Part shown: positions 1 through 64,000 of the stretch, in pieces | Layout: each line of letters opens with the position of its first letter | Numbering within the stretch: the stretch's first letter is position 1 | NCBI GenBank assembly: GCA_015039365.1 | Contig: WION01000208.1 | Span: forward strand, 1 to 64,000 | DNA length: 64,000 bases | DNA from: Amanita rubescens | Taxonomy: Eukaryota; Basidiomycota; Agaricomycetes; Agaricales; Amanitaceae | Direction: 5' to 3' | Made by a program: the position numbers and the translations under genes | Notes under the pieces: model-generated | What the model saw: only the letters and a program-made list of their open reading frames with translations | What the model was told of the DNA's origin: nothing | Database searches by the model: none

Positions 1-508
1 GTCGTGAATGAAACAGCCCATGACCTTCGCGGTTCGCTTGACGGCTGGTGCTATCCCATCTATGGCAGGCTCATAGAATTGGAGGTAGTCCATTAGAGCG
101 TGAAGCTCTAGCCACAGTCGCTGGACGAGACAGACGGTGACCATCCCTCCTCGATAAGTCATAGGAACGGCTCGCAATCGATTAAGGGAACGCTCAAGAT
201 CGCTGGATAAAGATTCCAGTAGAGGATGCGACGAGAAAACTCTGATATCCGCTCTGCCCCGTGCCAATTTATCCAACAGCCATCTGCAACTCTTCTCCAA
301 ATCCAAAATCCATCCATACGCTAACTTTCTCATCCCAATCTCATCACCACCAAGTTTTTCAAAGTCTTGGTATTCTGGATCGCCCCATATTACCGAATTC
401 TCTGGAGATTCGCCTTTCCTAAGGATGCAGGCCAGATGAGGAAGCTTCCGTGAAAATGGCTGAGGCCATTGAGTGTGGTCATCATGGCCGTAGCGGCCAT
501 CGATCCGG

Positions 509-856
509 TGAAACAACGCAAGAGAGGCTGACTTGGGTGCAGCCTCCGAAATGCGATGCGGCCGGTGAGTTCGGCAGCACCGAAAGGTGCTCGTCCGAGC
601 TCGGTCGCACTCGTTGGCTCTCGGAACGTAGATGCGAAGTGCGGGGGAGAAGAAGATATATAAAATCAACTAACTACGACATAATATACTACATGCCTCA
701 TGTGCTACGTGTGTAATACGGTCCGAAACGTATCCGATACCGAGTCTCGGAGCTTCGGAACGTGGCTCCGAGGTTGAGGGTTCGAGCTGAAGGTGCGGTG
801 AGGGTTTCGGAGGGTTTCAGTGTCGGTTCCAGCATAGCCGGAACCGACACGTTACA
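509..856 (+). repeat. 5' LTR of TRIM-type element
   Basis: A 348-bp LTR with TG/CA ends and a TATA-like box near 655. It is about 99% identical to the partner at 2684-3031. Confidence 0.9.
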
Positions 857-2683
857 CCCGCTGGGGACTTATAAATGTTGACGTCCCCGTCAACCTGCGT
901 CGCGTCGGTGGATGAATGAGATGGGATGTCGGAAGTGAGGGAGGGATGTCGGTAGAGCAGCGGAGGCCGGTGGTGGTGTAGACGAGTGTCAGCTGGTTCC
1001 GATTGTGCGTAGGTAGTCGATGATTCAGAAGAGGAGTCGGCAGTGGCGATGAGGGGCTCAGTGGTTGTCAGTGGTCTCGGAATTAGTCTCGGTGGTAACC
1101 AGCGTGATGCGGAAGTGCTCGGCGGTGTGCGTGAATGCTCGGTTAGTCTGCAGCAAGGATGGCGTGTGGTGACCAACAACAGAGGGTGGCAGGGATTGGC
1201 TAGGAATGGTCCGATTCAGTTTTGAGCTTATTACCTTCGGTAACTGACAACGAAGCGCCTAGGGATACTTGATCCCGATTCAGTTTTGAGCTTATTCCCT
1301 TCGGTAACTGACAATGAAGCGCCTATGGATATCCCTACCACTTCCCTACCTCCTTCTGTGCTGGCGACAAAGCTCGGAGGTCGTTGGCGGTGTCGGTATT
1401 TGTCGGTGTGATGCAGTGGCTGTCGGAACGTGGGTTGAGCTGCAGTGGTGCCGGTAGTGACGAGACATGATGTTGAGGGTCCGATGAGCGTGAAAGGTGG
1501 CCGGAGAACTGAATACGGCTTCACCGTATGCCTATCCTGGGGAGAAAAGAAAAAAATGATGAAAAAAAATGATCCAGACTTGCGTGCATGGGCTCGGAGG
1601 CTGTTGGCGGTCTCGGCAGTCTCGGCGGTCTCGGCGTGATGTGGCAGCTGTCGGGATGTAGGGGAGGGTCGTGTCAAGGGTGCAGGATAGTCGGCAACAG
1701 TCGGTGTGGTGTGGTTGTCGTCCTTGGGGCTGAAGATGAAAGGTGCGTACGTTATATCCATTATCCGAGACATCCCAGCATCCCCCACATTCCATTTGAG
1801 CTTCAAGGCGATACGGGTCTACAGGAACGGTGCCGGTAGCGATAAGGTGTGCTGTTGAGGTCCGGTGAACGTGAAGCGTGGCCGTTTGAACGAATACGGC
1901 TACGCCGTATGCCTATTCTGGGGAGAAAAGAAAAAAAGAAGGTCGACTCGTGTTTGTAGGTGAGATGGCGCCGGTATAAGCTGGGGTACTGATGGCGTCC
2001 GAGAGACATGGGACGTGGCGGCGGAGGGCTGTGGCAAGTACGAGATGTGAAACGAGAGGAGGGAGCGCGGTCTACACGTGTTGGCGAAGCAGATAAGGTG
2101 GCAATAAGGAAGGGTCGGGTTGGGGTAGGAGTGAACGGGTATCATTCAGGGTGCGGCTGGCGTGGCTGGTAGATGCTGCAAGTCGGCTGTGGATGGGCTG
2201 TGACAGAAACTGATGGGGTGCGACGGGTTCCGATAAGGCTGTGGCAGGCCGTAGATGGGCCTAATAGAATCCGATGACTGTAGGTGTCAAGCAGCGGGGT
2301 GCGACGCAGAAGTGGTGCACGAGGCAGACATGTGCTGCAAGGCGATGCGTGCGGATGGGCTGCGATGGTGACTGATGGGATCCGATAAGCTCCGATAAGG
2401 CTGTGGCCGGTTGTAGACGTCGAGCAGCAGGGCACAAGCATTCGGGGCAATGCATGGCTGGTAGACGAGAGCTGATGAGGGCCAGTGGCAAGTAGCAGCG
2501 GTGTTGTGCATGTCAGCAGGATGGAATGCAGAAACGGCGCGTTTGGCGGTAACCAGGAGATGTATCCGAGTTGGGAATGAGCCGATGGGGCCGTCCAATA
2601 GAATGAGGCCTCCGGGGCCGTATGTGAATAGAAATGAGCGTAGCTGAGTGCGATCGAAGCTGGACCGAGCGGTGGGCTCCAGT

Positions 2684-3031
2684 TGAAACAACGCAAGAGA
2701 GGCTGACTTGGGTGCAGCCTCCGAAATGCGATGCGGCCGGTGAGTTTGGCAGCACCGAAAGGTGCTCGTCCGAGCTCGGTCGCACTCGTTGGCTCTCGGA
2801 ACGTAGATGCGAAGTGCGGGGGAGAAGAAGATATATAAAATCAACTAACTACGACATAATATACTACATGCCTCATGTGCTACGTGTGTAATACGGTCCG
2901 AAACGTATCCGATACCGAGTCTCGGAGCTTCGGAACGTGGCTCCGAGGTTGAGGGTTCGAGCCGAAGGTGCGGTGAGGGTTTCGGAGGGTTTCAGTGTCG
3001 GTTCCAGCATAGCCGGAACCGACACGTTACA
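2684..3031 (+). repeat. 3' LTR of TRIM-type element
   Basis: The second 348-bp LTR copy, followed by the CCGG target duplication at 3032-3035. Confidence 0.9.
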
Positions 3032-3364
3032 CCGGGCATATACCATACAATTGGGGCCAGGGGGTAAGAATATATCTTGGGCGTTAGGGGTGGTGATATA
3101 GAATTCAGGTCGCGTCGGATGAAGCGCAGCGACACGCCCGTCGAATGGCCCCGAAGGTGCTGAAACAAGATTACGTTACAAAGGGAATGATAGTACTCTC
3201 GTAGCTTACCTGCGGGATTGCGGTTCCGGAGGAAATCTTTGACATTGAATTGCAACATACTTGAAGTAAGGGATTTGATAGTGACTATGAGGAGGCTAAC
3301 GGAACCAGGAGATAGATGGGCCGAAAGTCCTGGAAACAGTCTTGAATCACGAGTGGGCTGCAGA

Positions 3365-4235
3365 GGAGGGCGACGCAGAGTCGTACACACGAGAGCGACC
3401 GCAGTCAAGCTCAGCGACGGAATCCAGATGCTGTTAATGTGGATAGTGGGTGACGCAGAGTCGTACCCAGGGAGCGACCGAAGTCAAACTCTGCGGAGTT
3501 GGCGAAGTAGAAGAAGTATCCGGCAGGATGGGCAGGATGAGCGAGGGAGGGATAGCGGTCCTGGTTGTGCCAGATGCTGTTAAAGTGGATAGTGGGCGAC
3601 GGAGAGTCGTACCCAGGGAGTGACCAAAGTCAAACTCTGCGATTGGTGAAAGGAAGAAGTATTGGGCGGGATGGGCAGGATGAGGGAGAGATAGCGGTGA
3701 AGGCAAGGTGGGATGACCCGATGTGTGAGATACAGCCGTGGGTGACTTGAGCGTGACTCGGACTGGGCCGTGGGCCCTTAGCTCTGATTATGTCGCCTCT
3801 CCGCTCTCACCGCTCTCCTCACTTCCCCTGCTCCCCCCGCTGGACTCCAAGACTGGGCGACAAGGTAGTCTAACATTGGGCCTTGTTGTTCTCGTTGCTT
3901 TAGTTCTGCTTGCATGGGATCTCCAGGAGTTTGACTTTGGTCGCTCCATGGGTATGACTCTCCGTTGCCCACTATCCACGAACGGTATACGACTTCTGGC
4001 TCTCGCAACCAGGAGCTTGACTGCGGTCGCTCTTGTGGGTACGACTCTGCGTCACCCATCTGGCGTGTCAGTCATCAGTTTCAGTCATGTGGAGCGCTTG
4101 GTGACGACCCTGGCACCGCCTCTATCATTGTTGCCATCTGATGGCCGTGATCACTGCCTCTCCCCGCTGGACACCAATGAGTTTGACTTCGGTTGCTCCA
4201 AGGGTACGACTCTGCGTCGCCCACTATCTATGCTA
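3365..4235. repeat. Inverted array of a ~45-bp dispersed repeat
   Basis: A motif pairing GACGCAGAGTCGTACCC with AGCGACCGAAGTCAAACTC occurs near 3369, 3451 and 3598. It returns in the opposite orientation near 3929, 4015 and 4179, often next to GTGGATAGTGGG or its complement. The two halves face each other. No frame here looks coding. Confidence 0.7.
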
Positions 4236-5143
4236 CGTCGGCGGGCGTCTTATGTTCGAAAGGCAAAAGGTGCTCATGTATGGGATCGGTTATGGCTGTC
4301 CAGAAAGCGTTCGACTTACCGGGTTGCCCGAACACTGTAATCTCAGTATGCTTAATTCCTTGTTCCGCTGCACAATATCTTATCAATCGGATCAAGGACA
4401 GTCAGGGACACGATACCAAACTCTTTCGTTGCTGGGGGTCCGAGGCACCATTTTTTTATTTGAAATTTATGTTGTACCTATATCTTGTGTTGAATGTAAG
4501 GATATCGTCCTGATTCCTGATGTCTTTACCTGAAGAAGACAATTGTGCTGTCCGTGCAGATGGTACACTGAAGGAAGCCAGTGAAATCAAATGGCTACAC
4601 TCCCCAAGCGATGAAACACGTGAGCTTCCCCCAGATGAGCCAGGCCCTTTCGAAAGCACTCGGGAAGCGACTCAGGAAGCGACCCCCCCACCAGCTCCAC
4701 CTCAAAGAGAGGCTGGCAAGCGCCAGATCAAGCTAAGTAACAAACTTCAACAACAACCCACCCTCGAGCGTTTTGTCATTGCCGGTATGTTGCTTTGTGT
4801 CCCCTGCTGCTTATATCGCTCATGCGGGGATCAAGGCAATCGTACTGTCATTAGTAGCTCATCCAGAACGAATGCTGTGGGAAGTACAAGCAACTCTCGT
4901 ACCAAGTCAGTTTCGGTTAAAAACCAGACTACACGTACGCGTTTGACGACTCAGGCAGCTGCAAAAGTTTCCGTATCTGGGACTAAACGCCCAGCCCCAA
5001 AGGATTCAGAGATTGAAAGCGAAGTCCAGAAGCGTCTCAAACACTCGAGGACTGCAACGACTACAACCTTTGCTAGGAACGAGCACTCTGATGAAGACAA
5101 CGGCCCTCAGACTTTCAGCGAGGATGACGGTGACCTATACGAC

Positions 5144-5547
5144 TGACGAAGTTATCTTATCTAATCTAAGATAACAAGGAGATCTTATCTTATCTGCTTA
5201 CTAAGCAGATTAGGATATATATAGATAGAACCTTGTAGAAGGTTCTAGTACGCTTGCGTCATCCTTACTGTGGATGGCGCCATATGACACCATAGCTGCG
5301 CATGACATCAGCGCAGCTCCATATTTCCATATATGAGTATGACATATGTAGTTACATATATTTACCTATGTTGTTACCTATTAGGACACAGACAGTATAT
5401 AAACCTGCTATGTACCGTAGAATAGGAACAAGCTCTCTTAACCTCCTACCACCATCTTCTCAGCTGAGTGGTCAGCTACTGTACACATCGGGTAAGCTAT
5501 CGCTTTAACTCCTCGACGCTGCGCTACTGGGCGTTTCCCTTTCGTCA
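5144..5547 (+). repeat. 5' LTR of Copia-1
   Basis: A 404-bp LTR nearly identical to 13062-13465 (for example AACAAGGAG versus AACAATGAG near its start). It has a TATA-like AGTATATAAACC near 5393. A GG|GTAAGC splice-donor-like site is at 5492. Confidence 0.95.
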
Positions 5548-5563
5548 GGTTATGGGCCCCGAC
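5548..5563 (+). promoter_or_regulatory. Primer-binding site for half of initiator tRNA-Met
   Basis: GGTTATGGGCCCCGAC directly follows the LTR. It complements the 5' half of an initiator-Met anticodon stem ending at the CAU loop (GGGCCCATAACC), not a tRNA 3' CCA end. Drosophila copia and yeast Ty5 are primed this way. The same site is present in two other Copia elements of this window. Confidence 0.75.
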
Positions 5564-5689
5564 ATGGTATTGCTTGTCGACGCTATCGCCAACGACGTAC
5601 GCGATGTGTGAACACAGGTATAGTATCGTGCGGGTCTGTGTACTTGTAGCACCGTTGATTACAGCTAACCCTTGCACCTGCTATAAGAG

Positions 5690-6120
5690 CTAATGACATG
5701 CGCCCGGACCCTAGGGCTAAGGGGGATCTCCTAGACACCCAGGGATAAGGGTACAACCTACGTTTCTCAGGGCTGGCATGGCAACCCTGACCCCCACGGA
5801 GTTTTACTTGCCCTCCGTGACGTGATTGGGGTATTCATGCACGATATAACATCATAAGCCCATTAGAGGCTTTATAATACAATATGGCTCGTAGATAGCT
5901 ATTCTAGTATAAAGGACGTGCTGACATCCCATTTGGGGTGGTACACGCAGTCTATTGAGGATGCGCCCTTAGGGACTCCTCTAGTCGGAATGTTCTATAG
6001 GAACATTCTAAGTTTAGGCTCTGTGGTGATCCCACAATCCTACCTAGATAGCTTCATATTGTTTACCGGTCGTGCTTACATAGCTGTCTGGGGGGTTTAT
6101 GGACCAGAAGCTATTTCTAT
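5690..6120 (+). ncRNA. Structured RNA leader of Copia-1
   Basis: This non-coding leader aligns with 36020-36470 of Copia-2. Helices with paired changes between the copies are CAGGG/CCCTG (5768-5772, 5785-5789), CACGGAG/CTCCGTG (5795-5801, 5813-5819), GAATGTTC/GAACATTC (5988-5995, 6001-6008), TGTGG/CCACA (6022-6026, 6032-6036) and ATAGCT/AGCTAT (6080-6085, 6109-6114). The loop CTGGCATGGCAA is identical in both. I could not match it to group I or II introns, hammerhead or HDV-type ribozymes. A packaging signal or internal ribosome entry site is possible. Confidence 0.65.
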
Positions 6121-6380
6121 TCCTGGAACAAACTGTTCTCCCCCGTTCAAGGGGATCCAGGGGAGAAATGCCGTTTTGCGCGCTCCCAGTTCCAGGACCA
6201 TATGCATGTCATCTCTTACAGGTAGCACATTCACACACACGGGTACACGTCCAAGGTGGTGGCGTCCTAGCATGTCCATGCTTGGAGCAGCTCATAAGCT
6301 GCACGAATGGGTTGTTGTCGTTTTCGTAATGACACCTCATTAATTGTTCCAATTTTAGATATAAATCTTCGCTCCAGCCT

Positions 6381-6944
6381 ATGAGCCGTCGAGCTAGAAG
6401 ATATAATAGATTAGCAGAAGACCTAAATAGGCTAAACAACCTATTTCCAAGTTCATCTTCCGACAGTGAACTTGAATCGCTGACTGCAAACTTTGCAAGC
6501 AGTTCAGCTCGCATTACTACCCGGCCCGTTAACCGGATAGTACCGACATACCCATCTGCCTCATCATCCGAGGACGAATTAGATCGTGATCCAAACGATT
6601 ATTACGTCCCGCGAGCAGATACTCCACTTCCTGTATATTTACCAGGAACAGCTCATCATTCAGCAGGTGTCCATACCTCGCTGATAAATCGTCAGTACAG
6701 ACTTGAAACTGACACGTTTCGATCCGGTTTCACATTAACCGACGAAATACGGTTCCGAAGATCTCTAATTGAAGATCGAGGACCCGAATATAGCGAGATA
6801 GAACCATTCTCGCAACACAGCTCAAGTTCATTCAGCTCATTAGCTGAACGAAACCAAATCATCACACAACAAAGGTTCCGAAGAACCTTTCTACAACTCT
6901 TTCTTGCCGCCTTCCTCGCATCACTCTCAATCTTCGTTATCTAA
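6381..6944 (+). CDS. Upstream ORF of Copia-1 with C-terminal transmembrane segment
   Basis: A 187-residue frame between the leader and gag. It is Ser- and Arg-rich, with acidic stretches, and ends in a hydrophobic tail (LQLFLAAFLASLSIFVI) fitting a C-terminal membrane anchor. I see no signal peptide. Its stop lies 6 nt before the Gag-Pol ATG, so coupled reinitiation is likely. Copia-2 has a counterpart at the same place sharing the motif TPLPVY and a similar hydrophobic end. An acceptor-like AATTTTAG ends at 6358, just upstream. I know no named family for it. It could be membrane targeting, an env-like remnant or a regulator. Coding status rests on conservation between two elements. Confidence 0.6.
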   Translation: MSRRARRYNRLAEDLNRLNNLFPSSSSDSELESLTANFASSSARITTRPVNRIVPTYPSASSSEDELDRDPNDYYVPRADTPLPVYLPGTAHHSAGVHTSLINRQYRLETDTFRSGFTLTDEIRFRRSLIEDRGPEYSEIEPFSQHSSSSFSSLAERNQIITQQRFRRTFLQLFLAAFLASLSIFVI

Positions 6945-6950
6945 AGAAAG

Positions 6951-9900
6951 ATGTCCGAAGATTCAGCATCACTCTCCACTGTCCCCTTACTTAAGGGAGA
7001 CAATTACCGCTTGTGGGCTCGCAAAATGACGGCCTATTTACAAGTAAAAGGAATCTACAAATACATGAGAGATTCCTTTATCCAACCTCTAGATCTAAAC
7101 GCCACTGAGCAGGCAACACTTGAAGCTCATAACTTCGATGCTGTATTGCCTGCAGAAGCCGGTGAAGCTCCTCTGCCGGCCCCAATACCGGCAAATATCC
7201 AAGCTCTACTAGATCAGAGAGACACATATTTAGAGTGGCTCTCTGATAATGAGAAAGCCCTGGGTTCAATTATGCTCCGTTTGAGCGATTCTATCGCGGA
7301 GATATATGATACAGGTGCTCATCTCAATGCAAGGGTCCTTTGGGTCGCCTTGCGACAGAGATACGGAGATACCGGCCGAACCGGTACCTTCAACGAATTC
7401 CAGGCTGCACTGGATTGGAAGCTTGATGAAAGAAGGGACCCTGAACAGTCCCTTAATGAAATTATCGCCAAATTTGAGCGATTAACAGGACAGGGTTTCT
7501 CGCTACCCAAAGAACAAAAAGCGATGATAATTGTCCGCGGTGTTCCGCATCGTTGGGACAATTTTGTAGGAGCCGTTTTGGCAACTGCACCGGCGGCTGG
7601 CCTAACAGTCCAGCACGTTGCAATTCAGATTAGGGAAGAATGGAGAAGGCGACACTCAAGTGTCGCACATACGACCGCACAAATGGCGCGGGGTGACCTG
7701 CAACAAAGAATTGGTGGACAGGCACCCTGGCAAGGTCGTGGGCGAGGACGTGGACGAGGCCGCGGAGGATTCCGTGGCCGTGGACGAGGTCGTGGTGGTT
7801 TTCAACCATACACACCACAAAACCAGCAACCAGTAGTGGGAGCTGGTAACGCTCCAAGGTTACCGGAGCAACAGCAGCAGTGGCAGGGTCAAATGACCAA
7901 TCAAACACGTGGCCGAAACTGGCAACGTAATAGACAACTTCGCCAAACCGCGAAGGCCAATCGAGCGGCAGCACGAGCTGACGCTCATCAAACAACCTCA
8001 GGCATGACCTATACTGGGCAAAACCAAACTCAGTATACTGCTGCACCGGCCATACTTGGCCACCATTCCATTGTACCATTTGTACAAGGATCGTCCACTG
8101 GGAGAATAGAAGAAGTTACTCCCATGCAAGAAGAACCCCTTATAGAAGGGGCATATGATGATCAGCCGAATGATAACTTCACGGCTTTCGACGATTATGA
8201 TATGAAGAATTATGATGATTCTGCATATGATGATTATTATAATGACGAGTGGGTAAAATCTTATTTTAGTACAGATTGGGCTAACTCTTATTCAGTGGAC
8301 GTATGTAAAACAATCTCAGATTCTGTAATTGTATATAACATGGAATGTAATAAAAATTCATGTAAATCTAAAAACGTCCCAATGAGAGTTAGCCCTATAA
8401 GTCCAAACTATAAAAATAAGATTCACATTGCCTATCCAATGCATACAACGGGAAATCAACATCAGCACATAATATGTGCTGGTAGAACGGACAATTGCAA
8501 ATGTCCTTCCTGTTGTACAGAACGGACTGGAGAAACACTATGGATGTGTGACTCCGGTGCATCTGAGCATTTTACCTTTAATCTGAATGATTTTTCAGAT
8601 TATAAACCTTTTGATAAAGTGAAACTGGTAAAAACAGCAGATGGCACATCCGATCTAATTGGACAAGGCACTGTTATTTTTATTCATAAATTATCTAATG
8701 GAACAAGCCACCTTGTGAAACTGTACCCCGTGTTATACATGCCGCGTCTTAACATACGACTTGTTTCGAATGGCATGTTGTGTAAGCAAGGGTTACTGGC
8801 GTCACAAGACGATCAACGGATCACCTTTTCCTATAAAGATGGTAAAAAGGAAATATATCTTGAAGCAAGTTATCGCAATCAAGATACATTAACTTTATGC
8901 ACAGGACGTATTATTCATAAAAACGTCCACAAAGTGCCACCATTCTTTGAAAGAGAATCTGTCAATACATATACACACATTGATAAGGCTCCACCTGTTG
9001 AAACTTACACAGTAAATGAAAGTGTATCAACGTACGATATATGGCATAAACGTCTAGGTCACCCTGGTAAAGATGTGTTCCAACATCTTAAAGGACACGT
9101 AAAAGGGTTTGAAAAAGGCGATCTTCCCAAACCATCCCCAAATCTTCGATGTGAAGGATGCTTAAAAGGAAAAATGAAGGCAAAAACTTACAAAGAATCC
9201 AAAAAGCGGGCATCACGTCCGCTTGAAATGATCCACATGGACTTAAAAGAGTTTCCAACTCAGTCTTATCACAAATACAAGTATATACTTGTTGTGGTCG
9301 ATGATTATTCATCGTATGTATGGATCGGATTCCTTAAACACAAGTCAGATACAACTGAAGTGTTCCAGCGTTGGTTCACGAAAGTTTCTGCACTTAACAA
9401 ACGAATACTCTACCTCCGTTCCGATCGAGGGGGGGAATTCGTAAATAAAGCCTTTAAAGATTTCCTTGACAAAAATGGCATTCAACACCAAACATTGGCA
9501 CCTCATATACATCAGCAAAATGGACGAGCTGAACGAATGATTCAGACTTTAAATGATAAGTCTGAAGCTATGCGGCTCGATGCATGTATACCGAGATCTT
9601 GGTGGGAATTTTCAATCGAAACAGCTGTACACGTATACAATAGAACCCCAATTGTGCGTGGCAACTGGAAAACGCCTTGGGAACTTTTATATAGTTCCCT
9701 TCCTGACGTTCAATACTTTAAAGTATTCGGATGTGAAGCTTGGGTCTTTATCCCAGTTGAAAAACGTTCTGATAAACTATCTCCAAAATCAGAACTTATG
9801 ACCTTTGTCGGGTATGAACTAGGATCAAAAGCATATAAATTTATGGATTCCAATAACGCGCTAGTCATATCCGCCCAAGCCACATTCTTTGAAGACAGAT

Positions 9901-12900
9901 TTCCTCGCAAAGGAAAAAGTGATATTATTATTACTAAAGATCTTGCACCAATCCTTCTCGATAATCGAGACACTAATAATGGTATTCCATCCCCTTCCCC
10001 TGTTAGGGGAAGACAATTTGGTCGCAGGCGCACACAATCTCCTCTACCAGCTGACTCTGTAGAGGGAGGAGATCCTGAAAGCGACTCAAGCTCCAGCTCC
10101 GGTCACTCGGGCGATAAACCGGCATCAGTGAAACGAGAATCTTTATCACCCCTATCAGATGGCCTTAAAACTCCGTCTTGGGGATTAAAATCTCGTAGTC
10201 CAACACCGGATGAAGCTGATAAACCGGATAGTCCTGATATCAGAAAAGGTTCCACCATGGATGATCTTAGAAGGAGATTCCAAGAAACCATGAGGAACAT
10301 TGACGATGAACTAGAGGACCTTGAAGCAGGAGAAAGAACTCGCCTGCTGGAACAAAACAGTGGACTTCGTGACAGGCACACGAATATAGATATTTGTAGA
10401 CGCAATGCGGATGAAATCATGAAAAGATTTGTCCCTGACAGAAGTCCACCACGTACGAATACTAGAGAACAAGTTTTAGATATTAGAAAAAGACTTGCAG
10501 AAAGATTCGCACCAGATAGGAATCTTGAACGAACTGATAAAGATCGTAAATCAATCTCTGAATTTAAAAAGGAGATTGATGAACAAATTCCAATGCCAGA
10601 TTTAACTTTTAATAAAGTTAGAATGGAATTTGGCAAACGATCAACCGTTCAAAAACCTATAAATCCAGCAGATTATATCCCTGAAACAATTAGACCATCA
10701 TCCAAAGCCATGGGAAAACGCAGAGAAAGATCCAAATCTTTAGATAGATCTCATAGACCTCGTAGCAAACAGAGGCTAAATGAACCCACTCCAGTGGCAC
10801 CCCCACCGGCAGTAGTTCCCCGAAGATCTAACCGTGTTCCCAAGCCAATTATACGTAAAGACAATGCGTATGGTGAAAAGAAAGCAGTTGAAATAGAAAA
10901 AGAAATTCTCAGACAAAGAGATCTGATCAAATATCAGATTGACAATTATGAGAATGACTTTGGTGGTCGAATCCCAAATAAGGATGCGGCTGCACGCTTC
11001 AATCCAACTGCTAAAACACCACCCTCAAGATCTATGGATATAGATCCAAAGGCGACGATGGCTAGGATGATCAAAGAGTGTGGAAATGACTTCATGCATT
11101 TCTTACTCGCGAATATGATACCAAGAGAAGAAATTCGAACGTATCAATATAGGGATATATATAAGATCAAAGGTGAAAATATTGATCTATATAAGCAGTG
11201 GCGAACTGCTATGGAAGACGAGTTCAAATCTCTTCAAAATAGAGATATATGGGAATTAATGGAATTACCAAAAGGGCGTAACCCAATAAAGTGTCGTTGG
11301 GTTTATGATATTAAGTCGGATGGCCGTAAAAAGGCACGACTTGTCGCCAAAGGCTTTAGCCAACGCCTGGGATTGGATTATGATGAAACATTCTCGCCGG
11401 TAGCGAGATATGAAACCATTAGACTTCTTCTGGCAACAAGTGCTTTAGAAAATTGGGATATTGAAGCACTTGACGTTAAAACTGCTTTCCTCTATGGCGA
11501 TTTAGACGAGGAAATATATATGCAACAACCAGAAGGTTTCATCATTAAAGGACAAGAATCTAAAGTATATAAACTTAAGAAAGCTATTTATGGCTTAAAA
11601 CAAGCATCGTACGCTTGGAATAAACAAGCAGACAAATCCTTGAAGTCCCTAGGATTTAAACGATGCTTAGCCGACTCTGGCATATATGTCAGAACCACAG
11701 ATAAAGATATTACCATATGTGTAATATATGTGGACGATATACTTTTCATAGGAGACAAAACCGAAACAATTTCATATATCAAAAAGGAGTTTATGAAAAT
11801 GTGGGAATGTCGAGACCTAGGAAAAGTCAAAGAATACTTGGGCATCAGAATCAATTACGACCGAGCGATTGGTACGCTTGTAATAGATCAAGCTGCCTAT
11901 GCAAAGACAGTCGTTGAACGCTTTGGCTTGTTAAATTGCAAGCCGGTGTCAACTCCTTTACCTGCAGGATATGTACCTGCTAAAAACACCTCTGAAGCAT
12001 CCTCCGAAGATAGATCCTATTATCAACAAATAATTGGATCGTTATTGTATCTCGCCTTAGGAACTAGGCCTGATATTGCTTATGCTGTTATCTTAATGTC
12101 GCAATTTTCAGTTAATCCATCTTACGACCACATCCAAAGGGCGCTTTATATAGTAAAATATATAGCGCACACCCTTGACACACGAATCACCTATTCCAGA
12201 AATGGGAAAGGCTTCGTTGCTTATGCAGACGCAGATTGGGCGTCTGACAGAGAGACTAGAGTCTCGGTTACAGGCTATGCCTTAACTTTGGCAGGGGGTG
12301 CAGTTTGTTGGGTTTCTCGAAAACAGAAAACAGTTGCGTTGTCATCAACGGAAGCTGAATATATGGCAATGTCCGATGCCTCACGTCAAATTATGTGGGT
12401 ACTAAACCTATACCAAGAATTAGGTTTCCCCTTGGGCGGCATTGACCTTCTTTGCGATAATCAGGGTGCGATATTTCTGGCATCAAACCCTGCACAACAG
12501 CACAAATCAAAACACATTTCCATTCGCTATCATTACATTAGGGAACGTGTTGAACAAAAAGAGATCAATCTTTATTACGTTCCCACCAATCAACAAATAG
12601 CGGACTTAATGACTAAGAACCTGAATAGAGAGAAAATTCAGTTCTTTATAAATGAATTAGGAATCACTGTTAATGTTACTCCATATCCCACTATCAAAAT
12701 GCATAGTGCAAGTCACTGGATACACCTTTCAGCCGAAGGGTTAAATGGAGTTGAAGCAACATTCATGTATACGAACAAGCGACAAAATTTCATTCGTGAT
12801 ATGCTTGATCCGAAAGTACCAAAGGATACGTTCATGAATAGAAAAGAAGATCTTCTACCAAAACCAGTTAGAGATCGTATTATGAAGATATACGAACCTA

Positions 12901-13046
12901 TAAGGCAGTCAAAGATCAAAAGATCCTTTAAACGAGAAGACATCAATATGTTGGACTCGTGGAATCTTTTAGAAACATTAATGGATGAAAACAAATTCCT
13001 AGTAGAATTCATTAAGAAGAAATGGCGGATAAATATTCTAGGATAA
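6951..13046 (+). CDS. Copia-1 Gag-Pol polyprotein
   Basis: A single 2031-residue frame. The N-terminal Gag starts with a UBN2/DUF4219-like motif (LKGDNYRLWARKMTAYL). An RG-rich box near residues 261-285 stands where a zinc knuckle is usual; I see no CCHC. Protease has DSGA with D534. The integrase zinc region (HKRLGHPG, CEGCLKGK) is near 695-745, with catalytic D764, D825 and E861 (DD35E). A long charged linker follows. Reverse transcriptase has D1508 and YVDD at 1593-1596. RNase H (DADWASD, STEAEY) is near 1757-1800. About 125 residues continue past the usual DLMTKNL end, a basic tail of unknown role. No stop or frameshift is present. Confidence 0.93.
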   Translation: MSEDSASLSTVPLLKGDNYRLWARKMTAYLQVKGIYKYMRDSFIQPLDLNATEQATLEAHNFDAVLPAEAGEAPLPAPIPANIQALLDQRDTYLEWLSDNEKALGSIMLRLSDSIAEIYDTGAHLNARVLWVALRQRYGDTGRTGTFNEFQAALDWKLDERRDPEQSLNEIIAKFERLTGQGFSLPKEQKAMIIVRGVPHRWDNFVGAVLATAPAAGLTVQHVAIQIREEWRRRHSSVAHTTAQMARGDLQQRIGGQAPWQGRGRGRGRGRGGFRGRGRGRGGFQPYTPQNQQPVVGAGNAPRLPEQQQQWQGQMTNQTRGRNWQRNRQLRQTAKANRAAARADAHQTTSGMTYTGQNQTQYTAAPAILGHHSIVPFVQGSSTGRIEEVTPMQEEPLIEGAYDDQPNDNFTAFDDYDMKNYDDSAYDDYYNDEWVKSYFSTDWANSYSVDVCKTISDSVIVYNMECNKNSCKSKNVPMRVSPISPNYKNKIHIAYPMHTTGNQHQHIICAGRTDNCKCPSCCTERTGETLWMCDSGASEHFTFNLNDFSDYKPFDKVKLVKTADGTSDLIGQGTVIFIHKLSNGTSHLVKLYPVLYMPRLNIRLVSNGMLCKQGLLASQDDQRITFSYKDGKKEIYLEASYRNQDTLTLCTGRIIHKNVHKVPPFFERESVNTYTHIDKAPPVETYTVNESVSTYDIWHKRLGHPGKDVFQHLKGHVKGFEKGDLPKPSPNLRCEGCLKGKMKAKTYKESKKRASRPLEMIHMDLKEFPTQSYHKYKYILVVVDDYSSYVWIGFLKHKSDTTEVFQRWFTKVSALNKRILYLRSDRGGEFVNKAFKDFLDKNGIQHQTLAPHIHQQNGRAERMIQTLNDKSEAMRLDACIPRSWWEFSIETAVHVYNRTPIVRGNWKTPWELLYSSLPDVQYFKVFGCEAWVFIPVEKRSDKLSPKSELMTFVGYELGSKAYKFMDSNNALVISAQATFFEDRFPRKGKSDIIITKDLAPILLDNRDTNNGIPSPSPVRGRQFGRRRTQSPLPADSVEGGDPESDSSSSSGHSGDKPASVKRESLSPLSDGLKTPSWGLKSRSPTPDEADKPDSPDIRKGSTMDDLRRRFQETMRNIDDELEDLEAGERTRLLEQNSGLRDRHTNIDICRRNADEIMKRFVPDRSPPRTNTREQVLDIRKRLAERFAPDRNLERTDKDRKSISEFKKEIDEQIPMPDLTFNKVRMEFGKRSTVQKPINPADYIPETIRPSSKAMGKRRERSKSLDRSHRPRSKQRLNEPTPVAPPPAVVPRRSNRVPKPIIRKDNAYGEKKAVEIEKEILRQRDLIKYQIDNYENDFGGRIPNKDAAARFNPTAKTPPSRSMDIDPKATMARMIKECGNDFMHFLLANMIPREEIRTYQYRDIYKIKGENIDLYKQWRTAMEDEFKSLQNRDIWELMELPKGRNPIKCRWVYDIKSDGRKKARLVAKGFSQRLGLDYDETFSPVARYETIRLLLATSALENWDIEALDVKTAFLYGDLDEEIYMQQPEGFIIKGQESKVYKLKKAIYGLKQASYAWNKQADKSLKSLGFKRCLADSGIYVRTTDKDITICVIYVDDILFIGDKTETISYIKKEFMKMWECRDLGKVKEYLGIRINYDRAIGTLVIDQAAYAKTVVERFGLLNCKPVSTPLPAGYVPAKNTSEASSEDRSYYQQIIGSLLYLALGTRPDIAYAVILMSQFSVNPSYDHIQRALYIVKYIAHTLDTRITYSRNGKGFVAYADADWASDRETRVSVTGYALTLAGGAVCWVSRKQKTVALSSTEAEYMAMSDASRQIMWVLNLYQELGFPLGGIDLLCDNQGAIFLASNPAQQHKSKHISIRYHYIRERVEQKEINLYYVPTNQQIADLMTKNLNREKIQFFINELGITVNVTPYPTIKMHSASHWIHLSAEGLNGVEATFMYTNKRQNFIRDMLDPKVPKDTFMNRKEDLLPKPVRDRIMKIYEPIRQSKIKRSFKREDINMLDSWNLLETLMDENKFLVEFIKKKWRINILG

Positions 13047-13050
13047 CTTA

Positions 13051-13061
13051 GCGAGGGGGTG
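13051..13061 (+). promoter_or_regulatory. Polypurine tract of Copia-1
   Basis: GCGAGGGGGTG lies directly before the 3' LTR. It is the expected RNase H-resistant primer for plus-strand DNA synthesis. Confidence 0.8.
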
Positions 13062-13465
13062 TGACGAAGTTATCTTATCTAATCTAAGATAACAATGAGA
13101 TCTTATCTTATCTGCTTACTAAGCAGATTAGGATATATATAGATAGAACCTTGTAGAAGGTTCTAGTACGCTTGCGTCATCCTTACTGTGGATGGCGCCA
13201 TATGACACCATAGCTGCGCATGACATCAGCGCAGCTCCATATTTCCATATATGAGTATGACATATGTAGTTACATATATTTACCTATGTTGTTACCTATT
13301 AGGACACAGACAGTATATAAACCTGCTATGTACCGTAGAATAGGAACAAGCTCTCTTAACCTCCTACCACCATCTTCTCAGCTGAGTGGTCAGCTACTGT
13401 ACACATCGGGTAAGCTATCGCTTTAACTCCTCGACGCTGCGCTACTGGGCGTTTCCCTTTCGTCA
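13062..13465 (+). repeat. 3' LTR of Copia-1
   Basis: A 404-bp LTR preceded by the polypurine tract at 13051-13061 and followed by the target duplication ACGAC. Confidence 0.95.
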
Positions 13466-15369
13466 ACGACAAGTCCAAAGATACAATGACCCAGATTTCT
13501 GAAGCCAGTTCACATGATGCAGAAAGTAATGCATCGTATGAAAGAATCAAGGCTGCCTCGAAGATCAATAAGGAAGTAAGAGATCAATCGCATTTTTTGT
13601 AATCATGAATGCTAATAACCACTCAGCCTAGACGTAAACATAATCGCAGAGGTCATGATGACCGTACGCAAGACATTCGTGCATGTTTTGAAGCGGAGAA
13701 GCGCCTGGTGAATGGTGTCGAAAGGGATGGGCACATATGTCAATTATGTCGGAAGATTGGAATCTCTGAAGAGAATAGCTTTTTCTTGGGTTCAAATTCC
13801 TCGCTAAGAACCCATATCCGCAGGTATGTGACATCGATAGTCGTTTATGGATGGCCTTTGACAAATGTATTGTGCAGGTCTTGGAGTACTCATGGTGAAG
13901 GCTATCTCAATGCTTGTAAAGCTGAAAATATTGAACCAAACCCACGAGCAGTGCACCAAACCGATGACAGCGATGATGATGGAGTTGCGCAAACTAAGCT
14001 AGATGGATTTGTTCAGCGCACGCCAAAATGGACCCGGGATGGATTAAAGGAGTATATAATGAATTGGGTGATCGCGATGGATCAGGTGCTTCGATTCAAG
14101 CCCTATACGTGCATGCGCATCAGACTAACATCATTTGAGGCCTTTGAAGGAGTTGATCACCCAACCTTTCGAGCTATGCTGAAGTATCAGCAGCCATCAA
14201 CACTGGAGTCAGACATTCCTCACCGAACGCTTGTGTCCGAGGACGTCATGTACAAGGCTGACCTTGTCCAATTCCGTATTGGCCAGCACTTCAAGGTAAG
14301 TCAGCCGGGCTTCCTTCTAAATCTTTGGATAACGCTAATGCTCATTCTAAGAACATCACAAGTGAAATCTCGCTCACCTTTGACTTATGGACCTCAAGGC
14401 CTTATGATCCATACCTGGGCATCACGGCCCATTATATTGACACACCAGCAGATCGCCATAGCGAATGGGAACTCAAAACTGTGACCCTCGGTTATACCGT
14501 TGTAGAAGGCAACCACAGCGGGGCGAATATTGCTGCTCACATTATACAGGTGCTTGATAAATACGGTATCCGAGAAAAGGTAGACATATACAGCGTTATC
14601 TTAGGTCCTACAATGCTAATCTACATGTCTAAACACTAGATTGGTTGGTGCACGGCGGACAATGCCTCAGTTAACAACAAAACAGTCAAGTGCCTTAGTG
14701 AATACAAGGGTGTCAATACCAGTAAACACCCTTGGGATGCTCGTCAGCGCCGAGGCCGGTATGTATGAACATCAGCTAGGATCATGTGAATCTAATATTT
14801 TACGTGCATCAGCTGTGTGGAACACACCATCCATCTGGCGGCGAAAGCATTCATTGATGCGCTACATCCTAAATGGGAGAAAAGAGTGCACCGCACCGCC
14901 TTGGGCAATGCTGACGAAGATGACGAAGAAGGGGGCTACGGTGAAGATGGTTGGGTAGTGGATTATGTGGATGCTATACCTTGCCCAGCAGAAAAGGAAC
15001 CAGTTGCGGTACCCACTTCCGGCGACCAAATGGAACTGGAGCCTGAAGAGTTTGAACCTGGCGATACGCTCGGTAAACTCCTTGCGCTCATAACCCAGGT
15101 TAGCCTCAGAAATCATTATTCAACTCATAATAACCATATACATTGCAGATTCGCGCATCGCCTCAAGCGAAGGCATATTTTAAGGTCGTCTGCAAGGATA
15201 GTGCTGCAGAGTCCGGTCAAAGACCGGAGTAGGACCGATAAAAGACCGGACCACAGCTCGGTCTTTTTCGGTCCCGTCTTGGTCCCGGTCCCGGTCTTTC
15301 GTTTTCTCAAGATCCTGAGGACTGGCCGGGACCGGTCAGGACCGGTCCCGACTGATCTTATCGGCTCTC

Positions 15370-15940
15370 TGCTCTCTCCCTCGTGAATCTGTACTCTCAG
15401 CTCTCGGCACACCAGGCTCTCTCGCCAGCCATCTTTCGTGGACTCAACAAGCTCTCTCGCACCTGGGCCCCAGCTCTCTCTCACACCCAACTCTCTCGCA
15501 CACCCCGGCCCCCAGCTCTATCGCACATGCCAGTTCTCTTGCACCCGCACACACACACACACTCTCTCTCTTGACACGCATCCCAGCTCTCTCTCACGTG
15601 CAACCCAGTGCGCGCTCGCTGCTCTCTCTCTCGCTCCTGGGCCCCAGCTCTCTCTTGCACCCAACTCTCTCACACACCCCGGTAGCTCTCTCGCACACGC
15701 TGGCTCTCTTGCACCCACACGCCAGCTCTCTCTCTCTCTCTCATCCTTCCCAGCTCTCTCTCACGTGCAACCCAGTGTGCTCTCTCTCTCGCACTTGGGC
15801 CCCAGCTCTCTCTCGCACCCCAACTCTCTCGCACACCCCAGCTCTCTCGCACATGCACCCCGAGCCTCTCTCTCATGCACCCCATCTCTCGCGCCTGCGT
15901 CCCAGCTTTCTCTCGCACCCCAACTCTCTCGCACACCCCA
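15370..15940. repeat. CTCTCTCGCACCCCAG simple-repeat block
   Basis: Low-complexity interior of the hAT MITE, with degenerate units of CTCTCTCGCAC plus CCCAG or CCCAA. It continues at 26555-26760 on the far side of the Gypsy insertion. Long frames read through it are artefacts of the repeat. Confidence 0.85.
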
Positions 15941-16392
15941 TGTTACAAACTCGTTAATCTCAACCTAAGTTGCAACGACAACTCTAGTCACGATTACAAG
16001 TCTTAAGTCAAACGTTAAGATTATAAGTTCAATACTAAGTCAGGACGTTGACTTAGGATCTGAGGACGATTGTGGTAGATGAGTTAAGAGTAAGGTTATA
16101 TTGCCAGACGACAATAAACAGCTAAGTCGAACTTAGGGTTCGACTCTAGAATACATGAAGTACTTATACTAGCAAGTACAAAGAGACGTACTAATTAATG
16201 AATAAAGGTAAGTACGAATGTAGGTATAAGGACGGCGTCATATGTGGAATAAGGAATGGTATAAGTAAGTAAACGAGCTTGTCCATACGAATCGAGCATA
16301 AGGGGTGAGACGGATAAGGTATGCATAAAGAAAATGAACATGTCCGACGTGTCATGTAAGCATAATGCGGGAGTCCGTACCGTGTTGTAACA
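15941..16392 (-). repeat. 3' LTR of Gypsy element
   Basis: A 452-bp LTR matching 26092-26549 apart from a 6-bp deletion and scattered changes. On the minus strand it is preceded by a purine-rich tract. Confidence 0.93.
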
Positions 16393-16432
16393 CTAGCTCT
16401 CCCCTACGTTGTTGACCGCAACAACAAACCAT

Positions 16433-19400
16433 CTAAGTGTTCATATTGTGCATGGCGTCGTCGTCGTGCTGATAGCCGTAATCGCCATATAGGTCACAGG
16501 CGTCGTCGTCGGCTCCGTCGCACTGTCGTCCATTGACGCATGCCTGACACTGTGACGCATGGTGCGCCTTCTTCTTTCCCTTCTTCTTTGGCTGGTGAGG
16601 GCGGCGGCTAGTGGAAGCAGGGGTATTGGCGGTATCTGTGGTAACTCGAGAACGTCCTTTCTTCTTAGTGGAAGGACCGGGCGTCGGATCGTGTCGGCGC
16701 GTGGGAGCGCGTGTAGATAGAGTAGACACAGGAGGAATTGCAGTAGCGAGATGGTGATCCTCAGAGGCATGTTTACCTTGGCAGTGGATGCAACGGTTGT
16801 AGCGGTGGGGGCGCTGATTGGCGGCATTAGTCATACTGCGGGTCGTAGGTCGTCGAGAAGGCGGAGTGTCGTTTCGTCGAGTAGTGGGGACAGGAATATT
16901 CCAGACTCCGTGGCGAATAACGGTGGTGGTTGGGGGTGATGCGGATCGAGGAGGAGGAGGAGCCTTCTTATCTCGTTTCGGTTCTTCCTCAATGAGATCG
17001 CCTGTTGTACGGATTCGGCGATGAAGATCGAGATCACTGATCGCATTATTGATCTGCGCAATGTGGTCGCTAGTGAGTTGATGCAAGGGAACTCCATCTG
17101 CGAATTCGGCTGTGGTCCATTCCGTGTCTCCTTGGATACTGGACAAGAGATCTCGGATCTTTCCGGTGAGGCACCAGATTTCTCTTGATTTATGATCTGT
17201 CTCCATAATGCATCTAGTTGCTCGGTGTCGGTCGGGTGTAGCTTCGGTAGCGCGAAACCAATGGTTGACAGCGATCCTGTTATTCTGATCGTGAGGTTGT
17301 ATTTTTAGTCCAAACCTTTGGTCGTCAATGCTTTCTATAGCAAGGATGATATAGCGCTCGATGTCAGCCGTGAGAAGTCGTCGTAATAGATCTATCGCCA
17401 GTTGATCTAGATTTCCTCCTTTCGGATGAATGTCTTCCCAATATAGTGACGTAACGTTTACAAACGTTTCGATTAAATCGGCACAGTGATAATTATACTG
17501 ATCTCGGGCTTGACCGGCAAGGGTAGTGGCGGTTCGGAAATCCATGAGGAGTCGCCAGATTCGAGCTATCCTTTCTTGGTCAAAGATGTCGACCTGTAAT
17601 CTAGCGGCGTTACAGATCAGAGTGATGCGGTCTCTAACCTTGGTGTAAGTAGTAATTCCGTGATAACTGAGATAGAGATCGGGGGCGGTTCGTACGACGG
17701 GGCCAGCCATATCGCGGTTAGTCCCATCTGTACCGTGACTCTGGTCGTTGCCTCGAATAGATTCGTTATGAGATTGAGTCGAAGCGTGACCGGCAAGTAC
17801 CGTCTCTCTATGTAAGGTAACGCTAATGTCTTCAGCGTTTCTAGGTGGAATCGGTCGGCTATTGCGATCTTCCGTAATTCGTCCAGGTACAGCCAGAGTT
17901 TCTGATGTTCCGTGGTGGGTTTCCTGGGTTTCGGTGGGAGTGATCGGGATCGTCTGAGACGAGGTTTGGTCGGAAGATCCGTGGGGAACATCAACGAAGT
18001 CGTTCGGGTCAGCGTCTTCTTCGTCGGTGTCGGTGGTATGAAGAACGAGTCGGGGTCGGTGGGGTCCAGCGGAGGTGGTGAATCGGGTGTCGATAGGAGG
18101 TCTTTACTGTCCCCCCCCTATTCCGATCGGAGTCCGATCGGAGTCTGAGGAGTCCTATAGGAGTCACATCGGAATTTATTACAAATGAGATTACATTAAC
18201 ATTACAAATTTTTTGACACTACATTTTTCAATCGGACTGGTATCGGATGAATAGGAAGCCTTCCGACGGACTCGAATAGGACATAGGACTCTAATAGGAC
18301 TATTCCTATAGGACTCCGCTTTTTAATGTAGTCTTTGTAGTCTCATTTGTAATACCACCATTTGCCAAGAGTACTGTGTGACCGTGGGAAATTTTGGAAA
18401 AAAATTGTGAAAAATGCAGAAAAATCATGTAATCAGATTAGTTTGTAAATGAACATGCCAAACAATGCCAAACTCAAGTTATTTGCAAAATACTGTTTTA
18501 AACGCTTCATGTTGAAAAATTGAATGGCTGCCAAAAATCTGGAAAAATCCGGAAAAATCATGTGATCAGATTAGTGTGGAAATGGACATGCCAAACAATG
18601 CCAAACTCAAGATATTTGCAAAATACTGTTTTAAACACTTCATGTTGAAAATTTGAAAGGCTGCTAAAAATCTTGAAAAATCTGGAAAAATCATGTGATC
18701 AAGATGGTGCAAGAATCATGCTCCAGAACAGAGCCTTTGAAACCCAAGATATTTGTAATTAATTCTTCAGATATAATGGAGAGAAATTTGATAGGTTGCC
18801 AAAACATCTTGTGACTTTGTACAAGGGCCCCTGGTCACATTGATAAGACAAACCACTGGAGGTGTGGGGTCAGGGAAACTTCAAACATATTAGGTAAAAC
18901 AATAGAATATCATAGTCTTAGGTTTGAGGCAATTCTGGAACAGAGCATGGACAACAAAGTTATAGTATAACTACTAGTAAAGGTGAGACTGACTGATATT
19001 GGCCTATAGGGCACTGTACCTAACTTCAAATTACTAATAGTACTTGTGATTGGAGGTAGCTGATAATGATCATGATAGTAGGACACTCAGTGTGGCAGGG
19101 CACAGGTGCCAGATAGTGTTGCCATTGTGATTGGAACTTTGGAAGTTGATACTAATTACATGATGTCACTGAGCCACCATTCTGTTACTAATAGTATTGA
19201 CTCCCACATTATGCATGCCTGATTAGTTTTGGAAGTGACAGACCCTCTTATGTATCTCTACTTACTCATCAAGTTATCTATCATTGTCCACACTTTGTTC
19301 AATTTCTGTCTGAAACATCCAAAGACTCTATCCTACTATTGTATTAGCACTCATCATATCATCATTCTCTTAGTATTTGAGTTAACCATTGCTGAGTTAA

Positions 19401-20699
19401 CTTTGCCACATGCTTCTAGTGTGGAAGCTTAGTACATCAGCTAACACAGCAAAAGTCTGATCATAGCCTTGTCTGATGTTGTCTGATGCTTAAGTGTCTC
19501 TCACTGCTCAGATGGTTAGACAGTCAGACAAGTCAGACAACTTATGAAACACTGTCTGTTAGACAGTCAGATAATCAGTGTGTCAGCATCTGTCAGTGCC
19601 TATTAGATAGTCAGACAACCAGATAATTAGTGCATTAACATCTGTCAGTGCCTGTCAGATAGTCAGACAGTCAGACAATTATTAATATGGTTCTAACAAC
19701 CACAACTCACTGTGTACCCGGCATCACCAAATAACCAAGAACTCATCTCCACCTGCTTTCACCCCTTGACTTCAATACATACATAATCACAAATCCCTCA
19801 TATTTACCTATGACAATCATAGGTGATTGGTGGTCATTGGTTGTTGCTGGCAACAAACATGTGGGATTGTGGAACTAAAACTAGATCGTCACTTCAACAC
19901 TCTGCACTGCACCCCCAGCAGCCACTGCCATGTGCATGTTGCCAATGTCCTTGACCTCAGCAGCCTCTACTCACCACTCAAGTCACATTACTGAAACTGA
20001 CTTTCACCACTGCCAGCCCTTTCTAACTGATCACACATATGTACTACATTGATCATCACCAGCCAGACACACCCAAATTGTGTTGGGTTCAACTATGGCT
20101 TTGCAGGTGGTCACATGGAGTGGTGATACATTCTTTTACATTTACCTAGAATTTGGCTCAGATTTGTGTCCTAATTCTTGCATGACCTTGTGTGCATTTT
20201 TCAAGATCACACTTGCATCTGAAAAGTATTTTGCAAATATGTCAAGTTTGCCATTGTTTGGTTTTATAATTCTTAGATAACCTGGATCACATGAATTTTC
20301 CGCATTTTTTCAGTATTTTTTTGAATTTATTCTGCAAGTTAAAGATGCCTAATACAAATAAACATAAATAAACAATGCCAAACATCATTCCCTATTTTTA
20401 AGGATTTTGGATTTCTTTTGCAAGTTAAAGATGCCTAATATAAATAAACATAAACAAACAATGCCAAACATGTTTCCTACCATTTTACATTTTTTTACAT
20501 TTTATCAGAAAGTGATCAGAGTCCTATAGGAGTCCTATAGGAGTCATAGGAGTCTGTCGGAGTCTAATCGGACTGGGGGGGGAGTGTAAAGTACTGTGTC
20601 GATAGTCTCTCCAGCATAGAATTCGGACCAGGGGAAGTGCTGAACGGTGTTGGTGGTGTCGTTTCCATTCTGCATAGTAACTTGGTATGTGAATGGCAT
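16433..20699 (-). pseudogene. Third ORF of the Gypsy element, after pol
   Basis: The pol stop is followed after one base by an ATG (TAAGATG, ATG at 20699), opening MPFTYQVTMQNGND. The frame is cut by a TIR element at 18107-20586. It continues at 18104 in the same phase and stays open to a stop at 16433, about 590 codons in all. Excision with a single TA leaves an in-frame TAA at the join, so continuity is not proven. The C-terminal part has CIHCQGKHASEDHH and CQACVNGRQC, cysteine/histidine clusters like degenerate zinc knuckles, within basic Pro/Thr/Ser-rich sequence. The middle is helical (RIARIWRLLMDF). I recognise no family. A nucleic-acid-binding accessory protein is a guess. Confidence 0.6.
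18107..20586. mobile_element. TIR/foldback element, non-coding, inserted in the Gypsy third ORF
   Basis: The ends are imperfect inverted repeats CTGTCCCCCCCC and CACTCCCCCCCC, followed by GATCGGAGTC/TATAGGAGTC-type repeats. A TA lies at each outer edge (18105-18106 and 20587-20588), the target-duplication size of Tc1/mariner-like elements. Subterminal regions near 18420-18700 and 20150-20330 are also inverted copies (sharing CATGTGATC, ATTTGCAAAATACT). Direct ~145-bp repeats start near 18405 and 18546, and 19490-19690 is rich in TCAGACAG. No transposase frame is visible. Confidence 0.75.
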
Positions 20700-20700
20700 C

Positions 20701-23700
20701 TTAGAGTTTCCTTCGTCTTTTATATTCTAGAAGGAGGTCTTCCATATGCGTCAAGTTATTTTCTGGTTCCCATGTGTTTTCGCTGGTGTCATAGCCTTTC
20801 CACTTTACAAGAAATTGTAATTTCCCTCTAAACTTGCGATGTGCAAGCAGTGCTTCTACTTCGTATTCTTGTTCTCCTTCGATTAGATCGGGAGGGGGCC
20901 TCGTTTCCATTGTTCCATGAAAGGAAGTTTCTTTGAACGGCGTTAGTAAGGCAGCATGGAATACGTTATGAATTTTCCATTGTCTTGGCAGCGTGAGACG
21001 ATATGTCACTGGTCCTAAGACTTCTTTAATGGAAAAGGGACCTTCTCGTTTAGGTGCGAGCTTTCTGCTCTGATAAGGAATCTTCAGGTTCCTAGACTCT
21101 AACCATACTTTGTCATTGACTTTGAACGGTTTGGTCTTTCTCGTTGTTCTCTCCATCATCTTAGCTCGTGCTAGATCATGTGCGGCGAGTGCTTCTTCTC
21201 GTGCGCGGAACAGAGAGTTGATGCGGTTATCGGTGGTTGGTGTGTTTGTCTTATTTGAGACAAGGGGAAGTGCAACCGGGGATGTTCCATACATCAATTG
21301 AAAGGGCGATTGTTTCAATGCTTCATGAGTGCGTGAATTATGCGCGAATTGTGCTATTGGTATCATCTTGTTCCAAGTATCTGGTTCATAGGCACAGAAT
21401 ATTCGGAGATAAGCTTCTAATTCGGCGTTATATCGTTCCGTTTGTCCATCAGTCTGTGGATGGAAGGCGGTACTCATTTTGTGTTTGATTTTTAATGAGT
21501 CCATTATGCCGTTAAAGACATGTGATGCGAACTGTGGTCCTCGATCGGAGATCATGATGTCGGGTAGACCGAAGTTTTTGAATACATTCCGAATGTAGAG
21601 GTCGGCGGTTTCGTCGGCGGTGATAGTTTTATTACAAGGCATGAGAATTACTCCCTTTGTAAGTCCTTGATCGACCACGATAAAGATAGAATCAAAACCG
21701 TCACTTATGGGTAAGTCGGTTATGAAATCCATAGTTATTTGTTGGAAGGGTCGGTGTGCGTGAGACTTGATTGGCATCAGAGGTGCGGCGGTAGGGTGAG
21801 TATTTGATTTCATTTGTTGACATGCCGTGCATCCATCAATAAATTGTTTAACCATTTTAGACATTAATGGCCACCAGTAATATTCCTTTAATAAGGCTAG
21901 TGTTTTGAAGAAACCGGGGTGTCCGCTTGTTGGTGATTCATGAAAATCTCTAATAATATCTCGGCGAAGATCGGTGTCAGGAGGGATAAAAGATTTCCCT
22001 TTGTATAGGATTAATTTGTCGTCAAGGGTCCAATCAGAAAGGGCTGTGCGTAAAGGCGGTGTTCCTTTTTCTTTTAGACATTTCTTGATTGATTGAGCGA
22101 ATTCATCTTTGATAGTTATTTCTATTGCTCTGTCACGGAGATCTTCGGCGATTGTGCGAACAAAGAGTTCTTTTGGGAGCATCGTTATTAACTCTTCTGG
22201 TTCGTCTTTTGTCATATGATCGGGTCGGCGGGATAGGGCGTCCGCTATTATTAATTTTGCTCCAGGGACGTGGGTTAATTTAATATTAAATCGAGACAAG
22301 TCGTTCCACCATCGTGCTTGGCGGTTCGTAAGATGTTGTGGTTCTCGATAGTAGAGTAGATTCTTGTGGTCGCAGTGAATAATGACAGGGTGTTCTGCTC
22401 CTTCAAGTAGGTATCTCCATTCGTTGTAAAGAGCGTAGTAAATGGCAAATAACTCTCGGTCGTAGATTTGCCATCGTGTTTCAGTCGGTGTTAAAGCGTG
22501 GGATAGGTATCCGCATGGGTGTAAGTCGCCATTGTCATCTTTTTGCATTAGAACTGCTCCGATAGCGTGGTCTGATGCGTCCGTTTGTAGAATAAAGGGT
22601 TTGTTAACATCGGGCATCATTAAGACAGGTGCGGATGTGAAGCGTTCTTTTAATAGATCAAATGCGACTTGGCATTCTGCGGTCCATGTCCATAATTTGT
22701 TTTTCTTCGTTAGGTCGTGCAGGGGTCGTGCAAGGTGGGCGAATCCGAAAATAAACCTTCGATAGTAGTTTCCGAATCCTAAAAATGATCTAACTTGTTT
22801 AACGGTAGAAGGGGTTGGCCAGTCCCTGATTCCGGCAAGTTTGATCGGGTCCATTTTTATTGTATTTTTGGATATGACGGTGCCTAGAAAATCAACTTCT
22901 TTGGCAGCGAATTTACACTTTTCAAGCTTGAGGTAAAGATCGTGTTTCTGTAATCGTTCAAGTACTTGTTTTGTTCGAATCTCGAGTTCTTCTTTAGTGC
23001 GCGCGTGTATTAGCATGTCATCCATGTAGATGACGAGCCATCCTTTTTCTGTAAAATCCCTGAAATAATCGTCCATCATAGCTTGAAACGTTGCTGGTGA
23101 ATTTCGTAATCCAAAGAACATGACGTTAGGTTCAAATAAACCTCGATTGGTGATAAAGGCGGCTTTCCATCTATCAGATTCCTTGATTTGAACGTTATTA
23201 TATCCCCATCAGATATCCAATTTCGTAAAGTATTCCGAATCTTTGAGTTTGATCATAAGATCGGAGATAAGAGGTAGTGGATATGCATTTGGTTTAGTAT
23301 ATTCGTTCAAATATCGATAGTCTTGGCAGGGTCGTAATTTTTGTGCTTCTTTCTTTTCTACAAAGAAGAAAGGTGATGCCTGCGGTGATTTCGACGGTCT
23401 GATGTAGCCTTTTTCGACGTGTTCTTTAATCCATTCATCCAGTGTGTTCTGCTGTTTCGGAGATAAGGGATAGATTTTTCCTCTTTTTGGTATGAAATCA
23501 TCGCGAAGTTCTATCTGGTGATCCCAAGATCGGCTTTCTGGGAATCGTTCACTTGCTTTTTTCTCGAATACGTCTTTCCATGCCGAGTATTCAGGAGGGA
23601 GCGTGTAAACCTCCTCTGTTTGATGGTATTTGTGTTCCATTTGTTGAGCTGGTGTATATCGTGCGATAGTTACTTGGTCATATTCGTCTTCTGACCAGCT

Positions 23701-24297
23701 TCCTATATCCTCAAATGTGCGCGTGTTCCATCCGTGATCTGTCATCTGTGATCCTTTGTGTGACGTTAAATATCTGATGACGAGATCTTCTTCCCATTCA
23801 GGCATAGCTATTCTGTCAATCTGTTGACAGATGCTCCGAAGTGATGCCTTGATCTTGTCCTGTTCAGAGTCTCGGAACTCTAGAGTCTTTTCTCTCCAAT
23901 TTACGTCAGGGTTATGCTTCTCTAGCCAAGGAAGCCCCAGTATCATCGTTTGTTTTCCTATTGCTGATACGTAAAACCATTCGGTCATGCGTTTTCCATT
24001 CATTTCGAAGGTGATAAGACATTGTTCATCAATTTCTCCTTCTTTGTTTATGGTGCCATCAACGTTATAAACTCTAATTGGTCGTGAAGTTTTTCGTTTT
24101 CTCCATTTGTGTGCTATCCTTTTGTCGATAAATATCCCTTCGGCTCTGCAGTCGATAAGGGCAACAAGATTTTCAGTGTTGTTTTCGGTTTCAACTTTGA
24201 TAGGGACAGATAATCTTTGTTTTGAAATAGATTGTACTGTTACATGAGATATATCGAGAGTCGAATCTGATGTTTCTGGAACTTCATCCACTGTCAT
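20701..24297 (-). pseudogene. Gypsy Pol with chromodomain, one nonsense codon
   Basis: The frame from the ATG at 24297 carries retropepsin (ALIDCRAEGIFID, ILGLPWL), reverse transcriptase (KLRPCQDYRYLNEYT, FFGLRNSPATFQ, YMDD), RNase H (QTDASDHAIGAVLMQ), integrase (HPTAAPL zinc region, DFITDLP, SDRGPQF, HPQTDGQTERYN) and a C-terminal chromodomain (FLVKWKGYDTSENTWEPENN). A TGA at 23209-23211 replaces Arg in the reverse transcriptase core, reading LDI-stop-WGYNN, while the frame is otherwise continuous. The protease loop is DCRA where D-S/T-G-A is expected, so protease is also probably dead. Chromodomains of this class guide integration to modified histones. Confidence 0.9.
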
Positions 24298-24308
24298 GAG
24301 TCCCACTG

Positions 24309-26060
24309 TTAAAAATCCTCGTTATCGTCGGCAAGAGATAGTAATAGATCATTCTTTTTGTCGATTGACATCCCTTTCATCAGCGCTCGGATGTTCTTGG
24401 TGTAATTTGGTTTAGACTCTCGGACTTCTTCTTCTTCCCAATTTCCGTCACCATCATCTGATGTGGCTCGAATGTGACGTTTGGGTGTGAATCCTCTTTT
24501 CTTTCCTCCTTTAAATCTTCCTTTCCCTTTGTTTCTTTTCTTCTTTGGGCATTGCCCTGACATGTGTCCTTTGATTCCGCAGATGAAACATAAACCGTCT
24601 TTAATATAGCGTTCTCTTTCTTCCTTGGACATAGATCTGATCATAAGCTCTAATTCTGGATCTTCATCCTTTTCTAGATATTTATGATCAATCTGCATTG
24701 CCCAAGATTCGTCGTTGTGAGAGGATGATGAATGACCGTTTCCAGATCGAGGTGAATAGGCATATGAACGGGTTCGGATGTTGTCGAGTTTGATAGCTAT
24801 GTCGTACCAGTCTTGTAACGTTTTTGGGTTCATGAGCATTGCTTTTTCGAACTCTGGTGCTGTAAGTCCTTTTCCGAACATATGGAATGCTGCTTCTCCT
24901 TCGATTCCGGCTTTCGTAATTTGTTCCTTGAACTGATTTACATAATTGGGTAGGGTCATCTGTTTCTTTCCTTTCATAGATGATCTGTTTTGTAGATTGA
25001 GAATTTTCGTGTATGCATTTCCACTTGGATCAACTTCTCCCCAATCTGTCAAGAATGACAGTTTGAATGCTTCCCAATCATCAAATAAAGCAGGTCTCGT
25101 GATGCCTCCTTCAGTGGTGGCGCGAGATTTTCGTAATTCTGCTAATTTATTCTTTTTCCACTGTCTGGCTCCATCCGAGATCTTATTCAGGGCGGCAAGG
25201 ATTTTTAAACGGTCTGTGTTCATCCGTTCAGGGTTCATATCAAAGAAGATTTCGATGTCTTCTATGAACGTGTTGGCATCCTTTCTGGGTGCAGGGTCTG
25301 TACTTCCTCCAGACATTCTTGGTGATGGTGGGGGTGATGGATCTCTGCGTGGTGGAGTTGGGTCGGGTTTAGGTTCGTCTACTTCGATTCTGTCAGAGTC
25401 AAATGGGTCTTCTTCGTCCTTTTCTTGTTTAGGGTTCGAAGGACCTGGTTCGGGTTTGGTTGGTTGTTGGGCAGGTGTTGGTGTCGTTCCAACTGAAAGG
25501 TCACTGAGAAAATCAAGGGATAGATCGGGTTCTTGATCTGTATCTCCTTCTTTCTCGGATTCACTATCGTTTAGGCCAAAGTTTGCTTTCTTTTTGCCTT
25601 TTGTAGTTGTCGATGTGGGAAGGAGAGTTCTCGGTCTTAAGTTCTCTGGTAGAGCGTCAACAGTCCCTTTTATCCAAGTAGGGGTGTTGAAGTATTCGTT
25701 AGGGACAAAGTCTTGTGTTTCGGATGCTATCCAACGTTCTGTGAGGTGATCGAATCTGATGTGCTGTTCCTGAAGATATAGATCTGCGAAGTAATAGTAT
25801 GATTCGTTCGGAGGTCTAGTTTCTTTTTGTGGTATCCAGAATTCTTGTTCTTTAACTGGATTTCCTCCTAAATCTTCCCAGATTCGTTTTGCACCGTTTA
25901 GTCTGACGTAGTATCCGTCAAGAACGTAGTTCCCTTTACGATCTCGTGTAGCTCTATTTGGTGGAGCTCTCCAATCCGTTTTGACAACGTGGCCAGTAAC
26001 CTACGGGCTGGCTTTCCGGAAGTTCGTCGAAGTGTATGTTATCAAATGCCAATGAATCGA
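24309..26060 (-). pseudogene. Gypsy Gag
   Basis: The visible Gag frame reaches from about 25995 to the stop at 24309. A one-base insertion near 25995 separates it from the first ~20 codons (IDSLAFDNIHFDELPE) beside the LTR, and no clear ATG remains there. A retrotransposon Gag-like helical region (DANTFIEDIEIFFDMNPER) is near 25270. A CCHC zinc knuckle, CFICGIKGHMSGQC, is followed by a KKKRNKGKGRFKGGKKRG basic patch. Gag normally builds the particle and binds RNA. Pol starts 11 nt after this stop in another frame, suggesting reinitiation. Confidence 0.8.
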
Positions 26061-26076
26061 TGTTCAGGCTTATTGA

Positions 26077-26091
26077 TAAGTTCGACTTAAT
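26077..26091 (-). promoter_or_regulatory. Candidate self-priming site of the Gypsy element
   Basis: On the minus strand, two bases after the 5' LTR, lies TAAGTCGAACTTA. It is the exact complement of TAAGTTCGACTTA at 26292-26280 in the LTR, where transcription should begin. No tRNA 3' end fits. This is the arrangement of Tf1/sushi-type elements, which prime from the folded 5' end of their own RNA. The motif is itself nearly palindromic, so chance is not excluded. Confidence 0.55.
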
Positions 26092-26549
26092 TGTTACGAA
26101 CTCGTTAATCTCAACCTAAGTTGCAACGACAACTCTAGTCACGATTACAAGTCTTAAGTCAAACGTTAAGATTATAAGTTCAATACTAAGTCAGGACGTT
26201 GACTTAGGATCTGAGGACGATTGTGGTAGATGAGTTAAGAGTAAGGTTATATTGCCAGACGACAATAAACTAAAACAGCTAAGTCGAACTTAGGGTTCGA
26301 CTCTAGAATACATGAAGTACTTATACTAGCAAGTACAAAGAGACGTACTAATTAATGAATAAAGGTAAGTACGAATGTAGGTATAAGGACGGCGTCATAT
26401 GTGGAATAAGGAATGGTATAAGTAAGTAAACGAGCTTGTCCATACGAATCGAGCATAAGGGGTGAGACGGATAAGGTATGCATAAAGAAAATGAACATGT
26501 CCGACGTGTCATGTAAGCATAATGCGGGAGTCCGTACCGTGTTGTAACA
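26092..26549 (-). repeat. 5' LTR of Gypsy element
   Basis: A 458-bp LTR with TG/CA ends. On the minus strand, TATAAG begins at 26325. About 30 nt downstream lies CCCTAAGTTCGACTTAGC, the likely RNA start region. Confidence 0.93.
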
Positions 26550-27269
26550 CCCCAGCTCTCTCGCACGTGCACCCCAGCTCTTTTGCACATGCACCCCAGC
26601 GCTCTCTCTCGCACCTGGGCCCCAGCTCTCTCTCACACCCCAACTCTCTCACACATCCGATTCCCAGCTCTCTCGCATGCGCACCCAGCTCTCTCCATAG
26701 CTCTCTCTCTTGTGCACACCCCAGCTCTCTCGCAGGACCCCATAGCTCTCTTATGTACCCCGCTCTCTGTCAAGACTGCTCAGGACCGGTCAGGACCAGT
26801 CCAGACCGGTCTGAGACCGCTTTCAGTCCGAGACCGGTCAGGACTGGTCCAGGACCGATACAGGACTGCAGTCCTGTCCTGCTGCAGTCTCGGTCCTGTC
26901 CTCTGGCTTTTGGAGGATTCAGTCCTCGGTCCTGTCCTCGGTCTTGCCCTCCGGGGCCAAAAGACAGGACAGGACAGGACTCTGCAGCACTATGCAAGGA
27001 AGAAGGCATCAAGCCTTTGCAACTGATTAAGTTTGTACGCAAGCGTTGGGGTTCAATGTACGATCTGGTTCAACGTGCAATTATAAATAAAGCGGTGCAT
27101 AGTTTTGATCATGGGCGCTCATTCATCCAGCTTACATCACCTCACAGGCAATTAACAAATTCTGTGTTGTTGCCGACGCATCTGGTAAGGTACCAAAGCT
27201 CAAGAACAAGTTCTATGAAGATTACCGTATTGCAAACCAAGAATGGGGTCTGTTGCGATGTTTCAGGAT

Positions 27270-28138
27270 TTTGAGTGGGTGTCTGAGATGAGGTATGGGG
27301 AATAGGTGAGTTTGATAAGCTTGTAGCTCGTCCGTTTCTCGATGGATTTCCTTCATTTAGGACTGGATTTTTAGCGTTTTCGAGGCTCTTTCCGGACGCG
27401 TTGACCGTTTTATGATTGGCGTCCTCGTTCGTCGGCAGTGCGACGTTCTCTGTAGAAGTGACCACTTTTGAGGGTTGATTGTTGTTCCTGTAAGTCTCCC
27501 CTTCAATCAAAGTCGTCTCTGGGGCTAAGGCACTTCTTTTGTCGAAGTATACATCGCGTTCAACAGTTACAGCACGTCGATCCTCCCAGTAGATGCGGTA
27601 CCCCTTTGATTCCTCGTCATAACCTATGAAGCGGCCATCTTTGACTTTGGAGCCTAATTTGGAACTGTGGGTTCGTTTTACCCATACACGGCAACCCCAT
27701 TCATGGATATCCGACAGGTCCGGACGGTTTCCAGTTGCCATTTTGAGCGGTGTCTTGGAATCCGGCAGTGCTTTTGTGGGAACGCGATTGCGTAACCAGA
27801 CAAGGTGAGCAGCTGCTTCTGCCCATAAGGATTCGGGGAGTCCTGACGAAGCTAATAGGGCTCTGATCCCCTCTCCGATGGTGCGATTCGCACGCTCGGC
27901 TTTCCTGTTGGACTGTGGACTATCATGGACCGTCAGGTGACGAGCAGTTCCGGCTTGTTCGAGGTGGGCTTTGAAGGCTGCGCCCGTGAATTCTCCTCCT
28001 CGGTCTGTACCCAGAATCTTTATCCTTCCATCATGTTGCATCTTAACCCATGCCTCATAAAGTTTATAGGCTTGGAATGCTTCCGACTTTTTGTGAAGGA
28101 AGTAGATCCGTTGCTCGTGAGTGTATTCATCTTGAAAT
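27270..28138 (-). pseudogene. Copia-4 integrase, C-terminal part
   Basis: This continues the previous frame after the solo LTR: QDEYTHEQRIYFL, then LGTDRGGEF with the second catalytic Asp, SPQSNRKAERANRT with the Glu, and WGCRVWVK/RFIGYD of the integrase C-terminus. The first hundred residues of the post-integrase linker follow. It then runs into hAT exon sequence at 27269, where the reading frame continues by chance for about 40 codons. Confidence 0.85.
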
Positions 28139-28815
28139 TGTAAGGACGGTGATCCTAATTGGGACGGAGCCCGGGAACTAAGCCGCGGACAGGGAAGGAC
28201 GGAGTATAACGGAGTCCGGGACGTAGTGGGGAAAGGCTAGGCTTCAGTGTGCAAGCTGCGCCGTGCTAACATACGTCTTGCCTAAACTTCTGGAGAACGC
28301 TCTGGAGTCCGGGATGGAGTCCGGGACCGGAGTCCGAAGGGCGAGCGGTCTGGATGAGGTCTTAGACAATGAAAGACAGGGAGTCAATACAAGTTGGGGC
28401 ACAATCCAAGTCGATATTCGGACTACTGTATGAGTACAAGTGAGGCCTTATATACGTAGTCCGACAAGGGGAGTTATGGCCGTGTTCTGATGAGAACAGG
28501 AAACTATGGAGATATGGAACAGGAAGTGGAGTAGAGCATATGGTATGAAGGGATAATGATACCAGTGATACCCGAGATGAAACAAGAGGTGAAACAAGTA
28601 TGGAAAATACGTAGAAAGGAACTTAGCGAATATGCACGGAGTTGTGACGGAGTTGTGACGGAGTCCGTCACGGAGTTTGTCACGGAGTTTTCGGAGTTTT
28701 GGCATAGGCTTGATATGAGATGCGACATGGGTGGAAAGTGGTCATGGGTATAGTCAGGAGTCCATCGGGGTCCGAGGTCACGGAGTTTGGGTGGAGTCTG
28801 GAACGGGATATGACA
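28139..28815. mobile_element. Solo LTR, 677 bp
   Basis: The sequence starts TGTAAGGAC and ends ATATGACA (TG...CA), flanked by the 5-bp duplication GAAAT (28134-28138 and 28816-28820). Removing it with one duplicate rejoins the Copia-4 integrase frame (YYILF-QDEYT). It contains tandem GTGACGGAGT units near 28643-28690. No partner LTR of this family is in the window. It was probably left by recombination between the two LTRs of a full element. Confidence 0.88.
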
Positions 28816-28820
28816 GAAAT

Positions 28821-30532
28821 AAGATGTAATACTTCTTCCCTTTCAGAGATGCAGTCTCCGTAGGTCCCCAAAGGTCCGAAACGACCTTATCGCCATATCG
28901 TTTTGCCCGATCACTGGTACTCAGTTTCGGAAATGGTCGGCGTGGTGCTTTTCCCTCAATACATCCGGGACAGGTTTCGGCTTTAGAACCTGTGTCAAGG
29001 TCTATTCCAGTGATGGTTCCTTCCTTGACCATACGACGTAAGTCATCGTTATTGATATGTCCCATTTTTCGATGTAATTCATTGATAGACATCTTTCCAG
29101 ATACGGCGAGAGCTAAATCCGATCCGGGTGAGCCATTTGTGGCAATGGATACCCGATATAGGCCGTTGACTAAGGGAATTTGCCCAATAGTGCGACGTTC
29201 GGGTTTGGGGGTGTGAACGGTACAGATTCCGTCTTCCATATTGACAGAGAATCCTTTCCGGTCTATGGTTCCAACAGAGATAAGCGTGAAGGCGAAATCG
29301 GGTGAGTAATAGACGTCCTTCAATGTTACTCTTGTCGGCTGATTGTTTTCTCCCATCGGGAGGATTATCTTTAGATCACCGCGGCCGGTGGCTTGTAGGG
29401 TAACGCCATTAGCCGCTTTTATATCTTTGGGTTCGATCGTGACAAAATTGATTAGATCGGAGCGGTTGGGAGTGAAGTGACGGGTAGCGCCGCAGTCGAT
29501 GATTGCGCTGCAGCTGGCCGGATACGTGGCAAGGGCTTCGAGAGGTTCCGTGGGGCAGCAGGTGACGGCGAGGGATACGTCCTTGTTGTCAGTGTCGTCC
29601 GTGGACGCTACATTCGCTTTCCCAGTATGTTTCCTCTCCTTTTTGCCGTGATCCTTCTGATCATCCTTCTTTTTATCCCAGGGTGCCTGTCCCTCTTTTC
29701 CGCCGCCTTTCATGAAGCAATCCTCCCGTTTGTGCCCGTCGCGTTTGCAATTGGTGCATTTTATGTTTTTCTTCTCAGCACGCTTCTTCATGTGAGCAGC
29801 AACCATCGCCGCGTTTTCGGCGGCTTTATCAGCTTCTTTGTGAACCTTTTGTTCGTCGGCCTCTTCGTGGATGGCCACGATTATTTGATCACTGGTGAGT
29901 ATTTTTTGATTTACTCGTGCTGTGGCGCTGAGAGTTTGTAGGAGCGAGCGGTAGCTGGCAGGGAGAGATTTTCGGATCATGGCGGCGAATGACTGGTCTG
30001 ACATCGGAGCGCCCATCCCTTCGAGTTGTTCCTTCAACTCGGACATGGTGGCGAGGTGTGTGCGTACATCGTCATCCTCGAGGCAGATCTTATTCTGCAT
30101 TTTCGCCAGAAGGCTGACTTGGATTAGATCACCCTTTTTCTCCATGATCGACACAAGTTTGGACCAGACTTTGGCAGCAGAGGCTTCATTTTTGACTTGG
30201 AGGAAGAGCGATTGACCGATTGTCTCGTAGATCACCTCCCGGACCGATGCCTCCTTTTGTTCAAATTGGTCAACCTCTTTCTCGATCTCATCGATCTGGG
30301 TTGAGGTGAGTTCCATCGTGCTTCCTTTCCTGTAAACCTTATCGGATTTGGTTTCGATCTCGGTTGGTTTCCGCGCAGTCCCCGACACATGACGCTTTAG
30401 CCCTTTATGGGTGAGGGTATTCATTATCCTCTCCCGGTATGTGATCCAGTTGGATCCGTCGTCCTTGAGCTTCGGAAGCTTGAGGAGTTTAATGGCATCT
30501 GTAGTTGACATGGTGGTAGACTCGGGGCCCAT
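28821..30532 (-). pseudogene. Copia-4 Gag, protease and integrase N-terminus
   Basis: The frame starts at the ATG inside the primer-binding site (MGPESTTMS). Gag has a UBN2-like body and a CCHC knuckle CTNCKRDGHKREDC. Protease has IIDCGATRHFTP, the DCGA form seen in some Copia families. The integrase zinc region follows (ELHRKMGHIN, CPGCIEGKAPRRPF) and the first catalytic Asp is in VVSDLWGP. The frame is cut at KKYYILF by the solo LTR and resumes at 28138. About 570 residues are intact before the break. The polyprotein cannot be completed here. Confidence 0.88.
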
Positions 30533-30536
30533 AACC

Positions 30537-30791
30537 TGTTGGCAGAGAAGGCGAGATCTTAGGGATAAAGCCTCAGTTATTGGTAAAGAGCTAATATTGG
30601 TATAATCTACCTTAGGGATAAACTAAGTAGAGTAAGTATGAGGTGTAGACGAATATATAAGATGGTACTCATGCCTCAGTTATTGGTAAAGAACTGAGGC
30701 GTCGTAGACGAACATTCGACGTATAAAATAATCGGAATAAACAAGTGCAAATAATGGACTTAGCGGTATAACGCGGGCTCGTACTCCAACA
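30537..30791 (-). repeat. 5' LTR of Copia-4
   Basis: A 255-bp LTR with inverted TGTTGG/CCAACA ends. It contains a repeated CCTCAGTTATTGGTAAAGA motif (near 30571 and 30674). Confidence 0.8.
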
Positions 30792-31839
30792 GATATGCGA
30801 GGTCCTTGCGGTATGGACTCAGTTCCAGAGTGCTATCCTTTTCTTAAACCCAATGTAGGAACCTCGTAGCGCTCAAGCAGAATTCTTGTCGGCATCAAAT
30901 CCTACTGTTTCAAAGGTGTTACCGATCCTTGAATGCCTTCGAACCAGATGGGAGGTGTTTGCTTCGACGCATAAGTTTGCTCCAGTCAGAGACGCTATTG
31001 AGGCTGGATTAGCAAAAGTTGGGAAGTGGTACAAGGATATAAGGAAGAACGATATGGTTTTTGTTTGCCTTGGTACGTACAATATTGATAATGCTTTTCT
31101 AAGGCCCCGATGATCATTGTGCTTCAGCCTTAGACCCATCCATCAAGCTCAAGTACTGCAAATCCAAGTGGAACGACAATGACTTTGAAGAAGGGATGCA
31201 GCTACTGAACAAAGTGGTAAGTAGCCGTCATTCCTATTGAAATCTTATGAGACTAAGCTGGTTATGTTATGCTAGTTTGACCGCTATGCTGTACAATCAT
31301 TAAGGTCCAAGGCGAATGCATCAGCCGCTCCAGATTCGGAAAAGGCCTCGCAGCAAGTTCCAGTCAAGCGGCGTGGATACGGTGCTAGCTTTCTTCAAGC
31401 TACAATTCAGAAGCGAGCTGCGGTTGAATCGGTTAACCAGGACCCTCGTCAAGAACTGCGTGAATACTTGGCGGCACCACTTGACGATGGCACTGAAGAT
31501 GTTGTACGTTGGTGGGGGGTGAGTGAATCGTTCGTATGAATTTGCCTTTAGTTATCATGCTTCAACAGCATCACCAGAGCAGCTATCCTACACTGGCCTT
31601 GATAGCTTGAGACTATCTAGCTATTCAAGGTTCATCCGTTCCAGCAGAGCACGCTTTTTCATCAGCAGGTCTCACAGATACTGTGCTACGCAATCGTCTC
31701 TTGCCAGAACGTCTTGGAGCGATACAAATAGTCAAAAGTGGCTATAAGAACGGCTGGATAAAGGCCTCTGAAGAGGCTGAAAGCATGGAGAGGCATATAT
31801 TGGTGTAGATAGACATGTTCGTTATCTACTATGGCCAGG

Positions 31840-32021
31840 TAAAAAAATTTACCTTTCTGTTCTCGGTTCGAACTGGAACCGAACTGGAACCGAACTGGAA
31901 GAACCGGTTCAGTCTGTTCGGTCCTGGTTCTGGTTCAGTCCTAGATGCCTGGCAGCGGTTCCGGTTCTGGTTCTGGCCAAGAGGCTGAAGAACCGGACTG
32001 AACCGAACTTCGGCATCGCTA
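31840..32021 (+). repeat. Probable right terminal region of the hAT element
   Basis: GGTTC/GAACC-rich sequence ends in CGGCATCGCTA at 32021. Its complement, TAGCGATGCCG, has the TAG-start form of other hAT ends such as the one at 15199. The host-gene frame starts directly after it. I could not find the matching left end or an 8-bp duplicate of CACGAACC, so the boundary is an inference. Confidence 0.5.
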
Positions 32022-32825
32022 CACGAACCCAGACGTTCCTTTGAATAGTTCGGTGAGAATGATTAAGTTCTTCACTAGGTCATCTCTTCACATATTGAGC
32101 AGGAAGCATATGCAACCACGACTCGTGGCCGGAGTCACATCTATTCCCTTGAGATGTTGATTCACGAAGCAGGTTATCCTCTCTATATGCCTACGCCATC
32201 CAGAGGTCTTCCAGCAAGATACTTGAGGAAAGGAGTAAGAATCGGTGATGTCGGTCTAGTAACCGCAAATGGGGCTTTCGACTTTCTATTCAACACTTGT
32301 CAACACGATGATCCGTCGGATGCTGGAGTTAATCCATCGATACTTCCAGACGGCTTTGAATTGCTCAAGCCAATAATCAGAGCTAACGGTGGATTTGATC
32401 CTGGTATATATCTGACCAGCCATGATGTCAGTGAAATCTGTGATCATAGTTCGTAAGTATGACAAATTGTACCGTGCAGGTCATAGGTCATTTACGGAAG
32501 CAGTTCTAGATCATCTGCTTTTCAATGTTCAACCAAAGGAGCCGTCCTTGCTTTGCCTATGGGCGCCACTGTTTACGAAGCAATGAATGTTCGCCATTTC
32601 CAGGCGCATGCTGCCCGTCATGCCGCACGTTGGTACAAGTATGCGCTGAATGAAGGTGGCAGGGATATCTCCAATGGATCCCTTTACCTTGTCACAGAAT
32701 GTACCAAATCCATGAAGTGGGGTATTTCAGTCTTCTATGCAAACCCGACAGCGAACAATGACCATCACGTCATTTTCGACAGAGGATCGTGTCAATGGGA
32801 ACTTAACCGGGGCAAGGTAGTTGCG
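32022..32825 (+). pseudogene. Uncharacterised Agaricomycete-type protein gene, both ends lost
   Basis: Three exons are visible: 32022-32052, 32103-32452 and 32503-32825, with two 50-bp introns (GTGAGA...GAGCAG, GTAAGT...AAGCAG). The protein reads RSHIYSLEMLIHEAGYPLY, KGVRIGDVGLVT, GAFDFLFNTC, then GAVLALPMGA, AARHAARWYKYA and GSLYLVTECTKSMKWGISVF. From general knowledge, this pattern belongs to a large mushroom family of unknown function. The first exon begins exactly at the hAT right end, and the last exon is cut at 32825 by the Copia-3 LTR (TTGCG before it). I cannot find the missing 5' and 3' parts in the window. Confidence 0.68.
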
Positions 32826-33128
32826 TGTTGACGTGTGAAAACCTGAAGGTCTATCTGTAAAGATAGATATGTCTCAGTCCTTCAGATACGAAGACTTGTT
32901 CTATTACCTGTAAAGATAGATATGTCTAAACTAATGTTTAGTAGGTAATATATAACATAAAAGAGTGGTATCATACCTCAGTCCTTCAGATACGAAGACT
33001 GAGGTACACGAAGAAAATACGTGTCCAAAAGAGCGTATTATGTAAGTAGGAACAAATAGTGACAAATAATAGAATAGCGGCTATGCTCGACTGAAAAGAT
33101 ATAAGTAACGAACGTACGAATTTCAACA
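32826..33128 (-). repeat. 3' LTR of Copia-3
   Basis: A 303-bp LTR with inverted TGTTGA/TCAACA ends. On the minus strand it is preceded by a GAGTGGGCG polypurine tract. It contains repeated CTGTAAAGATAGATATGTCT and TCCTTCAGATACGAAGACT motifs. Confidence 0.82.
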
Positions 33129-33144
33129 CGCCCACTCAGGCGAG

Positions 33145-35475
33145 CTAGGCAGTTCTAAGTCCCATCTGCTCCGTAAAACGCTTGTGTTTTTCGCGTGATA
33201 GCGGTTTTGTCAGGACATCGGCAACTTGATCATTTGTCGGGCAATACTCGACTTTGATGATTCCTCTAGCTTGAGTGTCTCGAACGAAATGGTATTTGAT
33301 ATCGATATGCTTTGTCCGGTCATGTGCAACTGGATTTTGAATGAGTTTGATGGCAGATTGATTGTCCACGTAGAGCGTAATCGGTTTTTTGAGTGGATGA
33401 CCAATCTCGGAAAGGAAAGTGTGAATCCAGGTTGCTTCTTGAGCGGCGCGGGCAGCGGCGATATATTCGGCTTCGGTAGAGGAAAGAGAGACGGTTGCTT
33501 GCTTTTTGGATGACCAGCTGATAGCGGCACCGGAGAGGATAGCGGTATATCCGGAAACGGACTTGCGGTCGTTAGGATCGCCTGCCCAGTCTGCGTCGCA
33601 GTAGATTACTGGTCCTTCAATAGCGGACTTGCCGTCGTAGAGAATATAGGTGTCGGAGGCGCCTCGAAGGTAGCGGAATACTCGTTTGACAGCAGTGTGA
33701 TGTCGTTTGCCAGGTGCATGGTTATGGCGTGAAAGTACGCCCACATCATGCGCAACGTCGAATCTAGTACCAATAGATCCGTACATGAGTGAACCGATGA
33801 GTCGTTGATACTCAGTAACGTTCACTTCAGCGGCGTCGAGTTTCTCGAGCTTGAGGTTTGCCTCCATTGGGGTAGCTGCTGGTTTGCAGTCGGCCATTCC
33901 ATGTCTTTCGAGGATATCCTCGATGTATTGCGATTGGGATAGCCTAATGGTTCGCTTTGGTCGGTCGCGTGTGACTTCCATGTTTAGAATCCAGTGAACC
34001 TCGCCGAGATCCGTCATGTCGAAGCGTGAACTGAGGTCCTTCTTCGTTTGCGTCACGAGATCTGGTGAGTCGGAAATGATAAGGTTGTCATCGACGTAGA
34101 CCGCGATTATGATGTGGTGGCCATTTGCGTTCTTGTAGAAAACGCAGTGGTCAGCTTGAATTCGAGTGAAACCGAGAGCGCCAAGTTCACTTGAGAATTT
34201 TCGGTACCATTCTCGACTTGCCTGTTTCAGACCGTAAAGAGCCTTTTTGAGTCGCCAGACAGTTCCGGGAGCAGCGTTGTAGCCAGGTGGGACTCGGATA
34301 TAGATCTCCTCTTCGAGTTCCCCATTCAGAAAAGCAGACTTGACATCCATTTGGTGAATTTCCCAGTCAAAACGGGCAGAGAGGGCGAGAAGTAGTCGTA
34401 TTGAGTTGAATTTCGTCACTGGTGCGAAAGTTTCATTATAGTCGATACCTTCGACCTGCGAGAAACCTTGGGCGACGAGACGGGCCTTGTAGCGCTCGAT
34501 TTGACCATCAGGTCCCATCTTCATCCTAAAGACCCACTTAGATCCGACGATTTTGCGATCGTGTGGTCGTGGAACCTCCTCAAACACTTCAAACTTCTTA
34601 AGAGTCTCGAGCTCTTCATTACATGCCTTCTTCCATTGCTCACAATCCTCACGGGACATGGCGTCGTGAAAGGTGAGTGGGTCGCCCAGGGCGGCCGTTC
34701 TGGCATTCTCGTCGGTCACATGTGTGACTTGCGTCACATCTCCTCCCTCGTTATCTCCTCGTCCTCCTCCTGCCACACTCGCTCCTCCACTCAATTGATG
34801 GGCGGTCCGGTTTCCATATGACGACTTGAAGTATCTTTCATCATCATCGCGCACCGGCGCTCTTCGGATCCTTGTCGAACGACGAGGTTCATCAATTTCA
34901 GCAGTGGGAGGTAGATAAGGCTGTACAGGCGGTAGATTGGAGTTTCTAAGGTGAGTTGAACTGGTTCCTGGGGTTTTCGAGGTCGCTGAATCCGACGGTG
35001 AAGTCGGCGTGGCGCGAAATTCGATTACGGATCCGCCAGGACGAGTTGTAGCGTTTTTAGGTGGTGAAACACCATCAGCAGTGCTCCCTGCTGTCCCATA
35101 GCTGTTAGATGACGAATCTGAGTCATCTCCGTCGTCGTCGTCGTCGCTTTTGACGTCCAGAAGCCCTTCAAGATCCACAGATGACTCTGAATCAGATTCT
35201 GAGTCATTTACGTCCTCAGCAGGTGAGTTTCTTGTTTCTGCTTCATCTTGGGTAACTTCAGTCTCAATCCTGACTCTGGTAGGCTCTACAAGTTCGCCTT
35301 CATCGAAATGGACGTCCCGGGATTCCACAATGCGCCCACTCGAACGATGAACGAGTAAATAGGCCTTTTTGTGTTCGGAATAACCCAGGTGAATGCATTC
35401 CATCGTTTTCTTGTCCAGTTTCTGACGTTTTTCTTTCGGAACATGAGCATAGGCCTTGCAGCCGAAGATTCGGAG
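33145..35475 (-). pseudogene. Copia-3 Pol: integrase C-terminus, reverse transcriptase, RNase H
   Basis: About 775 residues with no stop. The integrase C-terminal motif FGCKAYAHVPKEKRQKLD leads, followed by a Ser/Asp-rich linker. Reverse transcriptase follows (KWVFRMKMGPDGQIERYKA, QMDVKSAFLNG, YVDDNLIISD), then RNase H (YCDADWAGD, SSTEAEYIAA) and the usual end DVLTKPLSREKH. All reverse transcriptase and RNase H acidic residues are visible. The upstream part was separated by the Copia-2 insertion with duplication CGGAG (35471-35475); the second copy is not seen. Confidence 0.9.
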
Positions 35476-35882
35476 TGTTAAATATAGAATTATATTTATA
35501 GAATGATTAACTACTGATTGACTACAATCAATGTTACTCATATCGCTCGCGTCATCCTTTATGTATGACATAGAGATGACATCATAATGACTTCATTATG
35601 ATATCATGGTGACATCATGATAGACTCATGATTACATCTTATGGTGTGCTTAGCACGCCATATCTTCCCATCTATACTATACGCTTACACATATGTAGAC
35701 ACATATTTGTTCTCTCTTAGTATATAAACCTGTCCTGTATCGTAGAATAGGACAATCCATTCTCTTCCTCTTACTATCACTACTACGCCGAAGGGTAGTG
35801 CTAAGATCATATCGCAATAGGTAAGCTATTGCACCTGCTCATGCTGTGGACACGCTCTCGCGTAGACCTGTCTTCTTCGTCA
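35476..35882 (+). repeat. 5' LTR of Copia-2
   Basis: A 407-bp LTR at the junction with Copia-3 (CGGAG precedes). It has a TATA-like AGTATATAAACC near 35719, as in Copia-1, and a splice-donor-like ATAG|GTAAGC at 35821. Confidence 0.85.
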
Positions 35883-36019
35883 GGTTATGGGCCCCGCCGT
35901 CGATATTGCCAGGACCCACATCGCCGCTCGCTTGCTCGTCATCCGACATGATGTCCCACTGGTATAGTATCGCAGCGACCCTGATATGGTCTTATCATCT
36001 TGATATCACTAATCCTTGA

Positions 36020-36470
36020 TATGGCATATGCGCTAATGACATGCGCCCGGACCCTAGGGCTTTAGGGGGATCTCCTAGACACCCAGGGATAAGGGTACTT
36101 CCTATGTTTCTCGACGCTGGCATGGCAACGTCGGCCCCCATGGTGTTTTCGCGCTTGCGCACCATGATGTGACTGGGGTATTATTGCACGCTATACCATA
36201 ATAAGCCCCTTAGAGGCTTTAGAATACAATATGGCTCGTATTTAGCAACTTCTAGTATAAAGGACGTGCTGACACCTCATTGTGGGTGGTACACGCAGTC
36301 TATTAAGGATGCGCCCTTAGGGACTCCTTTAGTCGGAATGATCGATAGGATCATTCTAAGTTTGGGCTCTATGGTAATCCCATAATCCCATTTAGAAGTT
36401 TCATATTGATTACCGGTCGTGCTTACATAACGGTCTGGGGGGCTTATGGACCAGACGTTATTTCTATTTT
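36020..36470 (+). ncRNA. Structured RNA leader of Copia-2
   Basis: Counterpart of 5690-6120. Helices are CGACG/CGTCG (36112-36116, 36129-36133), CATGGTG/CACCATG (36139-36145, 36160-36166), GAATGATC/GATCATTC (36336-36343, 36349-36356), TATGG/CCATA (36370-36374, 36380-36384) and ATAACG/CGTTAT (36427-36432, 36456-36461). Each differs from Copia-1 on both strands of the stem while loops and spacers stay similar. The strongly conserved ACATGCGCCCGGACCCTAGG stretch starts near 36032. Confidence 0.65.
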
Positions 36471-36784
36471 ACAATCGCAACGGGTAAAACCGTGGTTCGC
36501 CCAAGAGCGCTTGAGCCAGCGATTGATTTTGCATGTCATTTACAGCATTCAGGGATGATCCGAGCTTTCAAGACCGAGTGGACCTGTGGACCTGAGCTTT
36601 ATCTAAGCTTGGCTTGTAACTAAGTTACTCAGGGTCGGTTGGTTTAACCGAATATAGACTGTACTCGTAACCGAGGAACTCTATATAGTCTGACATTCTA
36701 GTCTATGGCACCCTGGTAACTTAATAAAGACGAATTAGACTTTTAGCTTTAATTAAGCTTTAAGCTCATTATATTCTCTTTTAG

Positions 36785-37336
36785 GAAAGAAAACTGGATT
36801 CCGAAACTAGTACTCCGTTACCAGTTTACGAAGCCGAAGGAGAATCATTTCCTCCTGCCCGGAGATTACCTCCTTCTTACGACGCTCCAATCCCACCGTT
36901 TCCCTTAACCTTAGGGAACCGGACTTTTATTGATACACCGGCACCAATCCCATCTTCGTCCCGTTCTAGGACGATAGTTCGTGTTGTCAATTCTGACACC
37001 AGATTCGGTGTCACAACTCGTGGACCTGTCACAGTTCACGATCGAAGAGATCACTTCCTAGCCGCGCGACTAAGAAACGGTCGTAGCTTGCAAGACGAAA
37101 TAATACATCGTCGTCGACAAGCAGCTATCGAAGAAGGTGTTCCGCCCACCTTAGATCTTTGGATTCCACCCAGGGGCACTTCAGTAGCCCAACACATAGC
37201 AAACAGGCGTACACGCCATAATCTCGAAAGAGATAACCAAGAGGTCGAAAACCTCGAAAATCAAAGAAACTTCCGTTTCTTTTGGCGTCTTCTAACCGCC
37301 TATATCATAATCTTCACCTCCGCCTTCCTCGTCTAA
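36785..37336 (+). CDS. Upstream ORF of Copia-2, open without any ATG
   Basis: From the base after an acceptor-like TCTTTTAG (ends 36784), the frame stays open for 183 codons to a TAA at 37334-37336. It contains no ATG. It shares STPLPVY with the Copia-1 upstream frame and ends in a hydrophobic segment (FFWRLLTAYIIIFTSAFLV). The Gag-Pol ATG follows after one base. Initiation could come from splicing to an upstream exon, a non-AUG codon such as the CTG at 36794, or internal entry promoted by the leader. Splicing from 35821 directly would put TAG in frame, so that simple version fails. Function unknown. Confidence 0.5.
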   Translation, partial: ERKLDSETSTPLPVYEAEGESFPPARRLPPSYDAPIPPFPLTLGNRTFIDTPAPIPSSSRSRTIVRVVNSDTRFGVTTRGPVTVHDRRDHFLAARLRNGRSLQDEIIHRRRQAAIEEGVPPTLDLWIPPRGTSVAQHIANRRTRHNLERDNQEVENLENQRNFRFFWRLLTAYIIIFTSAFLV

Positions 37337-37337
37337 C

Positions 37338-40300
37338 ATGTCTAACGACTTGACGATTCCTAGTTCCATTCCCGTTTTGAATGGAACTAATTACAAAGAA
37401 TGGGAACGCATGATGCGTTTCCTATTACAAACAAAGGGACTGTTTCAGTACCTTAAGGATGATTATGTTCATCCCCCGCGGATTACTCCGCTACAACAAT
37501 TCTTCATCGATACAGGTGTTCGTGCAGCTATAACTGCACAACCTGCGGTAGCAGCAGTTGCCGCGCATGGTACACATGCAGCAATACCTGCAATCCCAGC
37601 CGTTGAGGGTGAACCGGCTATCACCCAACAAATGGTTGATGATGCAAAGGCCGTCAAAAAGGCTTTTGAAGATTGGGTTGTCGAGGATGATCGCATCCTC
37701 GGATCCATAAATATGAAATGTTCTGCTACTATACAGCAGATCAATTCAGAAGTAAATGCCGCCAGAGTCTTATGGCGGAATTTAGCAAATCAATACGGTG
37801 TGACAACGTCTGCCGGTATCTATAATGACTTCCAATTAGCCGTTACTTGGAAGTTTCAAGACAAAAAGGATCCCACACAATCCTTAAACGACCTCCTCGC
37901 CATAATAAACCGCTTATCATCTAGCGGAATCGTATTGCCTGAAAATGTACAGGCAATGATTGTACTTTCAGCTGTCCCCCGTCATTGGGACAATTTTGCC
38001 GCTGTGGTTCTAGCCACAACAGAACCATCGGATCTCACGATCCAAGGGATACTTCCCTTAATTCAGAATGAGTGGCGCCGAAGGCACCCTGAATCTGCCG
38101 CGACGGCTAATACGTCGCAACAACAGCAGCAACCATGGCAACAAGTACGTGGTCGAGGACGAGGACGTGCTCGCGGACGTGGCCGCGGAGCAGGTCGTGG
38201 ACGTGGGGGGAGGCCTTATTCTAGGCCTCCACAAGGCGCTCAGACACCGGCTTCAAATCCTCCTCCGGCAAATCAAAATTGGCCGGGTAAAGTTGAGGGC
38301 CAAACACGTGGTCCTAACTGGGAGAGGAACCGAGAACGCCGAAAGGCAGATGCAGCCGAGAAGAAGGCTGCCAAAGCCGCAGAACATACTATGAGTTCTG
38401 CACATACCGTCGCCCGTATTGGGCCTTATGACATCACTGAGCCAGTTGCCGGCTCCAGCAAAGGCAAACAAAGAGAAAAGGATGAACTGGACTTTGAGTC
38501 CTATAAATCGAACCGAGGAATGGGGATATCGTCAGACGATATCGACTATAAAAATATGGATATAGATCAGGAAGCTGAACTATATTATGACGATTATTAC
38601 TATGAGGATAACGGCGAACAATGGTATGAAACCATTAAGAAGCTGGAAATGGCTAACTTTCTCTTTATAGAGGCAGCAATGAAAATGGTGTTCCCTAAGT
38701 TGGGACATCATCGTCGTACTATAAATTCCTTCTTTGAACAATCTGTACTATATGATAGTATAAATTATAAAGAAAATTTAGACGAAAACTGCCTCGTAAG
38801 AGATAAGTCGTGTGACACTGCCATTTATAATGCAAATATGATTGAACGATCATATAATATTGGTAACATGTTTAAGAAACCTTTTACATGTTTAGCGGTC
38901 AATAAAAGAAAATTTAAGGATAAAGTACATCCGACATGTCCCTGTCCGGAATGTGTTGAGAAACGTACTGGAGATACACTATGGATGTGTGACTCCGGTG
39001 CATCCGACCACTTTACCTTTAGTAGGAAAGACTTCTCTGAATACAGAGAATTTCCTGCAAATGAAAACCACAGTGTTAAAACTGCTAATGGTTTAGATCG
39101 TCTTGAGGGACTTGGCACAGTTATTCTTGAACACAAGTTATCCACAGGAGAAGTAACACTCGTAAAGCTCTTCCCTGTCCTCTATATGCCACGGGCAACT
39201 GCACGCTTGATTTCAAACGGCAGATTAATCCGACAAGGATTAACTTGTAAACAAGATGAAAAGATGGTAGTCTTTTCCTTTACAGACTCGGGTAGAACGT
39301 GTATCGAAGGACATTACCTTATGCCCGATGATACATTAGTTTACGCTCGAGGTAGGATTATTATAATGAATCCTACACTGGTTTCTGGTCCTGGTTTAGC
39401 CAACAGGAATTCTAAATTAATTCTTGGAAGACCGACAAAGAAACCAAACGCAGAGTCTATAGAAAAACTATTAGACTACGAGACCTGGCATAAACGTTTT
39501 GGTCATCCATCTAACGAAGTCTTTTCAAAGATACCGTTAAATGTTAATGGATGGAAAGAAGTTACACTTCCAGAAGGAAAACTACGTTGTGAAGGTTGTC
39601 TAAAAGGCAAAATGAAGGCAAAACCTTATAAACTGTCTTCGAAGAGAGCTACTCGTCCCTTCGAGTTACTCCATATGGATCTTATGACCGTACCGGCCAT
39701 ATCTTACCACAAATACAAATATATTGGTGTTATCGTTGACGATTTCACCTCGTATACGTGGATTGGTTTATTAAAAACCAAAGATCAAACTCTAGAATAT
39801 TTTACCGGATGGTATAATGAGTTTGTAGATCCTAAACAACCTATTTCTCACCTCCGTTCTGATCGAGGGGGGGAATTTGTAAATAAAGCCTTTGAAGAAT
39901 TCCTTAAATCCAAAGGAATTAAACATCAACAGACAGCTCCTTACACCCCACAACAAAATGGTCGCGTTGAACGCATGAATCAGACCTTGTCAGACAAAGC
40001 TGAGGCTATGCGATTAGACGCAGGATGTCCGAAATCTTGGTGGGAGTTCTCATTCAGAACGGCTGTGCATGTGTACAACCGCACTCCCCTAAAACGGACT
40101 AAATGGAAGACTCCTCTGGAAAATCTTCTTAATAAAAAGCCAGACGTATCATACTTTCGAGTATTTGGATGTGAAGCCTGGGTATTTATCCCTGATCAAC
40201 GGAGACCGGATAAGCTGTCCGAGAAATCCGTTTTATGTACTTTTGTAGGATATGAATCAGGAACCAAAGGCTATAGGTTCATGACGTCGACAAACACACT

Positions 40301-42422
40301 GGTCATATCCTCCCAGGCTACATTCTTTGAAAACAGGTTTCCGCGCAAAGGAAAGACTGCAGATATAATTACTGAAGATCTTGGTCCGATCTGGGAGGCG
40401 ATTCCTCAAGAGGAACCTAACCGCCCTCCACAAAATTTGGATTTAGATGACTTACTCCCAGAGAACCGTAGACGTTCTCCGAGCAGAAGACGCTCACCTG
40501 GTTTGAATCGAAGGGGTGCATCTCCTGATAGACAGCAATCAGACCCTTCTGATGATTCAAATGATGATGATGACGGTGATGAATTTGCCGATCGTCAAAG
40601 AGATTTTTTGGATGATAATATCCAAAGGCAAAGGGAAGAAAGAGAACAAGAAAGACGTGACAATTATCGTAGACAACGCGATGATTGGAAAAGGGGTCAA
40701 GGAATTGATAAACAGTCTCGTTTACGAGATCAATTCAAACGTCAAATGAGTGATATGTTTAAGAAACGTAAAACTCCTGAACCCTTTAGACGTACTCCCT
40801 CTCCACAAATAAAAGAGGAGACTCCTGTTCCTTCTAGACCTATAACACCGATACCATATGTATCTAGGTCACCTTCGCCTCGTAGTCCTATGGATGAAGA
40901 TAATCCCTTCTCTTTGAATCAAAGAGATCGAGATGAAATAGAAAACCCATTTATGACGGATCGAGAATTTGATCAATTTGAACAACGTCAAAGAGATCGT
41001 TTTAGAGAATTTGCTCAGAGACCTAGACCTCCTCCACCGATCATATCTGATCCAGGTCCACCCTCTGTACAAATAGGTCCTCGCCGTTCTGGTCGTTTTC
41101 CAGTTCCAAGGGTACAAAGAGACAACGCGTATGGAGATAAAACTCCTGCACAAATAGAAGCGGAAATTCAGCAAAAGCGAGACGCTTTACGAGAACAGTT
41201 AAAAGATAAAACTCCGAGTTCTTCGACTCAGGATCCACCGTCAGCAGACAGGAACCCTGATAGAATGAATGAATCTGCCTCTCTACTTAAAGAAATCTTC
41301 GCTTTAAAATCTGAATTAAAATCTGCAGAACATGATCATTTAACTAGAATGATTAATGAATCTGGAAATGAATTTCTTCATTTTCTTCTAAAAGCGGCTG
41401 TCCCCCTTGTGGATAATATTCCATATGACTATAGAGATATATCTAAAATGCGCTCCAGTAATCCTCAATTGTATAAACAATGGAAGATTGCAATGGATGA
41501 CGAATTTAAATCTCTTCAATCTAGAGATATTTGGGAGTTAGTTGATCTTCCAAAAGGACGAAACCTAATCAGATGTCGTTGGGTTTTCGACTTAAAAACC
41601 GATGGACGCAAAAAAGCTCGCGTCGTAGCTAAAGGTTTTAGTCAACGTCCCGGATTAGATTACGACGAAACATTCTCGCCTGTAGCGAGATATGAAACAA
41701 TCCGAATACTTCTGGCCACATCAGTGCTTGAAAACTGGGATATACAAGCCCTAGATGTAAAAACTGCCTTCTTATATGGCGATCTTGATGAAGATATTTA
41801 CATGGCCCAGCCAGAAGGTTTCGTTGTAAAAGGACAAGAATCTAAAGTATATAGGCTGAGGAAAGCCATATATGGATTGAAACAGGCATCATATGCCTGG
41901 AATAAACAAGCTGATAAATCGTTGAAATCGTTGCATTTCGAGCGATGCTTGTCTGATTCTGGCGTTTACGTTCGTAAAGGCAAGAATACTATCACGATAT
42001 GCATATTGTATGTCGATGATATACTCTTTATGGGAAACGACGATTCCACCATTGCATCCATTAAAAAGAAATTTATGGAGATGTGGGAATGTCGTGATCT
42101 TGGAAAGATCAAAGAGTATTTACGAATCCAAGTCAATTACAACCGTGATTTAGGATTCTTAGTCATAGATCAAGGTCCTTATGCCTTGAAGGTTGTTAAG
42201 CGATTTGGACTTGAAGATTGCAAGTCTGTACGCACACCGTTACCTGCTGGGTATGCTCCTATAAAAAATGAAGGAGAATGCACATCACAGGAACGTTCTT
42301 ATTATCAACAGATAATAGGATCCCTTCTATATCTTGCCTTAGGAACTAGGCCTGATATAATCTATGCAGTAATTTTGATGTCCCAATTTTCATCCATCAG
42401 GAAAACGGCGGAAAATGGATAA
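37338..42422 (+). pseudogene. Copia-2 Gag-Pol, truncated after reverse transcriptase
   Basis: A 1694-residue frame whose last ~8 residues are foreign. Gag begins with LNGTNYKEWERMMRFLLQ. An RG-rich box (GRGRGRARGRGRGAGRGRGG) again stands in for a zinc knuckle. Protease DSGA has D552. Integrase has the HKRFGHP and CEGCLKGK zinc residues and catalytic D781, D842 and E878 (DD35E). A charged linker precedes reverse transcriptase with LDVKTAFLYG and YVDD at 1558-1561. RNase H is missing, so this copy cannot complete reverse transcription itself. The start is the ATG one base after the upstream frame's stop. Confidence 0.9.
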
Positions 42423-42595
42423 GGCTAGATAAAGCCTTAAAATAAATAAAAAATCTGTAATATTTCCAAGTCTGATATACCAATTGGTAATGCAATTTAA
42501 AGGACGGTAGGGTTGGCAATTTTTGCAAGGTAGTCCAGAATTGGCACTTTCACAAGTATTGGACTGTCTGAGAAACTGATTACAATCTAGTGATC

Positions 42596-43240
42596 AGAAA
42601 TAATAAGTAATATAATCCTAGGCAATTAGCTAAAAGAGTGACAAAATGCCACCAGCTGTCTCAGGGCAGATAAGAGACGGTAGCAATGGTAGATTCCACC
42701 ACATGTATCAGGAAGATATTGATTGTGCTGGTGTGCAAGGCTGCAATCTCATGATCAGAAATAACAAGTATGGTAATTCTAGACAATCAGCTAAAAGACC
42801 TATGAAATGCCACCAGCTGTCTCAGGGTAGATAAGAGACGGTAGCAATGGTAGATTCCACCCATGTATCAGGAAGATATTGATTGTGCTGGTGTGCAAGG
42901 CTGCAATCTCATGATCAGAAATAATAAGTATGGTAATTCTAGACAATCAGCTAAAGGACCTATGAAATGCCACCAGCTGTCTCAGGGCAGATAAGAGACA
43001 GTAGCAATAGTAGATTCCACCACATGTATCAGGATGATACTGATTGTGCTGATGTGCAAGGCTGCAATCTCATGATCAGAAATAATAAGTATGTTAATTC
43101 TAGACAATTGGCTAAAAGACCTATAAAATGCTACCAGCTATCTCTGGACAGATAAGGGATGGTAGCCCTGACAAATTTCATCACCAGTATCAGGGTGATG
43201 ATAATTGGTCTAGCTTTATCTAACAGCACCATAATTGATA
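42596..43240. repeat. Tandem repeat, ~160-bp unit, about four copies
   Basis: ATGCCACCAGCTGTCTCAGG or a close variant recurs at 42646, 42807, 42967 and 43128, spaced 160-161 bp. Units also share GATCAGAAATAATAAGTATG and ACATGTATCAGGAAGATA. The fourth unit is the most diverged. Small frames inside are repeats of the same sequence and look non-coding. Confidence 0.88.
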
Positions 43241-45902
43241 TCTTGATGCCCCTGATCAGGTATTACCTAGCAGCCATAGCTTGGAAGAGCTGACAATCAG
43301 CTGGCAGAATTTTATACAACAGTACCTCCTGGTACCTCTGATCAAGCATATCCAGTGTGACAACACATGCATCTATATGCTCATGTATGACAAGGCTAGT
43401 AGTACATTGATCTTTATATTACAATATACTGATACCAATCACATATGTATAGTAGTCCATTGAACCAGGTACAAATTAGTCCTATGTGTACATCAATACC
43501 CATGCTATTACAGATCTATAGCTCTAGTACCACGTACCCTTGTCACGGGTTCGGGTAAGGCAGGAACACCCACGCCTATACAGGCACCCAATTTAAGATA
43601 GGGGAACCAGTCTGCTGTATGGAGGGGTGTGGCTGCTTGCATTGGGGTGCATATGCACAGTAGTGTTGTCACGGGTGGTGCTGTTGAAGGATACAGCACA
43701 TTTGTCATTTGTGGAAGGCAGTCGAGGGGTGGAGCACATGCGTTTGTGGGGTGTGGTCAAGCAGTCGAGGGCGAGGGATGGAGCACATATGTTTGTGGGG
43801 GCAAGGAGTCGTAGAGGGGTAGGGTTGTTAGTACGTGAAATCAGTATGAGTTATCATGTACCTCAGTTGAAGGGTGCAGCACGTTCGCAGGATATAGCGA
43901 GGGGTGCTGCGTGTTTTCAGGGTGCAGTGGAGCGGTGTGGTACGATGGGCAAGGAGTAGCATTGTTAGTATAAAAAATATGGGTGGGGTGGACTGTCTTG
44001 CCTTGTAGCTGTCTCCTTGAGGCACGGCAGGAATGGTGAGTGTGTTGGAGGTGCGGCGGAGTCGTCAGCAAGGGTGTGGAAGTCACGGTGTAGAACTGTT
44101 AGTAAACAAAAATAAATGGGGGATTAGACTCAGGCGGCTTACCTGATCACTGACCACTGACCGGATGCACGGGAGAGCTTCCAATGGGGATGGATGACTC
44201 GCCTTGGCCCTCTAAGTCTTGTGACCTGTAGCCTGTAGGTGTAAAACGGTAGTGACTCCGCGTTGATGGATTAGATTCCGAGGCCGAATGAAATGAGGTT
44301 TCGGCTTTATAACCTCCAGATCGCAGCGATTTTTGTAACGCGATTCTAAGACAACGGCAGTTGCCGAGCCGAGACTTGCCAAGCTTAGACAAATAAGCAT
44401 CACCTCGAGGTGCACATCGTCACCTCGCTCTCGTGCACCTGTGGTTTACACATAAAGAAATTCTCTTCTATAAATTTACAATCAGCATACAAATGACATT
44501 GTACTTGTCTGTAAACAATCATTCTTATGCTGGCAGGCTACACATCTTTGCTAATTTTTGCTATTTGCTAAGACACTGCTGGGCCAAACAAACACAGCCA
44601 CATCCTGACTCGCTTAAAAAAAGATCTGGCCTCGGACCTGCCGCACGCAGTGGCGGCCCATACCTGCCAAGTAAGCTGACGACGCTGATTTGTCCCCATC
44701 CCCGGGTGTAACCCGTGTGGGTACAGGTACGGATATGGGGCCGGGTGCGGGTGCAGGTGCGGGTGTGGGTAACCTGGCTTGTCCTGTACCCGCTTCTAAA
44801 CCCGTACCCGGGCTGAGGGTGTGGGTACTTTGTGGGGTACGGGTATGGGTATAGACCAAGGTATCCTCGGGTTCACCCGTGCCAATCCCAAGGTATGGTC
44901 GCGATCATGAAAGAGCGACATGGGCCTAGTGGACACGTTCAATGTAACATCGTAGGTACAAGAATGGATTAATATAGTACTCAGCTGTACCACAAGATTC
45001 AAGAAGACGCCTAAACAAGAATCAAACTCAATTTTCAAACACGGCCTCGGTCTCAAAGCCACTGGACGTAATGTTAAATTCCGAATACCCCACCATATGA
45101 CTCAGACTCACTACCGACTCGAACCCCGCATCCCTGGCCTCTTGACTCTTCGTCAAGACTCACCAACGGTGGAAGTTAGCAGACGGATAGTAGGGAAGTA
45201 AAGGACTTACTACCTGAGTACGGTCAACATTGAGTGAGCGCGAGTCTTGCACCTCATGGGTGGATAGTCATTGAGTAGGTGGTGATGCGTGCGACAGGAT
45301 CCATTAGTTGTAGATACGGGACGTGCAGGGATAGACTTACCAGATAGATTCAATGCGGGAGATAGTCTGGCACGGATTTGATCATGAAAGGGTGACCCGG
45401 AGTCTACCCCTTGGGAGCGACATAAAGTCTGCCCCTGGAGTCTTCTGTGCCATGGATCATGGGGATGGCAAGGACAAAAATGAGGAGAGTACATGGAGGT
45501 GCGAGTCAGAGCGTGAGCGTGATCAAAACACGTGCAAAGTTGAACTTAAGATGCGTCGCACGGGCCAATCCTGAGAACAGCTAATGAACCATTGTTGCTC
45601 TCTCTCGCCTAGCTGCCCTCGTATATGTTAATCGAATCTGCTGTGATTTTCCTTGCTTACGCGGAGAGTACTCGACCTAAAGAGCGTGAGGGTGATTTGC
45701 TGAGCTTGTTTAATGATACGCACTCGTTTCTGGACGTCTTTGCGAGAATTATCGAGCTCCGCTTTCTGTTGTTCTACTTCAGCCTTCTGAGTACTCGATC
45801 TCTTGCTTCAAGGCTTCCACTGTTCCAGCTCTGCTGGATCAACATGATCATACTATTAACGTGTCGTTGGTCAAATGAACAAATGACGTAGCGGAAAAAA
45901 AG
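43241..45902. other. Non-coding stretch with low-complexity blocks
   Basis: I see no gene. 43600-44100 has loosely repeated GTGGGG and GCAGTCGAGGGG motifs. 44692-44880 is rich in GGGTAC and GGTGCGGGT. 45388-45452 is an inverted copy of 54192-54262 (sharing GACCCGGAGTCTA and CCCTTGGGAGCGACATA). Confidence 0.6.
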
Positions 45903-47130
45903 TTACCTTGCTGAGAAGCTGCGCATGACGCTCCTGCCATCTCCGGTTCTCCTCCTCCAGACGGACTACATGTGCTTTTGAAGCCTCCAGCTCAGCTTGC
46001 GAAGTACGGGATTTCTCCTTCACAGGCCCAAGCTCCGCCGATACTCGCTTCAACTTAACTTAGCTTCCAGCTCCCTTGTACGCTTAGCGTGTTACTCGCA
46101 GTGAGCGCGCAAGGCCGCATTGCTCTCTCGGAGAATATTGAGTTGGTTGATTCGTTCGACAAGTACCGCATGTTGCGAAGCAGACGCTGCGGTCTCGACC
46201 GCACGCTCGCGTTCCTGGTATTCAGATAAGCACGATGTAGTTAAAAAAACTAGCCATACCTCTGACAACGTCACGCATGAGAGAGATAATCAACTTGACT
46301 CTTCAACCGAGCGTTCTCTTGCTCCAATGGTAAGTCAACAATCCCCTTCTCCTTCCCCAGACACTGCACAACTTGGCGGAGTTCGACGAGTTTCGTGTCC
46401 GAATCAGCGGGAGCATCGACTTCCGCCTATGCAGCACCTGATGCGTGCAGCTTGTGAGCTGACGGACTCGAGGTGCCGATGGAGAAGTTTGTTCTGTTCG
46501 GAAAGATCCTTGCACCTATTCTAGATTAGCAAAATGGATCATGGTATGGCGTAGAATTCTCACCTTGCATTGAGATCTGCAATCTTCTTGTCAAGAGTAT
46601 CCCTCTATTCCCTCCAGCTATTTTCGGAAGTCGTTTCAGCGGCAGTGAGACTGTCCCGTGCTGAACTTGGAACAGTGGTTAGATCGCGTTTCAGCTTCTC
46701 GATAGACTTGATACAGCATGAGAAACGACTTCGTTGGAACAACGCTCCTCTGCAGCCTATGAATGTCATTAAATAACGAAAGTATAGGATCAACATTATA
46801 TGCTAACCTTGGCACGCTCTTCTAATTGACGGGTATCGTCCTCGCAAGAACCATTGGTCCGTTTCTGCATTTCTCTCGAAAGTGCCCAAATCAATGATGG
46901 TATCCTCCAGCGTCTTCTTGTCGATAGCCCAAGCAGCGCGCTCAGCGTTGAGGGCCTTCTGGAGTTCGTCCTACCTGCCTTTCAGTTGCACCAACTCTTC
47001 TTGTGCGAATTGTAAACGCTTCTTGTACAGCCGCACATTCGGCCTCATGTTGAGCAATCACAGCCTCCGTCGATGCCTTGTAGTCCTCGTAGGTTGAATT
47101 GAGGTGATTCAACGCCTCGCTCGCTTGACT
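45903..47130 (-). pseudogene. TPR/MLP1-like nuclear-basket coiled-coil gene fragment A
   Basis: Read on the minus strand, the order is EISQASEALNHLNSTYEDY, then LVELRQVVQCLGKEKGIVDL, QENARLKSQVDYLS, ERERAVETAASASQHAVL, VERINQLNILRESNAALRA and HVVRLEEENRRWQERHAQLL. This is the conserved core pattern of fungal MLP1/TPR, a filamentous nuclear-pore basket protein. In-frame stops (TAA after AALRAHCE, TGA before the VSAELGPV segment) and frame changes break it. One intron-like gap is near 46218-46260. It is a non-functional copy; a working gene is expected elsewhere in the genome. Confidence 0.7.
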
Positions 47131-47159
47131 GATCTCTTTGAACTGCTCGACGTGACGGC

Positions 47160-47875
47160 AGGTCTTGATTGTATATTCTCTCCGAGAGACTCGGGATAGC
47201 CTACATTCCTGTCAAGGCGGCTTTGCAATTCCTTGAGCTCGATTTCCTTTTGGAGGTTGATATGCCGAATCGTAGCCGTTTACAAGTGAAAAGAACAGAA
47301 TCTACGACCTCAATTAGCCAAAACGAAGAATTAGACAGGCGGCAACTCACTTTGCTCCCAGGTCGACCTCACGCGACAGCTCCTCTCAGGTCCAGCTGCA
47401 GGGCATCTCAAGTTGCACCGATGGGTGAGGCCAGGTGAGGCCACTGGGGCGAGAGCAGCAGTTTTGATGTCGAGCGGGACCTGCTGAACCGGCTGCGCAA
47501 AGAGTCTGGATCCCTCACCTCCCTCCCTCTCCTGGCAGCTCAAGTCGGTCGAGAAAATCTTCAGCAAGACGCTCGAGCGCTGGTGCGATGTGGGGTTTGT
47601 AGATAAACTGGGGCGAGAGCCTTGTGAGTCACGGAGAGAACACGCGGGATAGGACAGACGACTCACTTAAATGAACACAAGAGTAGCCACTGCAGCTGCG
47701 AGGCCTGCCACGAGGATTCGGAGTTATAGACTCTAACCCGCCTTCTACTTGTCGTCCTCCAACTCAACGTTGCCGAAGAGAAATGAGCTCCTCGTCCATT
47801 TGGTGAGTTTTGTTGAGGTTTTTCTCGAGCTGTGGGGCCGTGGGCGGTAAAATGTCTAGTAGAGATCTACATGGT
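47160..47875 (-). pseudogene. TPR/MLP1-like fragment B, one member of a segmental duplication
   Basis: On the minus strand it encodes IRHINLQKEIELKELQSRLD followed by NVGYPESLGENI, a coiled-coil segment of TPR/MLP1. The whole ~715-bp block is repeated at 49466-50180 with scattered differences. No continuous frame spans it. Confidence 0.65.
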
Positions 47876-48057
47876 TGCACTGAGGATATATTTACACAAA
47901 GCAGGCGAGCGTTCCGGTACCGCATAAGGTATCCGGTGTTGAGATGTGGCGGTATTCCTGTGGAGGGATGGCGCAACCGGATGGGGACTGCAGAATAAAG
48001 AATTTGTTGCCGCCGTGGGATTCATTTCCGTCTCATTCATGAAGAGGCCACCACCCA

Positions 48058-48390
48058 TCACCAATCTTGTCTAATCAACGTTGTCAGCTCGTGGAAGTGA
48101 TCTACAAACTCTGCACACTTACGTTTATGGCTTTGTAAGCGTCGGCGGTCATTTTCTCTGGCACGTTCGAGGTCGTTGTGCATCTTCTGTACGTTAGCCA
48201 TGAGATCGGATGAGTGTGACCGCTCCAATGCAAGGGTCTTGTTCTCCTCGACCACCCTAAACCAACGATGAATACACCAAACTGAGTGAGGCAATGAGAA
48301 TAGCGTACCTCCCAAGTCTTCTTTGCTCGCAAGTTGGCGCATTCATTGCGTAGCTGCTCAATTCGACCGGGCACAATATGCAACTCTTCA
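48058..48390 (-). pseudogene. TPR/MLP1-like fragment C
   Basis: The minus-strand frame includes ALERSHSSDLMANVQKMHND and LERARENDRRRLQS, with RIEQLRNECANLRA just upstream. All are coiled-coil segments of the TPR/MLP1 N-terminal half. Another damaged copy of this stretch is at 52640-52840. Confidence 0.65.
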
Positions 48391-49261
48391 GTTGCTCTGT
48401 TTCACTCTATGTCGATCCTCGTCCACTGGTCGAAAAGCTTCTGGGTGCGCTTTGTTAAGTTATCTTTTGCTTGACATGAAGCGCGAGTTCCTCTTGATGC
48501 ATACGGTGACGATCTGGTTTTCCAGCAGTTAGACTCAGAGGACGCAAGACGGGGAAGAGAGGTTGTCATGGAAATGGGTGGTATTGAGCTATACGGCTGG
48601 TGGCAGACTCTTGTTCACGTGAGGGAGGGGCTTGATAGGCTATAGAGTGGGAAATTGTATGGATTGACAAGAAAAGAATGCGAGGCGAGATTGGAGAGAG
48701 TCCAGAGCGCAGACAGAGAGTGAGGAACTGAGATGTGATTCAGCCGCAGTCCTACGCGTTGGGGAGTGGTCTACTTCCCCATCCCTTGTTGGTACTTGTG
48801 GATCTCGTCGCAGGTGGTAGATGTGTGTCGTCAGTGAATGAGAATATACGAACGATATCACAGGGGTTGCTCAGCAGAGCTGGTGAATCATGGTGACAGG
48901 GTCGCCTCCGTAGACTCACCAGACAGTGCTTCGCTTGTCCCATAACATCGGCGTGATGATAATGGTGGGATCTGGTAGTGAGTGTGACGCAGTGGGTAGA
49001 AATCCTTGTTGAGGTGTTGAAGTCGGAAGGAATCAGCTCGTCGTGCAAAGCGAGGGTATGTGGTGGCATCAATTCAGATACAGTGTACACTGTGAAGATT
49101 TCGAAGCAGGGTGTTGCCATTGATGGTGTGCGTGTGCAGATCGTTCGGCGAGCGACGTTGCTGGTCTTAGTACTCTTGTCGATGCAAACTGTCATGAGAC
49201 GCCCACAGATGTGCGAATTCGCCCGCACAGTCAAGGTGAGCAAGTGGAGGTGAGCAGGTGG

Positions 49262-50180
49262 TTAAGTCTTTTGTTTCTGTTGCTCGTAGTTGGTCCAGGA
49301 GAGGCGGCGGATGGAGGCTTTGATGAGCCTGTGCTTGGCGGAGTAACAGACAATCCAGTCCATTCTCTTCATTGCATTGAATCTGTCTGTTGAGGTCTGC
49401 AACACGGTCCTCCAGATGCTTCTTGCTCGTCTCTGCGCCAACAAGGATTTCCCGCGTCTTCGACAGGTCTTGCATTTGCGTTGTTAAACGTAAGTATATT
49501 CTCTCCGAGAGACTCGAGATAGCCTACATTCCTATCGAGGCGGCTCTGCAGTTCCTTGAGCTCGATCTCCTTTTGGAGGTTGATATGCCGGATTGTAGCC
49601 GTTTACGAGTGAAAAGAACAGAACCTACGACCTCGATTAGCCAAAACGAAGGATAGGACAGGCGGCAACTCACTTTGCTCCCGGGTCGCCCTCACGCGAC
49701 AGTTCCTCTCAGGTCCAGCTGCAGGGCATCTCAAGCTGCACTGGTGGGTGAGGCCACTGGGGCGAGAGCAGCAGTTTTGATGTGGAGCGGGACCTGCTGA
49801 ACCGGCTGTGCAAGGAGTCTCTCCCTCACCTCCCTCTCTCTCCTGGCAGCTCAACGTTGGTCGAGAAAATCTTCAGCAAGACGCTTGAGTGCTGGTGCGA
49901 TGTGGGGTTCGTAGATGAACTGGGGCGAGAGCCTTGTGAGTCACGGAGAGAACACGCGGGATAGGACAGACGACTCACTTAAATGAACATAAGAGTAGCC
50001 ACTGAAGCTGCGAGGCCTGCCGCGAGGATTCGGAGTTGTGGACTCTAACCCGCCTTCTACTTGTCGTCGTCCAAGTCAACGTTGCCGAAGAGAAACGAGC
50101 TCCTCGTCCATTTGGTGAGTTTTGTTGAGGTTTTTCTCGAGCTGTGGGCGGTAAGATGTCTAGTAGTAGTACGTGGACAT
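49262..50180 (-). pseudogene. TPR/MLP1-like fragment D with second duplication copy
   Basis: 49262-49475 encodes DLSKTREILVGAETSKKHLE then DRVADLNRQIQ, which follows the IELKELQSRLDRN segment directly in intact TPR/MLP1 proteins. 49466-50180 repeats fragment B. The fragment order does not match a single collinear gene, so pieces were duplicated and shuffled. Confidence 0.65.
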
Positions 50181-50824
50181 GGCTGCTCACCAACTCGATT
50201 TCGTCTGTAAGTTTCGGTCTACCGCCATTAAAGTTGGCATGATTGCTTTCTTCGTCCCAAGAAATGGCGGAAAAAGAGTGGGGTGGAGAACGTAGTCGAA
50301 CAGAACATGAGTGTTGAGAAGCTGATTTATGGCGCGATCGAAGAGATGGTGGCACCTACTCGGACGTGGTCGTTGTGGAGGCAGTGCCAGGGTCGCCACT
50401 TGCCACACACAACGTTCGCCATTGACCGACTGGGCAGGGTTGTAGGTTTGTGGAACGAGAGAGAACTAAAGTCATCAAAAATCGTTGGGTGTGAGCGCGT
50501 GGCACGTGCCGCGTTGTTCACAAGAAAAGTACATTGAGCCGAGGAGCGAGGTGACGATGCGTTGACTACGGTGGTCACTAGTTTGACCAACCGGGAGTGA
50601 AGGTTCGTGGAATGTGGGCCATGGTGTGGCAGGGGCGGGCGAGCAGGTCCGACGGGTTATTGATTAGTATCCGGTGAGGAATTCCGTCCACATCGCACCC
50701 TCGGCGGTCGCAAGCTAACAAGCTGTATTAACGACTTAATATTATTGCTCAGAATATGTAATAGTTAAACATTGCACACAGGAACAAGTTGAAAGTGATC
50801 TGACAGGTATGGGTAGTGTCAAAT

Positions 50825-52069
50825 TTACGCCATGGCCACACAGAGTCGTAACGCATGAACCAGTAATCCAGCAGATGAACCGTCAGCAGCCAGTACTTTT
50901 GTATCCTCCATATCCCTCATGAGCATGTCGATGTGCTTGGCAGCGCCCGACATGTGAGTGACCTTGGCACAGGCCGCATGAAGGGCAAGGTAACGGGGGT
51001 CCGGTGGTGGGAGCGACGGGTCGTTTGAATAGAATGTAACTTCAGGAAGCGTCTCAACTATAAAGAACGGATCCCAGCTATCCACTATGTAGGTGTTAGG
51101 CGGACCATCAGCCTGGATTCGCCTCGAATTAGCCTGGAATACGGTTACCAGCGAGGAAATGTACCACTGGTTCCAGCCATACCAATAAATCGTCAAAGTG
51201 GGTATGGATATCACTATTCATAGTGATGATGTTTTCTAGTCGATGGATTCGGTTACCATTCAGCTCGTCTTTGACTTTAACACCTCCAAATCGCTCCATG
51301 ATAGTCCAGGCTGTCACTGCGAACGTTTGCTGCATATAGACTGTGGGTAATCCTGTCGGGAAGAAAATGGCTTGACCTACTTTGTTATTCCCTCTATGGT
51401 GGTCCTTGTTGATCGAAGGTGAGAATATATGCGTCGCTTGTGTGGATCCTGGGCGCTCCTTTGCGAGATCTACTGCCACAAGTTTAGATTGATAACTCGT
51501 CGAGTCAATCTTCCCCGTGAGAGCACATCGATACCTATCTCTTTCGAGTGCCTGTTGGGTTTTACTCTTCAAAAAGCTGAATTCTCCAACGAATAAACTT
51601 ACCTGGGCTTTGGCAGCTTCGTGATTTTCGGGCGGCTTTCTCAACTCTTCACGTAAGGCTTCTTTGGCGATATCAAACGACGGGCGGGAAGGGTGGTTGC
51701 TTGGCGCTGGTGTGGGACCTTTGGTACGTTTGACTTGTTTTAGAACAACAGTGTTATGCATCAACTGAAACTGTATGGAAGAAATGGATACTCACAACAA
51801 CGAATGAAATTCTGAGTATACTCATCGGCGAGCGCGATTAGAGCAGAATCGTCACAACAACTGTTTATCTCTCTAGCAAACGTGGCGCGGCCTTCCGTAG
51901 TTGGAGCAAATTTGAGCAGATATCCTAGAATCCTTGCACACACGAGTGGAGAAAGCCCGTCTCGTTGAATGCTATGAGCACGTTCTTCGAGCGATTTGCA
52001 TCTGGCGTAAGCATTGAACTGTTCATTGGTAGTTTTGGGGTCGAACCAGTTGGCTGGAAGAGCGCTCAT
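50825..52069 (-). CDS. HNH_2-domain protein
   Basis: The start is the ATG at 52069 (MSALPANWFDPK). Exons are separated by an intron near 51718-51780 (exact acceptor uncertain), one at 51552-51602 (GTAAGT...CAACAG) and one at 51113-51164 (GTACAT...ATCCAG). The central part carries the HNH_2 pattern: DRYRCALTGKIDS, the His of TQATHIFSPS, then NIITMNSDIHTHFDDL. HNH folds usually bind metal and cut nucleic acid. Mushroom genomes hold many stand-alone HNH_2 proteins of unknown role, so nuclease activity is inferred. The C-terminal part (NTYIVDSWDPFFIVETLPEV) is conserved in that family. No frame damage, unlike its TPR/MLP1-like neighbours. Confidence 0.8.
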
Positions 52070-52349
52070 GTCAGGACAGGCTAAACAAAGAAAAATAGTG
52101 AACTCGAACGCCGGGCAGTGGCACAGCCTCCGATTCGGAGTCCCCTCTCAGAGATAGCTCTTTGTGGAAGCGATACCGTCGAAATTGACCCTTCGTCGCA
52201 CCACAATATCACAATATAGTACCAACAAGCATAAGAACATAGATGCAGTCCCAGACATGTAATTTAATTTGTTTCGTCGTTTCTCTTTGGCCCTCTTTCT
52301 CTTAGGCTCTCTTTATTTGGCTCGCTCTCCGAGTCTCCTAGGGCTCGCA

Positions 52350-53340
52350 GGTTAATGCGTTCATTGTGCAACTGCTCAATTTGACCAGTCGCAATCTGAA
52401 ACTCTGAGGTCCGCAATGCGTTTGTCTCAGCGCCAACGAGGCTTTCAACAGCTCTTACATCTGCATTGTTAAGTCACGTAAGTATATGTTCTTTCTGAGA
52501 CTCGAGATGACCTACATTCCGGAATCCGGTTAAGGCGGCTCCACAGTTCCTTGAGCTCGATCTCCTGTCGGAGTTGATATGACGAATTGTACTATCCCGC
52601 TCCTGAACGAACTGAGCGCGTAGATCTTGCCTAATCAACATTGTCAGCTTGTGGACTTACGTTTGGCTTTCGAGTGTCTTGGCGCACTTCAAGGTCATCG
52701 TGCATCTTCTGTACGTTAGTCATGAGATCGCCCGCTCTAATGCAAGACAACCGGTCGCAATATGCAATTCTTCAGTTGGGTGTTGCACTCTATGTCGATC
52801 CTAGTCCGCAGTCAAAAAGCTTCTGGTTGCGCTTGTCAGGTCATCTGTTAGACTCGGCAAATAAGTACTTAAGTGTTCAGTAGTGACACGTACCAGTTAG
52901 ATATTCAATCTTTGCATGCAAGTCTTCCACGCCAACCGATGTACGTGGTGTCCTGAGGGGGGTCGAAAGAGCGTTCCTACCGGACGGCTAAGGGAGTTCT
53001 CCGCGCCCCATATGGCCCAAAACCGCCTCCAGCTGATAAACCCTCTGCTCAGCTTCCTCACGAGCCCTTCGTTCCCCTTCCACCTCATTCTTCAGAGCAG
53101 CTTCACGCTTCTCTGCCTTTTCGCCAACACCTGCCCACTCTTTTTCGATGCTCTCTCCTCCATCATAGAAACGAGGCGCCTCAATCTGTTTCCCTCGCTG
53201 GCATATGTCGCCTCTTGCTCAGCCAACTGACTAGTAACATCCTGTACCTTCGCGGGAACTTGCGTCAACTGGTGAGACTGAGTGGTATGCTCTTCGGTCT
53301 TGGAAGTGAGCTCGGTGGACATATGCTTGGCCTCCTGTCT
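52350..53340 (-). pseudogene. TPR/MLP1-like fragment E
   Basis: On the minus strand, 53330-53150 encodes DVTSQLAEQEATYASEGNRL then RRLVSMMEERASKK, matching the N-terminal half of TPR/MLP1. Near 52600, LRAQFVQERDSTIRHI precedes a third damaged copy of the fragment B start. 52350-52500 and 52640-52840 resemble 48335-48400, 49430-49490 and 48063-48240. An upstream piece, SALKSRIAELETAQ near 53710, may be the same gene. Stops and frame shifts throughout. Confidence 0.6.
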
Positions 53341-54306
53341 GTACCAATTGCAGGGGTTGGCTGAGTGTTTCGAGCTTGAACTACAATCAAGTCGTTTAGT
53401 ACAGCGCTTTTATGTATCAACTAGTCTCGTTACCTTTGTCAACGGCTCTCCCGAGCACAGTTCGAGAACTTGGGACACGAGACACTGTTAGTCTTGTCTC
53501 GCTTCTTTCAGATTGGAGTAATCATTGTCACCTGAATCTCCTCTAGAGTGACGTTAGGACTGGACTTGAATAAAGGACATGGTCCATACCCTCTCGTGAT
53601 TCATTTTCCTGTTTTAGACAACCGATGAGCCCAACCAAGTCGCATTTTCACGTTCCATGTTGTCGACACGCGCTCACAACCTATCATCATCAGTAGTCGA
53701 AGCGTTTGCGCAGTCTCGAGCTCTGCTATCCGAGATTTCAAAGCAGATTGTGATGCATATTTCCGCGTCAGGCACTGTGAATGATTTGGTGCGACGTTCA
53801 CGATTTCTGTCTGTATGGTATGTTCATGTCTTTCAAAAGCTTCAGTATACAACATACCATTATTCCAATGAGTAGTATCACCGGGTTTCAGAAAAGTTTA
53901 GCGTGCAGCCTTGGCGTGGAATGGGCGGCTGGCTGGCTTATTGGCGCCGGTCATGAAGGTAATGCCAGGGTCAGCGTCAACAATGGGGTCACCATCGATG
54001 TGGCATTGTGTGAGATCTCAGTGCGAATTTCAATGGGTATAAGGATATCGGTGAGCGCGTGATCACGGGCGAGAGAGAGATAAAGAGAGACAAAGAGAGC
54101 CTAAGAGAGAGAGAACCAAAGAGAGATTCGCCCCTTTTGGCAAGGACTCCGAAACCTCTCGAGCTCCCAGCTTCTTCCCTCGTCCTCCGACTCCTCATGC
54201 AGAAACCACAGGAGTTAGACGCTATGTCGCTCCCAAGGGCTAGACTCCGGGTCAACCTTTCTCAATCGAACACATGCACTGCTGTTCCCCCACCATACAG
54301 CGGATA

Positions 54307-54358
54307 CCCTGGCAGCCACAGGGTCGCTACTGCCTGTTTACCCACTTTACGTGTATTC
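54307..54358 (+). promoter_or_regulatory. Shared upstream motif pair of CK1 copy 1
   Basis: CCCTGGCAGCCACAGGG (54307-54323), an inverted repeat around a short spacer, followed by TTTACGTGTATTC (54346-54358). The same pair precedes copies 2 and 3. Confidence 0.5.
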
Positions 54359-54484
54359 GATCCCTGCCCTCATCGCCTATTCAATCACCTTATTTGTCCG
54401 CACCCTCTTTTTTTTCTGTTGGCCTCTGCGCTTACTACCAATTTGCTTTTCACAGGATTTGCTCTAAAGCTTGGGTCTAGATTA

Positions 54485-55623
54485 CAGTTTAAAGACCTTC
54501 GAGTGGACGGTAAGGACTATAAGCTGGGTAAAAAGATTGGCTCGGGGTCATTCGGTGGGTCGTCTGTTACGTGCGGCCCAGCGTCCTTGAAACTTATTAT
54601 TTACATCTCCAGGAAAAATCTATATCGGTACTAACGTTAAGTCAAGGGAGCACGTCGCCATCAAGTTTGAGCCGGTGGAAGCCGAGCATCCCCAGCTTGG
54701 GCATGAATCAAGGGTTTACAAGCGACTTGCTGGGGTTGTCGGCATACCTGCTTTTCATGGGTATGGTTCGGCAGAGTATGCTCACAAAGCTCTGGTCCTG
54801 GAACTTCTTGGCCCATCACTCGAGGATTTTTTCAATCACTGCAATCGCAAGTTCTCGCTCAAGACTGTTTTACTCCTCGCTGATCAGATGGTTCGTACCT
54901 TCATTACTTGTTTTACCTCAATCTCACCGTTGATAGATTCGCCGTATTGAATATGTCCACTCTCAAGACTTCCTTCATCGCGATATCAAACCAGATAATT
55001 TTGTGATGGGCATTGGAAAACGTGGAAATGTGGTCAACATAATTGATTTTGGCCTCGCGAAAAGATTCTGTGACCCCCAGAGCCATCTCCACATCCCCTA
55101 CAGGGACGACAAGAAACTCACAGGAACTGCCCGGTACACATCTATCAACACTCATTTAGGCATAGAGCAAGCTCGTCGAGATGATCTTGAGTCGCTTGCC
55201 TATGTCCTCATATACTTCCTTCGCGGCGCGCTCCCATGGCAAGGCCTGTCGGATGCCACCACTGCCAAGCAGCAGGCGTATGACAGGATCATGGAGATGA
55301 AGATAGAGGCATGTGAGAATGATACACTTTGCCGTCACTTGCCGTCCGAGTTTAGCATATTTTTGAATTACATTCGAGCTCTCCGTTTCGATGACGAGCC
55401 TGATTATTCATATATCCGTCGGTTGTTCCGGGGTTTGTTTGTCTGCAAGGGGTTCCAAAATGGCTGCTACGAGTTTGATTGGAACATGCGATGCAATTTG
55501 AAGCCCTTTCAATTGAAGATGACTACCTACAGGCCCGAGGTGGTCCATGAAGAAGAAGATCGTTATAGGTTGCAGCGTGTGCATGCACGTCAGCCTCAGC
55601 CAAGGGATGCAGGACATAAATGA
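54485..55623 (+). CDS. Casein kinase 1-like protein kinase, copy 1
   Basis: Exons are about 54485-54554, 54613-54890 and 54937-55623, with introns at 54555-54612 and 54891-54936. Kinase signatures in order: [11 protein letters not shown] glycine loop, VAIKFE (ATP-binding Lys), [21 protein letters not shown] catalytic loop, DFGLAKRF, and the CK1 hallmark [12 protein letters not shown]. The tail is basic. All catalytic residues are present, so it should phosphorylate Ser/Thr. No ATG is visible where copies 2 and 3 start, and the frame is open upstream without homology, so either another exon exists or the start codon is lost. Confidence 0.8.
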
Positions 55624-56123
55624 CTTGGAGTAGCTCGTGGGCAGCGGGTGGGCGGGGTGATGGTATTTGGTATCGATAGACCTGGGGCTTATGCTGTGAA
55701 CGTACACAACTTTCTTAATACTAGTAGTAGCCTTAGTACCAGCTTTGTGAACTTTCCACTGGTACCCGTGCAATGGCCCGTCAATTTGATAACACAACCA
55801 AATGAATCAAGTACGTCTCAATTTTTCTAATCAACTCTTATCTTATTTTCATTGTCTGCGGCAGACTGGCACTGAACCTTCCCCCGCTGTTGCACCCCTC
55901 AGCCGCATGCAGCTATCCCGTGTCGTCAGTATTCTATCCAGGTTTGTGCCACGTGCGTATTACACGTAAGATCGATATTATCTCCAAGGGGAGGATAGAA
56001 GCGGTCAACGGATGAGGGGAGACAAGTCTGACTGTCTTCCTCACTTTTTTCTCTTTTACATTTGTAAGTAGCTTGATGTCCTTTTCTGTTACTTACTATT
56101 CCACAGAATCCTCGTCGGAGGGC

Positions 56124-56180
56124 CCCTGCAGTCACAGGGTCACTATCCCTATCGGCTAAGGCTCTTTTTACGTATATTCA
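56124..56180 (+). promoter_or_regulatory. Shared upstream motif pair of CK1 copy 2
   Basis: CCCTGCAGTCACAGGG (56124-56139) and TTTACGTATATTCA (56167-56180), the latter starting 128 bp before the ATG. Copy 3 has nearly the same spacing. Confidence 0.5.
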
Positions 56181-56294
56181 ATACGTACACGTGCCTGGCC
56201 TATATAGCCTCAAGTTTTTCCCCATCTCTAGTAATTCGCTTCCATCGTTTGCAGGAACTGCTAACTCACTTTCCATAGGACGTACAACCAACCA

Positions 56295-57434
56295 ATGACA
56301 AACGCTGATACTGGCCAGTTCGACCTTCAAGTGATTGGCGGATATCGGCTCGGTAGCAAGATCGGCTCAGGCTCATCCGGTGTGTCTTCCGAGTCCGTAT
56401 TACAGCCAACTTTCCTTGATACTCATCATTTCCAGGTGATGTCTACCTTGGAGTCGACATCCGTACAGGGCTGGAAGTTGCCATTAAACTCGAATCGGTT
56501 AATGCTAGAAACCCACGGCTTGAGCATGAATCGAGCGTATACAAGGCTCTTCGTGGGTTGATTGGCATGCCTTTATTTCTCTGGTACGGTTCAACGGGAT
56601 ACGGCCACAATGCTTTGGTTATCGAACTTCTCGGCTCTTCGCTTAAGGATATTTTCAAGTTGTGCAATCGCAATTTTACCCTCAGGACGGTTCTATTACT
56701 TGCCGATCAGATGGTGTGTATTTCCTTAGTTACTATCCATTTATCCTCAATCTCACCGTCATTAGATTTCTCATATAGAGTATATCCACTCTCAATCCTT
56801 TATTCATTGCGATATCACACCGGAAAACTTCGTGATGGGCATCGGCGGTTGCAGGCACCATGTCAACATCATCGATTTCGGCCTTGCGAGGAAATTCCTC
56901 AACTCTAGGACACATTTCCACATCCCCTACAGGGAGGGCAAGCCTAATCTCACCGGCAATGCTTGCTACACCTCCATTAATGCGCATTTGGGCATAGCGC
57001 AATCCCGCCGAGACGATCTCGAATCGCTAGCCTACGTCTTGATGTATTTCCTTCGCGGCTCGCTCCCATGGCAAGGCGTGAGGGCTGTTACCAAGCGGGA
57101 GAGGTATGCCTTAATCATGGATCAAAAGTTGGCAACGGGGAGCAACGTACTTTGTTGCGGCTTCCCACCTGAATTTGGCCGTTTTCTGGACTATGCTCGT
57201 GCACTCAGTTTTGACCAAAGACCAGATTACATGTTTCTCCGCAGCATGTTCCGTAACTTATTCGTCCGTCAAGGGTTCCGATATGATGACAAGTTGGATT
57301 GGAACTGGCAGTATGATGATCGTCATTATCATATGCTTCAATGTTTGCATACGCATCAGCTCTCAGGTGGGCGTTCTGGGTCACATGTAACTCCAAGTTG
57401 TGGGCAAGAATCGCCTTGCCCTTTTGCACAGTAG
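56295..57434 (+). CDS. Casein kinase 1-like protein, copy 2, likely pseudokinase
   Basis: The start is the ATG at 56295. Exons 56295-56379, 56436-56713 and 56766-57434 have introns at the same positions as copies 1 and 3. The ATP-binding Lys (VAIKLE) and DFGLARKF are kept, and the CK1 motif is [12 protein letters not shown]. The glycine loop is IGSGSSG, and the catalytic loop reads [11 protein letters not shown] instead of HRDIKPDN: the Arg is Cys and the catalytic-loop Lys is Thr. Loss of that Lys usually cripples phosphotransfer, so a binding or regulatory role, or early decay, is likely. The frame has no stop, which argues against simple decay. Confidence 0.8.
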
Positions 57435-58668
57435 TTCCTTGTGATACCGTACAGTTGCACTTTACAAGTACTAGTCATACTCAGACTCGCTTTCTCAGGC
57501 TTGACCTTGTACATAGAATTCAGAAAGGAACACATCTTTCTCGAAGATTACCATAGTTGCACCCCTTCTCGCTCCCTCACCCAGTCTCCCGGTTCTTCAA
57601 TAAGCCTAACGGGTTGTCCCTCACCCTTCTCCACCTCGTTAAAAGTACGGTAACACGTTGTTCTCATGCTTGATTGAACATCTGAATAACAGACGCTCAG
57701 TCAGCGACTAGTAGGTGAGAGAAAAAGTAAAGTACACCAGAACTCACCAACAACTGGCAGTCAAGACCGTACTTGGATGTCTGAACGGTCGTCCCAGTTC
57801 TCCTTCGACACGTCCGACTGTGGGGAGTGACCGTGACACTCCCAAGCCCACTATTACTTCTATTGGTGTTAAGTGTAAACTAAGTAAAACTAAGCCTGTA
57901 CGAGTCTAGATAGCGCCTTTGCCACCTTGAGCTTTGTGGAAGCGATACTATCACCTCATAGGCTAGAAATTGACCCTTCGTTGCACCGCAATCTCACAAT
58001 ATACAACAAGCATAAGAACATGCAGTGACATGTAATTTAATTTGTGTGAAGAGCGGCGGTCAGTCCCTTTGGCTCTCCTAAACTCTCTTAAGCTCTCTTT
58101 ACCTCTGTTTGGCTCACTCTCTCGCAAGGGTTCCGGTTAACGCTAATAGCAGACCTATATATTCGTCCAATGAACCAGCGGTTTGGGCTACAGAAGTCCG
58201 ATCTTACCTTAGTCCTGCGACCTACACAGCGCAAAACTGAAAACTATCCCGGTAGCGGAATATGAGATAATTTAAGATTTTCTCACATTTCTCTTTGATT
58301 GTTCGTCAGCCAATTATCCCTTCAGAGCTACTTGAGCGCAACCTGACATTATCCTCTGCGTGGCTGCGAACTTGACTTTCTGGCAGTTGCCATATAGGAA
58401 CGACGCTTCTGCCAGTGATCGGAATCACGCCATCACATTCGTGACACATACTCGTTAAGGCAAGGCTCGCAGCCGCGTTCCGAATCCTTTATTTCCGCTT
58501 TTCCGTCCTCTTATCCGGTATCCTCTCCATGTCTTTTCCGCCAAGAAGAGGAGCGATTGAGACTCAAACGTAACCAGAGATCGAGAAAAGGATCATGGCA
58601 CCCCTTTTTCACGCTTTAAAAAACTCTTGATCGTTTCCAGCGGACTGACGACATCGCCGAATAATAAT
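57435..58668. other. Intergenic stretch without a recognisable gene
   Basis: 57938-58125 is a diverged direct copy of 52166-52345 (sharing ACAAGCATAAGAACAT and ACATGTAATTTAATTTGT, then CTCTCTTTGGCTC-like units). 58352-58398 is a 47-bp sequence repeated perfectly at 59725-59771. No frame is convincing. Confidence 0.6.
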
Positions 58669-59420
58669 ATGCCCGCAACTCGTATGGTCGCTTTCAGCGA
58701 GGTTGCTGCTGAAATCGACACACTGCATGCGAGATTCAAGAAGGAAAGTCTACCGGAGGAAAGGTAAGTTTGAGTATCATCTGTTTGCCGCGTGGTAATG
58801 ATATAAAGGCCTATTGGAATTGCCTCTACATTCCAATGCATGGCGAGCGGCGCACGCTGTGCCCGTTCCTGTCGTTCTCATGGGTATCTAAAACCCGGAT
58901 GACAACACAGCGTCGCATATCGACTTCACGTTAAAACATGGATTAAGCCACCCCCTTTTACACAGGACGCGTCAGGAGCCCTGTTGGAATGGCGTTACAT
59001 TGAAAGTCGCAAATACCTAGTATGCCGTGTTTTATTACACCGCGAAAGCAGCCATGCATAAGGACATTTGTCCTTTTCCGTGAATATGCAGAAATGTGAA
59101 CTGCCTGACCGTCAAAAGAATGGAACAGGCTCGTAAAGTAATTACTACTTCTATGTTTTCAACTCTGCGCTCCTCAGACTTACCAATTCCTGATCGATCG
59201 GATTCGCGTCCTTGCACACTCGGATGCCGAAATAGAAATGCCGGACAACGGGAATCCGGGGTTTTCTTCCTGTCGGAACCAAAGCGCCATAGCCGAACGT
59301 GACGAAACAGACGAGGCATTGGACGCGCTGTTCGCCACGAAAAAAAGAAAGGTGGAATCTGGTAATTCTGCCACCCCTTCAACGCCTTCCGCGTCTACAT
59401 CTCGGGTCTGTCCCTTCTGA
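58669..59420 (+). pseudogene. Small hypothetical gene or remnant
   Basis: An ATG at 58669 opens MPATRMVAFSEVAAEIDTLH, ending at a good donor (AAG|GTAAGT, 58764). A possible second exon begins at 58809. Further on, WNRL|TYQFLIDRIRVLAHSDAE joins across a ~46-bp intron ending at 59177. It runs to a stop at 59420 through ATKKRKVES, which resembles a nuclear localisation signal. I could not link the first and last pieces in one frame. I do not recognise the protein. The 47-bp direct repeats at 58352 and 59725 flank it. Confidence 0.3.
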
Positions 59421-59860
59421 CTTCTCATGAGTCATCCACTGAAGCAACACAGATCGTTACGACTAAGTCGAAATCACGCCGAAATCACGCTCTGGAAAAG
59501 GGAAAGAAAAAGCAACCACCGGGCCTGCCGATAAAGATTGGAATGACATAGAGGATTTCAACATGACGGAAAATTTAATTTAAGTCTCTCGATTTGGTTG
59601 ATTGTGTTCATGTAATTGTATCTCAAATGCTCGGTCTCGTTTTGCTCATTACTACGCGCGTGAGTCACGGCGACTCGAGCTCTACGTAGCGGGACTTGCG
59701 GCACTGGTGGCGCCCTCAACGTTTTCCTCTGCGTGGCTGCGAACTTGACTTTCTGGCAGTTGCCATATAGGTCACTAGTAGTCACTAGTCACTAGTCACC
59801 GCCACTCTACTCTGGCTCATCCTTGTCACACGTATCCAACTTGAACACTTGCCGAGCGCT

Positions 59861-60787
59861 ATGGCTGACGCACACCCAGAAATGCCACCCATCATACGTC
59901 CCCCGCGACCCGCTGTCATTGGAGAGGATAAATACCCACAGCAACCTCACTCGCCTCCAACCGATGATGACGTTGTTGGCTCGTGGTGCTATTTGCAGAC
60001 TGCAAACCACTACAGAGGTACTACATGAGCCTTTCCACATCACTTGCAGATTGGAATATCTGATCTGCGTAGGTTACGGCAAATTAGGCAGTACCGACTT
60101 TGCGAACGCTAATAAGTATCATACTCAAGTCACGGCTGCCCACATAGGACTTGGTACGTCCGTGTATTATCATGATGCACGTGAACATTTTCATTTATGA
60201 AATTACATGCCACAGGTGTCAATCCCGGTATAGAGCAATTGCTTCTGGGTATACAGAGGGAATTGCGTCAGCTTGCAACAACGGATCAGCTGAATCGGTT
60301 GGCTGAAGGTTTCCGTGATGAAATCCGTCAACTTCGGCAGGATCTGGGACGAATTGATCAAAGAGTTGAGCAGACGGATCGGAAAGTTGATGAATTGAAA
60401 GATCAAGTAAACAGAGTGGAGCAAATGAGCGCCATCGTACGTTGTCCTTTTTTTTCATCGGATTGGCGCATCAAGTGTCAGTATAGGCATACAACAGAGC
60501 ATGTCGCAATGGTTTTCCGAGCGAGCTGAAGGTTGTGCGGTTCAATGATGGTAGAGACCCCACACAACTTCGACAAGTATTCCTTATTGCTTCACTACGG
60601 TATCCTATAGCTGACATCAATACAGAGTGCACTCCCAAAGCTGTCTAACAAACACAATATTGACAATCTCAGCTCTGTTCAACTGCGTGCGTACTTGAGA
60701 GGATATTACCCCGACGTGGATATGAGAGGCTATTCAGACGAAGACCGCAGGGCAGCTCTCAGGACGGCTATTGGTTGTTTTGAGTAA
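59861..60787 (+). CDS. Hypothetical coiled-coil protein, multi-exon
   Basis: The start is the ATG at 59861, giving MADAHPEMPPIIRPPRPAV, a Pro-rich N-terminus. One or more short exons between 60020 and 60210 are uncertain. The main exon, from about 60220 to 60436, encodes a long amphipathic helix (LLLGIQRELRQLATTDQL through KVDELKDQVNRVEQM) with coiled-coil heptads. An intron follows at 60437-60625. The last exon, 60626-60787, encodes LPKLSNKHNIDNLSSVQLRA then YLRGYYPDVDMRG and ends ALRTAIGCFE. The frame is undamaged. I do not recognise a named family; oligomerisation is the only role the sequence supports. Confidence 0.55.
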
Positions 60788-60886
60788 AGGATGGGCATAC
60801 AGCATCTGTTGTTATTTCCGCATGTGTCATAGGCAATTTCTCTATTATTACCTTGCCTGAAGAGCAAGGTTTATTCGTGTACAGTT

Positions 60887-61395
60887 CTCGTCAAACAAAG
60901 CCTTAGTAACAATTCAGTATCTTCCAGCTGTCTCTGGCCGCTGACTCTCTCGGCCTCCTCAGACTCCCGCCCGATCAGTCCCTCTATTCAACGATTGATT
61001 GGATCGAGACGATACACGAGTGTCGCATGGTTATTAAAAATTCGTTGGGATGTCTAGGATCCGTTGTCATCCTTCTCGTCCGTCGCGAGGTATGTACTTT
61101 GCACCCTGCACGAAACATCGAGCTAACAACAATGGGTAGTTATGTCTTTCTCGTCAAACAAAGCCTTAGTAACGATTCGGTACCTTCCGGCTGTCTCTGG
61201 CTGCCGACTCGCTCAGGCTCCTCGGATGCCCAATCGATCCCTCTATTCAACGAGTAATTGGATTGAGACAATGCACGAGTGTCGCGTGGTTAAAAAAATT
61301 CGCTGGGACGTCTTGGATTCGTTGTCGTCCTTCTTGTCCGTTGCGGGGTATGTACTTTGCACCCTGCCCAATACGTAGAGCTAACGACGATGTAG
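60887..61395 (+). repeat. Tandem duplication, ~250-bp unit, two copies
   Basis: 60887-61137 and 61146-61395 both carry CTCGTCAAACAAAGCCTTAG, CTGTCTCTGGC, CTCTATTCAACGA, ACGAGTGTCGC and TATGTACTTTGCACCCTGC. Copy 2 leads straight into the Helitron-like frame, so copy 1 is probably a duplicated 5' exon. Confidence 0.75.
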
Positions 61396-62045
61396 TGTCT
61401 AACCCGGCCGTCGCGTCTGATCTTTCGCAAGAAGAATGTTATCGCATTCTCTTGGTATTACACCTAAACACGCTGCAATATTATGCCTCTTTTTATTGCG
61501 CCCTTCCTTCCTACGATCGCAGAAAGAAACCTGATTTGATTTTATGGATAATCCAGAACCCTTCTGCTGTTGCCTTACGAAAGCTTCTATCAATCGTGGC
61601 TAATGACACCTCTTTGAAACGACAACGCGCTGAAAACTCGACGAACCCGAAGCGAGACTCGATGACCTCCAAAGAGGAGAAACGTCGCGTTTTCTTGAAC
61701 TTCCCTCAGAATCAGAAATGAGGGCCTGTTATCGTTCATTTTATGGTGCCACGTCACCAAACGAAAGTCTGCAATCTTCCGTATGTGGTGTCTGTGGGAG
61801 GTAGGCATTCTCAAGGCCGATCAACTGAAATGGTTCTCCTTGCAAGAGACCCCCAACCGCCATTGTTTGGTTCCGGCTCACGCTCATCCTGTGCACGATT
61901 TGTTCGATGGTCTTTTACTAGAGTCGTCTGCAACTCGTCAAAGCCATGATGGCCTCTCTGTCCAGATCTGTCGCCACTGCATTGGACTCGGACTATCAAA
62001 TGCGTCGATTCCGAGGTGCAATATATTGGTAGTACAACTTCCTTA
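61150..62045 (+). pseudogene. Helitron-like N-terminal remnant (DUF6570-type cysteine region)
   Basis: The frame through 61263-61640 encodes EECYRILLVLHLNTLQYYAS and LWIIQNPSAVALRKLL. After a frame change near 61640 it continues RLDDLQRGETSRFLELPSES, then a CGVCGREVG cysteine pair, FSLQETPNRHCLVP and ICRHCIGLGLSNASIP, ending at 62045. Paired cysteines in this order resemble the DUF6570 region ahead of the Rep/helicase of fungal Helitrons. The Rep and helicase parts are absent. The identification is from general pattern memory and is tentative. Confidence 0.42.
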
Positions 62046-62635
62046 GCAATTAGTTTGAGACATAGAGAGTAGTCATATAATCTTTGGTTACGATAATTCA
62101 CAGAAAATCTCAGAGACAAACAGTAGTCAGGTATATAGTTCAAGCAAGGTTGCTGCCGACGCAGACGCCAGTTTCGAGCTTGACATATTCGCCAAACAAA
62201 GAAAAATAGTCACTACATCCAGACGTGCTGGCATATGATCGTCGCTCTCGATGGTTAGACTCGGGTTCTCCACCTTCCGATTGTCACAATACCATCGCCT
62301 GGAACTACCATGATCGTCTCCTGCGCTCTTCCTTTCTCCCATCGCTGTATAATGACTCGGACGGCGCGCGTCTAGAGGGTATGCAGCTTCATCGGTCTTG
62401 GTTATGTGGGACGCAGGAGCCAAGTCAGCCGACCCACTGATCGTGAGCTACTTCCCTTCGATCGACCTGGTGAGAATCTGAGATGGACATCAATGAAAGG
62501 AATTTCGCAGTCAGGGAGTGCACCCCACAACTTTGTTCAACCGCCGCCCACACTGGTCCATCACGTCAACAGGCACCAAGACCCAGAATTGAGCCTAGGA
62601 TCTTTTCTCTCCCGGCGCGCACGACAGGCTTGGGA
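62046..62635. other. Intergenic stretch without a recognisable gene
   Basis: Short unrelated frames only. Nothing here supports a gene, and the promoter motifs of CK1 copy 3 begin after it. Confidence 0.6.
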
Positions 62636-62706
62636 CCCTGACAGCCACAGGGACGCTTGGGCCTTACCGTGGAGTCATCCCCTCAGGTCCACTTTACGTG
62701 TATTCA
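62636..62706 (+). promoter_or_regulatory. Shared upstream motif pair of CK1 copy 3
   Basis: CCCTGACAGCCACAGGG (62636-62652) and TTTACGTGTATTCA (62693-62706), the latter starting 132 bp before the ATG. Confidence 0.5.
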
Positions 62707-62824
62707 GTGATCCACGTGTAAGTTACTTCCCTCGCTTCTTTTTGCCCCATCCCGAAGTTGCTTCCTTCCACTACCGCTCCAGCCAGTTATTGACTCTCAC
62801 CCTGTAGAACTCAATTTGCGACCA

Positions 62825-63974
62825 ATGGAACACACTCATTCGCACGAGTTAGGTGCCCGGGGATATGGCAAGTATAGGCTGGGTAAAAAGATTGGTTCTG
62901 GCTCTTTTGGTGCGTCTTCTGTCCAATTGATCATCCTTGAAGCTCATTACATCCCGTCACCAGGCGATATTTATTTTGGTGTTAATATCCGGTTGGCGAC
63001 GCAAGTTGCCATCAAACTCGAGCCCGCCAACTCTAGACACCGACTGCTCAAGTATGAATCATACGTCTACAAGACCCTCGCTGGGGGTATAGGCGTACCT
63101 ACCATTCACTGGTATGGCACGACAGAATGCGACTGCAATGCCATGGTTTTGGATCTTCTAGGTCCATCACTTGAGGATCTTTTCAACTTCTGCGGGCGCA
63201 AGTTCACCCTCAAGACCGTCTTATTACTTGCCGATCAGATGGTCTGTACATCATTTATCACAGATTTCTCTTTGTCCTGACTATTGTTAGATTTCTCGTA
63301 TTGAATTCACCCACTCTCGGAACTTCATTCATCGCGACATCAAACCGGACAACTTCTTGATAGGCATTGGCACGAACCAAGTGAACCAAGTGAATATTAT
63401 CGATTTCGGCCTTGCGAAAAGATACCGTGATCCTAGGACCCTTATCCATATCCCCTACAAGGAGGGCAAGAGTCTCACTGGCACTGCCCGATATGCGTCT
63501 ATCAACACTCATTTGGGCGTACAGCAGGCCCGCCGAGATGATCTCGAGGCGCTTGCGTACATCTTCATATATTTCCTTCGTGGTCATCTCCCATGGCAAG
63601 GCATAGAAGCCGCTACCAAGAAGTCGAAGTATGACAAGATCAGGGACAAGAAGATTGAGACGAACATTGGTTCACTTTGCCGTGGCCTCCCTTCCGAATT
63701 TGGCATATTTTTGAACTATACACGCTCTCTAGGTTTCAGCGAAAAACCTGATTACTCATATGTTCGAAAATTGTTCCGTGACCTGTTCATCCACGAAGGA
63801 TTCAAATATGACTACATGTTTGACTGGAAAATGCTGCGCCATGTGCAGAATGACCCAAATAGTCCATCTCAGGCCAAGATTAAAGTTCAGGGAGATGCTC
63901 GTCATCATTATAAGCCACGGCGTTCATATGGACGTTCGCCTCAGAAGAGGGTGCCTGATGTTGTCGGACAATGA
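62825..63974 (+). CDS. Casein kinase 1-like protein kinase, copy 3
   Basis: The start is the ATG at 62825 ([13 protein letters not shown]). Exons are 62825-62909, 62964-63241 and 63291-63974; introns sit at the same codons as in copies 1 and 2. Signatures are [46 protein letters not shown] and [12 protein letters not shown], so every catalytic residue is intact. The C-terminal tail is basic ([16 protein letters not shown]), as in CK1 enzymes that enter the nucleus or bind nucleic acid. It is the best-preserved of the three copies and the likeliest active kinase. Confidence 0.88.
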
Positions 63975-64000
63975 CATGTGGCCTGTGGACAGGAGGATGG

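Follow-up and report, generated by a model that had tools for sequence, protein, structure and literature searches.

Structured RNA conserved in the leaders of four Copia families of Amanita rubescens, a candidate identity element of genomic RNA

The window, the whole 64-kb stretch of DNA analysed here, carries the Copia elements e1 and e2. Both contain the domains PF14223, PF00665 and PF07727 in order, as Ty1/Copia elements do, and a tRNA primer-binding site (PBS), which we take to be complementary to part of initiator tRNA-Met, a copia-type internal primer; e1 has in addition paired LTRs and a target duplication. The e2 LTR was found only once within the window. The features of the two elements are as follows.

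5139-5143 and 13466-13470: target duplication ACGAC of e1, flanking both LTRs
5144..5547, + strand: 5' LTR of e1 (3' LTR 13062-13465; copies 99.75% identical)
5492..6358, + strand: predicted leader intron of e1, from G/GTAAGC in U5 to TTTTAG, enclosing PBS and structured RNA
5548..5561, + strand: PBS of e1, GGTTATGGGCCCCG
5689..6120, + strand: conserved structured leader RNA of e1 (covariation, folding, model)
6381..6944, + strand: ORF1 of e1, 187 aa, with a hydrophobic C-terminal segment; its only ATG is its start
6951..13046, + strand: Copia gag-pol of e1
35821..36784, + strand: predicted leader intron of e2
35883..35896, + strand: PBS of e2
36032..36468, + strand: conserved structured leader RNA of e2 (alignment with e1, 66-pair set)
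36785..37336, + strand: ORF1 of e2, 183 codons, ATG-free in all frames, with an in-frame CUG at 36794
37338..42422, + strand: Copia gag-pol frame of e2, which ends early

ORF1 of e1 and that of a further Copia family (X, see below) gave no Pfam match at E<=1, ORF1 of e2 gave a single match below the cut-off (E 0.18), and one metagenome relative of e1 ORF1 was found (138 aa). Among the 120 protein relatives listed of 6707 for the reverse transcriptase region, the best identity was 69%; Trametes reached 53%, Pleurotus 51%, Microbotryum 36% and plants 32-41%. The leader was rejected as coding sequence: a 158-codon open frame of e1 (5867-6343) has no open counterpart across that stretch of e2.

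An earlier note on this DNA had proposed five leader stems whose two sides changed together between e1 and e2. All five are present, with both arms changed. Scoring of 66 named base pairs in 30 e1/e2-family leaders, taken from 56 distinct ones, showed 99.4% paired and 16 pairs double-changed, whereas the same leaders in slid register were 31-46% paired with 0-3 pairs double-changed, confirming the stems beyond this chance level. Single-sequence folding gave z scores of -2.4 and -1.7 (1 and 5 of 100 shuffles equally stable); stability is thus only mildly above that of shuffles, and the case rests on covariation. The claim that the LTRs have diverged far more than the leader was likewise borne out, identity between e1 and e2 being 87.9% in the leader, 71.7% in reverse transcriptase, 59.6% in R-U5, 56.5% in U3 and 41-56% in the stretches adjoining the leader. 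Alignment and folding outline a conserved RNA of 430-520 nt with about nine predicted hairpins, listed here in e1 coordinates.

5768..5789, + strand: H2, CAGGG/CCCTG (5768-5772/5785-5789), in e2 CGACG/CGTCG with the 12-nt loop identical; e1/e2 arms in the 66-pair set; counterparts in the same region are UUACC/GGUAA (or GGUGA) in X and CCGAAGU/ACUUCGG in Y
5791..5831, + strand: H3, base CCCC/GGGG, stem CACGGAG/CUCCGUG (5795-5801/5813-5819), in e2 CATGGTG/CACCATG, one-sided bulge ACGUGAUU (5820-5827); both pair counts
5856..5872, + strand: H4, AAGCC/GGCUU; double changes in 4 of 5 pairs (four families)
5915..5952, + strand: H5, GAC/GUC, UGC/GCA, internal loop UGA/GUACAC, CAUCC/GGGUG; double changes in 6 of 11 pairs
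5957..5981, + strand: H6, GAGGA/UCCUC, apex CCC-UUA-GGG; double changes in 2 of 5 stem pairs (the alignment shifts Y)
5988..6008, + strand: H7, GAAUGUUC/GAACAUUC (as DNA GAATGTTC/GAACATTC, 5988-5995/6001-6008), in e2 GAATGATC/GATCATTC; e1/e2 families only, 66-pair set, not found at the same place in X and Y
6016..6041, + strand: H8, AGG/CCU and UGUGG/CCACA (6022-6026/6032-6036), the latter TATGG/CCATA in e2; 66-pair set; counterpart in X and Y GCUG(UAACC)CAGC
6080..6114, + strand: H9, AUAGCU-G-UCUGG/CCAGA-AGCUAU with one bulged G; outer stem ATAGCT/AGCTAT (6080-6085/6109-6114), in e2 ATAACG/CGTTAT; arm check

A leader seed occurs 147 times genome-wide and is absent from the reversed control; every leader copy studied comes from this one genome. 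From 65 leader loci a filter (match >=400 nt) removed two, L062 and L063, and the remaining 63 include four places twice. A covariance model trained on the e1/e2 families alone recovers this RNA from X (E 4e-18) and Y (E 3e-11), two Copia families of much greater divergence. The RNA is thus recovered in further copies and in other families, and the stems are not peculiar to the two elements of the window. Where the matches are longer (about 200-245 nt), X and Y share 61-69% identity with e1/e2 and keep the helices; both have insertions in the 5' part of the RNA, and conservation of the 5' domain is weak in X (E 5e-6). Another Copia family in the window has the same PBS at the start of gag and lacks such a leader, so not every Copia needs this RNA.

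Across 38 sequences from the four families, 97.1% of cells at 36 tested pairs are paired, against 32-47% when slid, and half of these pairs (18/36) carry double changes. A tree-aware, unrooted count put compensatory double changes at 17 and others at 1-3; it replaces an earlier count in which the deepest branch was split at the root (7 kept against 1). In shuffle tests the number of double-changed pairs was 18 against 15.8 in the four families, a value reached by 22 of 500 shuffles, and 16 against 13.6 in the e1/e2 families, reached by 3 of 500. Further pair types numbered 28 against 35.3 and 27 against 32.6, respectively, with 500 of 500 shuffles as high; these two measures do not strongly favour structure. 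Because the sequence-only alignment shifts H2, H8 and H9 in X and Y, where H2 and H9 fail by its columns, these hairpins were excluded from the four-family column count and their arms checked explicitly; H2 of e1/e2 was counted within the 66-pair set of the two families.

Several unpaired motifs hardly vary. The H3 bulge motif AYGUGAYUGG is found in 33 of 38 sequences (28 if a preceding GTG is required). UGA and GUACAC of H5 stand at fitting distance in all 38, the H6 apex is likewise present in all 38, and the layout of H9 with its bulged G is kept in all four families and in 37 sequences, the misfit being one of nine X sequences. The H5 loop CAUUGU, absent from e1, is present in 30 of 38. 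The invariant or near-invariant motifs (UGA/GUACAC internal loop of H5, H9 bulged G, H3 bulge) look like recognition sites. RNAalifold also predicts a long-range helix closing the RNA and pairings at its 5' end; as these barely vary in e1/e2 and their retention in X/Y is not clear-cut, they are left out of the structure. DNA-level palindromes were rejected in favour of RNA, G-U cells exceeding A-C cells 52 to 19 and 41 to 7; counting distinct pair positions instead gives 7 to 8 and 10 to 6, which makes the strand test only a mild indication of + strand RNA.

Compensatory changes beyond chance and relatedness in four families, together with leader identity above that of reverse transcriptase and of the adjoining stretches, strongly support the earlier view that the leader is under selection as folded RNA.

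The statement that no described class has this fold holds as far as Rfam 15 goes (4227 covariance models): the whole window gave no match at gathering thresholds, and the e1 and e2 leaders none at E<=10. Two loci of X and Y (L067, L068) gave three sub-gathering matches (E 0.17, 5.6 and 7), on the opposite strand and all outside the RNA. IMG/VR contained neither the exact leader seed nor relatives of the Copia reverse transcriptase. Stretches with the H3-bulge motif in IMG/VR (5) and GTDB genomes (15) were dismissed as chance, none of the 20 matching model R1 at E<=1. In the titles and abstract openings of the open-licence literature searched, no conserved Copia leader RNA is described.

The surroundings of the RNA contain a predicted leader intron. 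The exact PBS occurs at 264 places in the genome and at 2 in the reversed control; among the 63 e1/e2-family loci (four places counted twice) it stands upstream of the leader in 61, and GGTAAG lies upstream in all. With donors and acceptors chosen by eye, each of the four families has GTAAG[CT] in its U5 (shuffle probability 0.03-0.04 each), and in all four the predicted intron encloses both PBS and structured RNA; neither predicted splice site falls within the fold. The 96-156 nt before the predicted donor are AUG-free in three families, and e1 has one AUG there, 14 nt past the TATA-box start. The predicted introns hold 18-38 AUGs, and from the predicted acceptor to the next start codon there are none. 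A search for a spliced retrocopy of the e2 junction found none, which is uninformative because this is expected if the spliced RNA lacks the PBS.

On the strength of the fold, its retention in four families and its position, we infer, with about even confidence, that the leader RNA is a cis-acting identity element of the unspliced, full-length genomic RNA, serving packaging or dimerisation and perhaps export or splicing control. Removal of the predicted intron, which begins in U5 and ends shortly before the first open frame, would take away PBS and structured RNA together and leave an mRNA with a short AUG-free 5' exon followed by ORF1 or Gag. The unspliced RNA would retain the element, most likely recognised by the element's own Gag (or by a host factor), leading to dimerisation, packaging and priming; the element may also restrain splicing or aid export. 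The compensatory changes, the recovery of X and Y by e1/e2-only models, the near-invariant unpaired motifs, the place inside the predicted intron and the company of the PBS support a role in genomic RNA, and the Ty1 precedent speaks for one in packaging and priming. Against it count the primary-sequence conservation, which at 88% is more than a packaging signal would suggest, the 5' insertions of X and Y, the weak 5' domain of X and the Copia family of the window that does without such a leader. More tentatively, the RNA may form a large class absent from Rfam that predates the divergence of at least four fungal Copia families, a genome-identity domain inside an intron that removes the PBS. 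Splicing would then sort pure mRNA, lacking PBS and signal, from pure genome, and a non-AUG or weak start would let ribosomes read ORF1 and leak through its AUG-free frame to Gag.

The fold might instead keep part of the RNA unspliced and export it from the nucleus without direct packaging by Gag, much as the constitutive transport element does in simple retroviruses. With the PBS inside the predicted intron, retention and export of unspliced RNA would be obligatory for replication; the RNA shares that intron, and the conserved internal loops would suit a host-protein site. Set against this are the predicted splice sites, both outside the fold, and the lack of likeness to any Rfam element, and we consider such a role unlikely. 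The earlier note had offered packaging signal, internal ribosome entry site (IRES) and ribozyme as candidates. An IRES or shunt carrying ribosomes past the AUG-rich unspliced leader to ORF1 or Gag would explain how its many AUGs are passed, and the AUG-less ORF1 of e2 resembles the non-AUG start and leaky scanning described for pararetroviral shunting (PMC5902531). If the intron is spliced, however, the AUG-free 5' exon makes a bypass needless. The fold is a series of separate hairpins instead of a single long stem. The spacer between it and the first ORF measures about 240 nt (e1) to about 730 nt (Y) and is only 40.9% identical between e1 and e2, closeness to the start codon being our own criterion, one that not every IRES or shunt need meet. 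We judge this role improbable; the predicted intron and the AUG pattern on both sides of its acceptor favour a genomic-RNA signal over an IRES.

Size, many helices and invariant unpaired motifs would also fit a self-cleaving or otherwise catalytic RNA, yet the RNA has no Rfam match at E up to 10, to a catalytic fold or otherwise, and cleavage in the leader would part R/U5 and PBS from the coding region, harming the genome; nothing found points to a ribozyme, which we regard as very unlikely. Conservation by recombination or gene conversion could be imagined, since Copia families in one genome can swap leaders and those of e1 and e2 are far closer than the remainder of the elements. Exchange does not create paired double changes, however, and X and Y keep the helices despite their divergence. 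Compensatory change in four families speaks against exchange as the whole cause, an explanation we find barely credible; it may add to e1-e2 leader identity.

In the literature searched, the best mapped cis-acting LTR-retrotransposon RNAs belong to the yeast elements Ty1 and Ty3. With well over a hundred copies of a single fold spread over four families, the genome studied here offers enough material to resolve a secondary structure well and to test what marks an RNA as genome, and the invariant loops are exact sites for mutation. If the intron is real, these elements solve the conflict between mRNA and genome by splicing out their own primer site.

Retroviral psi likewise lies downstream of the major splice donor and is present only in unspliced RNA. 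The retroviral PBS is upstream of the donor, whereas here leader RNA and PBS are both within the predicted intron. The barley Copia elements BARE1/BARE2, as far as the accounts drawn on go, also keep separate RNA pools for translation and replication and exclude spliced RNA from replication; their intron, 104 nt long, lies where gag ends, the pools differ by promoter, cap and tail, and those accounts describe no conserved fold of this kind. Caulimovirid leaders (CaMV, RTBV) are long and structured and combine a splice donor, a packaging signal and a PBS close by, and ORF I of RTBV starts at a non-AUG codon, scanning being leaky through ORFs that contain no internal AUG (PMC5902531); in contrast, they form one large stem-loop and belong to plant viruses. 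Ty1, of the same Copia superfamily and primed by initiator tRNA-Met, has a functionally defined 380 nt of structured 5' RNA filled with signals for packaging and priming, a domain with a pseudoknot that serves translation initiation, packaging and initiation of reverse transcription (PMC4974528, PMC5454406). These papers give Ty1 a 53-nt 5' UTR, so that its domain enters coding sequence and includes the PBS, conservation among Saccharomyces Ty1/Ty2, and no detected splicing. The leader RNA described here, in contrast, is downstream of the PBS, non-coding, common to diverged families and placed in a predicted intron.

The stretches singled out by an earlier note fall within the 5' leaders of a pair of Copia elements named e1 (leader RNA at 5689-6120, plus strand) and e2 (36032-36468, plus strand), and both elements encode, in this order, Copia gag, integrase and reverse transcriptase (RT). 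The note had claimed five compensatory stems for these leaders, and all five were found in the sequence. Copia features of the window are as follows.

5144-5547 and 13062-13465: LTRs of e1, TSD ACGAC
6359-6950: ORF1 region (open frame ahead of gag) of e1
28778-30536, minus strand: further Copia family, whose primer-binding site (PBS) at 30523-30536 overlaps the gag frame start at 30532
near 35480 (estimate): start of the e2 5' LTR
36785-37337: ORF1 region of e2

No second copy of the e2 LTR was found within the window. Of 6707 protein relatives 120 were listed, and the nearest with a name among these come from the mushrooms Trametes (53%) and Pleurotus (51%), which suggests a basidiomycete host. 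The e2 insertion breaks a Copia pol frame (33145-35571, minus strand) that runs into the e2 LTR, and just past the point where the e2 frame ends prematurely, a block occurs three times in tandem at ~160 nt spacing (42583-43180). Elsewhere, long direct repeats of 99-100% identity (15941-16393 and 26092-26550) flank a chromodomain Gypsy element (20701-23121, minus strand), probably a young insertion. Two direct-repeat pairs (47171-47836/49494-50148 and 509-808/2684-2983) lie 2.2-2.3 kb apart at 92-99% identity. Three diverged repeats (54609-55305, 56432-57137 and 62960-63662) carry kinase-like coding (IDFGLA, read from DNA), presumably resembling casein kinase 1.

Identity between e1 and e2 is 87.9% in the leader, compared with 56.5% in U3, 59.6% in R-U5, 55.5% from PBS to leader and 40.9% from leader end to acceptor. 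Coding identities are 42.3% (ORF1), 50.9% (gag start), 62.0% (integrase) and 71.7% (RT). As RT codon positions 1, 2 and 3 are 79.5, 90.0 and 45.6% identical, the leader is more conserved than first positions and nearly as conserved as second ones, third positions being heavily eroded.

We searched the window's own assembly (75.7 Mb, 786 contigs) for further copies. Leader DNA queries matched in 40/40 scored candidates both times (the top 40 among 221 and among 223), and a seed with 30 fixed letters, taken from the leader's 5' portion, occurred 78 + 69 = 147 times (reversed control, 0). The 63 e1-/e2-type loci fetched represent 59 places, four fetched twice. An exact PBS, part of the initiator tRNA-Met complement, lies upstream of the leader in 61 of the 63, and GGTAAG is present in U5 of all 63; thus the RNA accompanies Copia leaders in the loci examined.

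The PBS sequence occurs 264 times in the genome (control, 2), and from about 100 listed places we fetched seven loci outside e1/e2. A covariance model trained on 19 e1/e2 leaders detected the RNA in four of the seven, two each from two more diverged families, X (E 4.4e-18) and Y (E 2.5-3.3e-11); a model of the 5' domain gave E values of 8e-13 for Y and 5e-6 for X. In the other three loci the first model had no match and the second matched at chance level only. Across the window, the first model recovered both e1 and e2, the sole further match being at chance level (E 9.6). X and Y share 61-69% identity with e1/e2 over longer matched stretches (about 200-245 nt), and a 5' stretch of 52-53 nt in Y reaches 81-87%. 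The X leader as query retrieved 40 X places at 98-100% identity (best 40 of 189 candidates), whereas the best 40 of 64 candidates for the Y leader comprised 15 Y places (88-100%) and 25 matches of lower quality, all but one of which fall at X places.

Covariation was assessed at several depths. An RNAalifold consensus of 15 e1/e2 leaders has 108 pairs, 17 of them double-changed. The four-family set (n=38) drew on e1/e2 (22 of the 56 distinct leaders), X (9 of 14 distinct) and Y (all 7 fetched), aligned on sequence only, with pairs counted in hairpins H3-H6. Paired percentages were 99.4% for 66 named pairs on 30 e1/e2 leaders (16 double-changed) and 97.1% for 36 pairs in the four families (18 with double changes), the latter biased upward by a structure partly derived from the same sequences. 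Slid registers gave 31-46% with 0-3 double-changed pairs and 31.7-47.3% with 2-4, respectively. Double-changed cells in the four families numbered 234 vs 86 in shuffles; two shuffle measures, the numbers of double-changed pairs and of pair types, were weak or contrary. Single-sequence folding energy, taken alone, was unconvincing. A firmer test than column percentages is the count on a tree (FastTree, parsimony states, four resolutions): pairing was preserved in 17 double changes and lost in 1-3, where about 4.5 of any kind are expected under site independence and pairs with random partners averaged close to 0.9 (maximum 6 in 300). Single changes preserved the pair in 15 cases and broke it in 11-12.

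Arms of H2 read CAGGG/CCCUG in e1, UUACC/GGUAA in X and CCGAAGU/ACUUCGG in Y; for H8 they are UGUGG/CCACA in e1, with X and Y sharing GCUG/CAGC. The H9 layout (outer helix, one bulged G, inner helix) recurs in 8/8 e1, 14/14 e2, 8/9 X and 7/7 Y sequences, one e2 sequence having 5/6 outer pairs, and H7 is restricted to e1/e2. Unpaired UGA/GUACAC and UUCURGUAU, like the H6 apex, are present in 38/38 sequences, and the H3 bulge in 33/38.

All four families carry GTAAG[CT] in U5 (shuffle probability 0.03-0.04 in each) and, ahead of the coding region, an AG preceded by a pyrimidine-rich tract. With donors and acceptors chosen by eye, introns of 867-1524 nt are predicted, which would contain the PBS and the entire RNA. 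Between donor and acceptor lie 18 (e1), 22 (e2), 20 (X) and 38 (Y) ATGs; from acceptor to next start codon there are none over 22, 553, 37 and 23 nt, respectively. The 96-156 nt before the donor hold none in e2, X and Y and one in e1, which sits 14 nt past the beginning of the TATA box and hence probably upstream of the transcript start. In Y the acceptor AG ends 15 nt downstream of the A of CTGAC, a good fungal branch site. A search for the e2 junction found no spliced e2 retrocopy.

ORF1 follows the predicted acceptor, and pN/pS of 0.12 across 19 e1 copies and 0.21 across 24 e2 copies (a few places entering twice) shows that it evolves as a gene. The frame stays open for >150 codons in 21/28 e1 and 26/35 e2 copies. 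Exactly one ATG is present in 19 of the 21 open e1 copies, and none in any frame across about 550 nt in 20 of the 26 open e2 copies. The e2 frame begins exactly at the acceptor, and its start is likely CUG in the context AAACUGG; one nucleotide separates its stop from the gag ATG. This arrangement suggests that initiation is non-AUG or weak, with scanning ribosomes leaking through to gag. In e1 and e2 alike, the product has a hydrophobic segment at its C-terminal end.

Removal of the leader intron would yield an mRNA without AUGs ahead of ORF1/Gag; having lost the PBS, this mRNA could not be reverse-transcribed. The genome would have to remain unspliced, and the conserved RNA would be a label exclusive to it. 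From this logic, together with the Ty1 and BARE precedents, we infer a function in packaging or dimerisation, to which we give an even chance. Control of export or splicing is an unlikely alternative that places the same RNA in the same predicted intron, a translation element is less probable again, and catalysis, which the earlier note had also raised as a ribozyme, is very improbable.

Structured 5' signals of LTR elements are already a known kind. Distinctive here are the lack of an Rfam match, conservation far above the surroundings, the presence in four families and the predicted PBS-containing intron; no report of such a conserved Copia leader RNA was among the papers that our literature searches listed. 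The Copia family at 28778-30536 has the same PBS without the leader RNA, which makes the RNA a lineage trait.

The AUG-poor ORF1 ahead of gag matches the strategy of pararetroviruses, in which ribosomes reach downstream frames by leaky scanning across AUG-free ORFs and RTBV ORF I has a non-AUG start (PMC5902531). In Ty1, the region corresponding to the leader RNA serves packaging, dimerisation and priming (PMC4974528, PMC5454406). BARE keeps its RNA in distinct pools, of which one is spliced (PMC3735527).
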